64,000 nucleotides of DNA from Gammaproteobacteria bacterium. Lineage in GTDB: Bacteria; Pseudomonadota; Gammaproteobacteria; Nevskiales; Nevskiaceae. Shown piece after piece: positions 1 through 64,000 of this stretch. The DNA is taken from positions 62,001 through 126,000 of the forward strand of contig JAPLSA010000005.1 of the NCBI GenBank assembly GCA_026398815.1, in the 5' to 3' direction. The position numbers and the translations under genes were made by a program. The notes below the pieces were generated by a model. It saw nothing but the letters and a program-made list of their open reading frames with translations, searched no databases and was not told the DNA's origin. Position 1 is the stretch's first letter; every line of letters starts with the position of its first letter.

Positions 1-3000
1 CAGGCTGATGGCCTGGCTCTGCACCTCGTTGTCGCGCAGCACGAAGCGGGCGATGTCGTCGGTCATCGAGACCAGCAGCAGGTCGCGATCCTCGCGGCGC
101 AGCAGGCCGGCGGCCACCAGCGGCGCCAGCGCGATCTTGATGTTGACCTCGCGATCGGAGGTGTGGACACCGGCGGCGTTGTCGATGGCATCGGTGTTGA
201 TCCGGCCGCCGCCGATCGCGCCGTTCTGGGCGTACTCGATGCGGCCGGCCTGGGTGAAGCCGAGGTTGCCGCCCTCGCCGACCACCTTGCAGCGCAGCGC
301 GCCGCCGTTGACGCGGATCGCGTCGTTGGCGCGGTCGCCGACGTCGGCATGGCTCTGCAGACTGGCCTTCACATAGGTGCCGATGCCGCCGTTCCACAGC
401 AGGTCGACCGGTGCGGTCAGGATCGCGCGGATCAGCGCCGCCGGGGTCAGCGACTGCGCCTCGATTCCCAGCACCGCGCGCGCCTCCGGACTCAGCTCGA
501 TGTGCTTGGCGCTGCGCGGATAGACGCCGCCGCCCCGGGAAATCCGCTGCGGGTCGTAGTCCGCCCACGACGAGCGCGGCAGCTCGAACAGCCGGCGGCG
601 CTCGGCGAGGCTGGTCGCCGGGTCCGGATCGGGATCGAGAAAGATGTGGCGATGGTCGAAGGCAGCGACCAGCCGCAGCACCGGCGACAGCAGCATGCCG
701 TTGCCGAACACGTCGCCGCTCATGTCGCCGATGCCGACGACGGTGAACGGCTGGTGCTGGATGTCGATCCCCGGCGTCATCTCGCGGAAGTGCCGCTTCA
801 CCGATTCCCAGGCACCGCGCGCGGTGATGCCCATGCGCTTGTGGTCGTAGCCGGCGCTGCCACCGCTGGCGAAGGCATCGCCCAGCCAGAAGCCGTATTC
901 GGCCGATACCGCGTTGGCGTAGTCGGAGAAGGTCGCCGTGCCCTTGTCGGCGGCCACCACGAGGTAGGGATCATCACCATCGTGGCGCACCGTGAGCGCC
1001 GGCGGCACGACCGCTGCGCCGACGCGGTTGTCGGTCAGATCCAGCAGGCCGCGCAGGAAGCTGCGGTAGCAGGCGATGCCCTGGGCCAGCCAGGCGTCGC
1101 GCTGCGCCGGGTCGACCGGCTTCTTGACCACGAAGCCGCCCTTGGCCCCGACCGGCACGATCACCGTGTTCTTGACCTGCTGGGCCTTCATCAGCCCCAG
1201 CACCTCGGTGCGGAAATCCTGCCGGCGATCGGACCAGCGCAGCCCGCCGCGCGCCACCCGGCCGCCGCGCAGATGCACGCCTTCCACCTCCGGCGAATAG
1301 ACCCAGATCTCGAACATCGGCCTCGGCTGAGGCAGTTCGGGAATCTTCGACGGGTCCAGCTTGAGGCTCAGCCAGCGCTTCGGCTGGCCGTCCGCCGTGG
1401 TCTGCCAGGCGTTGGTGCGCAGGCCGGCGTTGATCACCGCGACGAAGGCGCGCAGCACCCGGTCGGCATCGAGACTGGCCACCTCATCCAGCGCCTGGTC
1501 GATCGCCTGGGCATGGCCGGCCGCCGCGCCGCTGCGGCTGTCGCCATCGAGCGCCGGATCGAAACGGGCCTCGAAGGCCGCGACCAGCCGCTGCGCGATC
1601 GCGGCGTGCTGGGCCAGGATGTCCTCGATGTACGACTGGCTGAACGGCAGACCGGTCTGCAGCAGGTACTTGGTCAGCGCCCGCAGGAAGGTCACCTGCC
1701 GGGCGTTCAGGCCGGCGCCGAGCACCAGGCGATTGAGCCCGTCGTTCTCGACCTCGCCGCGCCAGACGGCCAGCAGCGCGGCCTCGAAATAGGCGGCCTG
1801 GCGCTCGGGCGGCAGCTCGCAGCCGCCGTGGGTGACATCGAACACCTGCAGCCACTGACGGGCACCGTCGCGCGGACGGATTTCGGTCGGGTCCTGGCGG
1901 GTGATCCGGAAGCCGAAGTTCTCCAGCGTCGGCAGCACGTCGGACAGGGCGATCGGCTGCTCGACGGTGTACAGCCGCAGGCCGGTCGGCCGTGCCCGGC
2001 CGTCGTCGCCGACACTGACCTCCAGCCGCACGGCCAGCGCCGGCACGTCGTCGCGCGTCGCGTCGGCCGCGCCGGCGGTGCCCGGCGCGAGGCCGGCCAG
2101 CACGCGAACATCGGCGGCGGCCGCCGCCGCGCTGGCAACTTCGGCGTAGGACAGCGGGAAGGCGTCGGCATAGCGGCCCGCCAGCATCGGCTGGTCGAGC
2201 AGCGCGTCGCGCAGCTGCTCGCGCCAGCTGCGGGTTTCGGCGATCACCCGTGCTTCGACGGCGGCCGCATCGAGCCCGATGGTGGTGCCGGCCGGCGTGC
2301 GCACGATCAGGTGCAGGCGGGTCAGGTCGCCGCGCACCGCTTCGATATTGCGATCCAGCGCCGTGCCGCCGCAGATCGCCATCAGCGCGCGGCCGATCGC
2401 GTCGCGCAGTTCGCGTGAATAGCGCTCGCGCGGCAGGTAGACCAGGAACGAGTAGAAGCGGCCGTAGCGGTCGCGGCGCATGAACAGGCGCAGACCGTGC
2501 CGGTCGCGCAGGGCGCGGATGCCGCGACACAGCTTGAACAGCTCGTCCTCGTTGGACTGGAACAGCTCGTCGCGCGGCAGGCCGTGCAGGATGTCGCGCA
2601 GCTTCTTGCCGGAATGCGACTGCTCGCCGAGCCGCGAGCGGGCGAGCACGTAGTCGGCCTTGGCGCGCACCAGCGGAATCTGCCGGGGCCGGTCGACATA
2701 GGCCTCGGTCGAGAACAGGCCCAGCAGGCGCACGGTGCCGACCAGCGCACCGTCCGCATCGAAGCGCTTGACCGAGATCACGTCCATCAGCTCGGCGCGG
2801 TGGATGGTCGAGCGCAGGTTGGCCTTGGTGATCACCACCAGCCGGGTCGAATCGGCGTACTTGTCGAGCTCCGCCTGCGGCGCCACCAGCTCCTGCGCCA
2901 GCCACGGCGAATCGGCGCGCAGCAGGCCGAGGCCGGAAGCCGCCTCGCGCCGGAAATGCAGGCGGCCGTCGGCGCGGCGCTCGGCCTGGCTGTCGACCGC

Positions 3001-3708
3001 GCCGAGGAAGGTGAAGTGACGGTCGGCCAGCCAGTCGAGAAAGGCACGCGCCTCGGCGTAGTCGGCCGCCACGCCGCCGGGCGGCACGCTGGCCAGCTCG
3101 GCGGCCAGTGACCGGGTGCGCGCCAGCAGCGCCGGGAAATCATCGACCACCTGCTGGACATCGCCGAGCGCGGCCCGGCAGTCGGCCTCGAGCCGGGCAT
3201 AGGCTTCCTCCGAGGCGAGCGGCTCAAACTCCAGCCGGATCAGCGATTCGGCGGCCGCTGCATCGTCGGCGCCATCGAGCACTGCATCGAGCCGGCCATC
3301 GGCGTCGCGCGCCAGCCGGATTACCGGATGCACGCTCCAGTCGATCGCCGCGCCGGTGGCGCGCACCGCGATGCTCAGGGTGTCGACCAGAAACGGTTGG
3401 TCGCGGGCCACGGTCTCGATCACCGCCAGCCGCTCGCCGGCTGCCGGCGGCGTGATCCGCACACGGATCGCATCGCGCGGCCGCTGCTGGGCCAGCGCCA
3501 GATGCTGCCGCGCCATCGCCAGCAGCGCCGCATCGTCACGCTGGATCAGCGATTCGTAGGTGGCGGTTTCGAAGTAGGCGCGCAGGAACCGGCGGAACAG
3601 CCGGGGATCGACCCGCTCCGGGACGGTGGACGATGCAGCGCGTGCATCAAGCCGGGCGAGCAGGTCTTCCTGCGCACGGTCGAGGCCCGATTCGGACAGG
3701 GACGGCAT
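1..3708 (-). CDS. gdhB: NAD-specific glutamate dehydrogenase, large (180-kDa) type, C-terminus off the left edge
   Basis: Oxidises glutamate to 2-oxoglutarate with NAD+. The 1236 visible codons match the N-terminal and central parts of the roughly 1600-residue bacterial NAD-GDH family. The N-terminus carries the family's regulatory region (RDQPFLVDTLSIAV). The central part carries NTVIVPVGAKGGFVVKK, then DMSGDVFGNGMLLS, FDHRHIFLDPDPD and DLLWNGGIGTYVKAS, all hallmark stretches of this family. The frame is still open at base 1 (VLRDNEVQSQAISL), so the C-terminal part is missing. The start is ATG 3708 (MPSLSESGLD). A long frame on the opposite strand is a shadow of codon bias. Very confident in the family; the symbol follows Pseudomonas usage. 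Confidence 0.95.
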   Translation of the reverse strand, partial: MPSLSESGLDRAQEDLLARLDARAASSTVPERVDPRLFRRFLRAYFETATYESLIQRDDAALLAMARQHLALAQQRPRDAIRVRITPPAAGERLAVIETVARDQPFLVDTLSIAVRATGAAIDWSVHPVIRLARDADGRLDAVLDGADDAAAAESLIRLEFEPLASEEAYARLEADCRAALGDVQQVVDDFPALLARTRSLAAELASVPPGGVAADYAEARAFLDWLADRHFTFLGAVDSQAERRADGRLHFRREAASGLGLLRADSPWLAQELVAPQAELDKYADSTRLVVITKANLRSTIHRAELMDVISVKRFDADGALVGTVRLLGLFSTEAYVDRPRQIPLVRAKADYVLARSRLGEQSHSGKKLRDILHGLPRDELFQSNEDELFKLCRGIRALRDRHGLRLFMRRDRYGRFYSFLVYLPRERYSRELRDAIGRALMAICGGTALDRNIEAVRGDLTRLHLIVRTPAGTTIGLDAAAVEARVIAETRSWREQLRDALLDQPMLAGRYADAFPLSYAEVASAAAAAADVRVLAGLAPGTAGAADATRDDVPALAVRLEVSVGDDGRARPTGLRLYTVEQPIALSDVLPTLENFGFRITRQDPTEIRPRDGARQWLQVFDVTHGGCELPPERQAAYFEAALLAVWRGEVENDGLNRLVLGAGLNARQVTFLRALTKYLLQTGLPFSQSYIEDILAQHAAIAQRLVAAFEARFDPALDGDSRSGAAAGHAQAIDQALDEVASLDADRVLRAFVAVINAGLRTNAWQTTADGQPKRWLSLKLDPSKIPELPQPRPMFEIWVYSPEVEGVHLRGGRVARGGLRWSDRRQDFRTEVLGLMKAQQVKNTVIVPVGAKGGFVVKKPVDPAQRDAWLAQGIACYRSFLRGLLDLTDNRVGAAVVPPALTVRHDGDDPYLVVAADKGTATFSDYANAVSAEYGFWLGDAFASGGSAGYDHKRMGITARGAWESVKRHFREMTPGIDIQHQPFTVVGIGDMSGDVFGNGMLLSPVLRLVAAFDHRHIFLDPDPDPATSLAERRRLFELPRSSWADYDPQRISRGGGVYPRSAKHIELSPEARAVLGIEAQSLTPAALIRAILTAPVDLLWNGGIGTYVKASLQSHADVGDRANDAIRVNGGALRCKVVGEGGNLGFTQAGRIEYAQNGAIGGGRINTDAIDNAAGVHTSDREVNIKIALAPLVAAGLLRREDRDLLLVSMTDDIARFVLRDNEVQSQAISL

Positions 3709-3869
3709 GGTGCGGGTCTCCTCGGGTGCGGAACGCAGGCAGCGCCCCGCCGCAGGGCCGGAGTATGCCAGCGGCTGCCCGGCGTCCCTCCGCCTTCGCT
3801 ACCGCAGCGGGTGCCGCCCCATGACATCGATCGGTGAAGACAGTCCGGCCGGCCGCAACGCGCGCCGCC

Positions 3870-4655
3870 TCATGAGGCCAGAAGCGCGCTGGACATTGCA
3901 CTCGACCCGCCCAGCGACCAGCCACCGTCGACCGGCAGGATCACGCCGCTGACGTAGCTGGCGTCGTCGCTGCACAGCCACTGGGTGACCCGGGCAATTT
4001 CCTGCCGGGTGCCCCAGCGGCGCAACGGCACGCTGTCGGTCCAGGCCTGGGCGGCGGCCGGCGTCGGCGCCAGCCGCTTCATGCCTTCGGTGTCGGCGAT
4101 TGGGCCGGGCGCGATGGCGTTGACGCGGATGCCTTTCGGTCCCCATTCCATCGCGGCGGTGCGGGTCACCTGGTCGATACCGGCCTTGGCCGCACAGACG
4201 TGGATCTGCATCGGCGTCGGCAGCCAGGACTGCGGCGCGCTGATGTTGACGATCGACGCGCCCGGCTTCCTCAGATGCGGGAACGCCGCCTTCATGACGT
4301 TGAAGCAGCCCAGCAGGTCGATGTCGATGACGGTCTTGAAGCCGTTGGCCGACAGCTGGTCGGCTTCGGACACGAAGTTGCCGGCCGCGCCCGAGACCAG
4401 CACGTCGATCGCGCCCCATTGCGCCGCCGTCGCCGCCATCGCTGCGTCCAGCGCTTCGATGCTGCGAACGTCGGCGGCGAAGCCGATCGCCTCGCCGCCC
4501 TTGGCTTTCAGCGCGGCAACGGCCGCGTCGACCTTGTCCTGCTTGCGGCTCAGCACCGCCACCCGGGCACCGGCCGCGACGAAGCTTTCGGCAATGCCGA
4601 AATTGATGCCGGACGTACCACCGGCGACAAACACCACCTTGTTGCTGAAATTCAC
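3870..4655 (-). CDS. SDR oxidoreductase of the 2,4-dienoyl-CoA reductase (DECR) type
   Basis: A 261-residue short-chain dehydrogenase, probably NADPH-linked and acting on an unsaturated acyl-CoA. The Rossmann motif is GGTSGINFG (residues 12-20) and the Asn-type motif is SGAAGN. The usual YxxxK is absent: K157 is kept but the Tyr position is Val (IHVCAAK). The context IHVCAAKAGIDQVTRTAA followed by EWGPKGIRVN and APGPIADTEG closely resembles the peroxisomal DECR family, which also lacks YxxxK. The start chosen is GTG 4655, with GAGGAG eight bases upstream; a longer open frame upstream lacks family similarity. It lies downstream of the P450/rubredoxin genes and may share their catabolic role. 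The substrate is inferred from family only. Confidence 0.85.
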   Translation of the reverse strand: MNFSNKVVFVAGGTSGINFGIAESFVAAGARVAVLSRKQDKVDAAVAALKAKGGEAIGFAADVRSIEALDAAMAATAAQWGAIDVLVSGAAGNFVSEADQLSANGFKTVIDIDLLGCFNVMKAAFPHLRKPGASIVNISAPQSWLPTPMQIHVCAAKAGIDQVTRTAAMEWGPKGIRVNAIAPGPIADTEGMKRLAPTPAAAQAWTDSVPLRRWGTRQEIARVTQWLCSDDASYVSGVILPVDGGWSLGGSSAMSSALLAS

Positions 4656-4841
4656 GTTGTGCTCCTCGTGTTGGTGCGCGCCGGAAACGCACGCGCTGAT
4701 GTTCTTGATGATGGTGGGCGCGCAAGGGCTTGCTGGCGGCCGCCCACGTCGGTGCAAGACGCAACCGCTGTTCGCCGCGGCGTCCAGGACGCGCGGCGGC
4801 CGCGTTCTTCGCTCAGCCTGCGGCTGCTTCGGCGAGCGCTT

Positions 4842-5249
4842 TCAGCGACTGAACAGGCGGCGCTGCCAGACCAGCAGCAACGGCATGGCGATCAGTTCGA
4901 TGACGATGGCGAACACCACGAAGCCGTGGCCGACCGCCGACGCCGGGAAGCCGAACTGCAGCACCGAAGCCAGCCGGCCGAGGCCGCCGAGGAACACGAT
5001 CAGCAGCGCGCCGCGCAGGATCGCGGCGTGCCGGGCCAGGTCGCCCAGGCAATGCCAGAGCAGCGCGCCGAAGCCGAACCAGACCGCGCCGAGGTAGCGG
5101 ATCTGGCTGTTCAGCAGCGGATCGCCGTAGCCTTCTTCCAGCGCCGCGCCGATGGTCTGCTGGGCCTGAAGGCCCAGCACCACGTCGACGGTACCGGTCA
5201 GCAGGGCGATCAGGGCCAGCGCGCGGATCGCCGCACGAAATGCCGTCAT
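4842..5249 (-). CDS. DUF4345-like integral membrane protein
   Basis: A 135-residue protein with four predicted hydrophobic segments, the first at residues 7-28 (RALALIALLTGTVDVVLG). The stretch LNSQIRYLGAVWFGFGALLW and the overall size fit the DUF4345 family, whose function is unknown. The start is ATG 5249, with GGAG nine bases upstream. It sits between rubredoxin and the DECR-like SDR on the same strand, separated by about 120 and 190 bases, so co-transcription with the P450 block is possible but not proven. No catalytic motif is visible. Confidence 0.7.
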   Translation of the reverse strand: MTAFRAAIRALALIALLTGTVDVVLGLQAQQTIGAALEEGYGDPLLNSQIRYLGAVWFGFGALLWHCLGDLARHAAILRGALLIVFLGGLGRLASVLQFGFPASAVGHGFVVFAIVIELIAMPLLLVWQRRLFSR

Positions 5250-5368
5250 GGAATGAACTCCGTATCGGGAAACAGGCAGCGCCCGGACGGCCGCGCCGGC
5301 CGGGCGGATGCGGGCAGCCGGCACGGCCTGCCCGCCATGAAGCCGCGTATCGGTCCGCGACGGCGGCC

Positions 5369-5548
5369 TCAGTCTTCCAGCAGCACGTACTCGGATTTCG
5401 GCGCGCCGCAGGCCATGCACAGCCAGTCGTCGCGCACGTCCTCCCAGCGGGTGCCGGGCGCGATGTTGAATTCCGGCACGCCGAGTTCCTCATCGTAGAT
5501 CTCGCCGCACAGCACGCACTGATACTTCCGCCAGGGCTGGGTACTCAT
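5369..5548 (-). CDS. Rubredoxin
   Basis: A 59-residue one-iron electron carrier. Two CxxCG knuckles are present: CVLCGEIYDEELG (C11, C14) and CMACGAPKSEYV (C44, C47), with the family's GxxxxxIAPGTRWEDVxDDWLC core between them. It begins at ATG 5548, 26 bases after the P450 stop, and is presumably in the same transcript. Rubredoxins normally serve AlkB-type alkane hydroxylases, so adjacency to a P450 suggests it may feed electrons to that enzyme. No rubredoxin or ferredoxin reductase is in the window. Confidence 0.95.
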   Translation of the reverse strand: MSTQPWRKYQCVLCGEIYDEELGVPEFNIAPGTRWEDVRDDWLCMACGAPKSEYVLLED

Positions 5549-5574
5549 GCTTGTTCTCTCCTCGCAGTACCGGC

Positions 5575-6864
5575 TCAGGCCAGCGTGTAGTTGATCGGGA
5601 CGTACTTCGGCCCACAGACGAATTCGGATTCGGCGAACTTGCCGGGTGCGGCCATCGACACCGAGGCCAGCCTTGGCAGCAGCTCTTCCCAGAGGATCTT
5701 CATTTCCAGCCGCGCCAGATGCTGGCCCAGGCAGATGTGCGGGCCGTAGCCGAAGCCGATGTGCCGGTTCGGCGTGCGCTCGGGATCGAACTTGAACGGC
5801 TCGGGGAAGGCGTCCTCGTCGCGGTTGCCGGACACGTACGACAGGTACAGCAGATCGCCCTTCCTGATCTGCTGGCCGCGCAGCACGTAGTCCTCGGTGG
5901 CCGAGCGCACGAACTGCTGCACCGGGCTGGTCCAGCGGATGGTTTCCTCGACGAAACCGGGAATCAGCGCCGGGTTGTCCTTCACCTTGCGGAAGATGTC
6001 CGGGTTCTCGGCCAGGGTCCACATGCCCATCGCCGTGGTCGCCGAGGTGGTGTCGTGGCCGGCGGTCGAGGCGATGACCAGATAGCTGATCATGTTGCGT
6101 TCGTTCATCGGGCAGCCACCGACCTTGCCGTTGGCGATCACCGAGGTCAGATCGTTGACCGGGCAGGCCTGCCGGTCGCGGATCATCGATTCGTAGTAGG
6201 TCTTGAACTCGCTGTAGACGATGTCCCAGGTCTTGATGATTTCCTGGGGGTCGGTGATGTTCGCGCCCGGCCGGCACAGGTCCGGATCGGCGTAGGTGAA
6301 CAGCCAGTGGGTCAGGTCGAGCATCTTCTGGTGGTCCTGCTTCGGCACGCCGATCAGGGTCAGCACGATCTCCGCCGGATAGCGGAAGGCCAGCTCGGTG
6401 GCGAAGTCGGCGCCCTGCCCCTTGGCCAGGAACTCGTCGATGTAGCGGCGCGCCGTTTCCCGGATCTGCGGTTCCAGCTTGGCGATCGCCTGCGGGTAGA
6501 AATGCGGCTGGGTGACGGCGCGATGCTCGGCGTGCTCCGGGTCATCCATGTGCACCAGCGTCTTGAAGATCGTCGGCAGGCCGCCGGTGTAGCTGCGCAT
6601 CAGCTGCTCGGCCAGCTGCGAGGCCAGGGTCTTCGAGCGGTCGGCGCTGTGGAACAGATGGTCCTGCCGGGTGATCTCGCGGATGTCGTCGTACTTGGTG
6701 ACGATCCAGTGCGGGTCGTAGCCCGGCACCTCGGCCTTGGCCAGCGGATAGTCCTTGCGCAGCCGCGCAAACAGCGCGTCGATCACTTCGCGCTTGCCGA
6801 TCCCGAACGTCGCCGGGTTGAACGCCGGGGCAATCAGTTCCACCGGTATGACGGGAGCTGCCAT
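5575..6864 (-). CDS. Cytochrome P450 (class I bacterial type)
   Basis: A 429-residue soluble monooxygenase. Key motifs: the I-helix oxygen-binding groove AGHDTTS (268-274), the K-helix E307xxR310 in EETIRW, and the heme loop FGYGPHICLG with Cys378 as the thiolate ligand. The general pattern resembles P450s acting on terpenes or steroids, but the substrate cannot be read from sequence. ATG 6864 has GGAGAA just upstream. It leads a minus-strand set (P450, rubredoxin, DUF4345, DECR-like SDR) and is divergent from a MerR-type regulator, with a palindrome in the shared intergenic region. Confidence 0.95.
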   Translation of the reverse strand: MAAPVIPVELIAPAFNPATFGIGKREVIDALFARLRKDYPLAKAEVPGYDPHWIVTKYDDIREITRQDHLFHSADRSKTLASQLAEQLMRSYTGGLPTIFKTLVHMDDPEHAEHRAVTQPHFYPQAIAKLEPQIRETARRYIDEFLAKGQGADFATELAFRYPAEIVLTLIGVPKQDHQKMLDLTHWLFTYADPDLCRPGANITDPQEIIKTWDIVYSEFKTYYESMIRDRQACPVNDLTSVIANGKVGGCPMNERNMISYLVIASTAGHDTTSATTAMGMWTLAENPDIFRKVKDNPALIPGFVEETIRWTSPVQQFVRSATEDYVLRGQQIRKGDLLYLSYVSGNRDEDAFPEPFKFDPERTPNRHIGFGYGPHICLGQHLARLEMKILWEELLPRLASVSMAAPGKFAESEFVCGPKYVPINYTLA

Positions 6865-6965
6865 GTGAATTCTCCTTTCGCACTGGCCACGGCCCGGTTA
6901 TGAAATCCCGCACCAGGACCGGGCCCGCTCCTGGACGAGTGCCCGAGACCGGGCCCGCTATTTAT

Positions 6966-6982
6966 GCGTTTACCTTAAACGC
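6966..6982. promoter_or_regulatory. Inverted repeat, probable operator between P450 and MerR genes
   Basis: GCGTTTA-CCT-TAAACGC is a perfect 7-bp inverted repeat with a 3-bp spacer. It lies in an A+T-rich island (about 6958-7015) that stands out from the G+C-rich surroundings and also contains AACGCGTT and further GCGT-type half sites. It sits 102 bases upstream of the P450 start and 123 bases upstream of the MerR start, so it could serve both divergent promoters. MerR-type proteins bind inverted repeats; that this one binds here is inference. Confidence 0.5.
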
Positions 6983-7104
6983 GTTATTGCGTATAAAACA
7001 AACGCATTTTTGCGGTTACCTGCCGGGTCGCCGTTAAGTTCTTGAATCCGCGCGCGATTAAACTGCTGCGCTGCTCACGCGACAGCCGTCACCGAACTGC
7101 CACT

Positions 7105-7797
7105 ATGAAAATGCGGGATCTGGAACTGCGAACCGGGGTCAGCCGAGAGGTGATCCGCGTCTACCTGCGCCACGGCCTGATGCCCGAGCCGCAGCGGCCG
7201 AAGGCCAACGTCGCCGACTACGGCGAGGAACACGTGCGCAGCGTGCTGGCGATCCGCCAGCTGCAGAAGGAGAAGCGGCTGCCGCTGGAGCGGATCCGCC
7301 GGGCGCTCGATGGCGACACCGACGCGCTGCCGGCGGACGCCAGCGCCTTTCCGCATCTGGACAGCCTCATCGCCGCCCGCGCCGGGGTCAACGATGACCA
7401 GCTGCCGCTGGCCTCGCTGGCGGCGCGCAATCCGCACGCCGAAGCCGACGCCCGCGCGCTGGCCTCGGTCGGCGCGATCAAGCTGATCGAGCATCCGAGC
7501 GGTCTTCAGGTCAGCCGCATCGATGCCCAGCTGATCGGCCTGTGGGCGGAAATGCGGGCCGCCGGCTTCACCGAGGAACTGGGCTTCACGCCGGACATCT
7601 GCAGGCTGCACGTCGAGGCTGCCGAAACGCTGGCGCACCAGGAGCTGGCGATCTTTCTCGATCGCATGGTCGGCCGGCGGCAGGAAGACCCGACCGCCGA
7701 CATGGCGCAGGCCGCGCTGACCCATCTGCTGAGCTTCTTCGGACTGGTGCGCCTGAAGACGGTGCTGGCCGACCTGCGCAAGCGCAGCGCCAGCTGA
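7105..7797 (+). CDS. MerR-family transcriptional regulator
   Basis: A 230-residue regulator. The N-terminal 70 residues are a MerR winged HTH (MRDLELRTGVSREVIRVYLR, then HGLMPEP and a YGEEHVRSVLAIRQLQKEKRLPL wing/helix). The remaining 150 residues form a helical effector region that I do not recognise, with no metal-binding Cys pattern. The start is taken at ATG 7105 because the HTH begins there; an in-frame GTG/TTG extension upstream is arginine-rich and unlike the family. Divergent from the P450 gene and 93 bases upstream of a thiolase gene, it is a plausible local regulator of both. Confidence 0.85.
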   Translation: MKMRDLELRTGVSREVIRVYLRHGLMPEPQRPKANVADYGEEHVRSVLAIRQLQKEKRLPLERIRRALDGDTDALPADASAFPHLDSLIAARAGVNDDQLPLASLAARNPHAEADARALASVGAIKLIEHPSGLQVSRIDAQLIGLWAEMRAAGFTEELGFTPDICRLHVEAAETLAHQELAIFLDRMVGRRQEDPTADMAQAALTHLLSFFGLVRLKTVLADLRKRSAS

Positions 7798-7890
7798 GCG
7801 CCAGCCGGTCGGGGCGCGCCAGACTTTCTGCCGGTCGGCGGCGGCGGCGACTCGGGGAAGCTTCCGTCCCCACCGCAACAAAGCTCCGAC

Positions 7891-9126
7891 ATGAACGAAG
7901 CCTGGATCATCGATGCCTGCCGCACGCCGCGCGCAATCGGCAAGGCCGGCAAGGGCGCCTACACCGGCATCCATCCGCAGCGCCTCGGCGCCACCGTGCT
8001 CAAGGCACTGGCCGAGCGCAACCGCCTGAACACCGCCGAGGTCGACGACATCATCTGGGCGACCAGTTCGCAGCGCGGCCAGCAGGGCGGCGACCTGGGC
8101 CGCATGTCGGCGCTCGACGCCGGCTACGACCCGCGCGCCAGCGGCGTGACCCTGGACCGCTTCTGCGGCTCCGGCATCACCAGCGTCAACCTGGCCGCCG
8201 CCTCGGTGCTGTCGGGCATGGAAGACTGCGTGATCGCCGGCGGCACCGAAATGATGTCGAACTACGGCTTCGGCGGTAACGATCTGCCGGCCTTCCTCGA
8301 CAACGGCAACCTGCACCTGCGGGGATTGCACCCGCAGCCGCACCAGGGCGTCTGCGCCGACGTGGTCGCCGCGCTCGAAGGCATCGGCCGCGAGGACTGC
8401 GATCGTCTCGGCTATGTCAGCCAGCAGCGCGCCGCTGCGGCCATCGCCGAAGGCCGCTTCGCGAAAAGCTTGGTGCCGGTCTACCGCGACGACGGCTCGC
8501 TGGCGCTGGATCGCGACGAATACCCGCGCGCCGGCACCACGCTGGACAGCCTCGCCCAGCTGAAGCCGGCCTTCGGCGCGTTCGCCGATCGCCCGCTCGA
8601 CGAAGCCGGCACCACCTATCGCCAGCTGGTGCAGGCGCTCTACCCGGACCTGCAGTTCGAGCCGATCCATCACGCCGGCAATTCCTCCGGCGTCGTCGAT
8701 GGCGCCGCCGCCCTGCTGCTGGCCTCGCCGGCCTATGCGCGCAAGCAGGGCTGGACGCCGCGGGCCCGGGTGATCGCCACCGCCAACGTCGGCGATTCGC
8801 CGACCCTGATGCTCAACGCGCCGGTGCCGGCCGCGCGCAAGGTGTTGGCCAAGGCCGGGCTGACGGTCGACGACATCGACCTGTTCGAGATCAACGAAGC
8901 CTTCGCCGTGGTCGCCGAGAAATTCATCCGCGACCTGAAGCTCGATCGCGACAAGGTCAACGTCAACGGCGGCTCGATCGCGCTCGGCCATCCGATCGGC
9001 GCAACCGGCGCGATCCTGATCGGCACCGTGCTCGACGAACTGGAGCGCCGCAACCTGCGGCGCGGCCTGGTCACCATGTGCGCCGCCGGCGGCATGGCCC
9101 CGGCGATCATCATCGAGCGCCTCTGA
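7891..9126 (+). CDS. Thiolase / acetyl-CoA C-acyltransferase
   Basis: A 411-residue thiolase that condenses or cleaves acyl-CoA. The nucleophilic Cys92 is in DRFCGSGITS. NEAFAVVAEKF, GHPIGATGA (His367) and the second catalytic Cys397 in CAAGGMAPA are all intact. Length is slightly above the usual 390-400. It follows the MerR gene on the same strand. With the P450 and the DECR-like SDR across the divergent promoter, it suggests breakdown of an oxidised side chain or isoprenoid acid, but this pathway is inference. Confidence 0.93.
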   Translation: MNEAWIIDACRTPRAIGKAGKGAYTGIHPQRLGATVLKALAERNRLNTAEVDDIIWATSSQRGQQGGDLGRMSALDAGYDPRASGVTLDRFCGSGITSVNLAAASVLSGMEDCVIAGGTEMMSNYGFGGNDLPAFLDNGNLHLRGLHPQPHQGVCADVVAALEGIGREDCDRLGYVSQQRAAAAIAEGRFAKSLVPVYRDDGSLALDRDEYPRAGTTLDSLAQLKPAFGAFADRPLDEAGTTYRQLVQALYPDLQFEPIHHAGNSSGVVDGAAALLLASPAYARKQGWTPRARVIATANVGDSPTLMLNAPVPAARKVLAKAGLTVDDIDLFEINEAFAVVAEKFIRDLKLDRDKVNVNGGSIALGHPIGATGAILIGTVLDELERRNLRRGLVTMCAAGGMAPAIIIERL

Positions 9127-9136
9127 AGCCGGCACT

Positions 9137-9177
9137 GCCGACGATGCGCCTGCTCCGGCAGCAGGCACATCGTCGGC
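9137..9177. terminator. Strong hairpin between convergent genes
   Basis: GCCGACGATG at 9137-9146 pairs with CATCGTCGGC at 9168-9177, and an inner GCCTGCT/AGCAGGC stem extends it. It sits between the thiolase stop (9126) and the end of the convergent gene (9191). There is no T-tract, so it is a candidate bidirectional terminator or mRNA-end stabiliser. Confidence 0.5.
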
Positions 9178-9190
9178 GGCACTCGCCGGA

Positions 9191-9472
9191 TCAGGCCGAG
9201 CGCGCCAGCAACAGCACCAGCGCCCAGCCGAGCGCGATCAGCGCGCCAAGCCAGATCAGCAGCGCCGGCCACAGGCCGCTGCCAATCAGCAGCACACCCG
9301 GCGCCAGCACCAGCGCGGTCAGCAGCTGTCGTGGCCGGCGTGCCAGCGGCAGCGTGGCGACGGCACCGCCGCGCCGGCTGCGAAGGCGCTTGGGATCGCG
9401 GTAGCCGATCAGGATCAGCGGCAGCAGGCTCAAGAGCAGCGCGATGCCGGCAGCGGTCGCGGTCAGGCTCAT
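9191..9472 (-). CDS. Small membrane protein of the PepSY/TonB-receptor block
   Basis: 93 residues with hydrophobic segments at about 4-22 (ATAAGIALLLSLLPLILIG) and 49-90, joined by an Arg-rich loop (RDPKRLRSRRG). It has no recognisable domain. Its ATG overlaps the stop of the upstream PepSY gene by four bases (ATGA), so it is translationally coupled and is the last gene of the iron-uptake block. Function unknown. Confidence 0.6.
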   Translation of the reverse strand: MSLTATAAGIALLLSLLPLILIGYRDPKRLRSRRGGAVATLPLARRPRQLLTALVLAPGVLLIGSGLWPALLIWLGALIALGWALVLLLARSA

Positions 9473-11082
9473 GCGGTCTGCGCTCCTTCAGCGGTGGTCG
9501 TGGCAACCGCTTCGGCCGCCGGCGTGGCAGCCGGCGGGCGCGTGGCGCTGCGCAGGCACAGCAGCCCGGCCAGCAGCACGGCGATGTCGACCGCGATCAC
9601 CGTGATCAGGCCCTGCCCGGCCGCCGTGATCCAGCCCGGCCCGCCGGACCAGCCGCGCAGCATAGGCGTCAGCACCATCAGCACGCCGGTGATGCCGAGC
9701 AGGCTGCGGCGCAGCCGGTCGGCATCGCGCAGCCGCCAGGCCAGCAGAGTGGCGACGGCAACGCCGGCGATGAAGCCGGTGTTCTGCGCGGCATGGAGGT
9801 CCAGCCCCAGCGGCGGCGCCAGGAAGCGCGCCACCGGTACGGCGGCCAGTGCCAGCGGCAGGCCATAGCCGACCCAGCCGGTGGCGCGCGCCAGCGGCTG
9901 CCAGGCCGGCTCGGCGGCGCGGCGGGTGGTCCACAGCAGCAGGCCGGTCAAGGTCACGTAAGCGCCGGCAAAACCGAGCGCGAACCACACCGCCTTGCTC
10001 CACAGGCCGGCGAAATTGCCGAAATGCAGCGGTGCCATCAGCGAGAACAGGTCATTGCCGAGCGACGGCACCAGACCGAACGTCGGCTTCTGCTGGATGA
10101 AAGCACCGGTGGCGCCGTTGTAGGTGTAGGTCGCGCCGTTGAGCTTGCCGTCGGGCGCGAACATCGACACCGTCACCAGCGCGTCGGCGCGGCCGTAGTG
10201 GTCGATCGACACGAAGCCGGCATCGCCGCCGGCGCGGTGGCGGGCATCGGCCAGCATGGCGTCGAAGTCCGCGAACGGGGCTGGCGTCGCGTCCTCTTTC
10301 GCGGGCGTGCCGACCACGGTCTCGATCATCTTCTGCTGGTCACCGCCGAAGGCGACCATGGCGATCGCCGGGATGCCGAAGGAGCCGGCAAAGCTGAAGA
10401 AGCTGCCGGTGAACGCCAGCACGAACGCGAACGGCAGGTTCCAGGTGCCGGCGATCACGTGGGCATCGCGCTGGACCAGCAGCGGCTCGCGATGGCGGCG
10501 CAGGGTGAACAGCTCGCGGATCAGGTGGCGGTGCACCAGAAAGCCGGTGACGGCCGCCAGCAGCATCGCCAGCCCGAGCACGCCGGTCAGCAGCAGGCCC
10601 CAGGGGTCCGGCAGATGCAGGCTGACGTGCAGTTCGACGAAGAAATCGGCCAGCGCCGACGGCAGGTTGCGGGCCCGGATCTCGTCGCTCCAGCCTTCGC
10701 GGCGATCGAGCACGGCGAGCGTCGCCGGATCGAGGTCGAACTCCACGCCACGGTCCATCGGCTGCGCTTCGCCGGCGCGCTGGTCGTGCTTGTGGAAGAA
10801 GCTGCGGATGCGGCCGGCGGTGTCCGGGAAGAAGAAGGTGTCTTCGTGGAACTCGGCCGGCACTTCGGCCGCCAGCCGCTTGAGCGCGGCATCGAGCCCG
10901 CGTTCGGGCAGCGCGGCGCTGGCCGGCGCCGGCAGCGGCGCCGACCAGGTGCCGATCTCGCTGGCGAACACCGACACCACGCCGGTCAGGATCACCGCAT
11001 ACAGCAGCAGGCCGAGGCCCACCGCGCTCCAGCCGTGGATGGCCAGCAGTTCCTTGGTACGGGTCTGCGACAGGGCGATCAC
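9469..11082 (-). CDS. PepSY-domain membrane protein (PiuB/FoxB-like), first copy
   Basis: 537 residues. The N-terminal TM helix follows the family's HGWSAVGLGLLLYAVILTG stretch. There are a periplasmic PepSY-type region and additional TM helices, including LLLTGVLGLAMLLAAVTGF followed by the VHRHLIRELF turn. Such proteins accompany TonB-dependent siderophore receptors, and some are implicated in inner-membrane reduction of ferric siderophores. Starts at GTG 11082 overlapping the upstream stop (GTGA). The C-terminal 80 residues add a Met/Leu-rich TM segment and an Ala/Thr tail (PPAATPAAEAVATTTAEG). Confidence 0.85.
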   Translation of the reverse strand: MIALSQTRTKELLAIHGWSAVGLGLLLYAVILTGVVSVFASEIGTWSAPLPAPASAALPERGLDAALKRLAAEVPAEFHEDTFFFPDTAGRIRSFFHKHDQRAGEAQPMDRGVEFDLDPATLAVLDRREGWSDEIRARNLPSALADFFVELHVSLHLPDPWGLLLTGVLGLAMLLAAVTGFLVHRHLIRELFTLRRHREPLLVQRDAHVIAGTWNLPFAFVLAFTGSFFSFAGSFGIPAIAMVAFGGDQQKMIETVVGTPAKEDATPAPFADFDAMLADARHRAGGDAGFVSIDHYGRADALVTVSMFAPDGKLNGATYTYNGATGAFIQQKPTFGLVPSLGNDLFSLMAPLHFGNFAGLWSKAVWFALGFAGAYVTLTGLLLWTTRRAAEPAWQPLARATGWVGYGLPLALAAVPVARFLAPPLGLDLHAAQNTGFIAGVAVATLLAWRLRDADRLRRSLLGITGVLMVLTPMLRGWSGGPGWITAAGQGLITVIAVDIAVLLAGLLCLRSATRPPAATPAAEAVATTTAEGAQTA

Positions 11083-11435
11083 GGCGCCGCTCCGGTGGCG
11101 TCATGGCCGCTGCCCTGCCCGGCCGCCGCCGGCGTGGCAAGCAGGTGCCGGGCGATCATCCCGGCATGGCCGGCGACCAGCAGCAGCGCCACCAGCCAGG
11201 CCCTGCCGAGCCGGTGATCAAGCATCAAGTAGAAGAACAGCGCGGCCCAGATTACCGGGAACAGCACGATCGGCAAGACCATGTTGTCGATCTTGGCCGG
11301 GCCTTCCGGCAGCCACAGCGCGCCGCCGGCCATCACCAGCGCTGCCGCGATGAAGCAGACCGGCCCGGCCAGGATGCCGCGCAGCCAGGCGCGGGGAATG
11401 TGCAGCGGTGGACGCATTGCAGGTGTCGAGCTCAT
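11079..11435 (-). CDS. Small membrane protein downstream of siderophore receptor
   Basis: 118 residues with three hydrophobic segments (GPVCFIAAALVMAGGALW, MVLPIVLFPVIWAALFFYLM and AWLVALLLVAGHAGMIAR). It resembles the small inner-membrane proteins that precede PepSY genes in siderophore-uptake clusters, but I cannot name a family with confidence. It lies 54 bases after the receptor stop and overlaps the PepSY start by four bases. Confidence 0.65.
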   Translation of the reverse strand: MSSTPAMRPPLHIPRAWLRGILAGPVCFIAAALVMAGGALWLPEGPAKIDNMVLPIVLFPVIWAALFFYLMLDHRLGRAWLVALLLVAGHAGMIARHLLATPAAAGQGSGHDATGAAP

Positions 11436-11489
11436 GGTTCGGATCGGGTGAAAGGAATTCTCGGTTGAAACCGGCGTCTGGGCAGCGCG

Positions 11490-13646
11490 CTAGAACCGCG
11501 CCCGCAGCGCCAGCACGACGCTGCGCGGCTCGCCGTAGAAGTTCTGGCGGGCAGCAATGCTGACCTTCTCGTAGTACTTCTCGTCGAGCAGATTGCTGAC
11601 CGTCAGGTTGGCGCTCCAGTGCCGGTTCAGTTCGTAGCCGAGCTGGGCCGACAGCACGGTGTAGGCATCGGCGACGAAGCGCACCGGGCTCGCGGGGCTC
11701 GGCTGGCTGTAGAACGAACTGACCGCCCGCAGCCCGCCGCCAAGGCTCAGCCCCTGCAGCGGTCCGCTGCCGACCCGGTACGAGGTCCACAGGTTGCCCG
11801 AGTGACGCGGCGTGAACGGCGCGAACGCCTGCCCTTGCTGCGTGGCCGTGCCGACCCGGTGTTCGGTATCGACGTTGGTGTAGCCGACGCTCAGGTTCCA
11901 GCCCGGCAGCAGCAGGCCGGTCAGCTCGAACTCGAAGCCCTGGCTGCGCACCTCGCCGGACGGCACCGACAGCCGCGAGTCGTTGGGATCGGCGATCGCG
12001 CGATTGCGGTCCTCGAGCCGGAACAGCGCGAACTGGGCCACCAGCCGCTGCTGCAGCAGCTCCGCCTTCAGGCCGGTTTCGTACTGCCGGCCGGTGCGCG
12101 GCTTGATCTGCTCGCCACTCGCCTGCACCGCGTTCTGCGGCTGGAAGATGTCGGCATAGCTGGCGTACAGCGACAGCGGCTCGATGAGGTCGTAGATCAC
12201 CGCGAAGAACGGTGTCAGCTGGCCGTCGACCGCGTAGTCGGAAATCGACGCGCCGGTACCCACGTTCCGGCTGCGCGACTGCCACCAGCTGATCCGGCCG
12301 CCCGCCACCAGGGTCAACGGATCAAGCACCCGCGCCCGCAGCTGCGCGTAGCCGCCGAACTGCGTGGTGTCGGTCTTGTCGGCCATCGTGTACGGCAGCG
12401 CCGGCTCGCTGATCGCGGGGTCGGGATCGAAGACATCCTGGCGCGCCGTGTTGGCGAACACCGAGGTGTAGTTGTTCTGTTCCTGGTCGCGCCAGTTGGC
12501 GCCGACGATCAGGTTGTGGGTATGGCCGCCGAGATCGAACGGCAGGCTCGCGTAGGCATCGGCGCTGAGGTTCTGGCGATCGGCGACGTAGGCGCCGGTC
12601 TGGATCGCCGTTTCACCCTCGGCATCGATCGCGCTGCTGGCGCGCGCCACCTTGTAGAGCATGCGGCGATCGAGGCGGCGGATCGCGAACTTCAGCTCGC
12701 CACCGCCGTCCAGCCGGTGTTCCAGCTCGACGAACAGGTCCTCGGTCTTCGGCACCAGCTCGTTCCAGTCGGCACCGATGAAGGTCGATCGCGGCACGTC
12801 GACCAGCCGGCCATCGGTGTACGCCGGCAGGCCCTGGTTGATGACCGAATCGACACGCTGCAGCAGGCCGCCGACCGACACCGTGGTGTCGGGCGCCAGG
12901 TCGTACTCGATCGTGCCGTAGCCGGTCTTCTTCTGGGCGTTGATGACGTCGATGTAGGAATCGCGCGTCTCGGAAACAACCACGCCACGCGCCCGCAGCG
13001 CGCCGTCGGTGGTCAGCGGCGTGCTGCCGTCGAGTTCGGCGCGATACAAATCCCAGGAGCCGACCGTGACCGCGCCGCTCAGCGCCGCCTTCGACAAGGC
13101 GCGCTTGCGCACGAGGTTCAGCGAGGCGCCCGGTTCGCCGGCGCCCTGGAACAGCCCGCCCGGACCGCGCAGCAGTTCGATGCGCTCGTAGACCGCCGGA
13201 TCGGTGTCGACGATGTTGCCGGAACTGCCGAACGGCAGGCCATCAAGCTGGATCGAGTCGACCTGATAGCCGCGCACGAAGTAGTTGTTGAACAGCCCGG
13301 CCGCATCGAAGCGCTGCACCGTGACGCCGGTGGTGAACTTCAGCGCTTCGGCGATGTTGACGATGTTCTGGTCATCGAGCCGCTGGCGGGTGACGACGCT
13401 CGCCGACTGCGGCCTCTCGCGGATCGACTGCGCGGTCTTGCCGAGGCTCAGGTCGCCGACATAGCCATCGTCGGGCCGCTCGGCCGTGACCTGCACCGGC
13501 GCCAGCGTGACCGCCGTTTCGGCAGCCGGCGGCGCGGCCGCCTCGGCGGGTGCTTCAGCCGGGTCGGCGGCGGCGGTCTCGGCCAGCACCGGTCCGGCGG
13601 CGGATGCCAGCAGCACGGCCAGGCTCAGGGTCTTGTTCACATTCAC
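11490..13646 (-). CDS. TonB-dependent siderophore receptor (FpvA/FhuE type)
   Basis: 718-residue outer-membrane receptor. A signal peptide (LSLAVLLASAAGPVLA) is followed by an Ala/Pro-rich linker and a TonB-box-like APVQVTAE. The plug domain contains SIRERPQSASVVTRQRLDDQ, GVTVQRFD, YFVRGYQVDSIQLDG and IELLRGPGGLFQG. The beta-barrel ends with the expected terminal aromatic (VLALRARF). It takes up a ferric siderophore whose identity cannot be told from sequence. GTG 13646 is the likely start, preceded by AAGGA about 10 bases away; a second GTG follows two codons later. Its 5' end overlaps the 3' end of the DUF3325 gene by 92 bases. Confidence 0.92.
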   Translation of the reverse strand: MNVNKTLSLAVLLASAAGPVLAETAAADPAEAPAEAAAPPAAETAVTLAPVQVTAERPDDGYVGDLSLGKTAQSIRERPQSASVVTRQRLDDQNIVNIAEALKFTTGVTVQRFDAAGLFNNYFVRGYQVDSIQLDGLPFGSSGNIVDTDPAVYERIELLRGPGGLFQGAGEPGASLNLVRKRALSKAALSGAVTVGSWDLYRAELDGSTPLTTDGALRARGVVVSETRDSYIDVINAQKKTGYGTIEYDLAPDTTVSVGGLLQRVDSVINQGLPAYTDGRLVDVPRSTFIGADWNELVPKTEDLFVELEHRLDGGGELKFAIRRLDRRMLYKVARASSAIDAEGETAIQTGAYVADRQNLSADAYASLPFDLGGHTHNLIVGANWRDQEQNNYTSVFANTARQDVFDPDPAISEPALPYTMADKTDTTQFGGYAQLRARVLDPLTLVAGGRISWWQSRSRNVGTGASISDYAVDGQLTPFFAVIYDLIEPLSLYASYADIFQPQNAVQASGEQIKPRTGRQYETGLKAELLQQRLVAQFALFRLEDRNRAIADPNDSRLSVPSGEVRSQGFEFELTGLLLPGWNLSVGYTNVDTEHRVGTATQQGQAFAPFTPRHSGNLWTSYRVGSGPLQGLSLGGGLRAVSSFYSQPSPASPVRFVADAYTVLSAQLGYELNRHWSANLTVSNLLDEKYYEKVSIAARQNFYGEPRSVVLALRARF

Positions 13647-14088
13647 GTCGGTCAGCGTCCTTCTGGGCAGGTGGCTGGCTGGTGAAGGGCTGGCTGGTGG
13701 AGGAATGGCGACGGCTGGATGCCGTCGCGGGAGCGGAATCGAGGGTGCTCGGGGAAGCGTGCGATCGGCGCTGCGGCCAGGGGCTGCGCGCCAGACGCTG
13801 CAGCCACAGCGGGCGCCAGCTCAGCGTGAAGGCCAGCAGCGGCGCGGCGACGCTCAGCTGCAGGAGCCACAGCACGACGCCGAAGACCACGCCGTCGCGC
13901 ACCACGCAGGTGGCCAGCGACAGGGCCAGCGCCAGGCTGGCCAGCCAGCGCCGGGCGCGGCGATGCGGCGGCTGCTGGCCGTGGCCGGGCAACACCTGCT
14001 GCCAGTGCCGCGACTGGCTCAGCGCCAGCAGCGCGAAGCCGGCGTAGGCCGCCGCCAGCGCGGCCAGCAACAGCAAGCCGTCAACCAT
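13555..14088 (-). CDS. DUF3325 membrane protein with a low-complexity C-terminal tail
   Basis: 177 residues. The first 105 fit DUF3325: four hydrophobic helices with FALLALSQSRHWQQVL and RRWLASLALALSLATCVV. DUF3325 proteins are small inner-membrane partners of PepSY proteins in siderophore systems. The last 70 residues (SHASPSTLDSAPATASSRR onward, then Arg-rich) do not look like a domain and run 92 bases into the receptor gene in another frame. The ATG overlaps the end of the PepSY gene by eight bases. Confidence 0.75.
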   Translation of the reverse strand: MVDGLLLLAALAAAYAGFALLALSQSRHWQQVLPGHGQQPPHRRARRWLASLALALSLATCVVRDGVVFGVVLWLLQLSVAAPLLAFTLSWRPLWLQRLARSPWPQRRSHASPSTLDSAPATASSRRHSSTSQPFTSQPPAQKDADRRECEQDPEPGRAAGIRRRTGAGRDRRRRPG

Positions 14089-15649
14089 GTTTCACCTGGC
14101 CGATCGGTGTGGCTGGCGATCCGCCGCGCAGCCAGGCCGGCCGGTCGCGCATGCGCCACAGCGCCAGCCCGGCGCCGGCAGCGGCCAGCAGCAGCACGAC
14201 ATCCATGCCGAGCGCGGCCTGCTGCGCCGGCACATCGGTGAACAGCACCACGCCGGTGGCGCGCACATCCAGCAGCGCGGCGAGCGCCGACAGCAGCGCG
14301 ATCACGGCGGTCTGTTCGCGCCAGCCCTGGCGCGGTCGCCCGGCGGCATGCGCGAAGCTGGCCAGCCAGACCGCATAGAAGACCCGTACTTCGAGCCCCG
14401 CGCGATCCACGCCCAGCCACTGCACGTCCGGTGGCAGCAGCTGGTTGGCCACGAAGAACGCCAGCGTCGCGATGACGATGCCGGTGACGCTGCCGATGGT
14501 CAGCGCCTCGACGATGCGCACGCCTTTCAGGCCCTTCTTCAGATGGCTGGCCCGCCGCGCCTCCAGCCAGAACAGGAAGCCGGTGGCGATCATCACGCAG
14601 CCGCTCAGGCCGAGCAGGAAGTACAGGCCACGCAGCGCCGCGTGGCGGAACTGCACCAGATGCAGGCCGCTGAGCAGGCTCTGGAACGACATTACCGGCG
14701 CCGCCTCGAAGCGGCGCAGAACGGCGCCGGTGACGCCATCGAAATAGATCTGGTCGAGATTCATCCGCAGGTCGTCGGCCGCGCTGCGGCGCAGCTCGAC
14801 CACCGCCAGGGCATCGCCCGGATGGTGGACCCGCAGCGTCGACACCTGGCCGCCCTGCCACTGCTGCTGCGCCTGGGCGACCATCGCGTCGAGCGATGCC
14901 AGCGCTCCCGGCCGGCCGGCCGGCTCGCGGCTGTAGCGGCCGTAGGCCTCGTCGGTGAACGCCCGCTGCGCATCGGCCGCGTCGGCGTACGTGGTCAGCG
15001 GCGCGCTCGGGAAATACAGGACCATGAAGATGATCAGCCCGGACAGCGCGATCAGCAGATGAAACGGCAGCGCCAGCACGCCGCTCAGGTTGTGCAGGTC
15101 CAGGCTGGCGCGCTGCAGCGACTTGCGCGGCCGGAACAGGAAGAAGTCGGTGATGAGCTTGCGGTGGATGACGACGCCGCTGACCAGCAGCACCAGCATC
15201 GCCATCGCCGCCAGCCCGACGATCCAGTAGCCCAGCTGCCGCCACTTGATGTGCAGCATGTAGTGGAACGGATACAGGAAGCCGGTGCCGCCGAAGCTGC
15301 CCGGATCGGCCAGCAGCACACCGCTGCCGGGATCGATGTCGCGCCGCTGGCGCTGGCGATCGGCGCCCTGGTACTGCAGGCGGATCACCGGCGTCCGCGT
15401 GCTCGGCAGGCTGATGCTCCATTGCGGCGAGTCGGCGGCCAGCTGCTGCAGCACCGGCACCACGTCGCGATCCAGCGACACCGGTGCGGCAGCTGCCGCC
15501 AGCCGGGTGGCCGGCATCATCCAGCGGTCGATCTCGCGATCGAACACGCTCAGCGAGCCCATCCAGAACATCGCGAACAGCAGGCTGCCGAGCAGCACGC
15601 CGGCCCAGGTGTGCAGCCAGCTCATCGATCGTCGGAAGGTTTCGGCCAT
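14081..15649 (-). CDS. PepSY-domain membrane protein, second copy
   Basis: 522 residues from ATG 15649 (MAETFRRSMSWLHTWAGVLLG). A TTG eight codons earlier is possible but has no clear ribosome site. The N-terminal TM with SWLHTWAGVLLGSLLFAMF is typical of the PepSY-associated TM family. The GFLYPFHYMLHIKWRQLGYW and VSGVVIHRKLI turns, LDLHNLSGVLALPFHLLIALSG and LSGLHLVQFRH all fit. Probable inner-membrane partner of the siderophore receptor. It lies between DUF3649 and DUF3325 genes, the usual neighbours. It is only distantly similar to the other PepSY protein here. Confidence 0.88.
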   Translation of the reverse strand: MAETFRRSMSWLHTWAGVLLGSLLFAMFWMGSLSVFDREIDRWMMPATRLAAAAAPVSLDRDVVPVLQQLAADSPQWSISLPSTRTPVIRLQYQGADRQRQRRDIDPGSGVLLADPGSFGGTGFLYPFHYMLHIKWRQLGYWIVGLAAMAMLVLLVSGVVIHRKLITDFFLFRPRKSLQRASLDLHNLSGVLALPFHLLIALSGLIIFMVLYFPSAPLTTYADAADAQRAFTDEAYGRYSREPAGRPGALASLDAMVAQAQQQWQGGQVSTLRVHHPGDALAVVELRRSAADDLRMNLDQIYFDGVTGAVLRRFEAAPVMSFQSLLSGLHLVQFRHAALRGLYFLLGLSGCVMIATGFLFWLEARRASHLKKGLKGVRIVEALTIGSVTGIVIATLAFFVANQLLPPDVQWLGVDRAGLEVRVFYAVWLASFAHAAGRPRQGWREQTAVIALLSALAALLDVRATGVVLFTDVPAQQAALGMDVVLLLAAAGAGLALWRMRDRPAWLRGGSPATPIGQVKHG

Positions 15650-15673
15650 CGTCTCGGGTACTCGCAGCAGCAA

Positions 15674-15994
15674 TCAGTAACGCAGCAGCCAGGCGCCGGC
15701 ATGCAGCAGCGCGCTGCCGCCGGCCAGCACCAGCGCCAGCCTGGCCAGTCGCCGTTCGGCGAACGCCCACAGCAGCAGCCCGAGGTAGAGCAGGAAGCCG
15801 AGCAGCGCCGCCAGCACCACGGCATCGCTGCGGCTGAACAGGCCGCTGGCCGCCAGCGCCCAGCCGCCGAGCATCACGGCGGCGGCCGTGAAGGCATAGC
15901 CGCCGAGCACCGCCAGCAGCACCCGGACGCCAACCGCCACGGCTGGCTGCCAGCGGCCGGCAATGCGCGTCGCGGCGTTCGCGGCCGTCGTCAT
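15674..15994 (-). CDS. DUF3649 membrane protein
   Basis: 106 residues from ATG 15994 (MTTAANAATRIAGRWQPAVA). Three hydrophobic helices are present (VGVRVLLAVLGGYAFTAAAVM, AVVLAALLGFLLYLGLLLWA, LALVLAGGSALLHAGAW). It fits DUF3649, found next to PepSY and DUF3325 genes in ferric-siderophore clusters. The ATG overlaps the stop of a 46-codon upstream gene (ATGA). An in-frame upstream extension is His/Arg/Pro-rich and is rejected. Confidence 0.8.
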   Translation of the reverse strand: MTTAANAATRIAGRWQPAVAVGVRVLLAVLGGYAFTAAAVMLGGWALAASGLFSRSDAVVLAALLGFLLYLGLLLWAFAERRLARLALVLAGGSALLHAGAWLLRY

Positions 15995-16131
15995 CGGCGG
16001 CCGACCGGCAGCCGCACGCCGATCACCTGCCTGCCATCGACGCTGGCGGCTGAACGGGCGCCTGGCTCGGCATGGCTGGCACTGCCGGCCAGCAGCAGGA
16101 ACGTGGCAAGGGTGCGGACTGTGAATCGCAT
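15991..16131 (-). CDS. 46-residue predicted secreted peptide
   Basis: A short frame starting at ATG 16131. It begins MRFTVRTLATFLLLAGSASHA, a good signal peptide with an SHA-AE type cleavage site. About 25 mature residues (EPGARSAASVDGRQVIGVRL end region) follow. Its stop overlaps the DUF3649 start by four bases, which supports real, coupled translation. No family is recognised. It is the first gene of the second transcription unit, just downstream of a terminator. Confidence 0.55.
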   Translation of the reverse strand: MRFTVRTLATFLLLAGSASHAEPGARSAASVDGRQVIGVRLPVGRR

Positions 16132-16207
16132 GGTGGTGTGGGCTTTTCGGTAGCGGCAGGCGTGACGGGCTGCGGCAAGCCGTCACGGCAGAAATGAGGG
16201 GTGATCT

Positions 16208-16245
16208 AAAAAAGCCCGGGCCGCGCCTTTCGGCGACGACCCGGG
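16208..16245 (-). terminator. Rho-independent terminator after the DUF6607 gene
   Basis: Read on the minus strand, CCCGGG...CGCC, a GAAA tetraloop and GGCG...CCCGGG form a long stem followed by six T residues (A-run at 16208-16213). It lies 27 bases past the stop at 16272 and separates the heme block from the siderophore block. Confidence 0.85.
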
Positions 16246-16271
16246 AGTAGAGAGACCTTTGTGCGAGAAGG

Positions 16272-17288
16272 TCACTGCTTGCTGCTGGCCACCTCCGCCG
16301 GCCGGGTGAATCGATCGAGAACGCCATCGACGGCGCGGCGGAGGTCGGGTGCGGCGAGTCCGCGGCCACCCATGGCCTCGGCCTGCTCGAAAAGGGTCTG
16401 GTAGAGGCGCTCGTCGTCGATCGCCGGCAGGATCACCAGCCGCGCATGGCCGGCCAGCCGGGCATCCCAGGCGTCGCGGACCACGGCCCAGTAGTCGCGC
16501 GTCGACTGCCAGTAGGCGCGGCCGGGGCCGAAATCATGGCCGCTGACCCGCGTGTAGACGTTGTGGCCGCGTTCGCGGACCAGCGCCATTTCGCCACCGT
16601 CGGCCAGCCGCCGGATCTTGAGGTTGTCCTGCTCGTGCACCCAGCCGGTCGGGGTGATCGTCTGGCGATTGACGCCGACCAGCTTGTCGTAGTCGTTGCG
16701 GGTGGTCAGCTCGCGGCGCGGCAATGGCCGCCACTCGCTTTCCGAGGTCCACGACGCGGTGCCGGCTGCGTGATCCCAGCGGCCGATGCCGGCGTAGCGC
16801 GGGCTGTCGTCGACCTGCCAGACCGCCTGCGTCCAGGTGCCGGCGGCCTCGGCCGCGGTCAGCTCGCGGCGCACCCAGGTGTTGTCGCCGACATAGGCCC
16901 ACAGCCGGGTGCGCTGGTAGGCCCAGTCCTGTCGCCAGTGCTTGACCACCTGGTCGTCGATCACCAGCACGTGCTGCAGCACGATCCGGCTGCCGCTGTC
17001 CTCCAGCACCTCGATGAACTCGAAGCCGCCGCTGCGGTGCGGCGCATGCGGCGTGTAGCCAGGCGCCAGCGGCACCGGCTCGTCGAACTGGAAGCTCACC
17101 TGGTATTCGCCGGCCATCGCCAGGATCGCCCGGCGATCGGCCTCGAATGCGGCGCGCTCGGTCACGACTGCCGTGCGGGTGGCCGTCGGCGCAGCTGGAG
17201 TCGCCGGCCCCTGCAGGCTGCAGGCGGCGAGCAGCAGCGGTGCCAGCCAAAGGGGTATTCGGATCATCTTGTCGGTGGTCAGGGTCAT
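16272..17288 (-). CDS. DUF6607-family lipoprotein
   Basis: 338 residues. The signal peptide ends in a lipobox-like LLAAC at about residue 22, so an outer-membrane or periplasmic lipoprotein is predicted. The body (AILAMAGEYQVSFQFDE, VLEDSGSRIVLQHVLVIDD, VKHWRQDWAYQ, ITPTGWVHEQDNLKI) fits the DUF6607 family. Members commonly sit beside TonB-dependent receptors, and their function is unknown. ATG 17288 has GGAGAA six bases upstream. It follows the heme receptor by 31 bases and is closed by the terminator at 16208-16245. Confidence 0.8.
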   Translation of the reverse strand: MTLTTDKMIRIPLWLAPLLLAACSLQGPATPAAPTATRTAVVTERAAFEADRRAILAMAGEYQVSFQFDEPVPLAPGYTPHAPHRSGGFEFIEVLEDSGSRIVLQHVLVIDDQVVKHWRQDWAYQRTRLWAYVGDNTWVRRELTAAEAAGTWTQAVWQVDDSPRYAGIGRWDHAAGTASWTSESEWRPLPRRELTTRNDYDKLVGVNRQTITPTGWVHEQDNLKIRRLADGGEMALVRERGHNVYTRVSGHDFGPGRAYWQSTRDYWAVVRDAWDARLAGHARLVILPAIDDERLYQTLFEQAEAMGGRGLAAPDLRRAVDGVLDRFTRPAEVASSKQ

Positions 17289-17319
17289 CAGGTTCTCCGG
17301 GAACTGGCAGGCCGGCCGC

Positions 17320-19563
17320 TCAGAAGCGCAGCCGCAGGTTGGCGCCGACGTTGAAGCCGGGCTGGCTGTAGCGGTCGATCGACGGATCGCCGGCCAGCCG
17401 GCCCTGGACGTTGGCGGCCGGCACGATCCGGCGATCGCCGAGGTTGAACAGGCCGAGGTTGACGTCGGCCTGCGGCGACACGCGCCATTCGCCGATCAGG
17501 TCGACGCGCGCCTGCCCGGGCGCCTGGTAGCCCTGCCCGGCGCTGTTGTCGGTGCGGCTGTCCTCGATGCTCATGGTCGCCACCAGTTCGGCCGACACCG
17601 GCAGCGCCGATGGCCGCCAGCCGAGGCCGAGCACGCCGGTCAGCGGATCGATCGAGTTCAGCGGCCGGTTGGCCGAGGTGTCGTCGCCCTTGGCCCAGGC
17701 CAGCGCGCCGCGCAGATGGAACGCGCGCAGCGTCTCGGCGAGCAGCGCGCCGCCCAGCTCGGCCTTGGCTTCGGCGCCGAAGATCCGCACGCGGGTCAGG
17801 TTCTGCGACTGGAATACCAGCAGGCCGTCGGCATTGACGCCTTGCGAAACGAAACTCTGGATGAACTGGTGGTAGCGGTTGTCGAACAGCGCCAGCGAGG
17901 CCTTGGCCTCGTCGTAGCCGGCGCGCAAGCCGATCTCGAAGCTGTTGCTGGTCTCCGGCTTCAGGTCCGGATTCGGGATCGCGGTGTAACCGAACTGGAC
18001 GTTGGTGAAGCCGACATTGACATCCGAGTACGGCGGCGCCCGGAAGCCGCGGGCGTAGTTGCCATAGGCGCTCCAGTGCGGATCGAAGGCCCAGACCAGG
18101 CCGAGCTTCGGCGACAGCTTGAGCTTGTCCAGCCCGCGCGGCGCGATGCCCGGGTTGTCCTCGATGAAGATGCGGTCCGGACGCGGATCGAGCTTGTAGT
18201 AGTCGAGCCGGACGCCGGGAATCACCGTCAGCCGGTCCCAGCGGATGTCGTCCTGCAGGTACAGCCCGGCCTCGATGGTGTGGGTGATCGGAAAGTCGCG
18301 GACCGGGAAGGCATCCGGGCCGACCGTGGTGGTGTCGGTGCCGGTGGTCAGGTTGCGTTCGCGGCCGCTGCGCGACTGCGCGGTGCGGATCCGTTCCAGT
18401 TCGACGCCGGCCACCCAGCGGTGGCCGAACACGCCGGTGTCGGCGTGGCCGGTCAGCGTCGATTCGCCGCCGATCACCTGCTGCTTGAACAGCGCGCGCC
18501 GCTCGCGTTCGCGCAGGCTGCCGCCGCCGCTGCTGACGCTGCGCGCTTCCCGGGTGTCCTGGCGGGTGCGGCTGTCGTTGACATAGAGCCGCCACAGCGC
18601 GCTGTCGACAGCGCCGAGATCGAACAGCGTCTGCTCCAGCGCCAGCCGGCTGCGGCCGACCCGGTCATCGGCGTGCAGCGCCGTGGTGCGGGTGGTCGCC
18701 GACACCGCACGCACGGCGCTCAGCGCCTCGGTGCGGCTGTCGTCGCGGTAGTGCTCCAGGGTCAGCTTGATCGGCGCATCGCCGGTCTCGCCATGCATCA
18801 GCTTGGCCAGCAGATTGACGCTGCGCGACGCGTGCGGATCGGCCTGCGTGCGGTTGCTGCCGGTGCCGCCCTGGCCGCCCTTGGTCGACAGCTGGTCGCC
18901 GCTGCGCAGCACGGCAGACAGCAGGCCGCTGACGGCACCGCCACTCGCGGCGATCGTGCTGCCACCGATCCAGGTGTCGTCGGCGCTGGCATAGCCGCCA
19001 CGCGCGTGGACGGCCAGCCGGTCATCGGCGCCGTCGAGGTAGTCGCCCGGATCGCGGGTGGTGAAGCTGACCACGCCGCCGAGCGCATCGGAGCCGTACA
19101 GGCTGGACGCCGAGCCGCGCACGATCTCCACCCGCTTGAGATTGTCGAGGTCGACGAGATCACGGCCGGCGTTGGCGAAATCGCCGATCGCGAAGCCGTC
19201 GGGAATCGGCACGCCGTCGATCTCCACCTGGATGCGGTTGCCGCCGAGGCCGCGGATGGTGAAGCCGCTGCGGCCGAAGCGCGAGCCCTGCATCGGCACG
19301 CTGACACCCGGCTCGTAGCGGACCAGATCGGCGATGTTCTCGACCACCTGCCGCTGCATCTCGGCGGCGTCGATCACGGTCACGCTGGCCGGCACTTCGT
19401 CGATCTCGCGTGTGTCCTTGCTGGCGCTGACGGTGACGGTGCCCAGCACCGGCGCGTCCGCCCCCGCAGCGCCGCCGGCCCGCGCCAGCAGGTCCAGTTC
19501 GGCGGCGCCGGATGCCCCGGCCATCGCCAGGGCGCCTGCAACGCCCCATTTGCCCATCGCCAT
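17320..19563 (-). CDS. TonB-dependent heme/hemoglobin receptor
   Basis: 747-residue outer-membrane receptor. The TonB box is GTVTVSA (41-47). The plug has VPASVTVIDAAEMQ, GRSGFTIRGLGGNRIQVEIDG and VEIVRGSASSLYGSDALGG. In the barrel, FRAPPYSDVN and NPDLKPETSNSFEIG are the FRAP and NPDL boxes typical of heme receptors. The chain ends in aromatic Phe (ANLRLRF). ATG 19563 is preceded by AGGGAG at seven bases; a longer frame upstream is rejected. Downstream of the AraC and HAD genes, and predicted to lie under the Fur-like box at 20889-20907. Confidence 0.92.
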   Translation of the reverse strand: MAMGKWGVAGALAMAGASGAAELDLLARAGGAAGADAPVLGTVTVSASKDTREIDEVPASVTVIDAAEMQRQVVENIADLVRYEPGVSVPMQGSRFGRSGFTIRGLGGNRIQVEIDGVPIPDGFAIGDFANAGRDLVDLDNLKRVEIVRGSASSLYGSDALGGVVSFTTRDPGDYLDGADDRLAVHARGGYASADDTWIGGSTIAASGGAVSGLLSAVLRSGDQLSTKGGQGGTGSNRTQADPHASRSVNLLAKLMHGETGDAPIKLTLEHYRDDSRTEALSAVRAVSATTRTTALHADDRVGRSRLALEQTLFDLGAVDSALWRLYVNDSRTRQDTREARSVSSGGGSLRERERRALFKQQVIGGESTLTGHADTGVFGHRWVAGVELERIRTAQSRSGRERNLTTGTDTTTVGPDAFPVRDFPITHTIEAGLYLQDDIRWDRLTVIPGVRLDYYKLDPRPDRIFIEDNPGIAPRGLDKLKLSPKLGLVWAFDPHWSAYGNYARGFRAPPYSDVNVGFTNVQFGYTAIPNPDLKPETSNSFEIGLRAGYDEAKASLALFDNRYHQFIQSFVSQGVNADGLLVFQSQNLTRVRIFGAEAKAELGGALLAETLRAFHLRGALAWAKGDDTSANRPLNSIDPLTGVLGLGWRPSALPVSAELVATMSIEDSRTDNSAGQGYQAPGQARVDLIGEWRVSPQADVNLGLFNLGDRRIVPAANVQGRLAGDPSIDRYSQPGFNVGANLRLRF

Positions 19564-19651
19564 TGAAACGCTCCCTGATGCATCGATTGGAGGTCTTCGC
19601 TGGCTGGCGTGGGTGCGCGCTGGCAACAGACGTTGTGGTGGATACCGCTGT

Positions 19652-20077
19652 TCATGCGCCGGTCCGGTTGCTGGCCGGCGGATCGCCCGGGTGCTGCAGC
19701 GCAAGGTCGAGCTGCGCGCGCAACTGCGCGTCGTCGCGGAACAGGCGCCGGAATTCGGCCTTGAAGACCGCGACATTCGGATAGCCGACCCGGACCGCGA
19801 TGTCCGCCGCCGCCCGGCCGTCGACCAGCAGGCGGGCCGCCGCCTGCAGCCGCAGCAGGCGCAGGTGATCGAGCGGCGCGATGCCGAAGGCGTCGTGGTA
19901 GGCGCGGTTGAAGCTCAGATGCGGCAGCCGCGCGTGGCGCGCCAGCCGCTGCACGGTCAGCGGCAGCGCGTAATCGCGTTCAAGCGTGCGCCGCGCATCG
20001 AGCAGGCGATCGGCGACGCGCTCGGCGTCCCGGCTGTCGCGAGCCACCTGCCGGCCGTCCTTCGGCACGGCGTTCAA
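19652..20077 (-). CDS. Short AraC-family transcriptional regulator
   Basis: 141 residues, consisting almost only of the AraC DNA-binding domain: first HTH LTVQRLARHARLPHLSFNRA, second HTH AADIAVRVGYPNVAVFKAEF. No N-terminal ligand domain is present (typical AraC proteins have about 290 residues), so it may act constitutively or pair with the HAD-like protein whose stop overlaps its ATG (ATGA at 20074-20077). Its location just upstream of the heme receptor suggests it activates that gene. Confidence 0.85.
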   Translation of the reverse strand: MNAVPKDGRQVARDSRDAERVADRLLDARRTLERDYALPLTVQRLARHARLPHLSFNRAYHDAFGIAPLDHLRLLRLQAAARLLVDGRAAADIAVRVGYPNVAVFKAEFRRLFRDDAQLRAQLDLALQHPGDPPASNRTGA

Positions 20078-20823
20078 TGCAGGCGCGCCTGTTGCCGCGC
20101 GGCCGATGCCGCCAGGCAGTCACGGGCCAGCAGCTGCGCCTCGATCCAGTCGGCCGTCTCGTCGAGCGTCCGGGCCACGCCGACCGGCAGCGGAATCGCT
20201 TCCAGCACCGGCGCCGGGGTCTGGCCATTGGCAACCGCCAGGGTCGGCACGCCGAGACGGTGCGCGGCGACGATCTCGAACAGCTCGTCGCTGATCACCA
20301 GGTGGGCGTCCGCCGGCTGCGGCCGGCCCTTGATGTAGTTCTCCACCAGCGCGCTGCGCGCCCGGCGGCAGATGCCGGCCTGCGGCGTGTAGACGGTCGA
20401 CAGCTGGCCGGCCAGGCCGAGCGCACGGACCAGCCGGGTGGCGACCTCGGGACCATCGGTGGAAACGAAATGCCATTCGGCACCGAGATCGGCGACGCGC
20501 TCGATGATCGCCCGCGCATCCCGGTGCAGCGGCGCGGCGAAGCGCGCGTGGCGGGTGTATTCGCTCCAGTAGCGCTCGGCAAGCGCCGGCAGCGCCGGAT
20601 CGGCTTCGTCGCCGGCGATCTCGACCAAGCATTCGCTCAGCGAACGCTGGTGCAGGTCGGAACCGTCGATGGCGCTGCGCCAGCGGCGGCCCCGGGAACG
20701 GGCAACCGCGTCGAGCGCCAGGCGCACGCCGGCGGCACGGTCGACGAACAGCGATTCGATGTCGCAGACCACCGCCAGTGGCGGCAGCTGCAGATGTGGC
20801 GACGACGAGGAAGAGCGCGACAT
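20074..20823 (-). CDS. HAD-like hydrolase-fold protein with altered motif I
   Basis: 249 residues. Motif I reads VVCDIESLFVD: Asp21 is kept but the D+2 acid/base is Glu23 instead of Asp. Motif II is FVSTDG, and VISDELFEIVAAHRLGVPTLAVANG fits motif IV. The cap-like helical part lies at about 50-110. It may therefore be a weak or non-canonical phosphatase. First gene of the heme-uptake unit; its promoter holds the Fur-like palindrome. Coupled by a 4-base overlap to the AraC gene, which raises a regulatory role, but this is inference. Confidence 0.6.
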   Translation of the reverse strand: MSRSSSSSPHLQLPPLAVVCDIESLFVDRAAGVRLALDAVARSRGRRWRSAIDGSDLHQRSLSECLVEIAGDEADPALPALAERYWSEYTRHARFAAPLHRDARAIIERVADLGAEWHFVSTDGPEVATRLVRALGLAGQLSTVYTPQAGICRRARSALVENYIKGRPQPADAHLVISDELFEIVAAHRLGVPTLAVANGQTPAPVLEAIPLPVGVARTLDETADWIEAQLLARDCLAASAARQQARLH

Positions 20824-20883
20824 GCACAGGCTCCGGCGGGAAACGGGACTGGCTGTCGCGCTACGGCGGGACTGGCTGAGTGC

Positions 20884-20912
20884 AGATTAATGCGAACGAT
20901 TCGCGTTTGCAA
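20884..20912 (-). promoter_or_regulatory. Promoter with a Fur-box-like palindrome
   Basis: On the minus strand TTGCAA (20912-20907), a 17-base spacer and TAATCT (20889-20884) form a plausible promoter 60 bases upstream of the HAD gene. The spacer is almost filled by AATGCGAACGATTCGCGTT (20889-20907 on the plus strand). This 19-base imperfect palindrome (GCGAA-CGA-TTCGC core) has the length and half-site style of a Fur box. Position over the promoter and the heme-uptake genes downstream support iron repression. Confidence 0.55.
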
Positions 20913-21123
20913 ACTATTCTCGCGTCGGGATCGATGCCCTGCTCCTGCCATCGCCTGCCTGTCCGCCTCGAATGCGGCTGTACGCACGCAGCTCGGCAGC
21001 CGGCGTTGCCGGTTCTGGAATAATCGCCACGCACCACCGCTGGCCACCTTGCAGGAACGGTCGGCCAGCGACAGGCAGCCTGATCCCCGAATACCGATCG
21101 CGCGGCACGCCCGCGCCGGAACC

Positions 21124-21474
21124 ATGCCGATGACTACGCCCAGCAAACTGACCGAACGCCGCTGCGTCCCCTGCGAAGGTGGCGTGGCGCCGCTGACCGC
21201 CGAACAGGCCCGCGATCTGCTGACCCGGCTCGGCCCGAACTGGCAGCTGTCGGCGGATGGCCGGAAGGTCAGCGGCCACTTCGAGTTCAAGAACTATTTC
21301 CGCACCACCGCCTTCGTCAACGCCGTGGCCTGGATCGCGATCCACGAAGACCACCATCCGGACATCGCCTTCAGCTACAAGAACTGCGATGTGACGTTCT
21401 GGACCCACGCGATCGACGGCTTGTCCGAGAACGACTTCATCTGCGCGGCGAAAGTCGACGCCCTGCTCGCTTGA
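21124..21474 (+). CDS. phhB: Pterin-4a-carbinolamine dehydratase
   Basis: 116 residues. Dehydrates 4a-hydroxytetrahydropterin during tetrahydropterin recycling. The family signature is present: HEDHHPDIAFSYKNCDVTFW with the catalytic His pair, then HAIDGLSENDF near the C-terminus. Start at ATG 21124; ATG 21130 is also possible. No phenylalanine hydroxylase gene is in the window. The stop overlaps the TTG start of the acetyltransferase gene. The 300 bases upstream hold the divergent promoter region of the heme block and nothing else I can identify. Confidence 0.92.
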   Translation: MPMTTPSKLTERRCVPCEGGVAPLTAEQARDLLTRLGPNWQLSADGRKVSGHFEFKNYFRTTAFVNAVAWIAIHEDHHPDIAFSYKNCDVTFWTHAIDGLSENDFICAAKVDALLA

Positions 21475-21941
21475 GCAGCACTGCGGCCGGCGGACTGCAC
21501 TGGCGCCTGTGGCGCTGGAACGAGTGGTCGAACGACCTGCTGTACGCGGCGATGCGACTGCGCAGCGAGATCTTCGTGGTCGAGCAGAACTGCGTGTTTC
21601 CGGACATGGACGGCCTCGACCCGGCCTGCACGCATCTGTGCGGCTGCGATGACGACGGCCGGCTGCTGGCCTATGCGCGGCTGCTGGCGCCGGGCGTGAA
21701 GTACGAGGATGCATCGATCGGCCGCGTGGTCACCGCCATTGAGGCGCGCGGTCGGCAGCTGGGCCGGGCGCTGATGCAGGAAGCGCTGCGGCTGACCCAC
21801 GCGCGTCATCCGGGCGCGCCGGTCCGGCTCGGTGCCCAGCAGCACCTGGAACGCTTCTACGGCAGCTTCGGCTTCAGCACGATCAGCGCGCCGTACCTGG
21901 AAGACGGCATCTGGCACGTCGACATGCGCCTGCCCGGCTGA
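21471..21941 (+). CDS. ElaA-like GNAT acetyltransferase
   Basis: 156 residues. The N-terminus WRLWRWNEWSNDLLYAAMRLR and EIFVVEQNCVFPDMDGLDP are the ElaA signature. LAYARLLAPG and IGRVVTAIEARGRQLGRALM form the acetyl-CoA binding motif A. Substrate unknown. The start is TTG 21471, overlapping the upstream stop (TTGA); the ElaA N-terminus requires a start here and no ATG is available. Confidence 0.85.
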   Translation: MSSTAAGGLHWRLWRWNEWSNDLLYAAMRLRSEIFVVEQNCVFPDMDGLDPACTHLCGCDDDGRLLAYARLLAPGVKYEDASIGRVVTAIEARGRQLGRALMQEALRLTHARHPGAPVRLGAQQHLERFYGSFGFSTISAPYLEDGIWHVDMRLPG

Positions 21942-21955
21942 ACGGCCGGCACGGC

Positions 21956-22570
21956 TCAGGCCGGCTGCAGCCGCATCAGCATCTGCACCAGCTGGGCCAG
22001 CCCGCGCGCTTCCATCTTCTGCATGATGTGGGCGCGGTGCAGCTCGACAGTGCGCTCGCTCAGGGCCAGCTCGATGGCGATCACCTTGTTGGCCGCACCG
22101 GCCACCAGCCGCCGGGCAATCTCGCGCTCGCGCGGCGTCAGGCCTTCGAAGCGGGCGCGAACCTGTTCCAGCCCGCTCAGCTGCTCGCGCAGCCGCTCGT
22201 CCTGGTCGAGCGCCTTCTGCACGCGGCGGATCAGCTCGTCGTCCTTGAACGGCTTCTGCAGGAAATCGACCGCGCCGGCGCGCATCGCCTCCACGGCCAT
22301 CGGCACGTCGCCATGACCGGTGATGAAGATCACCGGAATGCCCCAGCCGCGCCGGTTCAGTTCCTGCTGCAGCTCCAGCCCGCTCATCCGCGGCATGCGG
22401 ATGTCGAGCACCAGGCAGCCCGGCTGTTCGGGACAGTAGGCCTCGAGGAACGCGCGGGCGTCCGGAAAGCCCTGCGAACGCAGGCCGACCGAGCGCAGCA
22501 ACAGGCCGATCGAATCGCGCACCGGCTCCTCGTCATCGACGATGAAGACGCGGGTTTCGGCATCACGCAT
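21956..22570 (-). CDS. fixJ: FixJ-type response regulator
   Basis: 204 residues. The receiver domain (7-120) has the acidic pocket DDE at 12-14, phospho-acceptor Asp56 in LVLDIRMP and Lys106 in LQKPF. The LuxR-type HTH lies at about 140-200 (LTPREREIARRLVAGAANK, SERTVELHRAHIMQKM). The layout matches FixJ. The ATG lies inside the 3' end of the kinase gene (8-base overlap), so the pair is co-expressed. Predicted to be phosphorylated by the heme-PAS kinase and to act on microaerobic genes; the targets are not proven. Confidence 0.92.
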   Translation of the reverse strand: MRDAETRVFIVDDEEPVRDSIGLLLRSVGLRSQGFPDARAFLEAYCPEQPGCLVLDIRMPRMSGLELQQELNRRGWGIPVIFITGHGDVPMAVEAMRAGAVDFLQKPFKDDELIRRVQKALDQDERLREQLSGLEQVRARFEGLTPREREIARRLVAGAANKVIAIELALSERTVELHRAHIMQKMEARGLAQLVQMLMRLQPA

Positions 22571-24098
22571 CGCGGGCTTCCTCGCGGTTCATGGCGGCCG
22601 GCAGCCGCATGATGAATTCGGCGCCGCCGTCGCGGCCGGGCTGGTAGCGCAGGTCACCGTCGTGGGCGCGCATCAGCGACTTGCAGATCGACAGCCCCAG
22701 ACCCATGCCCTGTGCCTTGGTGGTGAAGAAAGGCTCGAACAGATGGTCCTCGACTTCGCGCCGCAGCCCCGGGCCGCGATCGCGGACGCGGATCTCGACA
22801 TTGCTGCCGTCGACGGCCTCGGCCAGCACCTCGATGACATCGCCCTGCGCCGCCTCGGCCATCGCCTCGATGCCGTTGCGGATCAGGTTCAGCAGCACCT
22901 GCTGGATCTGCACGCCGTCGCCGTAGACCGGCGGCAGCGGACCGTCGATCCGGGTCAGCAGCCGCCAACCGCGGGCGCGCAGCTCGAATTCCACCAGCCG
23001 CGCCACCTCGGCGATCAGCGCCGCGCAGTCCAGCGGCTCGCGTACCGCATCGCGGCGACGGGTCAGGTTGCGCAGGCCGCGGATCACCTGGCCGGCGCGT
23101 TCGGCCTGGGCGGCGATCTTGTCGAGGATGCCGGCCAGCTCGGCCGGATCGCTGTCGCCGGCCAGCACGAAGCGGCGTGCGGCATTGGCGTAGTTGGCGA
23201 TCGCGGTCAGTGGCTGGTTCACCTCGTGGGCGATGCCGCTGACCATCTCGCCGAGCGTGCCGATGCGGGCGACATGGGCCAGCCGGGTGCGCAGGTCCTC
23301 GGCCTCGCGGGTCGCCTCGAACAGCTGGCTGCGGTCGACGATCTCGCAGATCGCCAGCAGCGGCCGGCCCTCGACATCGCGGGCGACGCCGGCATGCAGC
23401 AGCGCCGGCAGCGGCCGGCCATCACCGCGCAGGTACTGGACATCGCGGCTCCAGGTCTCGCCTCGGCCGGCGATCACTTCCGACAGCGCGCCCTCGACCA
23501 GCGCCCGGTCGGCGTCGGCCAGCAGATCGCCGTGATGGCGGCCGCGCAGCGCTTCGGCATCGCGGCCGAGCAGGCTTTCGCAGGCGCGGTTGACGTCGAC
23601 GATGCGGCCTTCGGCATCGAGCAGCGCCAGCGCCGTCGGCGTCTGCTCGAAGATCAGTCGCAGCTCCTCGGTGGTCCGCCGCAGCTCGGCTTCCTGCGCC
23701 TTGCGCGCCGTGATGTCACGGAGGATGCCGACGAAGCCGTGCTCGGCGCCGCTGACGAACTCGCCGACCGACAGATCGATCGGAAACGTCGATCCATCGC
23801 GCCGCCGCGCCACCACTTCGCGGCCGATGCCGATGATCCGCCGCTGGCCGGTGCCGAGGTAGCGGCTCATGTAGCCGTCGTGCTCGTCGCGGTAGGGGCC
23901 GGGCATCAGGATCGACACCCGCTCGCCCAGCACGTCGGCCTCGCGCCAGCCGAACACCTGTTCGGCGGCCAGATTGAAGCCGGTGATGCGGCCTTCGCGG
24001 TCGATCAGCACGATCGGATCGACGGCGGCCGCGAACAGCGCGCCGAACCGGTCCCCGGAAATGGGGCCGCTGCTGGGGCGTGCGGAAGGGCTGGACAT
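22563..24098 (-). CDS. fixL: FixL-type heme-PAS sensor histidine kinase
   Basis: 511 residues. The first PAS (15-140) is FixL-like: His73 in DEHDGYMSRY aligns with the heme ligand and Arg93 in IIGIGRE, 20 residues on, with the FixL gating Arg (His200/Arg220 in Bradyrhizobium). A second PAS (about 145-260) lacks these residues. The HisKA H-box is GIAHEVNQPLTAIANY. The HATPase has N, G1 and G2 boxes (LIRNGIEAM, DRGPGL, GLGLSICKSL). No transmembrane segment is visible, unlike S. meliloti FixL, so it is soluble. ATG 24098 chosen: the FNR box at 24154-24167 lies upstream and would otherwise be coding. Confidence 0.9.
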   Translation of the reverse strand: MSSPSARPSSGPISGDRFGALFAAAVDPIVLIDREGRITGFNLAAEQVFGWREADVLGERVSILMPGPYRDEHDGYMSRYLGTGQRRIIGIGREVVARRRDGSTFPIDLSVGEFVSGAEHGFVGILRDITARKAQEAELRRTTEELRLIFEQTPTALALLDAEGRIVDVNRACESLLGRDAEALRGRHHGDLLADADRALVEGALSEVIAGRGETWSRDVQYLRGDGRPLPALLHAGVARDVEGRPLLAICEIVDRSQLFEATREAEDLRTRLAHVARIGTLGEMVSGIAHEVNQPLTAIANYANAARRFVLAGDSDPAELAGILDKIAAQAERAGQVIRGLRNLTRRRDAVREPLDCAALIAEVARLVEFELRARGWRLLTRIDGPLPPVYGDGVQIQQVLLNLIRNGIEAMAEAAQGDVIEVLAEAVDGSNVEIRVRDRGPGLRREVEDHLFEPFFTTKAQGMGLGLSICKSLMRAHDGDLRYQPGRDGGAEFIMRLPAAMNREEARDA

Positions 24099-24153
24099 GG
24101 TCGCGACGGCGGCGGCGGTGGGCAGGCGGTAACCGCTGCGGATTGTAGCCACC

Positions 24154-24167
24154 TTGATCCAGGTCAA
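24154..24167. promoter_or_regulatory. FNR/Anr box between fixL and desaturase gene
   Basis: TTGATCCAGGTCAA matches the FNR consensus TTGATN4ATCAA in all but one base. Its centre is about 62 bases from the fixL ATG and 59 from the desaturase ATG. If used at -41.5, both transcripts would get 5' leaders of about 20 bases. The same 14-mer recurs at 27142 and 34691. Confidence 0.8.
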
Positions 24168-24219
24168 GGCCCTGCCGGCGCCGGCAGTCCTCACTGTCGT
24201 CCCCTGCCGAGGACTGACC

Positions 24220-25191
24220 ATGATCCCTTGCTGTCGCCCCACTGCCTTCGCCGCCCAGCTCGACGTGCTGGCCGCCGCCACTCCCGCGATCACGGCCCTG
24301 ATCGACCGCCATCTCGCCAGCTGCCACGAGTGGTGGCCGGGCGAGCTGGTCGACTTCGGCGACGATCCGCAGCTAGCGGCGCTGGGCGCGTTGCGCGACC
24401 GTGCGCGCGGCCTGCCGTCGGCGGTGAAGGTGTCGGTGATGCTGAACCTGCTGACCGAGGAAGGACTGCCGCACTTCCACCGGATCATTGCCGAGCACGT
24501 CGGCAGCCAGGCGATCTGGCAGCGCTGGACCCGGCTGTGGACTGCCGAGGAAGACCGCCACGGCAATGTGCTGCGCGACTACGCCCGCGACGCCGCGCTG
24601 TACGCGCCGGCCGCGCTCGACCGCCTGCAGTTCGGCTTCCTGCGTGACGGCTTCGATCCCGAATGGGCCGGCAGCCCGTACCGGCTGCTGGCCTACACCA
24701 GCCTGCAGGAGCGGGCCACGCAGATCTCGCACGCCAATACCGCGCGGCTGGCCGCCGCCCACGAACCGCTGCTGCAGACGGTACTGGCCCGGCTGGCCGG
24801 CGACGAAGCGCGCCACTGCGCGTTCTATCGCGATGCCTTCGCGCTGGCGCTGGCCGCCGATCCCGACGCCGCGCTGCTGGAACTGGCCGATGTGGCGCCG
24901 GTGCTGTCGATGCCGGGCAGCACCATCATGGGTTTTCAGATGATGGCCGAGGTCGAACGCCAGGCCGGCGTCTTCGGCCCCCGCCAGTACGCCGCGCTGG
25001 TCGACGAATCGCTGAACCACTGGGGCATCGCCAGCATCGAGCCGCACGGCGGCGAAGCGCGGCGCGCCCGCGATCGGCTGATGGCGCTGCCGGCGCGGCT
25101 CGATGCGCTGGCCGGGCGGCTGGAGCAGCGCCGGCACCTGAAGACCTACGTTTTCGATTTCCTGCGGCCGCCGCTGGCGGCGCTCGCCTGA
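24220..25191 (+). CDS. Acyl-ACP desaturase (soluble diiron type)
   Basis: 323 residues. Introduces a double bond into acyl-ACP using O2 and a diiron centre. Ligand motifs: LTEEGLPHFHR (Glu80/81), AEEDRHGN (Glu110/Glu111 with His114) and GDEARHCAF (the second E/DExxH) near residue 200. These match the plant/actinobacterial stearoyl-ACP desaturase family (FA_desaturase_2). ATG 24220 was chosen; an in-frame TTG at 24154 is the first base of an FNR box and is rejected. Divergent from fixL. Under predicted FNR control, it may adjust membrane lipids when oxygen falls. Confidence 0.88.
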   Translation: MIPCCRPTAFAAQLDVLAAATPAITALIDRHLASCHEWWPGELVDFGDDPQLAALGALRDRARGLPSAVKVSVMLNLLTEEGLPHFHRIIAEHVGSQAIWQRWTRLWTAEEDRHGNVLRDYARDAALYAPAALDRLQFGFLRDGFDPEWAGSPYRLLAYTSLQERATQISHANTARLAAAHEPLLQTVLARLAGDEARHCAFYRDAFALALAADPDAALLELADVAPVLSMPGSTIMGFQMMAEVERQAGVFGPRQYAALVDESLNHWGIASIEPHGGEARRARDRLMALPARLDALAGRLEQRRHLKTYVFDFLRPPLAALA

Positions 25192-25223
25192 GGCCGGCAT
25201 CGAACGGAAGGCAACTGAAACGG

Positions 25224-25253
25224 CACCGCCGCGCCGATCAGGGCGCGGCGGTG
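25224..25253. terminator. Hairpin between convergent desaturase and ompW genes
   Basis: CACCGCCGCGCC (25224-25235) pairs with GGCGCGGCGGTG (25242-25253). It sits between two convergent stops. No T-tract is present, so the termination role is tentative. Confidence 0.45.
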
Positions 25254-25271
25254 GCTTGCAGAGCAGCCGGA

Positions 25272-25883
25272 TCAGAAGCGGTACGAAACCGTGGCACCGT
25301 AGGCCAGCGGATTGATCCTGACCTTGCCGATCGGCGCGCCGTCGACGCTGGCATCCGGCTCGATCTGCAGATAGCGCAGGTCGGCACCGATGGCCCAGTC
25401 GGCATTGAAGTGCCAGTCCACACCCAGCTGCGCGGCAACCCCCCAGGTGTTCGACAGCTGCAGCCGCGCGCCGGGCAGCGCTTCACGGAAGAACAGCGTG
25501 CGATTGACGCCGATGCCGATGTAGGGATCGACGCGGCCATCGGCCAGCGGGTGGTATTGCAGGCCGAGCACCGGCGGCAGGTGCTGGGTCGAGGCCACGC
25601 GGCTGCCGTTGATGGCGATGCCCTGGGTGACCGGCAGCGCCGCCAGCAGGTCGAGGCTCAGCTGCCGGCAGATCCGGTAGTCGACATTGAAGGTCACCGC
25701 CGCCTTGCTGCGCACCGTGATGTCGCCGGCCGCCGTGTCGTTGTGGCCCCCGACCGGATCGACGACATGGCCGCCAAGCCGCAGCGACCACGGACGGGCC
25801 TCGTCGAAGCAAGCGGCGTGGCTGGCGATCGGCGTCAGCAGCAGGGCGCTGGCGAGCAGCGGAAGCAGGGTCTTGGCAGTCAT
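25272..25883 (-). CDS. ompW: OmpW-family outer membrane protein
   Basis: 203 residues from ATG 25883. The signal peptide is LLPLLASALLLTPIASHA. The mature part resembles OmpW: WSLRLGGHVVDPVGG, LPPVLGLQYHPL, YIGIGVNRTLFF, VAAQLGVDWHFNADWAIGAD and a terminal Phe (YGATVSYRF), consistent with an eight-stranded barrel. OmpW/OprG proteins are often raised in low oxygen under FNR/Anr; an FNR-like box lies 70 bases upstream. Confidence 0.85.
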   Translation of the reverse strand: MTAKTLLPLLASALLLTPIASHAACFDEARPWSLRLGGHVVDPVGGHNDTAAGDITVRSKAAVTFNVDYRICRQLSLDLLAALPVTQGIAINGSRVASTQHLPPVLGLQYHPLADGRVDPYIGIGVNRTLFFREALPGARLQLSNTWGVAAQLGVDWHFNADWAIGADLRYLQIEPDASVDGAPIGKVRINPLAYGATVSYRF

Positions 25884-25952
25884 GGTCGGGGTCTTCGGAC
25901 AGGCATCGGACTGATGTCGAAGCCATCGTCGCCGCCGGCCGTCACGGCGGCC

Positions 25953-25966
25953 TTGACCCTGGTCAT
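25953..25966 (-). promoter_or_regulatory. FNR-like box upstream of ompW
   Basis: TTGACCCTGGTCAT has the TTGAC-N4-GTCA layout, weaker than the other three boxes. Its centre is 77 bases from the ompW ATG; placed at -41.5 it would give a 35-base leader. Confidence 0.5.
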
Positions 25967-26007
25967 TGCAAGCGTGAAACGGCCTGCGGGCACGCCGATC
26001 GCAGACC

Positions 26008-26033
26008 AAAAAAAGGCGGCCACGCGGGCCGCC
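26008..26033 (-). terminator. Rho-independent terminator after the usp gene
   Basis: On the minus strand GGCGGCC-CGCGT-GGCCGCC is followed by seven T residues (A-run 26008-26014). It lies 55 bases after the stress-protein stop. Confidence 0.85.
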
Positions 26034-26087
26034 GAATCGCTGGATGGCCGCAGGGTCGGCCATCGAGGGGAGAACGTCTTTGGCGGC

Positions 26088-27080
26088 TCAGGCCACCGAG
26101 TCGGAACGATGGCGGCCGAGCGGCAGGCGCCGCTCGCGCTTCGGGCGCGCTTCGGAGGCCAGATCGAAATCGGCCGGCTTGATCAGCAGCACGTCGCAGC
26201 TCAGCCGCCGCAGCAGGGCCTCGGCAGTGGAGCCGAACAGCAGGCGATCGATCGCCGGGTGGTAGGTGGAGCCGATCACCACGAGATCGATCGCGTTCTG
26301 CGCGGCCAGCGTGGCGATGCCATCGGCCGGTTCCAGCCGCCGGGTGCGCAGCACCTGCTCCGGCCGCAGCTGGTGGCGGCTGGCGAAGCGCTTCAGCTGC
26401 TCGGCGTGGGCGCCGTCCATCAGTTCCCAGGTGTTGGCGATGAAGCCGGCGTCGTAGCTGCCGAGCGGCAGGCAGGAGAACACCGAGCCGAGATGCAGGC
26501 TGCTGCTGTCGCCGACCAGGCAGGCGCGCGCGGCGTCCAGCAGCTGATCGTTGAGCCCACCGGCCGCGCCGTTGATCGTGACATCGACCGCCGCCATCAC
26601 CCGGCGCGGCTCCAGCGCCGAGCGCGGATGCACCAGCATCAGCGGCGCGGCGGCCATACGGATCAGCTTCCAGTCGACGCTCGACGGCCGCAGGCGGCCG
26701 GCTTCGGCGTCGGTGACCGGTTCGCAGTCGATGTCCTTGATCACCAGATCCGGCCGCAGCGCCCGGATGCGCGCGACGATCGCCCGGGCCGGATCGCGTG
26801 CCCAGCTGACATCGCATTCCACGCGCAAGCCGTTGTCGGCCAGGCCGCTGGCGACGTCGGCCAGCGCCTTCATGCGCTCGTCGAGGAAATCGCGGCGCGC
26901 CCGGTCGGCGACTTCGACGCCGAACACGGTGCCGGCGTAGTCGATCGGCTCGTAGTGATCGAAGATTTCCAGATGCAGCGTCGCACCGCTGCGGTGGGCA
27001 TAGGCCATCGCCCGGTGCAGCGCCGGGCCCGGACGGGCGTCGGGGGCCATCAGCACCAGGATGGTTCGCAGCGTGTTCAT
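26088..27080 (-). CDS. Tandem universal stress protein (UspE-like)
   Basis: 330 residues from ATG 27080 (MNTLRTILVLMAPDARPG). Two Usp domains, about 1-155 and 160-300. The second ends with the nucleotide-binding stretch VVIGSTYHPAIDRLLFGSTAEALL, where G-x2-x9-G-S/T is recognisable. Domain one has DLVIKDIDCEPV instead and appears degenerate. Divergent from ccoN across an FNR box, as with Anr-controlled usp genes in Pseudomonas. Likely supports survival under oxygen limitation. Confidence 0.85.
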   Translation of the reverse strand: MNTLRTILVLMAPDARPGPALHRAMAYAHRSGATLHLEIFDHYEPIDYAGTVFGVEVADRARRDFLDERMKALADVASGLADNGLRVECDVSWARDPARAIVARIRALRPDLVIKDIDCEPVTDAEAGRLRPSSVDWKLIRMAAAPLMLVHPRSALEPRRVMAAVDVTINGAAGGLNDQLLDAARACLVGDSSSLHLGSVFSCLPLGSYDAGFIANTWELMDGAHAEQLKRFASRHQLRPEQVLRTRRLEPADGIATLAAQNAIDLVVIGSTYHPAIDRLLFGSTAEALLRRLSCDVLLIKPADFDLASEARPKRERRLPLGRHRSDSVA

Positions 27081-27141
27081 CGGGCAGCACCGGTTGCGGA
27101 TTTCGATGGCTTGAGTTTCAGCATCCGAGGCCAGCGGCGCG

Positions 27142-27155
27142 TTGATCCAGGTCAA
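27142..27155. promoter_or_regulatory. FNR/Anr box between usp and ccoN
   Basis: TTGATCCAGGTCAA, identical to the boxes at 24154 and 34691. The centre is 62.5 bases from the ccoN ATG (27211) and 68.5 from the usp ATG (27080), positions suited to activation of both divergent genes. Confidence 0.85.
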
Positions 27156-27210
27156 AGCGGTGGCGATGCCTGAAGCCGATCCTGCACGCCATCAACGCAG
27201 GGGATCGGCC

Positions 27211-28665
27211 ATGGCAGACGACAGCGGCACCGCAGCACCAGCAATTCAATACGAGGACCGGGCCGTTCGCGGCTTTGCCGTGATGACCGTGGTCTGGGGG
27301 ATCGTCGGCATGACGGTCGGCGTCTGGCTGGCCGCCCAGCTGATGTGGCCGGCGCTGAACTTCGACACGCCGTGGCTGACCTACAGCCGCCTGCGGCCGC
27401 TGCACACCAATGCGGTGATCTTCGCGTTCGGCGGCAGCGCCCTGTTCGCCTCCAGCTACTGGTGCGTGCAGCGCACCTGTCGCACCGCACTGTTCCTGCC
27501 GAAGCTCGCCAACTTCACATTCTGGGGCTGGATGCTGGTCATCGTGCTGGCCGCCATCACCCTGCCGCTGGGCATCACCCAGAGCAAGGAGTACGCCGAA
27601 CTGGAGTGGCCGATCGACATCTTGATCGCCATCGTCTGGGTCGCCTACGGCGTGGTGTTCTTCGGCACCATCGCGAAAAGAACGGTCAGCCACATCTACG
27701 TGGCGAACTGGTTCTTCGGCGCTTTCATCATCGCCGTGGCGCTGCTGCACATCGTCAACAGCGTGGCGATCCCGATCAGCTGGACCAAGTCCTACTCCGC
27801 CTACAGCGGCGCGACCGATGCGATGGTGCAGTGGTGGTACGGCCACAACGCGGTGGGCTTCTTCCTGACCGCCGGCTTCCTCGGGATGATGTACTACTTC
27901 GTGCCCAAGCAGGTCGGCAAGCCGATCTACTCGTACCGTCTGTCGATCGTCCACTTCTGGGCGCTGATCGCGGTCTACATGTGGGCCGGCCCGCATCACC
28001 TCCACTACACCGCGCTGCCGGACTGGGTGCAGTCGATCGGCATGGTGTTCTCGCTGATCCTGCTGGCGCCGAGCTGGGGCGGCATGATCAATGGCGTGAT
28101 GACGCTCAGCGGTGCCTGGCACAAGCTGCGCGAAGACCCGATCCTGAAGTTCCTGATCGTCTCGCTGAGCTTTTACGGCATGTCGACCTTCGAAGGTCCG
28201 ATGATGTCGATCAAGACCGTCAACGCGCTCAGCCACTACACCGACTGGGGCATCGGCCACGTGCATTCCGGCGCGCTCGGCTGGGTGGCGATGATCTCCA
28301 TCGGCTCGATGTACGCGCTGATTCCGCGCGCCTTCAACCGGCCGGCGATGCACTCCATTCCGGCGATCAACCTGCATTTCTGGATGTCCACCGTCGGCAC
28401 CGTGATGTACATCACCGCGATGTGGAGCGCCGGCCTGATGCAGGGCCTGATGTGGAGAGCCACCGAGGCGGACGGCACGCTGACCTACAGCTTCGTCGAA
28501 TCGCTGAAGGCCACCTACCCGTTCTACGCCGTGCGCCTGGCCGGTGGCCTGATGTTCCTCGGCGGCATGCTGGTGATGGCCTGGAACGTCTGGAAGACCC
28601 TCGCCCGACCGGCCGAGCACGTCCCCACCCTTGTCGCCGCGCCGGCCCAGGAGTCGCACGCATGA
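27211..28665 (+). CDS. ccoN: cbb3-type cytochrome c oxidase subunit I
   Basis: 484 residues. Catalytic subunit of the high-affinity cbb3 terminal oxidase. His65 in [10 protein letters not shown] is a low-spin heme b ligand. [11 protein letters not shown] and [16 protein letters not shown] carry the CuB ligands. [18 protein letters not shown] carries heme ligands in helix X. About twelve hydrophobic helices are visible. ATG 27211 has GGGGAT upstream; an in-frame TTG at 27142 falls on the FNR box and is rejected. First gene of the ccoNOQP-G-x-I-S operon. Confidence 0.97.
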
Positions 28666-29291
28666 AACACGAATTCATCGAGAAGAACGTCGGCTGGCTG
28701 GCGGTGCTGACGGCGGTCGCGATCAGCTTCGGCGGCCTGGCGGAGATCGTGCCGCTGATGAACGACAAGGCCACCGTCACCGCCGAACCCGGCATGCCGA
28801 TGCGCAGCGCGCTGGAAGTGGCCGGCCGCGACGTCTACATCCGCGAAGGCTGCTACGGCTGCCATTCGCAGATGGTTCGCACCCTGGCCGAAGAAGTGCT
28901 GCGCTACGGCCCGGCGTCGACGGCCGGTGAATCGGTCTGGGATCACCCGTTCCAATGGGGCTCCAAGCGCACCGGGCCGGACCTGGCCCGGGTCGGCGGC
29001 CGCTACAACGACGAATGGCATCGCATCCACCTGAACAACCCGCGCGACGTGGTGCCGGAATCGAACATGCCGGGTTATCCCTGGCTGGCCGAGGAAGGCT
29101 TCGAGCCCGGCGAGGTGCCGGCGATGATGCGGGCACTGAAAACCGTCGGCGTGCCGTTCGACGACGCCGCGATCGCCAGGGCCGATGCCGATGTCGCCGG
29201 CAAGACCAAGGCCGATGCGGTGATCGCCTTCCTGCAGTCGCTCAAGTTCCCGAAGCCGGCTGCGGTCGCCAGCGTGGAGGCCCGGCCATGA
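28662..29291 (+). CDS. ccoO: cbb3-type cytochrome c oxidase subunit II
   Basis: 209 residues. Membrane-anchored monoheme cytochrome c. The TM anchor is at 10-31, the heme motif is CYGCH (C64, C67, H68), and the Met ligand is probably in [13 protein letters not shown] overlaps the ccoN stop by four bases. Confidence 0.97.
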
Positions 29292-29470
29292 TCAGCGGCC
29301 TGTTCACCCTGGCTGCCATCGGCAGCTTCATCGGCGTCTGCTGGTGGGCCTCGGCCCGCCGCAACGCCGCCCGTTTCGACGAGGCCGCCCAGCTGCCGCT
29401 GGTCGACGAGCCCGCCACCGTCAAGGCCGCGCCGGCACCCGCCTGCTGCTGCCGGGAGTCGCAGTCATGA
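29288..29470 (+). CDS. ccoQ: cbb3 oxidase small subunit CcoQ
   Basis: 60 residues with one TM helix (LFTLAAIGSFIGVCWWA) followed by an Arg-rich turn and the LPLVDE motif seen in CcoQ/FixQ. CcoQ stabilises the CcoP-core complex. ATGA overlaps on both sides. The C-terminus is unusual in ending with a Cys cluster (PACCCRES). Confidence 0.9.
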   Translation: MISGLFTLAAIGSFIGVCWWASARRNAARFDEAAQLPLVDEPATVKAAPAPACCCRESQS

Positions 29471-30357
29471 GTCCGTTCTGGAGTGCTTTCGTCATCGTGA
29501 TCTCGGTGGCGATGATGGTCGCCTGCCTGTGGCTCCTGTTCGCCAACGCCAAGGGCGTGCCCGGCCAGACCAACGAGCACGTCTGGGACGACGACCTGCG
29601 CGAGTACAACAACCCGCTGCCGCGCTGGTGGCTGAACCTGTTCGTGCTGACCGTGCTGTTCGCCGCCGGCTACCTGGCGTTCTATCCGGGGCTCGGCAAC
29701 CTGTCCGGCCGGCTCGGCTGGACCTCGCGCGGCCAGATGGAAAGCGATCTCGCGCGCATCACCGCCAGCCGCCACGCGGCGTTCAAGGCGCTGGACGGCA
29801 AGTCGATCCCGGAGCTGGCACAGGACCCGGCGGCGCTGTCGCTGGGCCGCGCGGTGTTCATGGCCAACTGCGCCGGCTGCCACGGCGCCGACGCCCAAGG
29901 CGCGATCGGCTTTCCGAACCTGACCGACGCCGACTGGAAGTTCGGCGGTACGCCGGAAGCCATCGTCGCCAGCATCAGCCACGGCCGCACCGCGGTGATG
30001 CCGCCGCTGAACGGCACGCTGTCGGCGCAGGAGCTGCAGGATCTGGTCGACTTCGTGCCGTTCTGGTCGGACGACACGCTGCCGGCCCGCAAGCGCGAGG
30101 CCGGCCTGAAGCAGTTCGCCGCCCGCTGCTCCGGCTGCCACGGCGCCGATGGCCGCGGCCTCACCGCGCTCGGCAGCCCGAACCTGACCGACGACATCTG
30201 GCTCTACGGCGGCGGTCGCGAAAAGGTGCGGCAGGCCATCCTGTTCGGCCGCAGCGGCCAGATGCCGGCGCACGAGCAGCTGCTGGATGCCGACGAGATC
30301 CGCGTCGTCGTCGCCTGGGTCTACGGCCAGTCGACCCACGACGGCGCCGCCCGGTGA
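29467..30357 (+). CDS. ccoP: cbb3-type cytochrome c oxidase subunit III (diheme)
   Basis: 296 residues. Two N-terminal TM helices (about 5-27, 57-74) joined by the CcoP-typical HVWDDDLREYNNPLPRWW. There are two cytochrome c domains: CAGCH (C135, C138, H139) and CSGCH (C221, C224, H225). Electron entry subunit of the oxidase. Overlaps ccoQ and the next gene by four bases each. Confidence 0.97.
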   Translation: MSPFWSAFVIVISVAMMVACLWLLFANAKGVPGQTNEHVWDDDLREYNNPLPRWWLNLFVLTVLFAAGYLAFYPGLGNLSGRLGWTSRGQMESDLARITASRHAAFKALDGKSIPELAQDPAALSLGRAVFMANCAGCHGADAQGAIGFPNLTDADWKFGGTPEAIVASISHGRTAVMPPLNGTLSAQELQDLVDFVPFWSDDTLPARKREAGLKQFAARCSGCHGADGRGLTALGSPNLTDDIWLYGGGREKVRQAILFGRSGQMPAHEQLLDADEIRVVVAWVYGQSTHDGAAR

Positions 30358-30596
30358 ACGCCGACCACCGTGATCTGGCCGGGCGCCCGCACCTGCTGCG
30401 CGGCGCGGTGGTGGTCTGGTCGGCGTTCGTCGGCGCGGTGCTGCTGACCGCGCTGCTGGCGCTGGCGCCCGACGCCTGGCTGCTGCCGCCGGTGCACATG
30501 CGCGATCAGGCCTTGATGTTCCTGGTGCTGTGGCTGGCCTCGACCGTGCCGGCCGGATTCGCGGCGCTGCTGCTGGCGCCGCGCAAGGAGGGCTGA
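30354..30596 (+). CDS. Small two-helix membrane protein in the cco operon
   Basis: 80 residues starting at GTG 30354, overlapping the ccoP stop (GTGA). Two hydrophobic segments are at about 18-38 and 53-75, with a short charged tail. No family is recognised. Its place between ccoP and ccoG is not part of the standard cco order, so it may be an extra assembly or stabilising factor. Confidence 0.65.
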   Translation: MNADHRDLAGRPHLLRGAVVVWSAFVGAVLLTALLALAPDAWLLPPVHMRDQALMFLVLWLASTVPAGFAALLLAPRKEG

Positions 30597-30599
30597 ACC

Positions 30600-32030
30600 G
30601 TGTCCTGCAAGGAGAAGGCGGCATTCGAGCGGCGCTCGGCTGCGGCCAAGCCGGCGGTCACCGAATCGGTGCTGATGTATCAGGCGTCGACCAAGATCCA
30701 GTCGCGCAGCGCCCATGGCCGCTACGCGCGCCTGCGGGTGATCGCGACCGTAGCGCTGCTCGGCCTGTACTACCTCGTGCCCTGGCTGAGCTGGCACGGC
30801 CAGCCGCTGGTGCTGTTCGATCTGCCGCACCGGCGCTTCCACATCCTCGGCCTGACCCTGGTGCCGCAGGACCTGCTGCTGCTGACCGCGCTGCTGCTGC
30901 TGGCGGCGCTGACCTTGTTCCTGTTCACCTCGCTGGCCGGCCGGCTGTGGTGTGGCTACGCCTGCCCGCAGACGGTCTGGACCGAAGCCTTCCTGTGGAT
31001 CGAGCAGGCTTTCGAAGGCGACCGCCACCAGCGGCTGCGGCTGGATCGCGCGCCGTGGCGTGGCGAGAAGCTGCTCAAACGGGGCGGCAAGCACCTGGCC
31101 TGGGCGCTGTTCGGCCTGTTCACCGGCTTGAGCTTCGTCGCCTATTTCGTGCCGGCCCGCGAACTGTTCCCGGCCCTGCTGGCCGGAACCTTGAGCGGCT
31201 GGGCGCTGTTCTGGTCGCTGTTCTACGGTTTTGCGACCTGGGGCAATGCCGGCTTCATGCGCGAACAGGTCTGCAAGTACATGTGTCCGTACGCGCGCTT
31301 CCAGAGCGCGATGTTCGACCGCGACACGCTGATCATTGCCTACGACGACAAGCGCGGCGAGCCGCGCAAGGACGCCCGCAGCAAGGGGGCCACCGGCGGC
31401 GACTGCGTGTCCTGCACGCTGTGCGTGCAGGTCTGCCCGGTCGGTATCGATATCCGCGACGGCCTGCAGTACGAGTGCATTGCCTGCGCCGCCTGCATCG
31501 ACGCCTGCGATTCGGTGATGACCAGCGTCGGCAAGCCACGCGGCCTGCTCCGCTACACCAGCGCCAACCGCGATGCCGGCAAGCCGTTCCGCCTGCTGCG
31601 GCCGCGCACGCTCGGCTATGGCGCGGTCTGGCTGGCGGCCTGCGCCGGCTTCATCGCGCTGCTGGCCCTGCATTCGCCGCTGCGCTTCGATGTGCTGCGC
31701 GACCGCCACGCGCTGTACCGCGAGCTGGCCAGCGGCGAGATCGAGAACGTCTACACGCTGAAGCTCAGCGACACCGCCGACCAGCCGCGCCACTACCAGC
31801 TCAGCGCCCGCTTTGCCGATGGCGAAGCCCTGGTGATCGCGCCGTCGACCTTCACCCACCAGCCGGGCGAAGCCGGCACCGCGACCATCGCGCTGCGCGC
31901 CGCAGCGCGTGACGACGGGAAGCCGTCACGGCGGCCGGTGGAAACCGTGGCCATCGAATTGCAGGACCTCGACCAGCCGGGCATTCACGCCCGCCGCAAC
32001 GCCCGATTCCTGACAGGAGCCCAGCACTGA
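30600..32030 (+). CDS. ccoG: cbb3 oxidase accessory protein CcoG (FixG/RdxA)
   Basis: 476 residues from GTG 30600. Polyferredoxin-like inner-membrane protein implicated in copper/redox handling during cbb3 assembly. It has several TM helices, the CGYACPQTVW motif and an MCPYARFQSAM segment. Two 4Fe-4S motifs are CVSCTLCVQVCPVGIDIRDG and CIACAACIDACD. The C-terminal periplasmic Ig-like domain ends at RFLTGAQH. Complete length for the family. Confidence 0.95.
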   Translation: MSCKEKAAFERRSAAAKPAVTESVLMYQASTKIQSRSAHGRYARLRVIATVALLGLYYLVPWLSWHGQPLVLFDLPHRRFHILGLTLVPQDLLLLTALLLLAALTLFLFTSLAGRLWCGYACPQTVWTEAFLWIEQAFEGDRHQRLRLDRAPWRGEKLLKRGGKHLAWALFGLFTGLSFVAYFVPARELFPALLAGTLSGWALFWSLFYGFATWGNAGFMREQVCKYMCPYARFQSAMFDRDTLIIAYDDKRGEPRKDARSKGATGGDCVSCTLCVQVCPVGIDIRDGLQYECIACAACIDACDSVMTSVGKPRGLLRYTSANRDAGKPFRLLRPRTLGYGAVWLAACAGFIALLALHSPLRFDVLRDRHALYRELASGEIENVYTLKLSDTADQPRHYQLSARFADGEALVIAPSTFTHQPGEAGTATIALRAAARDDGKPSRRPVETVAIELQDLDQPGIHARRNARFLTGAQH

Positions 32031-32251
32031 TGAACACCGTCACCCCCACTCGCCCCAACGTCGACGACAGCGCCCGCCTCGCTCGCCGGCGCATGTCGCT
32101 GGAAGTCTTCCTGCTGTTCGGCCTGCCGGTGATGTCGATCGCCGCTTGCGCCGTGCTGGCCTTCGTCGCCTATGCCCAGGGCTATACCGAGATCGCCAGC
32201 CATCCGACCGCCAGCGGTACCGTGGCGGCTGCGCCGGCCCGTCATCCCTGA
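32030..32251 (+). CDS. Single-pass membrane protein at the ccoH position
   Basis: 73 residues with one TM helix (VFLLFGLPVMSIAACAVLAFVA). The ATG shares a base with the ccoG stop (TGATG). In other cbb3 clusters the ccoG-ccoI gap holds ccoH/fixH (about 150 residues). This protein is half that length and keeps only the N-terminal TM type, so it may be a reduced CcoH or an unrelated replacement. Confidence 0.6.
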   Translation: MNTVTPTRPNVDDSARLARRRMSLEVFLLFGLPVMSIAACAVLAFVAYAQGYTEIASHPTASGTVAAAPARHP

Positions 32252-32296
32252 AGCCCGACGCCGACCGTCGCGCCCAACGCTACCGCACCGCCGCCC

Positions 32297-34546
32297 ATGA
32301 CCGATCGCGACTGGACCCTCTACGACCGCGCCGACCTGCGCGGCGGCTTCGCCCGGCCCCGCGCCGGCGGCTACGAGGTGACGGTGGCGCTCGATGGCAT
32401 GCACTGCGCCGCCTGCGCCGCGCGCGCCGAGAAAGCGGTGGCCGCCGGCGCCCGCGAAGTCGCCGTCAATGTCGCCACCCGCAGCCTGCGCTTCCGCTAC
32501 GACCCGGCGGCGACGCCGCTGTCCGGGCTGCTGGCGGCGCTCGATCGCAGCGGCCTCGAGCCGCGCCTGCTGGCCAGCGCCGATGGCGGCGAACGCGCCC
32601 GCCGCGCGCAGCGCCTGAGCCTGGCGCGGATTGGCGTCGCCACCATCTGCGCGATGCAGGTGATGATGCTGGCCTGGCCGAGCTATTTCGGCATCGACAG
32701 CGGGCCGGACATCGAGCCGCTGCTGCGCACGGCGCAGCTGCTGCTGTCGATTCCCGGCGTGCTGTGGGCCGGCTGGCCGTTCCTGTCGGCCGCCTGGCGC
32801 AGCCTGCGCGATGGGCAGCTGGACATGAACGTGCCGGTGGCGCTGGCGCTGCTGGCCGCGTTCATCGCATCCGCAGTGCGGACCGCGCTCGGCAGCGGCG
32901 AGCTGTATTTCGACACCGCGACGATGTTCGTCTGGTTCCTGCTGATCGGCCGGCAGCTGGAGGGCCGCAGCCGCGACAAGGCCAGCGAGCACCTGCGCCT
33001 GTTGGCCAGCCGTCGGGCGCTGACCGCGCAGCGCCGCGTCGGCCCGGTGGTCGAAACGATCGCCATCGATGCGCTGGCAGTCGGCGACATCGCCATCGTC
33101 GCGCCCGGTGACAGCCTGCCGGCCGATGGCCGGTTGCTCGACCTGCCGGCCGAACTCGACGAGGCGCTGCTCAGCGGCGAATCGCGGCCGGTGCTGCATG
33201 CAGTCGGCGATCGCCTGCTGGCCGGCAGCCTGAACCTCGGCAGCAGCGCGCTGGCGCTGCAGGTGGAGCGGCTCGGCGACGACACCGTGCTGGCGCAGAT
33301 CGCCGGGCTGCTCGACAACGCCGGCCACGCCAAGCCGCGCGTGCAGCGGATCGCCGATCGCATCGCGGCCCATTTCATCGCGGCGGTGCTGGTGCTGGCC
33401 GCCGTCGGCGCCACGCTGGCGCTGTACCGGGGTGCCGGCGGCGAAACCGCCTTCGGCATCGCGCTGGCGGTGCTGGTCGCGTCCTGTCCCTGCGCGCTGT
33501 CGCTGGCGGTGCCGGTGGCGCTGGCGGCCGGCAGCTCGCGGCTGGCGAAGCAGGGCGTGCTGGTCGCCAATGCCGGCGCGCTGAGCGCGCTGGCCGGCAT
33601 CGACACCGTGCTGTTCGACAAGACCGGCACGCTGACCCGCAACGCGCTGCTGTTGCGGCAGGTGCTGCCGCTGGCCGACGTCACCACCGGCCTGGATGCT
33701 GACGCCGTCACCCGCATCGCCGCCGCGCTGGAGCGCGGCAGCCGGCATCCGATCGCCAGCGCCTTCGCCGACCACGACCGCGGCCTGCCGGCGCAGCAGG
33801 TCCGCCAGCTTGCCGGCGCCGGCATCGAAGGCCGGGTCGACGGCCGCGCCTGCTGGCTCGGCGCGCTCGACGCCAGCCCGATGGCGATCGCAGTGCCGGC
33901 GGCGGCCGAGCTGTGCGCCGACGACACCGTGATCGCGCTGGTCGTCGACGGCGTGGCCGCCGCGCTGTTCGTGCTGGCCGCCCGCGTGCGCGAGGAATCG
34001 GCCACCGTCGTCGGCGATCTTGAACAGCGCGGCCTGCGCTTGGAACTGCTCAGCGGCGACGGCGCAACGGCCGTCGCGGCGATGGCTGCGCGGCTCGGCA
34101 TCGCCCGCCATGCCGCGCGCCAGACGCCGGCCGGCAAGCTGGCCCATCTGCAGGCGCTGCAGGCGGCCGGTCACCGCGTGCTGGCCGTCGGCGATGGCCT
34201 CAACGATGCGCCGCTGCTGGCCGCCGCCGACGTTTCCGCCGCGATGCCGAACGGCGCTGCGCTGACCCAGTCGCGCGCCGACCTGCTGCTGCTCGGCGAT
34301 TCGCTGGCCGGGCTGCCACTGGCGCTGTCGGTGGCGCACGACACGCGGCGACGAATCCGCGAGAACCTCGGCTGGGCGCTGGGCTACAACCTGCTGGTGC
34401 TGCCGCTGGCGATGACCGGCCAGCTGCCGCCGTGGCTGGCCGCCGCCGGCATGTCGCTGTCCTCGCTGCTGGTGGTGCTCAATGCCCAGCGCGGCGGCGC
34501 GGGCCCAACCCCACCCATGCCGCCGATGCGGCCGGTGCTGCCATGA
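32297..34546 (+). CDS. ccoI: Copper-exporting P1B-type ATPase CcoI
   Basis: 749 residues. Supplies copper for the CuB centre. The N-terminal metal-binding domain has GMHCAAC (Cys37, Cys40). The TM Cys-Pro-Cys is in ASCPCALSLAV (about 396-399). Phosphorylation is at DKTGTLT (about 441), the HP locus at SRHPIASA, and GDGLNDAP at about 632. Complete. Its stop overlaps the ccoS start by four bases. Confidence 0.95.
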   Translation: MTDRDWTLYDRADLRGGFARPRAGGYEVTVALDGMHCAACAARAEKAVAAGAREVAVNVATRSLRFRYDPAATPLSGLLAALDRSGLEPRLLASADGGERARRAQRLSLARIGVATICAMQVMMLAWPSYFGIDSGPDIEPLLRTAQLLLSIPGVLWAGWPFLSAAWRSLRDGQLDMNVPVALALLAAFIASAVRTALGSGELYFDTATMFVWFLLIGRQLEGRSRDKASEHLRLLASRRALTAQRRVGPVVETIAIDALAVGDIAIVAPGDSLPADGRLLDLPAELDEALLSGESRPVLHAVGDRLLAGSLNLGSSALALQVERLGDDTVLAQIAGLLDNAGHAKPRVQRIADRIAAHFIAAVLVLAAVGATLALYRGAGGETAFGIALAVLVASCPCALSLAVPVALAAGSSRLAKQGVLVANAGALSALAGIDTVLFDKTGTLTRNALLLRQVLPLADVTTGLDADAVTRIAAALERGSRHPIASAFADHDRGLPAQQVRQLAGAGIEGRVDGRACWLGALDASPMAIAVPAAAELCADDTVIALVVDGVAAALFVLAARVREESATVVGDLEQRGLRLELLSGDGATAVAAMAARLGIARHAARQTPAGKLAHLQALQAAGHRVLAVGDGLNDAPLLAAADVSAAMPNGAALTQSRADLLLLGDSLAGLPLALSVAHDTRRRIRENLGWALGYNLLVLPLAMTGQLPPWLAAAGMSLSSLLVVLNAQRGGAGPTPPMPPMRPVLP

Positions 34547-34683
34547 CCAGTCTCTACCTGCTGATTCCGCTTGGCGTCGTTGTCGTCTTCGGCGCCATCG
34601 CCGTATTCCTGGTCGCGGTGTTCGGCGGCCAGTTCGAACGGCTCGACGAGCAGGCCCGCCGGCTGCCGGACGACGAACGCTGA
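34543..34683 (+). CDS. ccoS: cbb3 oxidase maturation protein CcoS
   Basis: 46 residues: one TM helix (LYLLIPLGVVVVFGAIAVFLV) followed by FGGQFERLDEQARRLPDDE, the usual CcoS pattern. Needed for cofactor insertion into CcoN in other bacteria. Last gene of the cco operon; an FNR box begins seven bases after its stop. Confidence 0.93.
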   Translation: MTSLYLLIPLGVVVVFGAIAVFLVAVFGGQFERLDEQARRLPDDER

Positions 34684-34690
34684 GCGGGGC

Positions 34691-34704
34691 TTGATCCAGG
34701 TCAA
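34691..34704 (+). promoter_or_regulatory. FNR/Anr box upstream of the safE-like/hemN pair
   Basis: TTGATCCAGGTCAA, the third exact copy. It sits right after ccoS, 100 bases before the next ATG, so the safE-like and hemN genes likely have their own oxygen-controlled promoter. Confidence 0.8.
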
Positions 34705-34803
34705 GGCGACTGTCGTCGCCGCCGCCGACACTGGCGGCATGATCCAGCGCCTGCCCTCGCCACTGCGGTCGTCCGCCCGCTGCACCCCGGGCCAGGTACG
34801 GCC

Positions 34804-35484
34804 ATGAACGGCTTGCCGGTCACCGTTCTCGGCACGCCTGCGCTGCTGCTGGCCGGCGCCGCCGCCAGTGTTCATTGCGTGGCGATGTGCGGCGCGCTGT
34901 CTGCCCAGCAGGCGCGTGCCGCTGGCGCGCTGCCGATCGGCCGCGCACTGGCGCTACTGCACGGCGGACGGCTGCTCGGCTATGCCGCATTCGGCGCCGT
35001 GGCCGGCGGCATCGGCCAGCAGCTGCTGCGCCACCTGCCCGATCCCGCGCTGGGTCGCCTGCTGCAGTTGCTGGCGGCGGCGCTGCTGGTGGCGATCGGC
35101 GCCTCGCTGCTGCTGCGCCCGGCGGCAGGCGCGGCCTGCTGCCGGCCGTCCCTGCAAGCGCCGCGACGTGGCGCTGCAGCAGCGCTGCTGCTGCGCGGCG
35201 TCGCCTGGGCGGCGCTGCCCTGCGGTCTGCTCTATTCGGTGCTGCTGCTGGCGGCGCTGTCTGGTCGCGCCGTCGATGGCGCGCTGCTGGCCGGCGCCTT
35301 CGCGCTCGGCGGCACGCCGCTGCTGGCGCTGGTCGGCTGGCGCAGCCGGGCCCTCTGGCCACGTCGCCGCAGCGGCTGGTGGCTGGTGGCGATCGGCCTG
35401 CTGAGTCTGGCCGCCACCGTTTTCGTTCCTTCCGATCCGCTGCGCAGCTGGTGCGCCGCGCCTGCCCCGGTGTCTGCCTCATGA
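34804..35484 (+). CDS. TauE/SafE-family membrane protein linked to cbb3 genes
   Basis: 226 residues, six or so hydrophobic helices. The N-terminal SVHCVAMCGALSA (H-x3-MCG) and the repeated LPCGLLYS motif are typical of the TauE/SafE-like (UreH-type) proteins commonly found next to cco genes and hemN. Suggested roles include metal or sulfur transport; none is proven. Its stop overlaps hemN by four bases. Confidence 0.85.
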   Translation: MNGLPVTVLGTPALLLAGAAASVHCVAMCGALSAQQARAAGALPIGRALALLHGGRLLGYAAFGAVAGGIGQQLLRHLPDPALGRLLQLLAAALLVAIGASLLLRPAAGAACCRPSLQAPRRGAAAALLLRGVAWAALPCGLLYSVLLLAALSGRAVDGALLAGAFALGGTPLLALVGWRSRALWPRRRSGWWLVAIGLLSLAATVFVPSDPLRSWCAAPAPVSAS

Positions 35485-36905
35485 GCCACGCCCGTCCGCT
35501 GTCGCCGCTGCCGTCCGCCGAGCTGATCCGCCGCCACGACGGCAACGGCCCGCGCTACACCTCCTACCCGACGGCGATGCAGTTCACGCCGGCCCATGGC
35601 GCCGCCGAACACGCCGCTGCGACGCAGCGCAGCGCGGCGGCGATCGGCGCACCGCTGTCGCTGTACGTGCATGTGCCGTTCTGCGAAAGCCCGTGCTTCT
35701 ACTGCGGCTGCAACCGGGTCATCACCCGCGATCACGCGCTCGGCGATGCCTATGTCGAGCGCCTGATCCGCGAAGCCGCGCTGCAGGCCGCGCTGTTGCC
35801 GGGCCGGCCGAGCGTCGAGCAGCTGCACTTCGGCGGCGGCACGCCGACTTTCCTGTCGATCGCCCAGCTGCAGCGGCTGCTCGACGGGCTCGATGCGCAC
35901 TTCCATCTGGCCCGCGATGCCGGCCGCGAGTACTCGATCGAGATCGATCCGCGCTCGATCACGCCGGCCACGCTGGCCGAACTGGCGCGGCTCGGCTTCA
36001 ACCGCGCCAGCTTCGGCATCCAGGATTTCGATGCGGCCGTGCAGGACGCGATCAATCGCCGCCAGGCCTATGCCGAAGTCGCCGCACTGATCGAGGCGGC
36101 CCGCGCTGCCGGCTTCGAATCCTTGTCGGCCGATCTGATCTACGGCCTGCCGAAGCAGACGACCGCCGGCTTCGCGCGCACGCTCGATCAGGTGATCGCG
36201 CTGCGCCCGGACCGCATCTCGACCTACGCTTACGCGCACGTGCCGGAGCGCTTCAAGGCGCAGCGGCAGATCCGCCTCGACGAGCTGCCCGATGGCGAAA
36301 CCCGGCTGGCGCTGCTGAACCTGTCGATCGAGCGGCTGCTGGCCGCCGGCTACCAGTACATCGGCATGGATCACTTCGCGCTGCCGCAGGACGAGCTGGC
36401 CCGCGCGCTGCGCGATGGCAGCCTGCAACGCAATTTCCAGGGCTATGCGACCCGCGCCGGGCTGGACCTGATCGGCCTCGGCGTCAGTGCCATTTCCAGC
36501 ATCGGCGACAGCTACGGCCAGAACGCCCGCAACCTGGCCGACTGGAATGCCGCGATCGACGCCGGCCGGCTGGCGATCGATCGCGGTCTGCTGTTGACGG
36601 CGGAAGACCGGCTGCGCCGCGATGTCATCGCCGCGCTGATGTGCGAGGGACGGCTGCGCTTTGCCGACATAGAGGCCGTGCATCGGATCGACTTCCGCCG
36701 CCATTTCGTCGCCGAACTGGCGCGCTTCGATGCGATGGCGGCGGACGGCCTGGTGGTGATCGACCACAGCGGCATCACCGTGACGCCGACCGGCCGCTAC
36801 CTGCTGCGGGCCATCGCCATGCCGTTCGATGCCTATCTGTCGCCGGCCGCCACGGCAGTGGCTGCACCGGCCGTGTCGACGGCGCGCTACTCGCGGCTGA
36901 TCTGA
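35481..36905 (+). CDS. hemN: Oxygen-independent coproporphyrinogen III oxidase
   Basis: 474 residues. Radical-SAM enzyme that makes protoporphyrinogen IX without O2 for heme synthesis. The cluster motif is CESPCFYCGC (Cx3Cx2C). GGGTPTFL is the SAM glycine motif, with RASFGIQDF, YGLPKQT and a C-terminal HemN domain. YTSYPTAMQF at the N-terminus is typical of true HemN rather than HemW. Follows the FNR box through the coupled safE-like gene. Confidence 0.96.
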   Translation: MSHARPLSPLPSAELIRRHDGNGPRYTSYPTAMQFTPAHGAAEHAAATQRSAAAIGAPLSLYVHVPFCESPCFYCGCNRVITRDHALGDAYVERLIREAALQAALLPGRPSVEQLHFGGGTPTFLSIAQLQRLLDGLDAHFHLARDAGREYSIEIDPRSITPATLAELARLGFNRASFGIQDFDAAVQDAINRRQAYAEVAALIEAARAAGFESLSADLIYGLPKQTTAGFARTLDQVIALRPDRISTYAYAHVPERFKAQRQIRLDELPDGETRLALLNLSIERLLAAGYQYIGMDHFALPQDELARALRDGSLQRNFQGYATRAGLDLIGLGVSAISSIGDSYGQNARNLADWNAAIDAGRLAIDRGLLLTAEDRLRRDVIAALMCEGRLRFADIEAVHRIDFRRHFVAELARFDAMAADGLVVIDHSGITVTPTGRYLLRAIAMPFDAYLSPAATAVAAPAVSTARYSRLI

Positions 36906-36929
36906 GTGGTATCGACCGCGACCGGCACG

Positions 36930-36953
36930 AAAAAGCCGGCCCCAGGGCCGGCT
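36930..36953 (-). terminator. Rho-independent terminator of the fnr gene
   Basis: AGCCGGCCC/GGGCCGGCT-type stem with a 3-4 base loop, followed on the minus strand by five T residues (A-run 36930-36934). It lies between convergent hemN and fnr. Confidence 0.8.
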
Positions 36954-36975
36954 CGGTTGCCGCAAAGTCCGGCGC

Positions 36976-37770
36976 TCAGGCCGCCCGCCGGATGGTCCCC
37001 TGGATCGGGCGCGGGATCGCCGGAACATCCAGACCGACCGGTGCCGCTGCCGCACGCAGCGCGGCCTCGTCGAGCAGCTTCAGACCGCGCTCGGTGGCCT
37101 GCAGCCAGCCCTTCTGCTCGAAGCGCTTCAGGCTGCGGCAGACGGTTTCATTGGCCAGCCGCAGGTAGTTGCCGACATCACGCTGGGCCATCGGCAGCCG
37201 CAGGCAGCCGCTGAGCCCGAGGCCGATGCGGTCGCGCAGCTGCAGCAGGAACGCGGCCAGCCGCTGTTCGGCGGTGTAGTCGCCGGCAATGGCCAGCGAC
37301 ATCGCCAGTTCCCGGCTGGTCTGCTCCATGACCCGCATCGCCACCATCGGCATGCGGCCCATCAGCCCCTGCAGCTCGGCCAGCGGTGCGACGCAGACCT
37401 GCGACGGCACCACCGCCACGGCCGTCGACAGGCAGACACCGCCGCCGATGGCGTCGAGGCCGATCAGATCGCCCGGGAAATAGAAGCCGCGAATCCGCTC
37501 GTGGCCGGCGACATCGACGGTATAGGTCTTCACGCAGCCGCCGCGCACCGAGTACAGCGCGTCCAGCCGGTCGCCCGCGCGCTGCAGCGCGCCGTCGCCG
37601 GGCATCAGTGCCTGGCGCGGCGCCAGCATGTCGCTCCAGGCCTGAGCCTGATCGCCGCCATCGCGGTGGACGAGGCAGCTGCGCACCGGGCACAGCAGGC
37701 AGTCGGTCTTCAGGGTCGGGGCGGCGGCTTCGGCGGTCATGGCGGTCACGGTGCTGGGAACTGCCGCCAT
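36976..37770 (-). CDS. fnr: FNR/Anr-family oxygen-sensing regulator
   Basis: 264 residues (ATG 37770; ATG 37740 is also possible, and neither has a clear ribosome site). Cluster cysteines C24, C27, C32 and C126 (in VCVAPL) align with the four FNR ligands, but the N-terminal spacing is Cx2Cx4C, one residue shorter than the FNR Cx2Cx5C. The cNMP-like barrel (80-140) has FYFPGDLIGLDAIGGG. The HTH has DVGNYLRLANETVCRSLKRF: recognition residues Glu208 and Arg212 are kept, while the usual Ser is Cys211. Likely acts on the TTGAT boxes at 24154, 27142 and 34691. Confidence 0.9.
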   Translation of the reverse strand: MAAVPSTVTAMTAEAAAPTLKTDCLLCPVRSCLVHRDGGDQAQAWSDMLAPRQALMPGDGALQRAGDRLDALYSVRGGCVKTYTVDVAGHERIRGFYFPGDLIGLDAIGGGVCLSTAVAVVPSQVCVAPLAELQGLMGRMPMVAMRVMEQTSRELAMSLAIAGDYTAEQRLAAFLLQLRDRIGLGLSGCLRLPMAQRDVGNYLRLANETVCRSLKRFEQKGWLQATERGLKLLDEAALRAAAAPVGLDVPAIPRPIQGTIRRAA

Positions 37771-37870
37771 GGTCGGCTGCCGCCGGCCTGCGCAACATCC
37801 GCGCTTGCCGCAGGCCGCTTGCGGGAACTACGTAGGAACCGCCGTCGATCGGCTGCGACGGACCATTCGC

Positions 37871-37876
37871 TATACT
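37871..37876 (+). promoter_or_regulatory. Probable -10 element of the gspA promoter
   Basis: TATACT lies 44 bases before the gspA start in the divergent fnr-gspA region (37771-37919). No clear -35 hexamer was found, so support is limited to the -10 match. Confidence 0.3.
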
Positions 37877-37919
37877 CCGGCGACTCGCGTTCCGCGCCTT
37901 TTTCGAACCGCTCCCGCCC

Positions 37920-39605
37920 TTGTACGCCGCGCATTACAACCTTCGCGAGCCGCCGTTCTCGATCGCCCCGGACCCGGCGTTCCTGTACATGAGCGGTCAC
38001 CACCAGGAAGCGCTCGGCCACCTGCTGTACGGCACCGGCCAGTACGGCGGCTTCGTGCAGCTGACCGGCGAGGTCGGCACCGGCAAGACCACGATCGTCC
38101 GCACCTTGCTGGCCCAGAAGCTGGCCAATGTGGATATCGCGATGATCCACAACCCGCGCCAGAACGAGATCGAGTTCGTGGCCTCGATCTGCGACGAGCT
38201 GGATGTCGACTATCCCGGTCGCGGCACGGCTGCCGGCCAGCCGTCGATCAAGGTGCTGGTCGATGCGCTGAACCAGCACCTGCTGGCCAGCCATGCCGCC
38301 GGCCGGCGCACGGTGCTGATCATCGACGAGGCGCAGAACCTGCCGCAGCCGGTGCTGGAACAGGTGCGGCTGCTGACCAACCTGGAAACCGACAAGGAAA
38401 AGCTGCTGCGGATCATGCTGATCGGCCAGCCCGAACTCAGCGAGCTGCTGGCGCGGCCGGACCTGCGCCAGCTGGCCAGCCGGATCACCGCGCGCTTCCA
38501 CCTGACGCCGCTCGGCGTGGTCGAGACGCTGCAGTACATCATCCACCGGCTGCACGTGGTCGGCGGCCCGGCCGACCTGTTCACCGACGCCGCGATGCGC
38601 CGCGTGCACCACTACTCGCGCGGTATTCCGCGCCAGATCAACATCATCTGCGACCGCGCGCTGCTCGGTGCCTACGCCCGCGGCGTGCGTGCGGTGACGG
38701 CGGCGATCGTCGACCAGGCGGCGGTCGAGGTGCTTGGCGCCCCGTCCGGCCGCCGAGGCCTGGGCCGCTGGTTCGACCGGCTGCGTCCGCAGGCGCTGCC
38801 GCTGCCGTGGGTGGAGGCAGCGCTGGCGGTCGCGGCGCTGGTGATCGCCGGCGTGCTGCTTGACCAGACGCTGGGCCGCTCACGCCCGCCGCCAGCGGCG
38901 GCAAGCGCGCCCGCCGTCGCCGCTGAAAAGCCGGCCTCGACGACCGCACCCGCCGCAGCGGTGCGGACGCCGCCGCCGGCACCGAAGCCCTCCGGCCTCG
39001 GCGCCTTGCGTGCCACCGCGCAGCCGCTGCCGGCGGTGATGGCCCGGCTGATCGGCCTGTGGCAGCCGGGGCTGAACATCCCGCGCGGCGAGAACGTCTG
39101 CAAGGCGCTGGCCAAGAACGGGCTCGACTGCTTCAAGGGCGAGACCGGCTGGGACGAGCTGCGGCAGATGAATCGCCCGGCGATCCTGACGCTGGAATTC
39201 GAGGACGGCCGCCGCCAGTACGTGCTGCTGCGCGCGATCGACGGCGACAACATGAGCGTCGACACTGCCGACGGCCCGCTGCGGCTGTCGCTGTCGATGC
39301 TCGATCCGCTGTGGAACGGCGAGTTCCTGCTGCTCTGGCAGCGGCCGATCCCGGAAAGCCAGATCACCCAGACCACCAAGGGCGATTCGATCGTCTGGCT
39401 GCGCAAGGTGCTGGCCAAGGCCGAAGGCAAGACGCTGAGCGGCGCGCTGCCGACCAATTTCGGGCCGGAGCTGCGCAGCCAGCTGTCGCGCTTCCAGGTC
39501 GCCCACGGCCTGCCGAACGAAGGCGTGGCCGATGCCCGCACCTTGCTGCTGCTCGCCAACCTGGCACCGAACACCGGCTGGCCATCGCTGGGAGATGCGC
39601 CATGA
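37920..39605 (+). CDS. gspA: ExeA/GspA-type ATPase with C-terminal peptidoglycan-binding domain
   Basis: 561 residues. Works with GspB to pass the type II secretion secretin through peptidoglycan. The AAA domain has Walker A GEVGTGKTT (50-58) and Walker B VLIIDEAQN (132-140). One TM helix lies near 293-314. An Ala/Pro linker precedes a peptidase C39-like region (WDELRQMNRPAILTLEFEDG), and a peptidoglycan-binding fold is at the C-terminus (IVWLRKVLAKAEG, LSRFQVAHGLPNEGVADARTL). The start is TTG 37920, since the family begins MYxxHFxLxEPPF. Overlaps gspB by four bases. Confidence 0.9.
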   Translation: MYAAHYNLREPPFSIAPDPAFLYMSGHHQEALGHLLYGTGQYGGFVQLTGEVGTGKTTIVRTLLAQKLANVDIAMIHNPRQNEIEFVASICDELDVDYPGRGTAAGQPSIKVLVDALNQHLLASHAAGRRTVLIIDEAQNLPQPVLEQVRLLTNLETDKEKLLRIMLIGQPELSELLARPDLRQLASRITARFHLTPLGVVETLQYIIHRLHVVGGPADLFTDAAMRRVHHYSRGIPRQINIICDRALLGAYARGVRAVTAAIVDQAAVEVLGAPSGRRGLGRWFDRLRPQALPLPWVEAALAVAALVIAGVLLDQTLGRSRPPPAAASAPAVAAEKPASTTAPAAAVRTPPPAPKPSGLGALRATAQPLPAVMARLIGLWQPGLNIPRGENVCKALAKNGLDCFKGETGWDELRQMNRPAILTLEFEDGRRQYVLLRAIDGDNMSVDTADGPLRLSLSMLDPLWNGEFLLLWQRPIPESQITQTTKGDSIVWLRKVLAKAEGKTLSGALPTNFGPELRSQLSRFQVAHGLPNEGVADARTLLLLANLAPNTGWPSLGDAP

Positions 39606-40555
39606 GCCTGATCCTCGACGCCCTGAAACGTGCCGAACGCGAGCGCAAGCTCGGCCAGGCACCGGCGCCGCTGGATGAAGTGGCCGTGCCGCCGCCGCTG
39701 CCGAAATCCCGGCCGCAGCAGCAGCGCTGGATCGCGGCGCTGGCCGTTGCGGCCGTGCTGCTGGTGGCTGCTGCGGCGCTGTGGTTCCGCGCCGCCGGCA
39801 AGGCTGCGCCGGCTGCGGCAGCCCCGGAACCCGCAGCCGCGCCGGCGGTGGTCGAACCGGCCGCAGCGCCCGCGGAAGATCGGGCCAGCGCGCGGATCGA
39901 GGATGGCGACAACATCGCCTCGCTCGACGATCTGACTGGCGAAGTAGCGGCTACCACCGACAACGACTTCGTGCCGGTCGAAACCGATCCGCCGGCCAAT
40001 CCCCGCGCCGCGCCGGTAGCCCCCGGACCGACGCTGTACACGCCGTCGATGGCGCCGGAGCGCCAGGCTGCGCCAAAGCCGGCACCGGCCGCGCCAGCCG
40101 TCGTTGCCGCTGCACCACCCGCGCCGGGTCCAACGCCGATCACGCTGGACCCCGCGCCGGCACTCGCCGCCGAAACCGATACCACGTCAGCGGCTATTGC
40201 CCCGCCGGCATCGCATTCATCAGCGCCGGATGCGGCCGTGCATTCCGCTGCGGAGGGTTCGCCGGCCACCGACCGGCCAGCCGCAACGACAGCCGAAGTG
40301 CCGCCCGCTGCCGCGCCGGTCGGGCTGCGTCGGCTCAAGGACATGCCGGCGGCCTATCGCGCGGAGTTTCCGCCGCTGTCGGTCGATGTCCACGTCTACA
40401 ACGCCGATCCGCAGCGCCGCTTCGTGCTGGTCAACGGCAAGCGTTACCGCGAAGGCGACCCGCTGGCGGAAGGGCCTCGGATCGCCGAGATCGTGGCCGA
40501 CGGTCTGGTGGTCGACTGGCGCAACGAGCGCGTTCTCTACACGCTGAACCGCTGA
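39602..40555 (+). CDS. gspB: General secretion pathway protein B
   Basis: 317 residues. N-terminal SLILDALKRAERERKLGQ, a TM helix at about 44-66, a long Ala/Pro-rich periplasmic linker and a C-terminal T2SSB domain (LPPLSVDVHVYN-type start, RFVLVNGKRYREGD, RIAEIVADGLVVDW). Partner of GspA. The other gsp genes are not in this window. Confidence 0.9.
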   Translation: MSLILDALKRAERERKLGQAPAPLDEVAVPPPLPKSRPQQQRWIAALAVAAVLLVAAAALWFRAAGKAAPAAAAPEPAAAPAVVEPAAAPAEDRASARIEDGDNIASLDDLTGEVAATTDNDFVPVETDPPANPRAAPVAPGPTLYTPSMAPERQAAPKPAPAAPAVVAAAPPAPGPTPITLDPAPALAAETDTTSAAIAPPASHSSAPDAAVHSAAEGSPATDRPAATTAEVPPAAAPVGLRRLKDMPAAYRAEFPPLSVDVHVYNADPQRRFVLVNGKRYREGDPLAEGPRIAEIVADGLVVDWRNERVLYTLNR

Positions 40556-40565
40556 GCTGCATCAC

Positions 40566-40594
40566 AAAAAAAGCCCGCCGATGGCGGGCTTTTT
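40566..40594. terminator. Bidirectional rho-independent terminator
   Basis: AGCCCGCC-gat-GGCGGGCT flanked by an A-run (40566-40572) and a T-run (40590-40594). It serves both gspB and the convergent argD. Confidence 0.9.
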
Positions 40595-40611
40595 CGTGGC
40601 TGCGAAACAAC

Positions 40612-41832
40612 TCAGGCGGCTGCGGCACTCGGCATGCCGACCAGCCCGGCGACCGCCGCTTCCAGCCGGCGCAGGCCTTCGGCGATGTCGGCCTCGCTGA
40701 TCACCAGCGACGGTGCCAGACGCAACACGTCCGGACCCGCCACCAGGGTCCAGACGCCTTGGGCCATCGCGGCGTTGACGATGTCCTTGGCACGGCCGCG
40801 CCAGGCCTCGCTCATCGGCGCGCCGATCAGCAGGCCCAGGCCGCGGCTCGGCGTGAACACGCCGTAGCGACGGCCGATGGCATCGAGGCCGTCGCGGATC
40901 CGCTGCGCGCGCTGGCCGACGCCGTCGAGCACGTCCGGCGTGTTGACCAGATCGAGCACCGCTTCGCCGACCGCGCAGGCCAACGGGTTACCGCCGTAGG
41001 TCGAGCCGTGGGTGCCAAAGGCCAGCACCTGGGCCGCCGCCTCGGTGGCCAGCATCGCGCCGATCGGGAAGCCGCCGCCGAGACCTTTCGCCGAGGTCAG
41101 CACGTCGGGCGCCACGCCGTAGTGCTGGTAGGCGTAGAGGTGGCCGCTGCGGCCCATGCCGCTCTGCACTTCGTCGAAGATCAGCAGTGCCTGGTGCTGG
41201 TCGGCAAGGCGGCGCGCGGCAGCGATGAACGCCGGCGTGGCCGGCAGGATGCCGCCCTCGCCCTGGATCGGCTCCAGCACGATGGCGCAGGTGCGCGACG
41301 ACACCGCCGCTTCAAGTGCGGCGATGTCGTTGAACGGCAGATGGGTGATGCCGGCCGGGATCGGCTCGAAACCCTGCGTGTACTTGGCCTGTCCGCCGAC
41401 CGACACGGTGAACAGCGTGCGGCCGTGGAAAGCGTTGTAGAACGAGATGATCTCGTGCTTCGCGGGGTCGATCGAATTGCCGTAGCGGCGGGCCAGCTTG
41501 AACGCTGCCTCGTTGGCTTCGGCGCCGGAATTGCAGAAGAACACGCGGTCGGCAAAGGTGGCAGCGACCAGCTTCTGCGCCAGCCGCAGCGCCGGCTCGT
41601 TGGTCATCACGTTCGACAGATGCCAGAGCTTGCCGGCCTGCTCGGTCAGCGCCGAGACCAGCTTCGGATGGCAGTGACCGAGCAGGGTCACGGCGATGCC
41701 GCCAGCGAAGTCGACGTAGTCTCGGCCGTCCTGATCCCACACTCGGCTACCCTCGCCTCGCACCATGACCATGTCGGCGGGCTGGTAGTTCGGAACCATG
41801 ACCTCGTTGAAGGTCGAGCGGGTGACGTTCAT
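40612..41832 (-). CDS. argD: Acetylornithine aminotransferase-like PLP enzyme
   Basis: 406 residues. Class III aminotransferase of arginine synthesis. [62 protein letters not shown], the PLP lysine in [16 protein letters not shown] and [14 protein letters not shown] are all present. ATG 41832 begins [10 protein letters not shown], matching the family start; the longer open frame upstream is rejected. Succinylornithine aminotransferase is an alternative within the same family. Confidence 0.93.
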
Positions 41833-41866
41833 GTTCTGCACCTGCGGGACTGCCGCATCGGAAATC

Positions 41867-41882
41867 CGTGGAAAATTCCACG
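41867..41882. promoter_or_regulatory. Small palindrome upstream of argD
   Basis: CGTGGAA-AA-TTCCACG, a perfect 7-bp inverted repeat 34 bases upstream of the argD ATG. It is not an ArgR-type box. Possible operator or leader hairpin. Confidence 0.3.
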
Positions 41883-41962
41883 CGATATGGTGCCATTTCG
41901 GCACCGGCTCCGGCGTGCAATCACGGCACATCCGGGGGCCGGATGCGCCGATCACGCAAGAT

Positions 41963-42373
41963 TCAGGCGCCGCCGAGCCGCGTCGACGTGCGCACCCGGA
42001 TGCGCGTCGTGACGCCCCGACGACCCACCGGATGACGCGGCCCGGCGGTGCCGGCCGGCACCCGCTCGCGGATCAGCTTGAGCACGCTGCGGGCCACCTG
42101 GTCGGCCATCGTCGGCGCGGCCACTGCGCCGAGCGCCTGCGCGCGGCTGGCGCCGTCCGCCGTCAGCGCCCAGACCTGGGGGGCGACCGCCACCAGACTT
42201 TCGGCGGTGGTCAGCAGGTCCAGCGCGACATACAAATCCGTGTGTCGCAAGCCCGTGCTGCGCCACTGCTCGCGCAGCGTCTGGAGATCGACGGCGGTGC
42301 CGGCCTTGGCATCGACGGCGTTGAAGACGTCGTACAGGGCGTACTCGAAGATGCTGTCGTCTAGTCTGAGCAT
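41963..42373 (-). CDS. Hypothetical protein, possible winged-helix fold
   Basis: 136 residues from ATG 42373, with CGAGGAG about 12 bases upstream. The helical pattern ([51 protein letters not shown]) and a C-terminal Arg-rich tail suggest a small winged-helix or adaptor protein. No family is recognised. It lies 130 bases upstream of argD on the same strand. Confidence 0.55.
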
Positions 42374-42646
42374 GGTGCGGGTTCTCCTCGTGATCCGGAG
42401 GCGAGTCCGGCGAGCTGCAGGGATGTGCTGCTATCGACCAAGGACCGGAAAACCGCAGTCGGGGATCAACGAAGCTGACCTGAACGGTCATTTTCAGCCG
42501 ATCAACGGTTGCGGCAGAAGCCGGTCACGCCGCTTGCTTATACCGACAATTCTCGAAACCCGGATCTGACGCAGCCCTTGCCATTGCGAACTGGCGCACA
42601 GCTTTTTTGCAAATTTCCGGCGGGACAGCGCGGTTTGCACGAAAGT

Positions 42647-42652
42647 TATAAT
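42647..42652 (+). promoter_or_regulatory. Consensus -10 of the SDR gene promoter
   Basis: A perfect TATAAT 30 bases before the SDR ATG, inside a small inverted repeat (AAGTT...AACTT, 42643-42658). The 300-base divergent region 42374-42681 holds no gene I can support; it is more A+T-rich toward this promoter. Confidence 0.5.
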
Positions 42653-42681
42653 CAACTTCCAATCAACGATGAGGATTCCCC

Positions 42682-43335
42682 ATGATTCTTGATGCATCCG
42701 TCGCCGCCGTCGTGACCGGTGGCGCCTCCGGACTCGGCGAAGCCACCGCCCGCAAGCTCGCCTCCCTCGGCGTCAAGGTCGCCATCTTCGACATGAACGA
42801 AGCGCGCGGTGAAGCGCTGGCCGCCGAACTGGGCGGCGTGTTCTGCAAGGTGAACGTGACGTCCGATGCCGATGTCGACGCCGGCTTCGCTAAGGCCCGT
42901 GCTGCCCACGGCCAGGAGCGCATCCTGGTCAACTGCGCCGGCATCGCCGGCATGATCACGGCCGCGCCGCTGGAGCACGGCGAGCGCGGCGTGGTGATCA
43001 ACACCGCCTCGGTCGCGGCGCAGGATGGCCAGATCGGCCAGTCGGCCTATTCGGCTTCGAAGGCCGGCGTGCTCGGCATGACCTTGCCGATCGCCCGCGA
43101 CCTGATGAACGAAGGCGTCCGCGTCAATACCATCCTGCCGGGCATTTTCCTGACCCCGATGATGGCGACGATGCCGCAGAACGTGCAGGACGCGCTGGCG
43201 GCGTCGGTGCCGTTCCCGAAGCGTCTCGGCTCGCCGGCCGAATACGCCAGCTTGGTCGTCGAGATGTGCTCGAACGGCTACTTCAACGGCGAATCGGTGC
43301 GGCTGGACGGCGCCATCCGCATGGCCCCGCGCTGA
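42682..43335 (+). CDS. SDR (3-hydroxyacyl-CoA dehydrogenase type II-like) with apparent internal deletion
   Basis: 217 residues, about 35-40 shorter than its family (17beta-HSD10/FadB2-like SDRs, near 255). The Rossmann TGGASGLGE (12-20), VNCAGIAG, and catalytic Ser110, Tyr123 and Lys127 (SAYSASKAG) are present. The distance from NCAG to Ser110 is only 26 residues instead of 50-65. The helix with the catalytic Asn (VNLxGTFNV-like) is missing between GIAGMITAAPLEHG and ERGVVINTAS. The frame is intact, with GAGGA upstream of ATG 42682. Activity is doubtful. Confidence 0.85.
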   Translation: MILDASVAAVVTGGASGLGEATARKLASLGVKVAIFDMNEARGEALAAELGGVFCKVNVTSDADVDAGFAKARAAHGQERILVNCAGIAGMITAAPLEHGERGVVINTASVAAQDGQIGQSAYSASKAGVLGMTLPIARDLMNEGVRVNTILPGIFLTPMMATMPQNVQDALAASVPFPKRLGSPAEYASLVVEMCSNGYFNGESVRLDGAIRMAPR

Positions 43336-43370
43336 ATCCGGAAACCTTGCCGGCCTGCTGGCCGGACATG

Positions 43371-43408
43371 AAAAAGCCGGCGATGGCAGCTGCCATCGCC
43401 GGCTTTTT
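43371..43408. terminator. Perfect palindromic bidirectional terminator
   Basis: Two exact 19-base arms (43371-43389 and 43390-43408) with no spacer, starting in five A and ending in five T. It terminates both the SDR gene and convergent leuA. Confidence 0.9.
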
Positions 43409-43423
43409 CGATTCAGGCTGCGC

Positions 43424-44980
43424 TTACGGCATCGCCACGTAGTCCGCGTGCTGCGGGTGGGCACGGCTGACCGGCACTTCAAGCCGGTTCACCGCGTTGA
43501 CGTAGGCCTTCGCCGAAGCGATGACGATGTCGGTGTCGGCACCGAGACCGTTCACCACCCGGCCTTCCTTGGTCAGCCGAACCGTGACTTCGCCCTGCGC
43601 GTCGGTGCCGGTAGTGATGTTGTTCACCGAGTACAGCAGCAACTTGGCACCGGTGCCGACTCTCTGTTCGATCGCCGCGAACACGGCATCGACCGGTCCG
43701 TCGCCCAGTGCTTCGACCTCGCGGATCTCGCCGTCGACGGCGAGCGCCACCTTGGCCAGCGGCCGGGTGCCGGTCTTCGAAGTCACTTCGAGCCACTGCA
43801 GGCTGACGCGGTCCTCGGCCCTTGCCTGTTCGGCCTGGGTGACCAGTGCCTGAAGATCCTCGTCGAAGATCTCCTGCTTCTTGTCGGCCAGGTCCTTGAA
43901 GCGGGCGAAGGCTTCGGCAAGTTCGCCATCGGACTTGAACTGGTAACCGAGTTCCTCGAGCCGCGCCCGGAAGGCGCTGCGGCCGGAAAGCTTGCCGAGC
44001 GTCAGCTTGTTCGACGACCAGCCGACGTCTTCCGCCCGCATGATCTCGTAGGTTTCGCGGTGCTTGAGCACGCCGTCCTGGTGGATGCCGGACTCGTGCG
44101 CGAAGGCATTGGCGCCGACCACGGCCTTGTTCGGCTGCACCGGGTAGCCGGTGATGTTCGAGACCAGCTTCGAGCACGGCACGATCTGCGTGGTGTCGAC
44201 GCGGGTGGTGACGTTGAACACGTCCGGCCGGGTACGCACCGCCATCACGATCTCCTCGACCGCGGCATTGCCGGCCCGCTCGCCAAGACCGTTGATCGTG
44301 CACTCCACCTGACGCGCGCCGTTCATCACGGCCGCCAGCGAGTTCGCGACGGCCATGCCGAGGTCGTTGTGGCAGTGCGTCGACCAGATCACCTTGTCGG
44401 CGTTCGGCACCCGCTCGATCAACGTCTTGAAGCGCTCGCCCCAGAGGCTCGGGATGTTGTAGCCGACGGTGTCCGGCACGTTCAGCGTGGTGGCACCAGC
44501 CTTGATCACGGCGTCGAAGATGCGGCACAGGAAATCGATGTCGGAGCGGCCGGCGTCTTCGGCCGAGAACTCGACATCGTCGGTGTACGTGCGGGCGAGC
44601 TTGACGGCGGCGACCGCGTTGTCGATCACCTGGTCCGGCGCCAGACGGAGTTTCTTCTCCATGTGGATGGCGCTGGTGGCGATGAAGGTGTGGATGCGCT
44701 TGCGCGCCGCCGGCGCCAGCGCTTCGCCAGCGCGGGCAATGTCGGCGGCATTGGCACGCGCCAACGAGCAGACCGTCGACTCCTTGACCGCACGGGCCAC
44801 GGCCTGCACGGCCGCGAAGTCGCCGGGGCTGGCGATCGCGAAGCCGGCTTCGATGACGTCGACCTTCAGCTTCTGCAGCGCCAGCGCGATGCGCACCTTC
44901 TCGTCGAGGGTCATGGCGGCGCCCGGCGACTGTTCGCCGTCGCGCAAGGTGGTGTCGAAGATGATGAGCTGGTCTTTCAT
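43424..44980 (-). CDS. leuA: 2-isopropylmalate synthase
   Basis: 518 residues. Condenses acetyl-CoA with 2-oxoisovalerate, the first step of leucine synthesis. The N-terminus has [16 protein letters not shown], the metal-binding stretch is [14 protein letters not shown], then [11 protein letters not shown] and [12 protein letters not shown]. The C-terminal regulatory LeuA dimer domain (from about 395) ends with [10 protein letters not shown]. Complete. A Leu-rich leader frame lies upstream at 45116-45202. Not in the leuCDB cluster, which is 14 kb away. Confidence 0.97.
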
Positions 44981-45115
44981 GGAGTTCTCGCGAATACGGT
45001 TCGCCGACGGCAGGCCGGCATGATGCCAGCCGATACCGTCAGTGTCAGGCTTTGGAAATGGGGTGCTGGAGTGGTCCGGTTGTGGCCCCCGGACGGGCAG
45101 GTTCGATGGTCTGCC

Positions 45116-45202
45116 TTACGGCAGCAGTCGAAGGGCAAGCAGCAGCGCACGGCCGAGCGAGGTCGGCGCGATGAGCTTCAGGGAGCGGGTGCGGGCTTGC
45201 AT
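45116..45202 (-). CDS. leuL: Candidate leucine-rich leader peptide upstream of leuA
   Basis: 28 residues from ATG 45202: nine Leu codons, with a run ALLLALRLLP just before the TAA stop. This is the hallmark of an attenuation leader, located 136 bases before leuA on the same strand. A hairpin follows (GTCCGG/CCGGAC, 45074-45094), but no T-tract is clear. A promoter (TTGCGC-16-TATCAT) ends 8 bases before the ATG, so the peptide would be nearly leaderless. Confidence 0.5.
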   Translation of the reverse strand: MQARTRSLKLIAPTSLGRALLLALRLLP

Positions 45203-45210
45203 GGGCGCGA

Positions 45211-45238
45211 ATGATAGAGGAAGTCGCGCGCCGCGCAA
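45211..45238 (-). promoter_or_regulatory. Predicted leuA promoter
   Basis: On the minus strand TTGCGC (45238-45233), 16-base spacer, TATCAT (45216-45211). The start of transcription would fall at about 45204, at or next to the leader ATG. Confidence 0.45.
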
Positions 45239-45262
45239 ATACCGGCGGCGACCGTTCCTCGC

Positions 45263-45934
45263 TCAGGCAGGCGCGGGGGTCGGCGCCGGATCAAGTCCGG
45301 CGATCTGCCGCATCACATTGACGAAGGTGCTCGCCGATTGGCCACCTTCGACGATGTGCCGCTCGTTGAAGATGATCGCCGGCACGCCGCGAATGCCGCG
45401 GCTTAACCACAGCTTCATCCGCTCGTCGACTTCGTCGAGGTAGGTTTCGGACGACAGGATCTCCCTCGCCCGCGCGCCATCGAGCCCGCATTCGGCGGCG
45501 ATGTCGGCCAGCACCTCGTGGTTGGAGATCTGCCGCCCTTCGCAGAAATTGGCTTTGAACAGCGCCGTCTTCAGCAACAGCGGATCGCCGGCCTGCTCGG
45601 CCCAGTAGACCAGCCGGTGGCCGTCGAAGCTGTTCCAGATGCGCGTCTCGCGATCGAGCTTGAAGGCCAGCCCGGCTTCGGCGGCGATCGCGGTGAGATT
45701 GCGGCGCTCGTCCTCGACCTGGGCGGCGGACCCACCGGTGATCGCCACCAGGTGCTCGCCCAGGTTGACGCCTTCCGGCGGCATGTTGCGGTTCAACTCG
45801 AACGGCTGGAAATGCAGCTCCACTTCCAGTTCGCCCTGCAGGCGACTGGCAGCTTCGACAAGCCCGGCCAGGCCGATGGCGCACCAGGGGCAGGCCAGGT
45901 CGGAAACGTAATCGATCTTCAGGCGCGGCAGCAT
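45263..45934 (-). CDS. FrnE-like DsbA-family oxidoreductase
   Basis: 223 residues from ATG 45934; GTG 45943 is an alternative. The thioredoxin-fold active site is Cys15-Pro-Trp-Cys18 in VSDLACPWCAIG. FNSFDGHRL-type text (IWNSFDGHRLVYWA) and GIRGVPAIIFNERHIVEGGQ carry the cis-Pro loop. It lacks a signal peptide, so it is cytoplasmic, as in FrnE/2-hydroxychromene-2-carboxylate isomerase-like proteins. It follows pssA closely. Confidence 0.88.
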   Translation of the reverse strand: MLPRLKIDYVSDLACPWCAIGLAGLVEAASRLQGELEVELHFQPFELNRNMPPEGVNLGEHLVAITGGSAAQVEDERRNLTAIAAEAGLAFKLDRETRIWNSFDGHRLVYWAEQAGDPLLLKTALFKANFCEGRQISNHEVLADIAAECGLDGARAREILSSETYLDEVDERMKLWLSRGIRGVPAIIFNERHIVEGGQSASTFVNVMRQIAGLDPAPTPAPA

Positions 45935-45947
45935 GGCGGTCACTCGT

Positions 45948-46727
45948 TCAGGGCGGTGTCGGCTTGCCGCGCAGGCGGCGGGCCACAGTCGCCACCGGGC
46001 CGGACATCGCGTAGACGAAGAAGCCGAGGAACAGGATCAGCGGCGGGTTGATCGATACCAGGGCCAGCAGGCCGATCACCGCCGCGAACGGCAGGAAACG
46101 CATGCGGCCGGACAGATCGAGCTTCTTGAAGCTGTTGTAGCGGATCGACGACACCATCAGCAGTGCCGCCCCCAACGTGATGATGCTGGCCGGGATCAGC
46201 ACGTCGAGCCCGCTGAGTTCGTACTTGAAACAGGTCCAGACGAAGAACACCACCAGCGCCGCCGCCGCCGGACTCGGCAGGCCGAAGAAATCCTTGCTGC
46301 TGCCCTTGATCGCCGCCAGCACGTTGAAACGGGCCAGACGCAGCGCGGCACAGGTCGCGTACGTCATCGCCAGTACCCCGCCCAGCTTGCCGCCCAGCCA
46401 CTGGTAGTCGGACAGGAAGCGCAGGCTGTAGGCGTAGACGACGATCGACGAGGCGATGCCGAACGCCGCCATGTCGCACAGCGAGTCGTACTCCTTGCCG
46501 AAGTCGGTGGAGGTATTGGTCATCCGCGCGATCCGGCCATCAAGCGCGTCGAAGATCATCGCCGCGAGGATGCCGATGGCTGCGTCGTCGAAGTTGCCGT
46601 TCATCGAGGCGACGATCGCGTAGAACGCGCCGAACAGCGTGCCGGTGGTGAACAGGTTCGGCAGCAGGTAGATGCCCTTCGTGGGGCCCTTGCGGCGCGG
46701 CGATGACGGCGTGGGAAGATCGTTCAT
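45948..46727 (-). CDS. pssA: CDP-diacylglycerol-serine O-phosphatidyltransferase
   Basis: 259 residues. Makes phosphatidylserine, precursor of phosphatidylethanolamine. The CDP-alcohol transferase motif is complete: D60, D63-G64, A67-R68, G77, D81 and D85 (FDALDGRIAR then DFGKEYDSLCD). It has about eight TM helices. The N-terminal PNLFTTGTLFGAFYA is typical of the integral-membrane (type II) PssA. Confidence 0.95.
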   Translation of the reverse strand: MNDLPTPSSPRRKGPTKGIYLLPNLFTTGTLFGAFYAIVASMNGNFDDAAIGILAAMIFDALDGRIARMTNTSTDFGKEYDSLCDMAAFGIASSIVVYAYSLRFLSDYQWLGGKLGGVLAMTYATCAALRLARFNVLAAIKGSSKDFFGLPSPAAAALVVFFVWTCFKYELSGLDVLIPASIITLGAALLMVSSIRYNSFKKLDLSGRMRFLPFAAVIGLLALVSINPPLILFLGFFVYAMSGPVATVARRLRGKPTPP

Positions 46728-46868
46728 GCAACGGCCTCGTGAAAAGTGCGTCAGTTTACGGAATGCGCTGACGAACTTTCAGGCTTCGCGCCAACGGCGG
46801 CGATTGCGAGCCAACGACTGACGGTAGCCATGCCGAGCGCCCGATGCGTAGAAGGAGCCGGCATTCTT

Positions 46869-46895
46869 AAAAAACCGACATCGAGTCGGTCTTTT
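46869..46895 (-). terminator. Terminator-like hairpin, copy of the tRNA-Ser terminator
   Basis: ACCGAC-atcga-GTCGGT with six T residues following on the minus strand. It shares 20-plus bases with the hairpin at 46971-47009. It is part of the repeat structure next to tRNA-Ser. Confidence 0.6.
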
Positions 46896-46940
46896 GTCGG
46901 CACCGGGATTCGTCCCTTCGGGCCCGGCCGCTGCCGCGGC

Positions 46941-47097
<157 letters not shown>

Positions 47098-47153
47098 GCG
47101 TTGCCGCGCGCGCATTCTAGTGCAGGCTCGCCGCCGGTGGCGGCACGGCGACG

Positions 47154-47921
47154 CTAGCGCCCCGATTCCTGGACGATCCGCGCCTGCGGGTAACCGTTGC
47201 GCGCGATCTTGTCGTGCGCGGCCTTGGCCGCGGCTTCACTGGCAAACGGGCCGGCACGAACCCGGTTCAGCGGCTTGCCGTTGACGCCGGTGATCCGGGT
47301 GATCGCCGCCTTGACGTCGAGCTTCTTCAGCAAGGTGACGATGGTCTCGGCGCTGCCGGCGTCGGAAAAGCTGCCGATCTGCACGTACCAGCCGGCTGCC
47401 GGCGCCGCACTCTTGGGCGGCACCGGCGCCGATTCGGCCAGCTTCGGCTTCGGCGCAGTCTCGGCGGGCTTCGGCGCCGGCGGTGGCGTGATCTCTGCAG
47501 GTTTCGGCTTCGCCGATGGCCGGGGTTCGACGACATCCTGCGCACGATGAACACCGATCTTCGGCGCGGCCTTCGGGCCTTCGGGCGGATGGGCCGTTGT
47601 CGGTGCTGGTACCGGCGTAGCGGCCGGCGCAGGCGCAGCTGGCCGCAGTTCGGCCGCAGCCTCGACATCGGCGATCGTCACCGAGGGCTCGACCGCCGGC
47701 AGCGAGTCGTCGACCGGTTCCGGCAGCATGTCGTCGGGCGGCGGCACCGCATCGGCCTCGGTCAGCTGCTCTTCGCCGGTGATGCTGACCGTCGTCGTCG
47801 GCTCGGCCTCGCTGGGCTGCGGTGTGCCCGGCAGCAGCAGCGACAGCAGGAACGCGGCCGCCAGCAGCACGGCCAGGCCGACCAGTCGCTGCCGGAGCAG
47901 CCCATTCATCAACTCCCCCAT
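47154..47921 (-). CDS. SPOR-domain membrane protein (DedD-like)
   Basis: 255 residues. One TM helix near residues 12-32 (LVGLAVLLAAAFLLSLLLPG), a long Pro/Ala-rich periplasmic linker and a C-terminal SPOR domain (about 177-255: GWYVQIGSFSDAGSAETIV, LNRVRAGPFASEAAAKAA). SPOR domains bind denuded peptidoglycan at division sites. ATG 47921 has GGAGGAG five bases upstream and lies inside folC. Confidence 0.9.
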   Translation of the reverse strand: MGELMNGLLRQRLVGLAVLLAAAFLLSLLLPGTPQPSEAEPTTTVSITGEEQLTEADAVPPPDDMLPEPVDDSLPAVEPSVTIADVEAAAELRPAAPAPAATPVPAPTTAHPPEGPKAAPKIGVHRAQDVVEPRPSAKPKPAEITPPPAPKPAETAPKPKLAESAPVPPKSAAPAAGWYVQIGSFSDAGSAETIVTLLKKLDVKAAITRITGVNGKPLNRVRAGPFASEAAAKAAHDKIARNGYPQARIVQESGR

Positions 47922-49174
47922 CGCGCCTCCTCCAGTGCCGCAGCCACGGTCAGGAACGAGCCGCAGACGACGATCCGATCCTTCGGCCCCGCGTCGGCGC
48001 GGGCTGCCGCCAGCGCAAGAGCCACGTTGTCATGAGCGCTGGCCGGCACGCCGCTCGCGCCCGCCATTTCCAGCAGCCGTTCGGCCGGCAAGCCGCGCGG
48101 CGGCGGCAGGCCGGCGCAGTAGAACCGCGACGCCACGCCGGCAAGCCTCGCACAGACCGCCGCCACCGGCTTGTCCGACAGCATGCCGAGCACCACCCGG
48201 GTGACGCCGCCACCGTTGCCGTCGGCGCGCAGCTGCTCGACCAGCACGGCAGCCGATTCGAGGTTGTGCGCGACATCGACGATCAGCCCCGCCACCCGTT
48301 GGTAGCGGCCCGGCAAGGACAAGCCGCGCAGTCCGGTTTCGATCGCGGCGCGGCCGACCGGCAGGCGGTCCGCGAGCGCCGTGACCAGCGTCAGCACGCC
48401 GGCGGCATTGTCGATCTGCATCGCCCCCGGCAAGGCCGGCAGCGGCAGCGCGGCGTGGTGGACATCCGGGGCGCGCCAATCCCAGCGATCGCCGTCGCGA
48501 CGGGCGACGAAGTCCGCACCCGCCTGCTGCCAGCGTGCGGCGATGCGCGTGGCCTGCTGCCGCAGGCTCGCCGGCGGCGAGATTTCGGCGCAGATCGCCG
48601 GACGGCCCGGCCGGAAGATGCCGGCCTTCTCGCCGCCGATCGCTTCGCGATCAGGGCCCAGCCAGTCGGTGTGATCGAGGCCGATGTTGGTCACCAGCGC
48701 GGCGTCGGCATCGACGATGTTGACGGCGTCGAGCCGGCCGCCAAGGCCGACCTCCAGCACCTGCACATCGACCCGCGCCTCGCGGAACAGCCACAGCGCA
48801 GCCAGCGTGCCGAACTCGAAATAAGTCAGCGGCAGATCGCCACGGGCGGCGTCGATCGCGGCGAAGGCCGCGCAGATCGCCTCGTCGCTGGCGTCGACGC
48901 CGTCGATGGCGATCCGCTCGTTGTAGCGCAGCAGGTGCGGCGACAGGTACCGGCCGACCTTGTAGCCGGCCGCCTGCCAGATGCCGGCCGCGAGCGTCGC
49001 CGACGATCCCTTGCCGTTGGTACCGCCGATGGTGGCGGTGACGCAGGCCGGCGGCAGCAGGCCGAGACGATCGGCCACCGTGCGTGAACGATCGAGCCCC
49101 AGTTCGATCGCGCGCGGGTTCAGCCGCTCCTGCCATTCAAGCCAGTCGGACAGCGACCGGCGCACGGCCGACAC
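47909..49174 (-). CDS. folC: Bifunctional dihydrofolate/folylpolyglutamate synthase
   Basis: 421 residues from GTG 49174. The ATP loop is GGTNGKGSSAT, followed by YLSPHLLRYNERIAIDG, YFEFGTLAALWLF, EVGLGGRLDAVNIVD, LDHTDWLG and the C-terminal GRYQRV and DVAHN. Adds glutamate to folates. Lies between accD and the SPOR gene, as in Pseudomonas. Confidence 0.95.
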   Translation of the reverse strand: MSAVRRSLSDWLEWQERLNPRAIELGLDRSRTVADRLGLLPPACVTATIGGTNGKGSSATLAAGIWQAAGYKVGRYLSPHLLRYNERIAIDGVDASDEAICAAFAAIDAARGDLPLTYFEFGTLAALWLFREARVDVQVLEVGLGGRLDAVNIVDADAALVTNIGLDHTDWLGPDREAIGGEKAGIFRPGRPAICAEISPPASLRQQATRIAARWQQAGADFVARRDGDRWDWRAPDVHHAALPLPALPGAMQIDNAAGVLTLVTALADRLPVGRAAIETGLRGLSLPGRYQRVAGLIVDVAHNLESAAVLVEQLRADGNGGGVTRVVLGMLSDKPVAAVCARLAGVASRFYCAGLPPPRGLPAERLLEMAGASGVPASAHDNVALALAAARADAGPKDRIVVCGSFLTVAAALEEARWGS

Positions 49175-49181
49175 GGCCGCT

Positions 49182-50060
<879 letters not shown>

Positions 50061-50110
50061 CTGCAGTCTTCCGTATGGGGGCGGGGGTCCAGCGAAGATA
50101 AACGCAACGT

Positions 50111-50938
50111 TCAGGCCACTTGGGCGGCGGTGGCCGGCGCATCGAGGGCGGCGCGCATCTCGGCCAGCTGCGCCTTCAGCAGGCCGGGCAGTACGGCCGG
50201 CGTGGCCTGGTGCTTCTCGATCTGCGAAACCAGCGCGCTGCCGACCACCACGCCATCGGCCACCGTGCCGACCAGCGCGGCCGAGGCGGCATCGCGAATG
50301 CCGAAGCCGACCGCGATCGGCAGGCTCGTGTGGCGGCGGATCTGGCCGAGCTTGGCCTCGACGCTGGCGACATCCAGCAGCGCCGCACCGGTAACGCCCT
50401 TCAGCGACACGTAGTACAGGTAACCGCTGGCCTGCCGGACGATCGCGTCGATGCGGGCGTCGGACGAGGTTGGCGCCAGCAGGAAGATCAGATCGAGCCC
50501 ATGGGCGCGCACCACTGGCGCGAAGTCCGGCGCTTCCTCGACCGCCAGATCGACGATCAGCACGCCGTCGACGCCGGAAGCCTGGGCCAGCGCGCAAAAG
50601 GCCTCGAGGCCCCGGGTCTCGATCGGGTTCAGGTAGCCCATCAGCACCACCGGCGTGCGGCTGTCGCGCTTGCGGAACTCCGCCACCATCGCGCAGCAGT
50701 TCCACAGCGAGGTGTCATGCAGCAGCGCCCGCTCGCAGGCGAGCTGGATGGTCGGGCCGTCGGCCATCGGATCGGAGAACGGCACGCCGAGTTCGATGAT
50801 GTCGGCGCCGCCGTCGACCAGCGCATGCATCAGGCCGACGGTATGGTTCGGGTGCGGGTCACCGGCGGTGATGTACGGGATCAGCGCCGTGCGGCCTTCG
50901 GCCTTCAGCGCAGCCAGCGTGCTTTCGATGCGGCTCAT
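50111..50938 (-). CDS. trpA: Tryptophan synthase alpha chain
   Basis: 275 residues from ATG 50938. [28 protein letters not shown] (catalytic Glu), [20 protein letters not shown] and the GFGIRD loop are all present. Cleaves indole-glycerol phosphate and passes indole to TrpB. Sits after trpB by 58 bases. Confidence 0.97.
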
Positions 50939-50996
50939 GGATTCGTGCTTTCTGTAGCGGTCCGGACACGGATGCCCGCTCGCCCGGACAGGATGT

Positions 50997-52199
50997 TCAC
51001 AGCAGGCTGATGCCTTCACGCTTGGCGATCGTGAAGATGTCCTTGTCGCCACGGCCGGACAGATTGACGACGATGATCTGGTCGCGCGCCATCGTCGGCG
51101 CCAGCTTCTTCGCATAGGCCAGCGCGTGTGAAGGCTCCAGCGCCGGAATGATGCCCTCGGTGCGGGTGCACTCGTGGAAGGCGTCGAGTGCTTCGGTATC
51201 GGTGACCGACACGTAGTTGACGCGGCCGATGTCCTTCAGCCACGCGTGCTCCGGGCCGACGCCGGGATAGTCCAGGCCGGCAGAGATCGAGTGAGTGCCG
51301 ATGATCTGGCCGTTGTCGTCGGCCATCACATAGGTGCGGTTGCCGTGCAGCACGCCCGGCTTGCCGGCCGACAGCGGCGCGGCATGGCGACCGGTCTCGA
51401 CGCCATCGCCGCCGGCCTCGACGCCGTACATCGCGGTGCCGTCGAACGGAATGAACGGATGGAACATGCCGATGGCATTGCTGCCGCCGCCGACGCAGGC
51501 GACCAGCGCATCGGGCAGCCGGCCGAGCATGTCCTGCGACTGGCCGATCAGTTCGCGGCCGACCACGGCGTTGAAGTCGCGGACCAGCATCGGGTACGGA
51601 TGCGGACCGGCGACGGTGCCGATGACGTAGAAGGTGTCGTCGACATTGGTGACCCAGTCGCGCAGCGCCTCGTTCAGCGCGTCCTTCAGCGTACGGGTGC
51701 CGCTGGTCACCGGCACCACTTCGGCGCCGAGCAGCTTCATGCGGTAGACGTTGGGGCTCTGCCGTTCGACGTCGTCGGCACCCATGTAGACCACACACTT
51801 CAGGCCGAGCCGGGCGGCGATCGTCGCCGACGCCACGCCATGCTGGCCGGCGCCGGTCTCGGCGATGATCCGGGTCTTGCCCAGGTGCTTGGCCAGCAGT
51901 GCCTGGCCGACCGTGTTGTTGATCTTGTGCGCGCCGGTGTGGTTCAGATCCTCGCGTTTCAGAAAGATCTGCGCCCCGCCCCACTTCCGGGTCAGCCGTT
52001 CGGCCGGGTACAGCGGGCTCGGCCGGCCGACGTACAGCGCCAGGTCGCGATCCATCTCGGCGCGGAACGCCGGATCGTTCTTCAGCTGCTGGTAGGCGGC
52101 TTCGAGTTCACGCAGCGGCTCCATCAGCGTTTCGGCGACGAAGCGACCGCCGTAGGGGCCGAAGTGGCCGCGGGCGTCGGGCAGGTTCTCGTAGATCAT
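50997..52199 (-). CDS. trpB: Tryptophan synthase beta chain
   Basis: 400 residues. [31 protein letters not shown] (PLP lysine), [23 protein letters not shown] and the C-terminal [11 protein letters not shown] are intact. Complete length. Follows trpF by 18 bases. Confidence 0.97.
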
Positions 52200-52217
52200 C
52201 GAAGGGAGTGAACGATT

Positions 52218-52868
52218 TCAGGACAGCTGATCAGCGCGGCGAACCTCACGCGCGAAGTCCCGCATTTTGCCTGAATCCTTCACTCCCGGTGCCTGCTCGA
52301 TGCCGCTGGAAACGTCGACCGCATAAGGCCGGGCGGCGACAATCGCGGCAGCGACGTTGTCGGGCCGGATTCCGCCCGCCAGCATCACCGGCAGCCGCAC
52401 CGCTTCGGTCGCCCGCGCCCAGTCGAACGCCAGGCCCTGCCCGCCCAGGCCGCCCGGCGCGTGGCCGTCGAGCAGCAGCGCGGCGGCATCGGGATAGTCG
52501 GCGGCGATCTCGGCCAGCGAGCGCGTCTGCCGCTGCATCGCAATCGCCTTCAGGTACGGATGACCGAAGCGCCCGCAGAACGCCGCCGGCTCCTCGCCGT
52601 GGAATTGCAGCAGGGTCGGCCGGACCTGATCCAGCACCGCGCGCACCAGCGCTTCATCCGGATTGCGCAGCAGCACGACGCTGCTGACCAGCGGCGGAAT
52701 CTCCGCTTTCAGCGCGATCGCCTGCTCCAGGCTGACTGCGCGCGGGCTCTGCGGCACCAGGATCAGGCCGATGGCGTCGACGCCGAGCGCGACCGCTTCG
52801 GCGATATCGCGACGCTGCGTGAAGCCGCAGAATTTGATGCGGGTGCGGCGCGGGGCGGAATCGCTCAT
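52218..52868 (-). CDS. trpF: Phosphoribosylanthranilate isomerase
   Basis: 216 residues. [16 protein letters not shown] (catalytic Cys), [35 protein letters not shown] (catalytic Asp), and [10 protein letters not shown] with [14 protein letters not shown]. Isomerises PRA in tryptophan synthesis. The ATG overlaps the truA stop by four bases. Confidence 0.96.
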
Positions 52869-53698
52869 CCGGGAAACCAGGGTTCGGAAGGCGCCGGCAG
52901 ATCGAAGCCGGCAGGATAATCGGGGCCGACAAAATACAGGCCGGCCGCTGCCGCCGTCATGCCGGCGCGGGTCCGGTCACGGCCGGCCAGCAGTTCGCCG
53001 ATCCAGGCTTCCGTACGGCGGCCGATGCCGACTTCCAGCAGGCTGCCGACGATGTTGCGGACCATGTGATGCAGGAAGGCATTGGCGCGCACGTCGACGA
53101 ACACGAACTCGCCGCGCCGCTGGACGCGGATCGCCTGCAGGTTGCGCATCGGCGTCGTCGACTGGCACTCGGCGGCGCGGAACGCGGAGAAATCGTTCTC
53201 GCCGAGCAAGGCCTGTGCAGCGCGGTCCATCGCGCCGGCATCCAGCGGATAGTTCAGCCAGTTGACCCGGCCGGCCAGCAGCGCCGAGCGCGCCCGGCTG
53301 TTGTGGATGACGTAGCGATAGCGGCGCGACAGCGCGCTGAAACGAGCGCTGAAGTCACCGGTGACCGGCTGCACCCAGCGGATCGAGATGTCCAGCGGCA
53401 GCCGCGCATTGCTGCCCAGCATCCAGGCCTGCGGCGCACGGGCGGCCGGGCTGTCGAAGTGCACCACCTGGCCGAAGGCGTGGACGCCGGCATCGGTCCG
53501 GCCGGCGCAAATGGTCGCCACCGGATGGGCCGCCACCGACGACAGCGCCGTTTCCAGCGCGCCCTGCACGCTCGGCCGTCCGGCCTGCGTCTGCCAGCCC
53601 GCGTACTGACTGCCGAGGTACTCGACCCCGGCTACCCAGCGCCGACGGACCGGCGCATCGGTTGATGCGTCGGTCGGCGCGGAAGCCGGCCCGTTCAG
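52865..53698 (-). CDS. truA: tRNA pseudouridine(38-40) synthase, start codon unclear
   Basis: The catalytic motif [18 protein letters not shown] (Asp), RRYRYVIHN and HHMVRNIVG are clear. The conserved N-terminus [18 protein letters not shown] is coded in frame upstream of the first NTG codon of the ATG/GTG/TTG kind (GTG 53569), so a start there would delete it. No ATG, GTG or TTG exists in that frame between the fimV 3' region and 53569. The only NTG is CTG at 53698, which overlaps the fimV stop as CTGA, and I use it here. A non-standard start or a frame error are the alternatives. Confidence 0.8.
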
Positions 53699-56133
53699 CC
53701 CTGCAGGCGCTGGCTCAGGGCCCGCGCATCCTGTTGCTGGCGGTCGTTGCCGGCGATCTCGACTTCCGCCAGCAGCGCGCGCGCGGCGTCCAGATCGCCC
53801 ATGTCCGCATAGGCCCGGGCCAGATCGAGCTTGGTGTCGATCTCGTCACCGCCGATCACCTCCGATTCCGGCTCCGGCTCGAATTCGAAGGGCGGCGGTT
53901 CGTCGGCCGGCGGCGCCCAGGCCGACGCCGGCTTGACCAGCCCGGCATCGGCCCGGCTGCCGCTGCCATCGTCATCAAGGTCGAAGCTGCTGAGGTCGAT
54001 GTCGAGCACCGCCGGCGGCTCGCTGGCCGGTGCGGCCGGCAGCTCGATGATGACCGGCGGCGCCAGCCCGAGCGGCGGCAGGTTCAGCTCCGGCAGCGGC
54101 TCGCTGGCGACCAGCGCCGGCGGCACGGCCGGCGGCAGATCGAATTCGACGACCGGCTCGTCGAGTGGCCGCAGCAGGCTTTCGGTGACCGGATCGGCCA
54201 TCGTCGCTGGCGGCCGTTCGTCCGCCAGCGTCAGCACCGGTTCCGGTTCTGGCGGCACCGCCAGCGGCGGTGCCGGAACCGGCGCCGTCTCGCCCGGCAG
54301 TTCGGCGTCGAGGTCGAAATCAATCACCGACAGATCGCCGTTCGCGGACGATGGCGGCGAAACCGGCGGCGGCAACGGGAGTTCGGCCGGTTCCGCCAGC
54401 GACGGCTGACCGCCGAACAGCGGTAGTTCCGGCAGCAGCGCCCGGCCCATCACCTTGATCTTCTGCCAGGTCTCCGGCGTCGCCGAAGCCTCGAGATTCT
54501 CGGCCAGCGCCTGGAACTCGGCGGCGTTGCCGGCCGCCGAATAGGTTTCCGCCAGCTTGATCACCAGATCGGTACGCGCCGGCTCGGCGGCGATCGCCTT
54601 CTTCAGCATCTGCGCAGCTTCGTCGTACAGACCGTAGGCAAGATGGAAGTCGGCCTCGGCCAAGGCATCGCTGGCGTCGAGCAGCGGTGCCAGATCGGCT
54701 GTGTTGTCGTGGCCAGGCAGCGGTTCGTCGGCCTGCGGCGCCACAGCCGTCGCGACCGGCGGATCAAGCGTCGGCACGCGCGGTGCAACCGCCTCGGCCG
54801 GTGCCGGATCGGCGGCCGGCTGGTCGGGCGCGAGTGGTTCCGATGCTGGCGCAGGCGCCCGCGACCAGGGCCGCTCCAGCAGCAGATCCGGCGTGGCGGC
54901 CAGCGCGGTCCGCGTAGCGGCCGCCGTTGTCGACGACGCGGCGCGGCGCTGCCGCAACGCCAGCAGCAGGCCGATTAACAGCAGCAGGCCGCCGATCGGC
55001 AGCCACGGCAGTTCTTTGAACTGCGCCAGCAGGTCGGTCGCCGTGTCCGCAGCCGGCGGCGCGGCAGGTGCAGCGACCGGTGGGACTGCGTGGTCCACAG
55101 CGGCTGGCGCTGCAGCCGGTTCGCCGTCTGAGGGCGGCTCGGCTGCCGCCGATGGCGTGCCGACCTCGGCCGGCGTCGATGCCGCGGACGGCGGCGCAGC
55201 GCCCCCATCCGCCAGGCCCTCGCCCGGCGCGGCGGCAGCAGCCGGTTCTGCCGGCATCGGCGTGCTGGCGGCGACATCGGGCACCGGCACGGCAGCAGGC
55301 GGCGGCGGTGCGGGAGCCGGCGCGAGATCAGCCGGCGTCGCTGCCGGTCGGGAGACGGCAGCCGCCGGCGGTTTGCCGCTGGCGCGCAGCCGGGTGACCT
55401 GCTCGTGCGCCGATGCGGCGTCGATCGCCAGCACCTCGGCGGTCGACGGCACCGCCAGCATCTCGCCGCTGAGCAGGTAGTTGATGCTGCCGCCGCCGAA
55501 CGCGGTCGGATTGGCGTTGTAGATCGCCAGCAGCATCTGGTCCATGGTCACCACCGGATCGCTGCGCAGCAGCTTGGCGATGCTCCACAGCGTTTGCGTC
55601 GCCAGCACCGGGCCATAGCGCGCCGGCGTGCCGGCAGCGCTGGCCGGGGCCTCCTGCGATCGCGCCGGGGTTGGCAGCGGCAGCGGCGTCGGCGCGGTGA
55701 TCGTCCGCGGCGCGGCGGCAGCGGCGGCCGGCGCCGGGCTGCTGGACGGTGGGTCAAGCAGCACCGTGTACTCGCGCAGCAGACGGCCGCCGTTCCAGCG
55801 CGCCTCGACGATGAAGTTCAGGAACGGGTCGCGGATCGCCTGGGCGCTGCCGACCAGGATGCGGCTGCCATTGCGTTCAAAGCGCAGCGAACCGACCTGC
55901 TCGGAGCGTTCGATGCCGCGACGGGCGAATTCTTCCGGCGCGGCGATCTGCACGACCAGGCTGTCGAGATCCTCGCGGCTCGCCGCATCCAGCGGGATCG
56001 CGGCAGCGAAGCGCTCGTTGAGGCGGGACCGGACCTCGACCTCACCGAGGCCCAGCGCCTGCAGACCGGCACTCCAGAACAGCGACACCGCAGCCAGCCC
56101 GACGGCCGATGCCGCAGCCCGAGTTCGCATCAT
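53695..56133 (-). CDS. fimV: FimV/HubP-type pole-organising protein
   Basis: 812 residues. Signal peptide, FimV N-terminal domain ([20 protein letters not shown]), a LysM peptidoglycan-binding region (about 169-231), an Ala/Pro-rich stretch, a TM helix at about 371-391, then a long acidic cytoplasmic part with TPR-like [16 protein letters not shown] and a C-terminal FimV domain ([20 protein letters not shown]). Scaffolds polar machinery such as type IV pili in other species. ATG 56133 has GGGGA upstream; a TTG four codons earlier is rejected. Confidence 0.9.
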
Positions 56134-56256
56134 GTTGATCCCCAATTGAACGCCCTGGGCCCGATCAAGCGCCCGCCTGCCGACGATATCGGCAGCGCGC
56201 CTTTATACCTTAGGAATCAAGGCGTACCAACAGGCTGACCGGATCGGCGCGCGGCC

Positions 56257-57290
<1,034 letters not shown>

Positions 57291-57294
<4 letters not shown>

Positions 57295-58409
57295 GCGTCC
57301 ACCAGGATGCGCAGCATGCGGCGCAGCGGCTCGGCCGCGCCCCACAGCAGCTGGTCACCGACGGTGAAGGCGCCGAGATATTCCGGGCCCATGTTCAGCT
57401 TGCGCAGCCGGCCGACGGCGACGTTCAAGGTGCCGGTGACGGCCACCGGCGTCAGATCACGGATGCTCGCCTCGCGGGTGTTCGGCACCACGCGCACCCA
57501 TTCGTTGTCGGCGGCGATCATCGCTTCGATCTCCTCGATCGGCACATCGCGCTTCAGCTTGATGGTCAGTGCCTGCGAATGGCAGCGCATCGCGCCGATG
57601 CGTACGCAGATGCCGTCGACCGGAATCGGATTGGCGTCGCGGCCGAGGATCTTGTTGGTTTCCGACTGGCCCTTCCACTCTTCCTTCGACTGGCCGTTGT
57701 CGAGCTGCTTGTCGATGTACGGGATCAGCGAGCCCGCCAGCGGCGCGCCGAAATTCCGGGTCGGGAATTCGGCCGAGCGCTGGGTAGCAGCGACCTTGCG
57801 GTCGATCTCCAGGATCGCCGATGCCGGATCGGCCAGCTCCGGGGCGACTGCGGCTTCCAGCACGCCCATCTGCGCCAGCAGCTCGCGCATGTTGGCGGCA
57901 CCGGCACCGGACGCGGCCTGGTAGGTCATCGCCGACATCCACTCGACCAGATCCGCCTTGTACAGCGCACCGAGCGCCATCAGCATCAGCGACACCGTGC
58001 AGTTGCCGCCGACGTAGTTCTTCACGCCTCTGGCGATCGCGTCATCGATGACCTGGCGGTTGACCGGGTCGAGGATGATCACCGCATCGTCCTTCATGCG
58101 CAGCGCGCTGGCCGCGTCGATCCAGTAGCCGTTCCAGCCCGAGGCGCGCAGCTGCGGGTAGACGGCGTTGGTGTAGTCGCCGCCCTGGCAGGTGATGATG
58201 ATGTCCATCTGGCGCAGCGCGTCGACGCTGTTGCCGTCCTTCAGCGGCGGCGATTCCACGCCGTACAGCCACGGCCCCGGCGCGCCGGGATTGGAGGTCG
58301 AGAAGAAATGCGTTTCGACCTGCGCGAAATCGCGCTCGTCCTGCATGCGCTGCATCAGCACCGAACCGACCATGCCGCGCCAACCGACCATCCCGAGCTT
58401 CTTCAACAT
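57291..58409 (-). CDS. asd: Aspartate-semialdehyde dehydrogenase
   Basis: 372 residues from ATG 58409, with GGAGAGG upstream. E. coli-type Asd: [34 protein letters not shown], the catalytic Cys in [16 protein letters not shown], and [16 protein letters not shown]. Second step from aspartate to lysine, threonine and methionine. In tandem with the USG-1 paralog. Confidence 0.96.
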
Positions 58410-58468
58410 CACGACCTCTCCGACGTAACTGCGAACTGCGTGAAAACGGATCAACCCGAACGGCCGTG

Positions 58469-59572
58469 TCAGGCGCCGAGGGCGGCGACCACGGCGTCAC
58501 CCATCGCGGCGGTGCCGATGCGCGCTTCGCCCGGCTTGGCGATATCGCCGGTGCGCAGGCCGGCGGCCAGCACCTTGCGCACGGCGGCCTCGATCTTGTC
58601 GGCGAGATCGCCACGCTTCAGCGAATAGCGCAGCAGCATCGCCACCGACAGCAGCATCGCCAGCGGATTGGCGACGCCCTGGCCGGCGATGTCCGGCGCC
58701 GAGCCGTGGCTCGGCTCGTACATGCCCTGGCCGCGCTCGTTGAGGCTGGCCGACGGCAGCATGCCGATCGAGCCGGTGAGCTGCGCCGCGATGTCCGACA
58801 GGATGTCGCCGAACATGTTGCTGGTCACGATCACGTCGAACTGCTTCGGCCCGCGCACCAGCTGCATCGCCGCGTTGTCGACCAGCATGTGGCTGAGTTC
58901 GACATCCGGATAATCCTTCGCCACCTCGATGACCACCTGCCGCCACAGCTGCGAAGCATCGAGCACGTTGGCCTTGTCGACCGAACACAGGCGCTTGCCG
59001 CGCAGGCGCGCGGTCTCGAACGCGGTACGGGCGATGCGCTCGACCTCGAAGTCCGAGTAGGCCTCGGTGTCGCGGGCGACGCGCGCCTTCGGGATCACGT
59101 GGCTGCCGACCTTGTAGTCGGTCTCCACCACCGTTTCGCGCTTGCCGAAATAGATGCCGCCGGTCAGCTCGCGAACGATCAGCAGATCCAGGTTGGAGAC
59201 GAATTCCGGCTTCAGCGACGAGGCGTCGGCCAGCTCCGGGTAGAGGATCGCCGGCCGCAGGTTCGAGTACAGGCCCAGCGCGGCGCGCAGGCCCAGCAGG
59301 CCGCGCTCCGGGCGCAGGTCCTTCGGCAGCGTGTCGTACTTCGGGCCGCCGACGGCAGCCAGCAGAATCGCGTCGGCCGACTTGGCGGCGTCCAGCGTTG
59401 CCGGCGGCAGCGGGTGCCCGGCGCGGTCGTAGCCGGCGCCGCCGATGTATGCGCGGCTCCAGCTGGCATCGAGGCCGTGGCGGTCACGCAGGACGGTCAG
59501 CAGCTTTTCGGCTTCGACGGTGATTTCCGGGCCGATGCCATCGCCGGGGAGCAGCAGGATTTTCTGGGTCAT
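58469..59572 (-). CDS. leuB: 3-isopropylmalate dehydrogenase
   Basis: 367 residues. [74 protein letters not shown] and [12 protein letters not shown]. Oxidative decarboxylation in leucine synthesis. Separated from leuD by a beta-propeller gene. Confidence 0.97.
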
Positions 59573-59586
59573 GTTGTGCAGGAGGT

Positions 59587-60456
59587 TCAGTCGATCGCGT
59601 AAGCGCGAAGTTCGTTGTTAAGCATCATCGGCACCAGCAGCCGCTTCGCCGGGCCCATCGCGATGTCGGCGGAGCCCTGCTCCAGCAGCAGCCAGAGGCT
59701 GACCTCGCCAGTCGCCGACACCTTGTAGACGTTGCCGTGGGCCCAGTCGCTGAGGATGTAGCCGCCCTTGCCGTCGGCCACCAGGCCATCGATGTTGGCG
59801 AACGGCACGGGTGCAAAGCGCGGCTCCAGCACGTTGGTCGTGCGGTCGAGCGATTGCAGATAGCCTTCGCTGGAGGTTTCGAGGCCATTGCCGGTCAACA
59901 CGCCCCAACTGCCGACGATCAGCTTGTCGCCTTCCACCAGCAGGCCGTTCGGGCCTTCGAGCTTGGGGCTGGCCAGCATCACGCCGAAGCTGTCTCCGTT
60001 CAGGCGCCAGATGGTGTTGGTCATCATGTCCGAGACGTAGACGCGGCCACTGCCGTCGACCGCCACGTCGTTCAGGAACTTGGCGCCTGCGGCCTTGTGA
60101 CGCGACTTGATCCGGCCGTTGCCGGTGTCCACCACCACCAGCTCATCGATGTCGGCGATGTACAGCAGGCCGCCCCGGTAGCCGAGTCCCTTCGGCGCAT
60201 TGAGGCCGCGCAGCCAGTCGCGCTTGATCATCTTGCCGTCGGGGCTGACCTTGGAGATGAAGCCGTTGCCGTCCTTGGCCGTGCCCTCGCCGTTGATGTT
60301 CGACACGTACAGCACGTTCTGGTTGGCGGCGAACACCACCGATTCCGGCTGCGCGAAGCCGGACAGCGTCCACAGCGGCTCCGGACCGGCCGCAGTGGCG
60401 GCGCCCGTGGACAGCAGCAGGGCAAGGGCGGCGCAGCCGCGGCGAAATGCGTTCAT
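59587..60456 (-). CDS. Exported SMP-30/NHL-like beta-propeller protein
   Basis: 289 residues from ATG 60456. The signal peptide is [18 protein letters not shown]. Six-blade-like repeats follow ([91 protein letters not shown]). This pattern is that of periplasmic SMP-30/gluconolactonase-type propellers. Exact role unknown. Its position between leuB and leuD is unusual. Confidence 0.8.
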
Positions 60457-60484
60457 CAGAACTCTCCGGATCAGGTGCGCGCCA

Positions 60485-61123
60485 TCAGGCGAACAGCCAG
60501 GGCGCGGCTTCGCGCCGGCGGGATTCGTAGGCGCGGATGTCGTCGGCATGCTGCAAGGTCAGACCGATCTCGTCGAGGCCGCGGATCAGGCAGTCCTTGC
60601 GGAACGGGTCGATCTCGAACGCGAATTTCAGGCCAGCCGGCGTGCTGACCGTCTGTGCCGGCAGGTCGATGGTCAGCTGGAAGTCCGCGCTGGCCGCGCT
60701 TTCCTGGAACAGCGCCTCGACTTCCTCATCCTTCAGGGCGAGCGGGAAAAAGCCGTTCTTGAAGCTGTTGTTGAAGAAGATGTCGGCGAAGCCCGGTGCG
60801 ATCACGGCGCGGAAGCCGTAGTCGCTCAAGGCCCAGACCGCATGCTCGCGCGACGAGCCGCAGCCGAAGTTCTCGCGGGCGATCAGGATGGTGCTGCCGG
60901 CATGCTGCGGCTTGTTCAGCACGAAGTCCGCGTTCTTGCGCCGGGTGGCCGGGTCAATGTCGAGATCGCCCTTGTCGAGGTAGCGCCAGTCATCGAACAG
61001 GAACGGGCCGAAGCCGGTCTTCTTGATCGACTTCAGATACTGCTTGGGGATGATCGCGTCGGTGTCGACGTTGGCCCGATCAAGCGGAGCGACCTTGCCG
61101 GTGACGATGGTGAACGGCTGCAT
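60485..61123 (-). CDS. leuD: 3-isopropylmalate dehydratase small subunit
   Basis: 212 residues from ATG 61123. [36 protein letters not shown] and FGFRAVIA-type text ([18 protein letters not shown]) are typical. Works with LeuC. The ATG lies five bases after the leuC stop. Confidence 0.97.
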
Positions 61124-61127
61124 GGCT

Positions 61128-62531
61128 TTAGAGGCTCCGGATGTCGACGAAACGGCCGGCCACCGCAGCGGCAGCGGCCATCGCCGGGGAAACGAGATGC
61201 GTGCGGCCGCCGGCACCCTGGCGACCTTCGAAGTTGCGGTTGCTGGTCGAGGCACAGCGCTCGCCCGGGCTCAACTGGTCGGCATTCATGCCGAGACACA
61301 TCGAGCAGCCCGGCTCGCGCCATTCGAAGCCGGCATCGATGAAGACCTTGTCCAGGCCTTCGCTTTCCGCCTGCCGCTTGACCAGGCCCGAGCCCGGCAC
61401 GGCCAGCGCCAGCTTGACGTTGCCGGCAATCCGCTTGCCCTTGAGCACGCCGGCGGCCGCGCGCAGATCCTCGATCCGCGAGTTGGTGCAGGAGCCAATG
61501 AACACCTTGTCGATCGCGATCTCGGTGATCGGCTGATCGGCGGCGATGCCCATGTAGGCCAGCGCCCGCTCGATCGAATTGCGCTTGACCGGATCCGCCT
61601 CGGCGGCCGGATTCGGCACCCGGCCGTCGACCGGCAGCACCATTTCCGGGCTGGTGCCCCAGGTCACCTGCGGCTGGATGCTGGCAGCGTCGAGTTCGAC
61701 TTCACGGTCGAACGCCGCACCGTCATCCGAGTGCAGGGTGTTCCACCAGGCGATGGCTTTCTGAAGCGCTTCGCCCTTCGGCGAAAACGGCCGGTTCTGC
61801 ACGTAGGCGATGGTGGTGGCATCGACTGCCACCAGACCGGCACGCGCACCGGCCTCGATCGCCATGTTGCAGACCGTCATCCGGCCTTCCATCGACAGAT
61901 CGGCAATCGCTTCACCGGCGAATTCGATGGTGTGGCCATTGCCGCCGGCGGTGCCGATCTTGCCGATGATCGCCAGCACGATGTCCTTGGCGGTGATGCC
62001 GGGTGCCACCTTGCCGCGCACGGTGACGCGCATGTTCTTCGACTTCTTCAGCACCAGGGTTTGGGTGGCGAGCGCGTGCTCGACTTCCGAGGTGCCGATG
62101 CCGAAGGCCAACGCGCCGAAGGCACCGTGGGTGGAGGTGTGGCTGTCGCCGCAGACCACGGTCATGCCGGGAAGCGTGGCGCCCTGCTCCGGGCCGATCA
62201 CGTGGACGATGCCCTGACGGGCATCGGTCATCTTGAATTCGGTGATGCCGTATTCGTCGCAGTTGGCGTCGAGCGCCTCGACCTGGGCGCGCGAAATCGG
62301 ATCTTCGATGCCGACCGAGCGATCGGTGGTCGGCACGTTGTGATCGGCCACCGCAAGGTTGGCGTCGAGCCGCCACGGCTGGCGCTTGGCCAGACGCAGG
62401 CCGTCAAACGCCTGCGGGCTGGTCACTTCATGGAGCAGCTGGCGATCGATATAGATGAGTGCGGAGCCGTCGCCATTGTCCTTGACGACATGGGCGTCCC
62501 AAAGCTTGTCGTAGAGCGTCTTTGCAGCCAT
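61128..62531 (-). CDS. leuC: 3-isopropylmalate dehydratase large subunit
   Basis: 467 residues from ATG 62531 ([16 protein letters not shown]). [19 protein letters not shown], the 4Fe-4S cysteines in [13 protein letters not shown] and [13 protein letters not shown], and [16 protein letters not shown] are intact. First gene of the leuC-leuD-(propeller)-leuB run. Confidence 0.97.
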
Positions 62532-62579
62532 CGCAGCACCGGAGGGGTCAGGTTCGGCGCGCAGTGTAGGAGCGTGCAT

Positions 62580-62596
62580 TTCATTACTCCAATGAA
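62580..62596. promoter_or_regulatory. Palindrome upstream of leuC
   Basis: TTCATTACTCCAATGAA, perfect 6-bp arms with a 5-bp centre, in an A+T-richer stretch 49 bases upstream of the leuC ATG. It looks like a LysR-type operator, but no LysR gene is nearby. The 210 bases from leuC to tRNA-Val hold otherwise only a terminator. Confidence 0.4.
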
Positions 62597-62705
62597 TCCT
62601 TTGCATCTTCAGCAGTCGCAATAGGAATTCAACTGCACGAAGCCCGGCATCGTTGCCCACCGTCCGGTCCCGGCACGTCCGCTTCGGAAACCGCCTTCAG
62701 CCAAC

Positions 62706-62736
62706 AAAAAAGGCCCGATCTCGCGATCGGGCCTTT
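62706..62736 (-). terminator. tRNA-Val terminator
   Basis: AAAGGCCCGATC-GCGA-GATCGGGCCTTT on the minus strand, ending in a T-run, 6 bases after the tRNA CCA. Confidence 0.9.
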
Positions 62737-62742
62737 CGGTAT

Positions 62743-62817
62743 TGGTGGACAGTACAGGGCTTGAACCTGTGACCCCCGCCGTGTGAAGGCGATGCTCTAC
62801 CACTGAGCTAACTGTCC
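62743..62817 (-). tRNA. tRNA-Val (CAC anticodon)
   Basis: 75 bases with encoded CCA. The acceptor GGACAGT/ACTGTCC is perfect, the D arm is GCTC..GAGC, the anticodon loop TTCACAC gives CAC, and the T loop is TTCAAGC. Its 5' ten bases overlap the end of the PBP1C gene. Confidence 0.94.
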
Positions 62818-64000
62818 GGCAGGCGCGCATTGTAGGGATGCACCTGCCGCACTGCAACGAAAACGGCGGCATAGGCGACGTGCTCGCCACGGCGCAGCGG
62901 CCACTGGAAACGGGCGCCGCTGCCCTCGCCGGCCAGCACCTCGTCGACGAACCAGCGCACCGGCTCGTCCTCGGCCACTGCCGCCAGCTGGAATTCCAGC
63001 GCCTGCTGCTCGGCCGGCACCCGCGGATCAAGCGCCAGCCGCAAGCCTTCAAACGGCTGCAGCAGGCTCGGCACCGACGGCGCGCTGCCGGCCCAGGCGG
63101 CGGCCGGCGCGTCCGGGGCCTCGGGTGCGGTGCCCGGCGCGAACCATTCGCGGCGCTCGCCGCCATCGCTGTCACGGATCGTCCGCGCCTCGAGACGCGG
63201 GCTCAGGCGCAGCGGCGGCGACGGCTGCCGCTGGTCCAGCCAGCCGAATACCGAACGCACCAGCAGCGCCGGCCCGATCGAACCGGTGACGCCGTCCATC
63301 GCCGCGCCGTCCAGCGTGCCCATCCAGGCGCCGACCACGTAGTCATGGTTGTAGGCGAGGCACCAGGCATCGCGGTAATCGCTGGAGGTGCCGGTCTTGA
63401 CGGCGGTCTGGCTCGGGAAGCGCAGCAGGCCGCCGTCGCCGAACTCCAGCAGCCGCGCCCGGGGGTCGGACAGGATGTCGGTGATGATCGATGCGCTTTC
63501 GCGACTCAACAGCGGCTGCAGCGGCTGGCGGTCGCGGTCGTCGTCGAACAGCTGCAACGGCTGCCGCTGTCCCTGCCGGGCCAGCGTCGCGTAGGCATCG
63601 ACCATCTGAGCCAACGTGACCTCGCCATTGCCAAGGGCAATGCCATCGCCGTAGTGATCGGGATGGGCCGACAGCCCGCTCATGCCGAGCCGCTGCAGCA
63701 GGCCGAGGAACTCGGTGCCGCCGACGAACTGCAAGGCCTTCACCGCCGGCACGTTCAGCGAGTTGCCGAGCGCTTCGCGGACGCTGACATCGCCGTAGCT
63801 GAGCCGCGAATAGTTGCGGTACGGATGCAGTCCGTCGCCGACATGGGCGGCGGTCGGTGCGTCGCGGATGCGGGTGGCGGCGGTCCAGCCGTGTTCCAGC
63901 GCCAGCGCATAGACGAACGGCTTCAGTGCCGAGCCGGGCTGGCGCGGCGTCAGCACCGTGTCGATGCCGATCTCGCCCTCGTCGGCGTCGAGATTGGCAA
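62808..64000 (-). CDS. pbpC: Penicillin-binding protein 1C, N-terminus off the right edge
   Basis: About 397 C-terminal residues are visible; the frame is open at base 64000. The transpeptidase region has TPRQPGSALKPFVYALALE (SxxK), REALGNSLNVPAV (SxN) and VKTGTSSDYRDAW (KTGT/S). The C-terminal BiPBP_C-like domain follows. This arrangement fits PBP1C, a peptidoglycan glycosyltransferase/transpeptidase. The stop (TAG, 62808-62810) lies within tRNA-Val. The glycosyltransferase part is outside the window. Confidence 0.92.
   Translation of the reverse strand, partial: ANLDADEGEIGIDTVLTPRQPGSALKPFVYALALEHGWTAATRIRDAPTAAHVGDGLHPYRNYSRLSYGDVSVREALGNSLNVPAVKALQFVGGTEFLGLLQRLGMSGLSAHPDHYGDGIALGNGEVTLAQMVDAYATLARQGQRQPLQLFDDDRDRQPLQPLLSRESASIITDILSDPRARLLEFGDGGLLRFPSQTAVKTGTSSDYRDAWCLAYNHDYVVGAWMGTLDGAAMDGVTGSIGPALLVRSVFGWLDQRQPSPPLRLSPRLEARTIRDSDGGERREWFAPGTAPEAPDAPAAAWAGSAPSVPSLLQPFEGLRLALDPRVPAEQQALEFQLAAVAEDEPVRWFVDEVLAGEGSGARFQWPLRRGEHVAYAAVFVAVRQVHPYNARLPDS

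Follow-up and report, generated by a model that had tools for sequence, protein, structure and literature searches.

A FixJ-type site ahead of fnr suggests two oxygen sensors wired in series in Nevskiales

Introduction

How is a FixL-FixJ pair connected with FNR and a cbb3 oxidase when all of them lie close together in a gammaproteobacterial genome? In a window of 64,000 nucleotides (the whole stretch of DNA analysed), the original prediction had seen the parts of a circuit known from Alphaproteobacteria, packed here in one place. The packing was confirmed. FixL-FixJ, FNR, three FNR boxes, the cbb3 operon, and hemN lie together in one 16 kb block (21956-37770) of this Nevskia-type genome, whose completeness is 95.6%. 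The gene set is not peculiar to this genome, as 37 of the 85 Nevskiales genomes surveyed have FixL.

Results

The features of the block and of the fnr promoter are as follows.

21956..22570, minus strand: fixJ, response regulator with a receiver and a LuxR-type DNA-binding domain (Pfam Response_reg and GerE)
22563..24098, minus strand: fixL, heme-PAS, second PAS, HisKA (H291), and ATPase
24154..24167, strand not assigned: FNR box TTGATCCAGGTCAA, in the gap separating fixL from the divergently transcribed desaturase gene
24220..25191, plus strand: FA_desaturase_2 protein (acyl-ACP desaturase type), divergent from fixL (Pfam, 247.7 bits)
25272..25883, minus strand: OmpW-family outer membrane protein
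26088..27080, minus strand: usp, universal stress protein, divergent from ccoN (Pfam Usp)
27142..27155, strand not assigned: FNR box TTGATCCAGGTCAA, between usp and ccoN
27211..28665, plus strand: ccoN, cbb3 oxidase subunit I (TIGR00780, 726.8 bits, above cut-off)
28662..29291, plus strand: ccoO (Pfam FixO)
29288..29470, plus strand: ccoQ (Pfam FixQ, weak, 26.1 bits, below the cut-off of 29)
29467..30357, plus strand: ccoP (Pfam FixP_N and Cytochrome_CBB3)
30600..32030, plus strand: ccoG (TIGR02745, 488.7 bits, above cut-off); an alternative possible start is the ATG at 30675
32030..32251, plus strand: 73-aa ORF at the ccoH position, without a Pfam match
32297..34546, plus strand: ccoI, copper-type P-type ATPase
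34543..34683, plus strand: ccoS (Pfam FixS, 43.3 bits)
34691..34704, strand not assigned: FNR box TTGATCCAGGTCAA, ahead of the DsbD_2-hemN pair
34804..35484, plus strand: DsbD_2-type membrane protein
35481..36905, plus strand: hemN, oxygen-independent coproporphyrinogen III oxidase (TIGR00538, 518.9 bits, above cut-off)
36976..37770, minus strand: fnr, CRP/FNR regulator with cluster cysteines C24, C27, C32, and C126
37796..37813, minus strand: second conserved element of the fnr promoter
37820..37834, minus strand: FixJ-type box TACGTAGTTCCCGCA, 64 bp ahead of the fnr start

The cbb3 island had been called complete. This holds for ccoN, O, Q, P, G, I, and S (ccoQ weakly matched) and for hemN, while the place of ccoH is occupied by the unmatched 73-aa ORF. 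The nearest NCBIfam model for the usp product is UspE, at 98.2 bits, below the cut-off of 227. The FixJ-type box TACGTAGTTCCCGCA had been missed by the original prediction.

The fixJ and fixL genes overlap by 8 bp, and FixL has the HisKA and ATPase domains of a kinase. As predicted, its first PAS domain has the heme histidine H73 and the gating arginine R93 at a spacing of 20 residues. No gaps are needed to align this domain with 1dp6 and 1d06, two crystallised FixL chains, and both alignments score 115.6 bits, compared with 47.6 bits for DosP; the domain is 50% identical to the PAS of S. medicae FixL. Both residues are kept in 23/23 tested loci with a FixJ inside the Nevskiales clade described below. 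The kinase had also been thought to be soluble, and no membrane-type segment was seen in FixL: the top 19-residue Kyte-Doolittle mean is 1.2, compared with 2.7 in CcoG. Against NCBIfam NF041777, a model named for rhizobial FixL, the protein scores 330.8 bits, below the cut-off of 850. Since heme PAS domains bind several gases, the sensor might respond to NO, CO, or the redox state instead of O2. This is improbable, given that the protein retains the pocket residues typical of FixL (His, Arg at +6, Ile-Ile at +15/+16, Arg at +20) and that FixL co-occurs with the high-affinity oxidase; ccoN is present in 35 of the 37 FixL-bearing genomes and in 6/48 other genomes (p = 2.6e-15, uncorrected for relatedness).

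The phospho-acceptor of FixJ is D56 by alignment. FixJ scores 177.2 bits against the FixJ structure 5xso and 179.5 bits against 1yio, presumably StyR, while the NCBIfam NF006900 score (232.7 bits) is below the cut-off of 255. The RTVExHRA recognition stretch is common to this FixJ and S. medicae FixJ.

FNR has the CRP/FNR fold, an HTH, and four cluster cysteines, and its NCBIfam Fnr score (NF008365) is 120.5 bits, below the cut-off of 228. It is the sole close FNR match of the genome; with E values up to 10, the search gave a single other match, of 17 bits. The N-terminal cysteine spacing is CxxCx4C, and either x4 or x5 occurs among 40 regulators preceded by a FixJ-type box.

Is fnr a target of FixJ? 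A FixJ-type site does precede this CRP/FNR gene, as judged by resemblance to known sites, which include the motifs GTAMGTAG, GTAGTTTCCC, and TAAGTAATTTCCCTTA in the accessible part of a published account (PMC4999443) and TAAGTAGTTCCCCTTA at -85 in the S. meliloti fixK region. The degenerate pattern TAVGTASTTNCCGCA has 23 matches in the 85 genomes, one of them in the studied genome, and 21 of the 23 immediately precede an fnr-like gene and are correctly oriented. Because the reversed pattern gives 22 matches in the same genomes, only the placement of the matches is unusual, not their number. A double site in G028 has no adjacent fnr gene, and no fnr match was found in that genome. In 34/40 sites, the second promoter element lies 33-34 bp from the box start. 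Agreement with the spacing of the two elements in rhizobial promoters (25 bp) was looked for in the fnr promoters and not found.

Under the initial FixL threshold of 1e-60, four genomes with the box pattern appeared to be without FixL. The threshold was altered after the boxes had been seen, with the drop in score from 121.8 to 91.7 bits as a guide, and FixL was then found in three of the four: G015 (cut by a contig end) and G005 and G006 (FixL with one PAS). The fourth, G020, stayed an exception. Five further box-bearing genomes below the first threshold (G007, G008, G010, G066, and G067) also turned out to have FixL.

Allowing up to three mismatches to the box, I analysed the 74 upstream sequences of fnr-like genes, which occur in 52 genomes. 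The box precedes an fnr-like gene in 34/36 genomes with FixL and in 1/16 genomes where FixL was not found (Fisher p = 4.6e-10, uncorrected for relatedness). In mononucleotide-shuffled upstream sequences, three mismatches were reached in 17/3700. There are two exceptions among the FixL-bearing genomes: G059 has no box, though fixL and fnr adjoin, and G064 carries TAGGTATTTTCCCCTA at -42, which looks rhizobial. Phylogeny accounts for part of the contrast between genomes with and without FixL, because 14 of the 16 FixL-lacking genomes belong to other families (f4 and f6), and these may have a different FNR orthologue. Within family f1, the only informative genomes are G003 (no box) and G020 (box present, FixL not found). 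A survey of related genomes had been proposed with the original prediction; it revealed that the fnr box tracks FixL, and the link from the FixJ-type box to fnr is order-wide. Since fnr has a conserved FixJ-type box, the idea of a FixL/FixJ-FNR circuit is better supported than the original prediction could see.

The box might instead be read by another regulator that travels with the island, FixLJ having its own separate targets. The equally high score of FixJ against 1yio, the box of G020, and the assignment of the box by resemblance would fit such a regulator. I regard it as quite unlikely, as the distribution of the box in the 52 genomes follows that of FixL, its sequence is similar to FixJ motifs in the literature, the recognition stretch is common to S. 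medicae FixJ, and fnr of the studied genome is still preceded by the box although it is 14 kb from fixLJ.

If FixJ acts on fnr, is FNR merely a FixK in an ordinary alphaproteobacterial cascade? Gene sets of Sinorhizobium and Rhizobium gallicum overlap with that of the block, and in four rhizobial regions a similar FixJ site lies at a similar distance, 82-86 bp ahead of fixK. However, four rhizobial FixKs have no CxxC, whereas all four cluster cysteines are kept in 40/40 box-preceded regulators. Taking a FixK to be a CRP/FNR regulator under FixJ control and without cluster cysteines, the FixJ box of fnr fits, but the cysteines are present. In addition, the FixJ tree separates nine alphaproteobacterial sequences (100/99) from the Nevskiales clade (100/99). 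Thus, an ordinary FixK cascade is unlikely.

The similar gene content could also mean that a single gammaproteobacterium recently acquired a rhizobial fix island by horizontal transfer. This is very improbable and was rejected, since the Nevskiales FixJ sequences form one supported clade with no alphaproteobacterial sequence inside (the root being placed at the midpoint, where long branches join), FixL occurs across the order, and the GC content of the island (0.704) is close to that of its flanks (0.697 and 0.682).

What would FNR control? As predicted, three identical FNR boxes and the FNR protein lie inside the same 16 kb, with TTGATCCAGGTCAA starting at 24154, 27142, and 34691. Across the whole genome, the pattern TTGAYNNNNRTCAA was matched 8 times, with 3 of the matches in the block (reversed control, 3). 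An FNR box precedes ccoN in 10/13 tested loci with at most one mismatch and in 12/13 with at most two, against 13/3950 and 232/3950 random stretches of window sequence. The box at 24154 is 69 bp from the fixL start and 66 bp from the desaturase start. It had been suggested that fixL behind an FNR box forms a feedback loop. The box is present here, but such a box (at most one mismatch) lies within 100 bp of fixL in only 3/23 tested loci (this genome, L034, and L035), and three further loci have one 150-246 bp away. An FNR box close to fixL, and with it the possible feedback, was seen only in the Nevskia subclade.

Discussion

It is likely, on comparative grounds, that FixL-FixJ directly drives the synthesis of a [4Fe-4S] FNR and that FNR drives cbb3, so that two oxygen sensors act in series with no FixK between them. 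Judging from the conserved residues, O2 would be bound by the FixL heme on His73, and falling O2 would let the kinase phosphorylate FixJ. Phosphorylated FixJ would then bind TACGTAGTTCCCGCA ahead of fnr and increase FNR synthesis. The new FNR should be active only at still lower O2, where the [4Fe-4S] cluster persists. From the motifs, FNR dimers on the three boxes would induce ccoNOQP-GIS, usp-ompW, and hemN and, in the Nevskia subclade, also fixLJ and the divergent desaturase gene, closing a positive loop. The heme sensor would thus set the amount of the iron-sulfur sensor made, and FNR would gate the output.

Tentatively, FixJ acting on a [4Fe-4S] FNR gene could be the older wiring, kept in Gammaproteobacteria, while the rhizobial FixLJ-FixK cascade could be derived, its target FNR having lost the cluster. 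The Nevskia subclade might then have added the FNR box before fixLJ, giving a positive loop with potentially hysteretic switching. It thereby becomes possible to test how the rhizobial cascade arose: was an iron-sulfur FNR first under FixJ, its cluster being lost later to make FixK? The FixJ-site model is also usable for annotation across an order.

In Gammaproteobacteria, FNR or ANR controls cbb3, hemN, ompW-type, and usp genes through FNR boxes before them, and the same boxes are found here. No gammaproteobacterial fnr or anr is known to be under FixLJ control.

FixLJ outside the Alphaproteobacteria has been reported in Burkholderia (PMC5234846). According to the accessible parts of PMC5234846 and PMC8406202, FixLJ of the Burkholderia cepacia complex raises the expression of a fixK reporter when O2 is low. 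No induction was obtained with the S. meliloti fixK promoter in the reporter, and the Burkholderia FixL has transmembrane domains, unlike the FixL described here. In a Rhizobium leguminosarum pathway, as far as the available text of PMC7888657 goes, hFixL-FxkR-FixK leads to FnrN in one series, and a heme sensor primes the synthesis of an Fe-S sensor, both working as a single pathway, as is proposed here. In that series, FxkR takes the role of FixJ and FixK is an intermediate step, whereas in the present system fnr seems to be a direct target of FixJ.

The FixLJ-FixK cascade of Sinorhizobium, Bradyrhizobium, and Caulobacter shares with the present system the heme-PAS kinase FixL and FixJ, and a FixJ site precedes a CRP/FNR-type gene in both. 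As here, fixLJ and the CRP/FNR gene have usp, ompW, hemN, or cco genes as neighbours in the regions from Sinorhizobium and Rhizobium gallicum. The differences are the [4Fe-4S] cysteines kept in the target regulator, a FixL of heme-PAS, PAS, and kinase with no membrane segment seen, and a second promoter element 33-34 bp away instead of 25 bp. These results suggest that two unrelated oxygen sensors are compactly wired in series in Gammaproteobacteria, from FixL-FixJ to fnr to cbb3, which would be shorter than the version of root-nodule nitrogen fixers by the FixK step and would differ from the known cascade as a variant, not as a new type of system.

Gene order of the block

The genome is 4.3 Mb in size, and the window sits within its contig C14. 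The identity of the parts of the block and their order are certain:

21956-22570, minus strand, fixJ
22563-24098, minus strand, fixL
24220-25191, divergent from fixL, fatty-acyl desaturase gene
between the desaturase gene and ccoN, minus strand, ompW and usp
divergent from usp, the ccoN-O-Q-P-G-orf-I-S run
after ccoS, a DsbD_2-type gene, then hemN
36976-37770, minus strand, fnr, the end gene of the block

The fixL and fixJ genes overlap by 8 bp. The ccoH position (32030-32251) is occupied by a 73-aa ORF having no Pfam match at E 0.1. The desaturase, which belongs to an O2-requiring type, shares an FNR box with fixL; it adjoins fixL only in L006 (the present genome), L007, and L034 among the loci compared.

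FixL and its distribution

Against the crystallised FixL domains 1dp6 and 1d06, the first PAS domain (PAS1) of the kinase gave gapless alignments scoring 115.6 bits each, while DosP scored far lower (47.6 bits). In a residue comparison, His73, Arg79, Ile88, Ile89, and Arg93 matched the FixL pocket pattern, whose residue roles are those of Bradyrhizobium FixL. The heme His73 and Arg93 are present at the originally predicted 20-residue spacing, and the same pair is conserved in 23/23 loci with a FixJ inside the Nevskiales clade. The O2 chemistry of FixL, like that of FNR, is predicted from conserved residues. Between PAS1 and the kinase part there is a second PAS, and no membrane segment was seen in the FixL sequence, in agreement with a soluble kinase. 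A FixL with one PAS before the kinase was seen in several genomes, Solimonas among them (L063, L068, L070, L071, G005, and G006); the second PAS has been either lost or gained between genomes. In a FixL-like PAS1 of Povalibacter (L059), the heme His, which the remaining Steroidobacter-type sequences retain, is replaced by Gln. Could this be a natural heme-less form?

A survey of the gene set in related genomes, which the original prediction had proposed as a check, covered 85 genomes of the order to which this genome is assigned, assumed to be Nevskiales given its named matches (Nevskia, Solimonas, Stagnimonas, Sinimarinibacterium, and Panacagrimonas). The PAS1 matches fell into two groups, at least 121.8 bits (36 genomes) and at most 91.7 bits. 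Genome G024 was added because the kinase part (copy L051) matches at 1e-134 and its FixL seems to be cut by a contig end. Thus, FixL is present in 37/85 genomes. A ccoN gene was found in 35/37 FixL-bearing versus 6/48 FixL-lacking genomes, and an fnr-like gene in 36/37 versus 16/48. In an even draw of the class (370 genomes), FixL-type PAS domains at 1e-25 were found in 98 genomes, many within long multidomain frames. All 27 loci checked from this draw (L251-L277) retain the His and the Arg, and eight have a FixJ-like match of at least 120 bits inside 1.5 kb flanks.

A FixJ-type box upstream of fnr

A box, TACGTAGTTCCCGCA, lies 64 bp ahead of the fnr start. FixJ motifs obtained by in vitro selection include GTAGTTTCCC and GTAMGTAG, and the motif ahead of S. 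meliloti fixK is TAAGTAATTTCCCTTA (PMC4999443, in excerpt). As rhizobial yardsticks, TAAGTA... lies 82-86 bp before the fixK start in S. meliloti, S. medicae, S. fredii, and R. gallicum. The pattern TAVGTASTTNCCGCA has 23 matches over the 85 genomes, 21 of which are immediately upstream of an fnr-like gene; the other two share one place in G028. Since the reversed pattern also matches 22 times in the same genomes, the placement and not the count is telling. The G028 place (C526, L125/L136) is a near-palindrome of two facing box-like sites, with no fnr-like gene within the 3 kb locus.

At 1e-14, 52 genomes gave 74 fnr-like matches, 40 of which have the box with up to three mismatches 45-93 bp upstream of the start, as extrapolated from the alignment, compared with 17/3700 mononucleotide-shuffled upstream sequences. 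By genome, the box precedes an fnr-like gene in 34/36 with FixL versus 1/16 without, 14 of the latter being of other families (Fisher p = 4.6e-10, which is too small because the genomes are related). Ten of the FixL-bearing genomes carry multiple fnr-like genes. The box precedes every copy in G005, G006, and G016 and two of three in G025, and seven extra copies lack it (L170, L171, L172, L174, L175, L186, and L200). The exceptions are two FixL-bearing genomes, G064 with TAGGTATTTTCCCCTA at -42 instead and G059 with no box found in the fnr upstream, and G020, which has the box while neither FixL nor CcoN was found in genome searches. In 34/40, the distance between the box start and a second promoter element (about CGG.AA, followed by CGRAT) is 33-34 bp; in S. 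medicae, S. meliloti, and R. gallicum, the distance to a comparable CCGAATTT or CCCAATTT is 25 bp. The make-up of the two elements is related, their spacing is not. Beyond the Nevskiales, fixLJ was seen in L065 (labelled Pseudomonadales), together with an fnr-like gene that shows CxxCx5C and the box TAGGTAGTTACCGCA. These patterns provide strong comparative evidence for a putative FixJ-to-fnr link.

Predicted iron-sulfur regulators and FNR boxes

Each of the 40 regulators preceded by the box carries cysteines at the C24, C27, C32, and C126 positions, while no CxxC was visible by eye in four rhizobial FixKs. Thus, the FixJ target in this order appears to be an FNR of the iron-sulfur type, potentially an O2 sensor in its own right. 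The recognition-helix position C211, which corresponds to S212 of E. coli FNR, is Cys (ETVCR) in 23/40 and Ser in 17/40. In B. diazoefficiens FixK2, a DNA-touching Cys, at a position that I take to differ from C211, confers oxidation sensitivity (PMC9104804, in excerpt). The helix Cys may be a second redox switch.

The three predicted FNR boxes, before fixL, ccoN, and DsbD_2-hemN, were indeed identical (24154, 27142, and 34691). Genome-wide, TTGAYNNNNRTCAA occurs at eight places versus three for a reversed control. Another of these eight, TTGACCCAGGTCAA (L282, G000 C15:113910-113923), lies 75 bp upstream of a putative hemerythrin gene (judged by eye), possibly a further FNR target. Ahead of ccoN, the FNR box has at most one mismatch in 10/13 loci and at most two in 12/13, this genome included, compared with 13/3950 and 232/3950 random stretches; the FNR-to-cco link is suggested by these motifs. 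In 3/23 loci (L006, L034, and L035), an FNR box with no more than one mismatch lies within 100 bp of fixL. Such a box is 150-246 bp away in L038, L041, and L042, and L045 has a two-mismatch box at 72 bp. This genome thus has the box for the proposed feedback loop, a loop that was probably added locally.

Origin and comparison with known systems

A recent transfer from rhizobia was rejected: in a FixJ tree of 52 sequences, nine alphaproteobacterial sequences group together (100/99), apart from the single Nevskiales clade (100/99). Since the root is at the midpoint and long branches meet, the tree speaks only against a recent transfer. The FixJs of L036 (labelled Verrucomicrobia) and L048 (labelled Klebsiella pneumoniae) fall inside the Nevskiales clade; these labels are probably wrong.

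Among the papers listed on FixL/FixJ (in Gammaproteobacteria, Nevskiales genera, and Burkholderia, and in connection with heme and PAS domains), on FixL-like proteins or homologues, on FnrN and FixK, and on fnr and cbb3 in Pseudomonas, no title or abstract beginning describes this wiring, which is weak evidence of absence as the papers were open-access PMC ones, and FixL is not named among the best 15 of 48 papers on Nevskiales genera. FixLJ itself is known, including outside Alphaproteobacteria, in Burkholderia (PMC5234846 and PMC8406202, in excerpt). In R. leguminosarum, a heme sensor likewise primes the synthesis of FnrN, but the route there runs via FxkR and FixK (PMC7888657, in excerpt). 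The proposed FixJ-to-fnr wiring differs from the known FixLJ systems.
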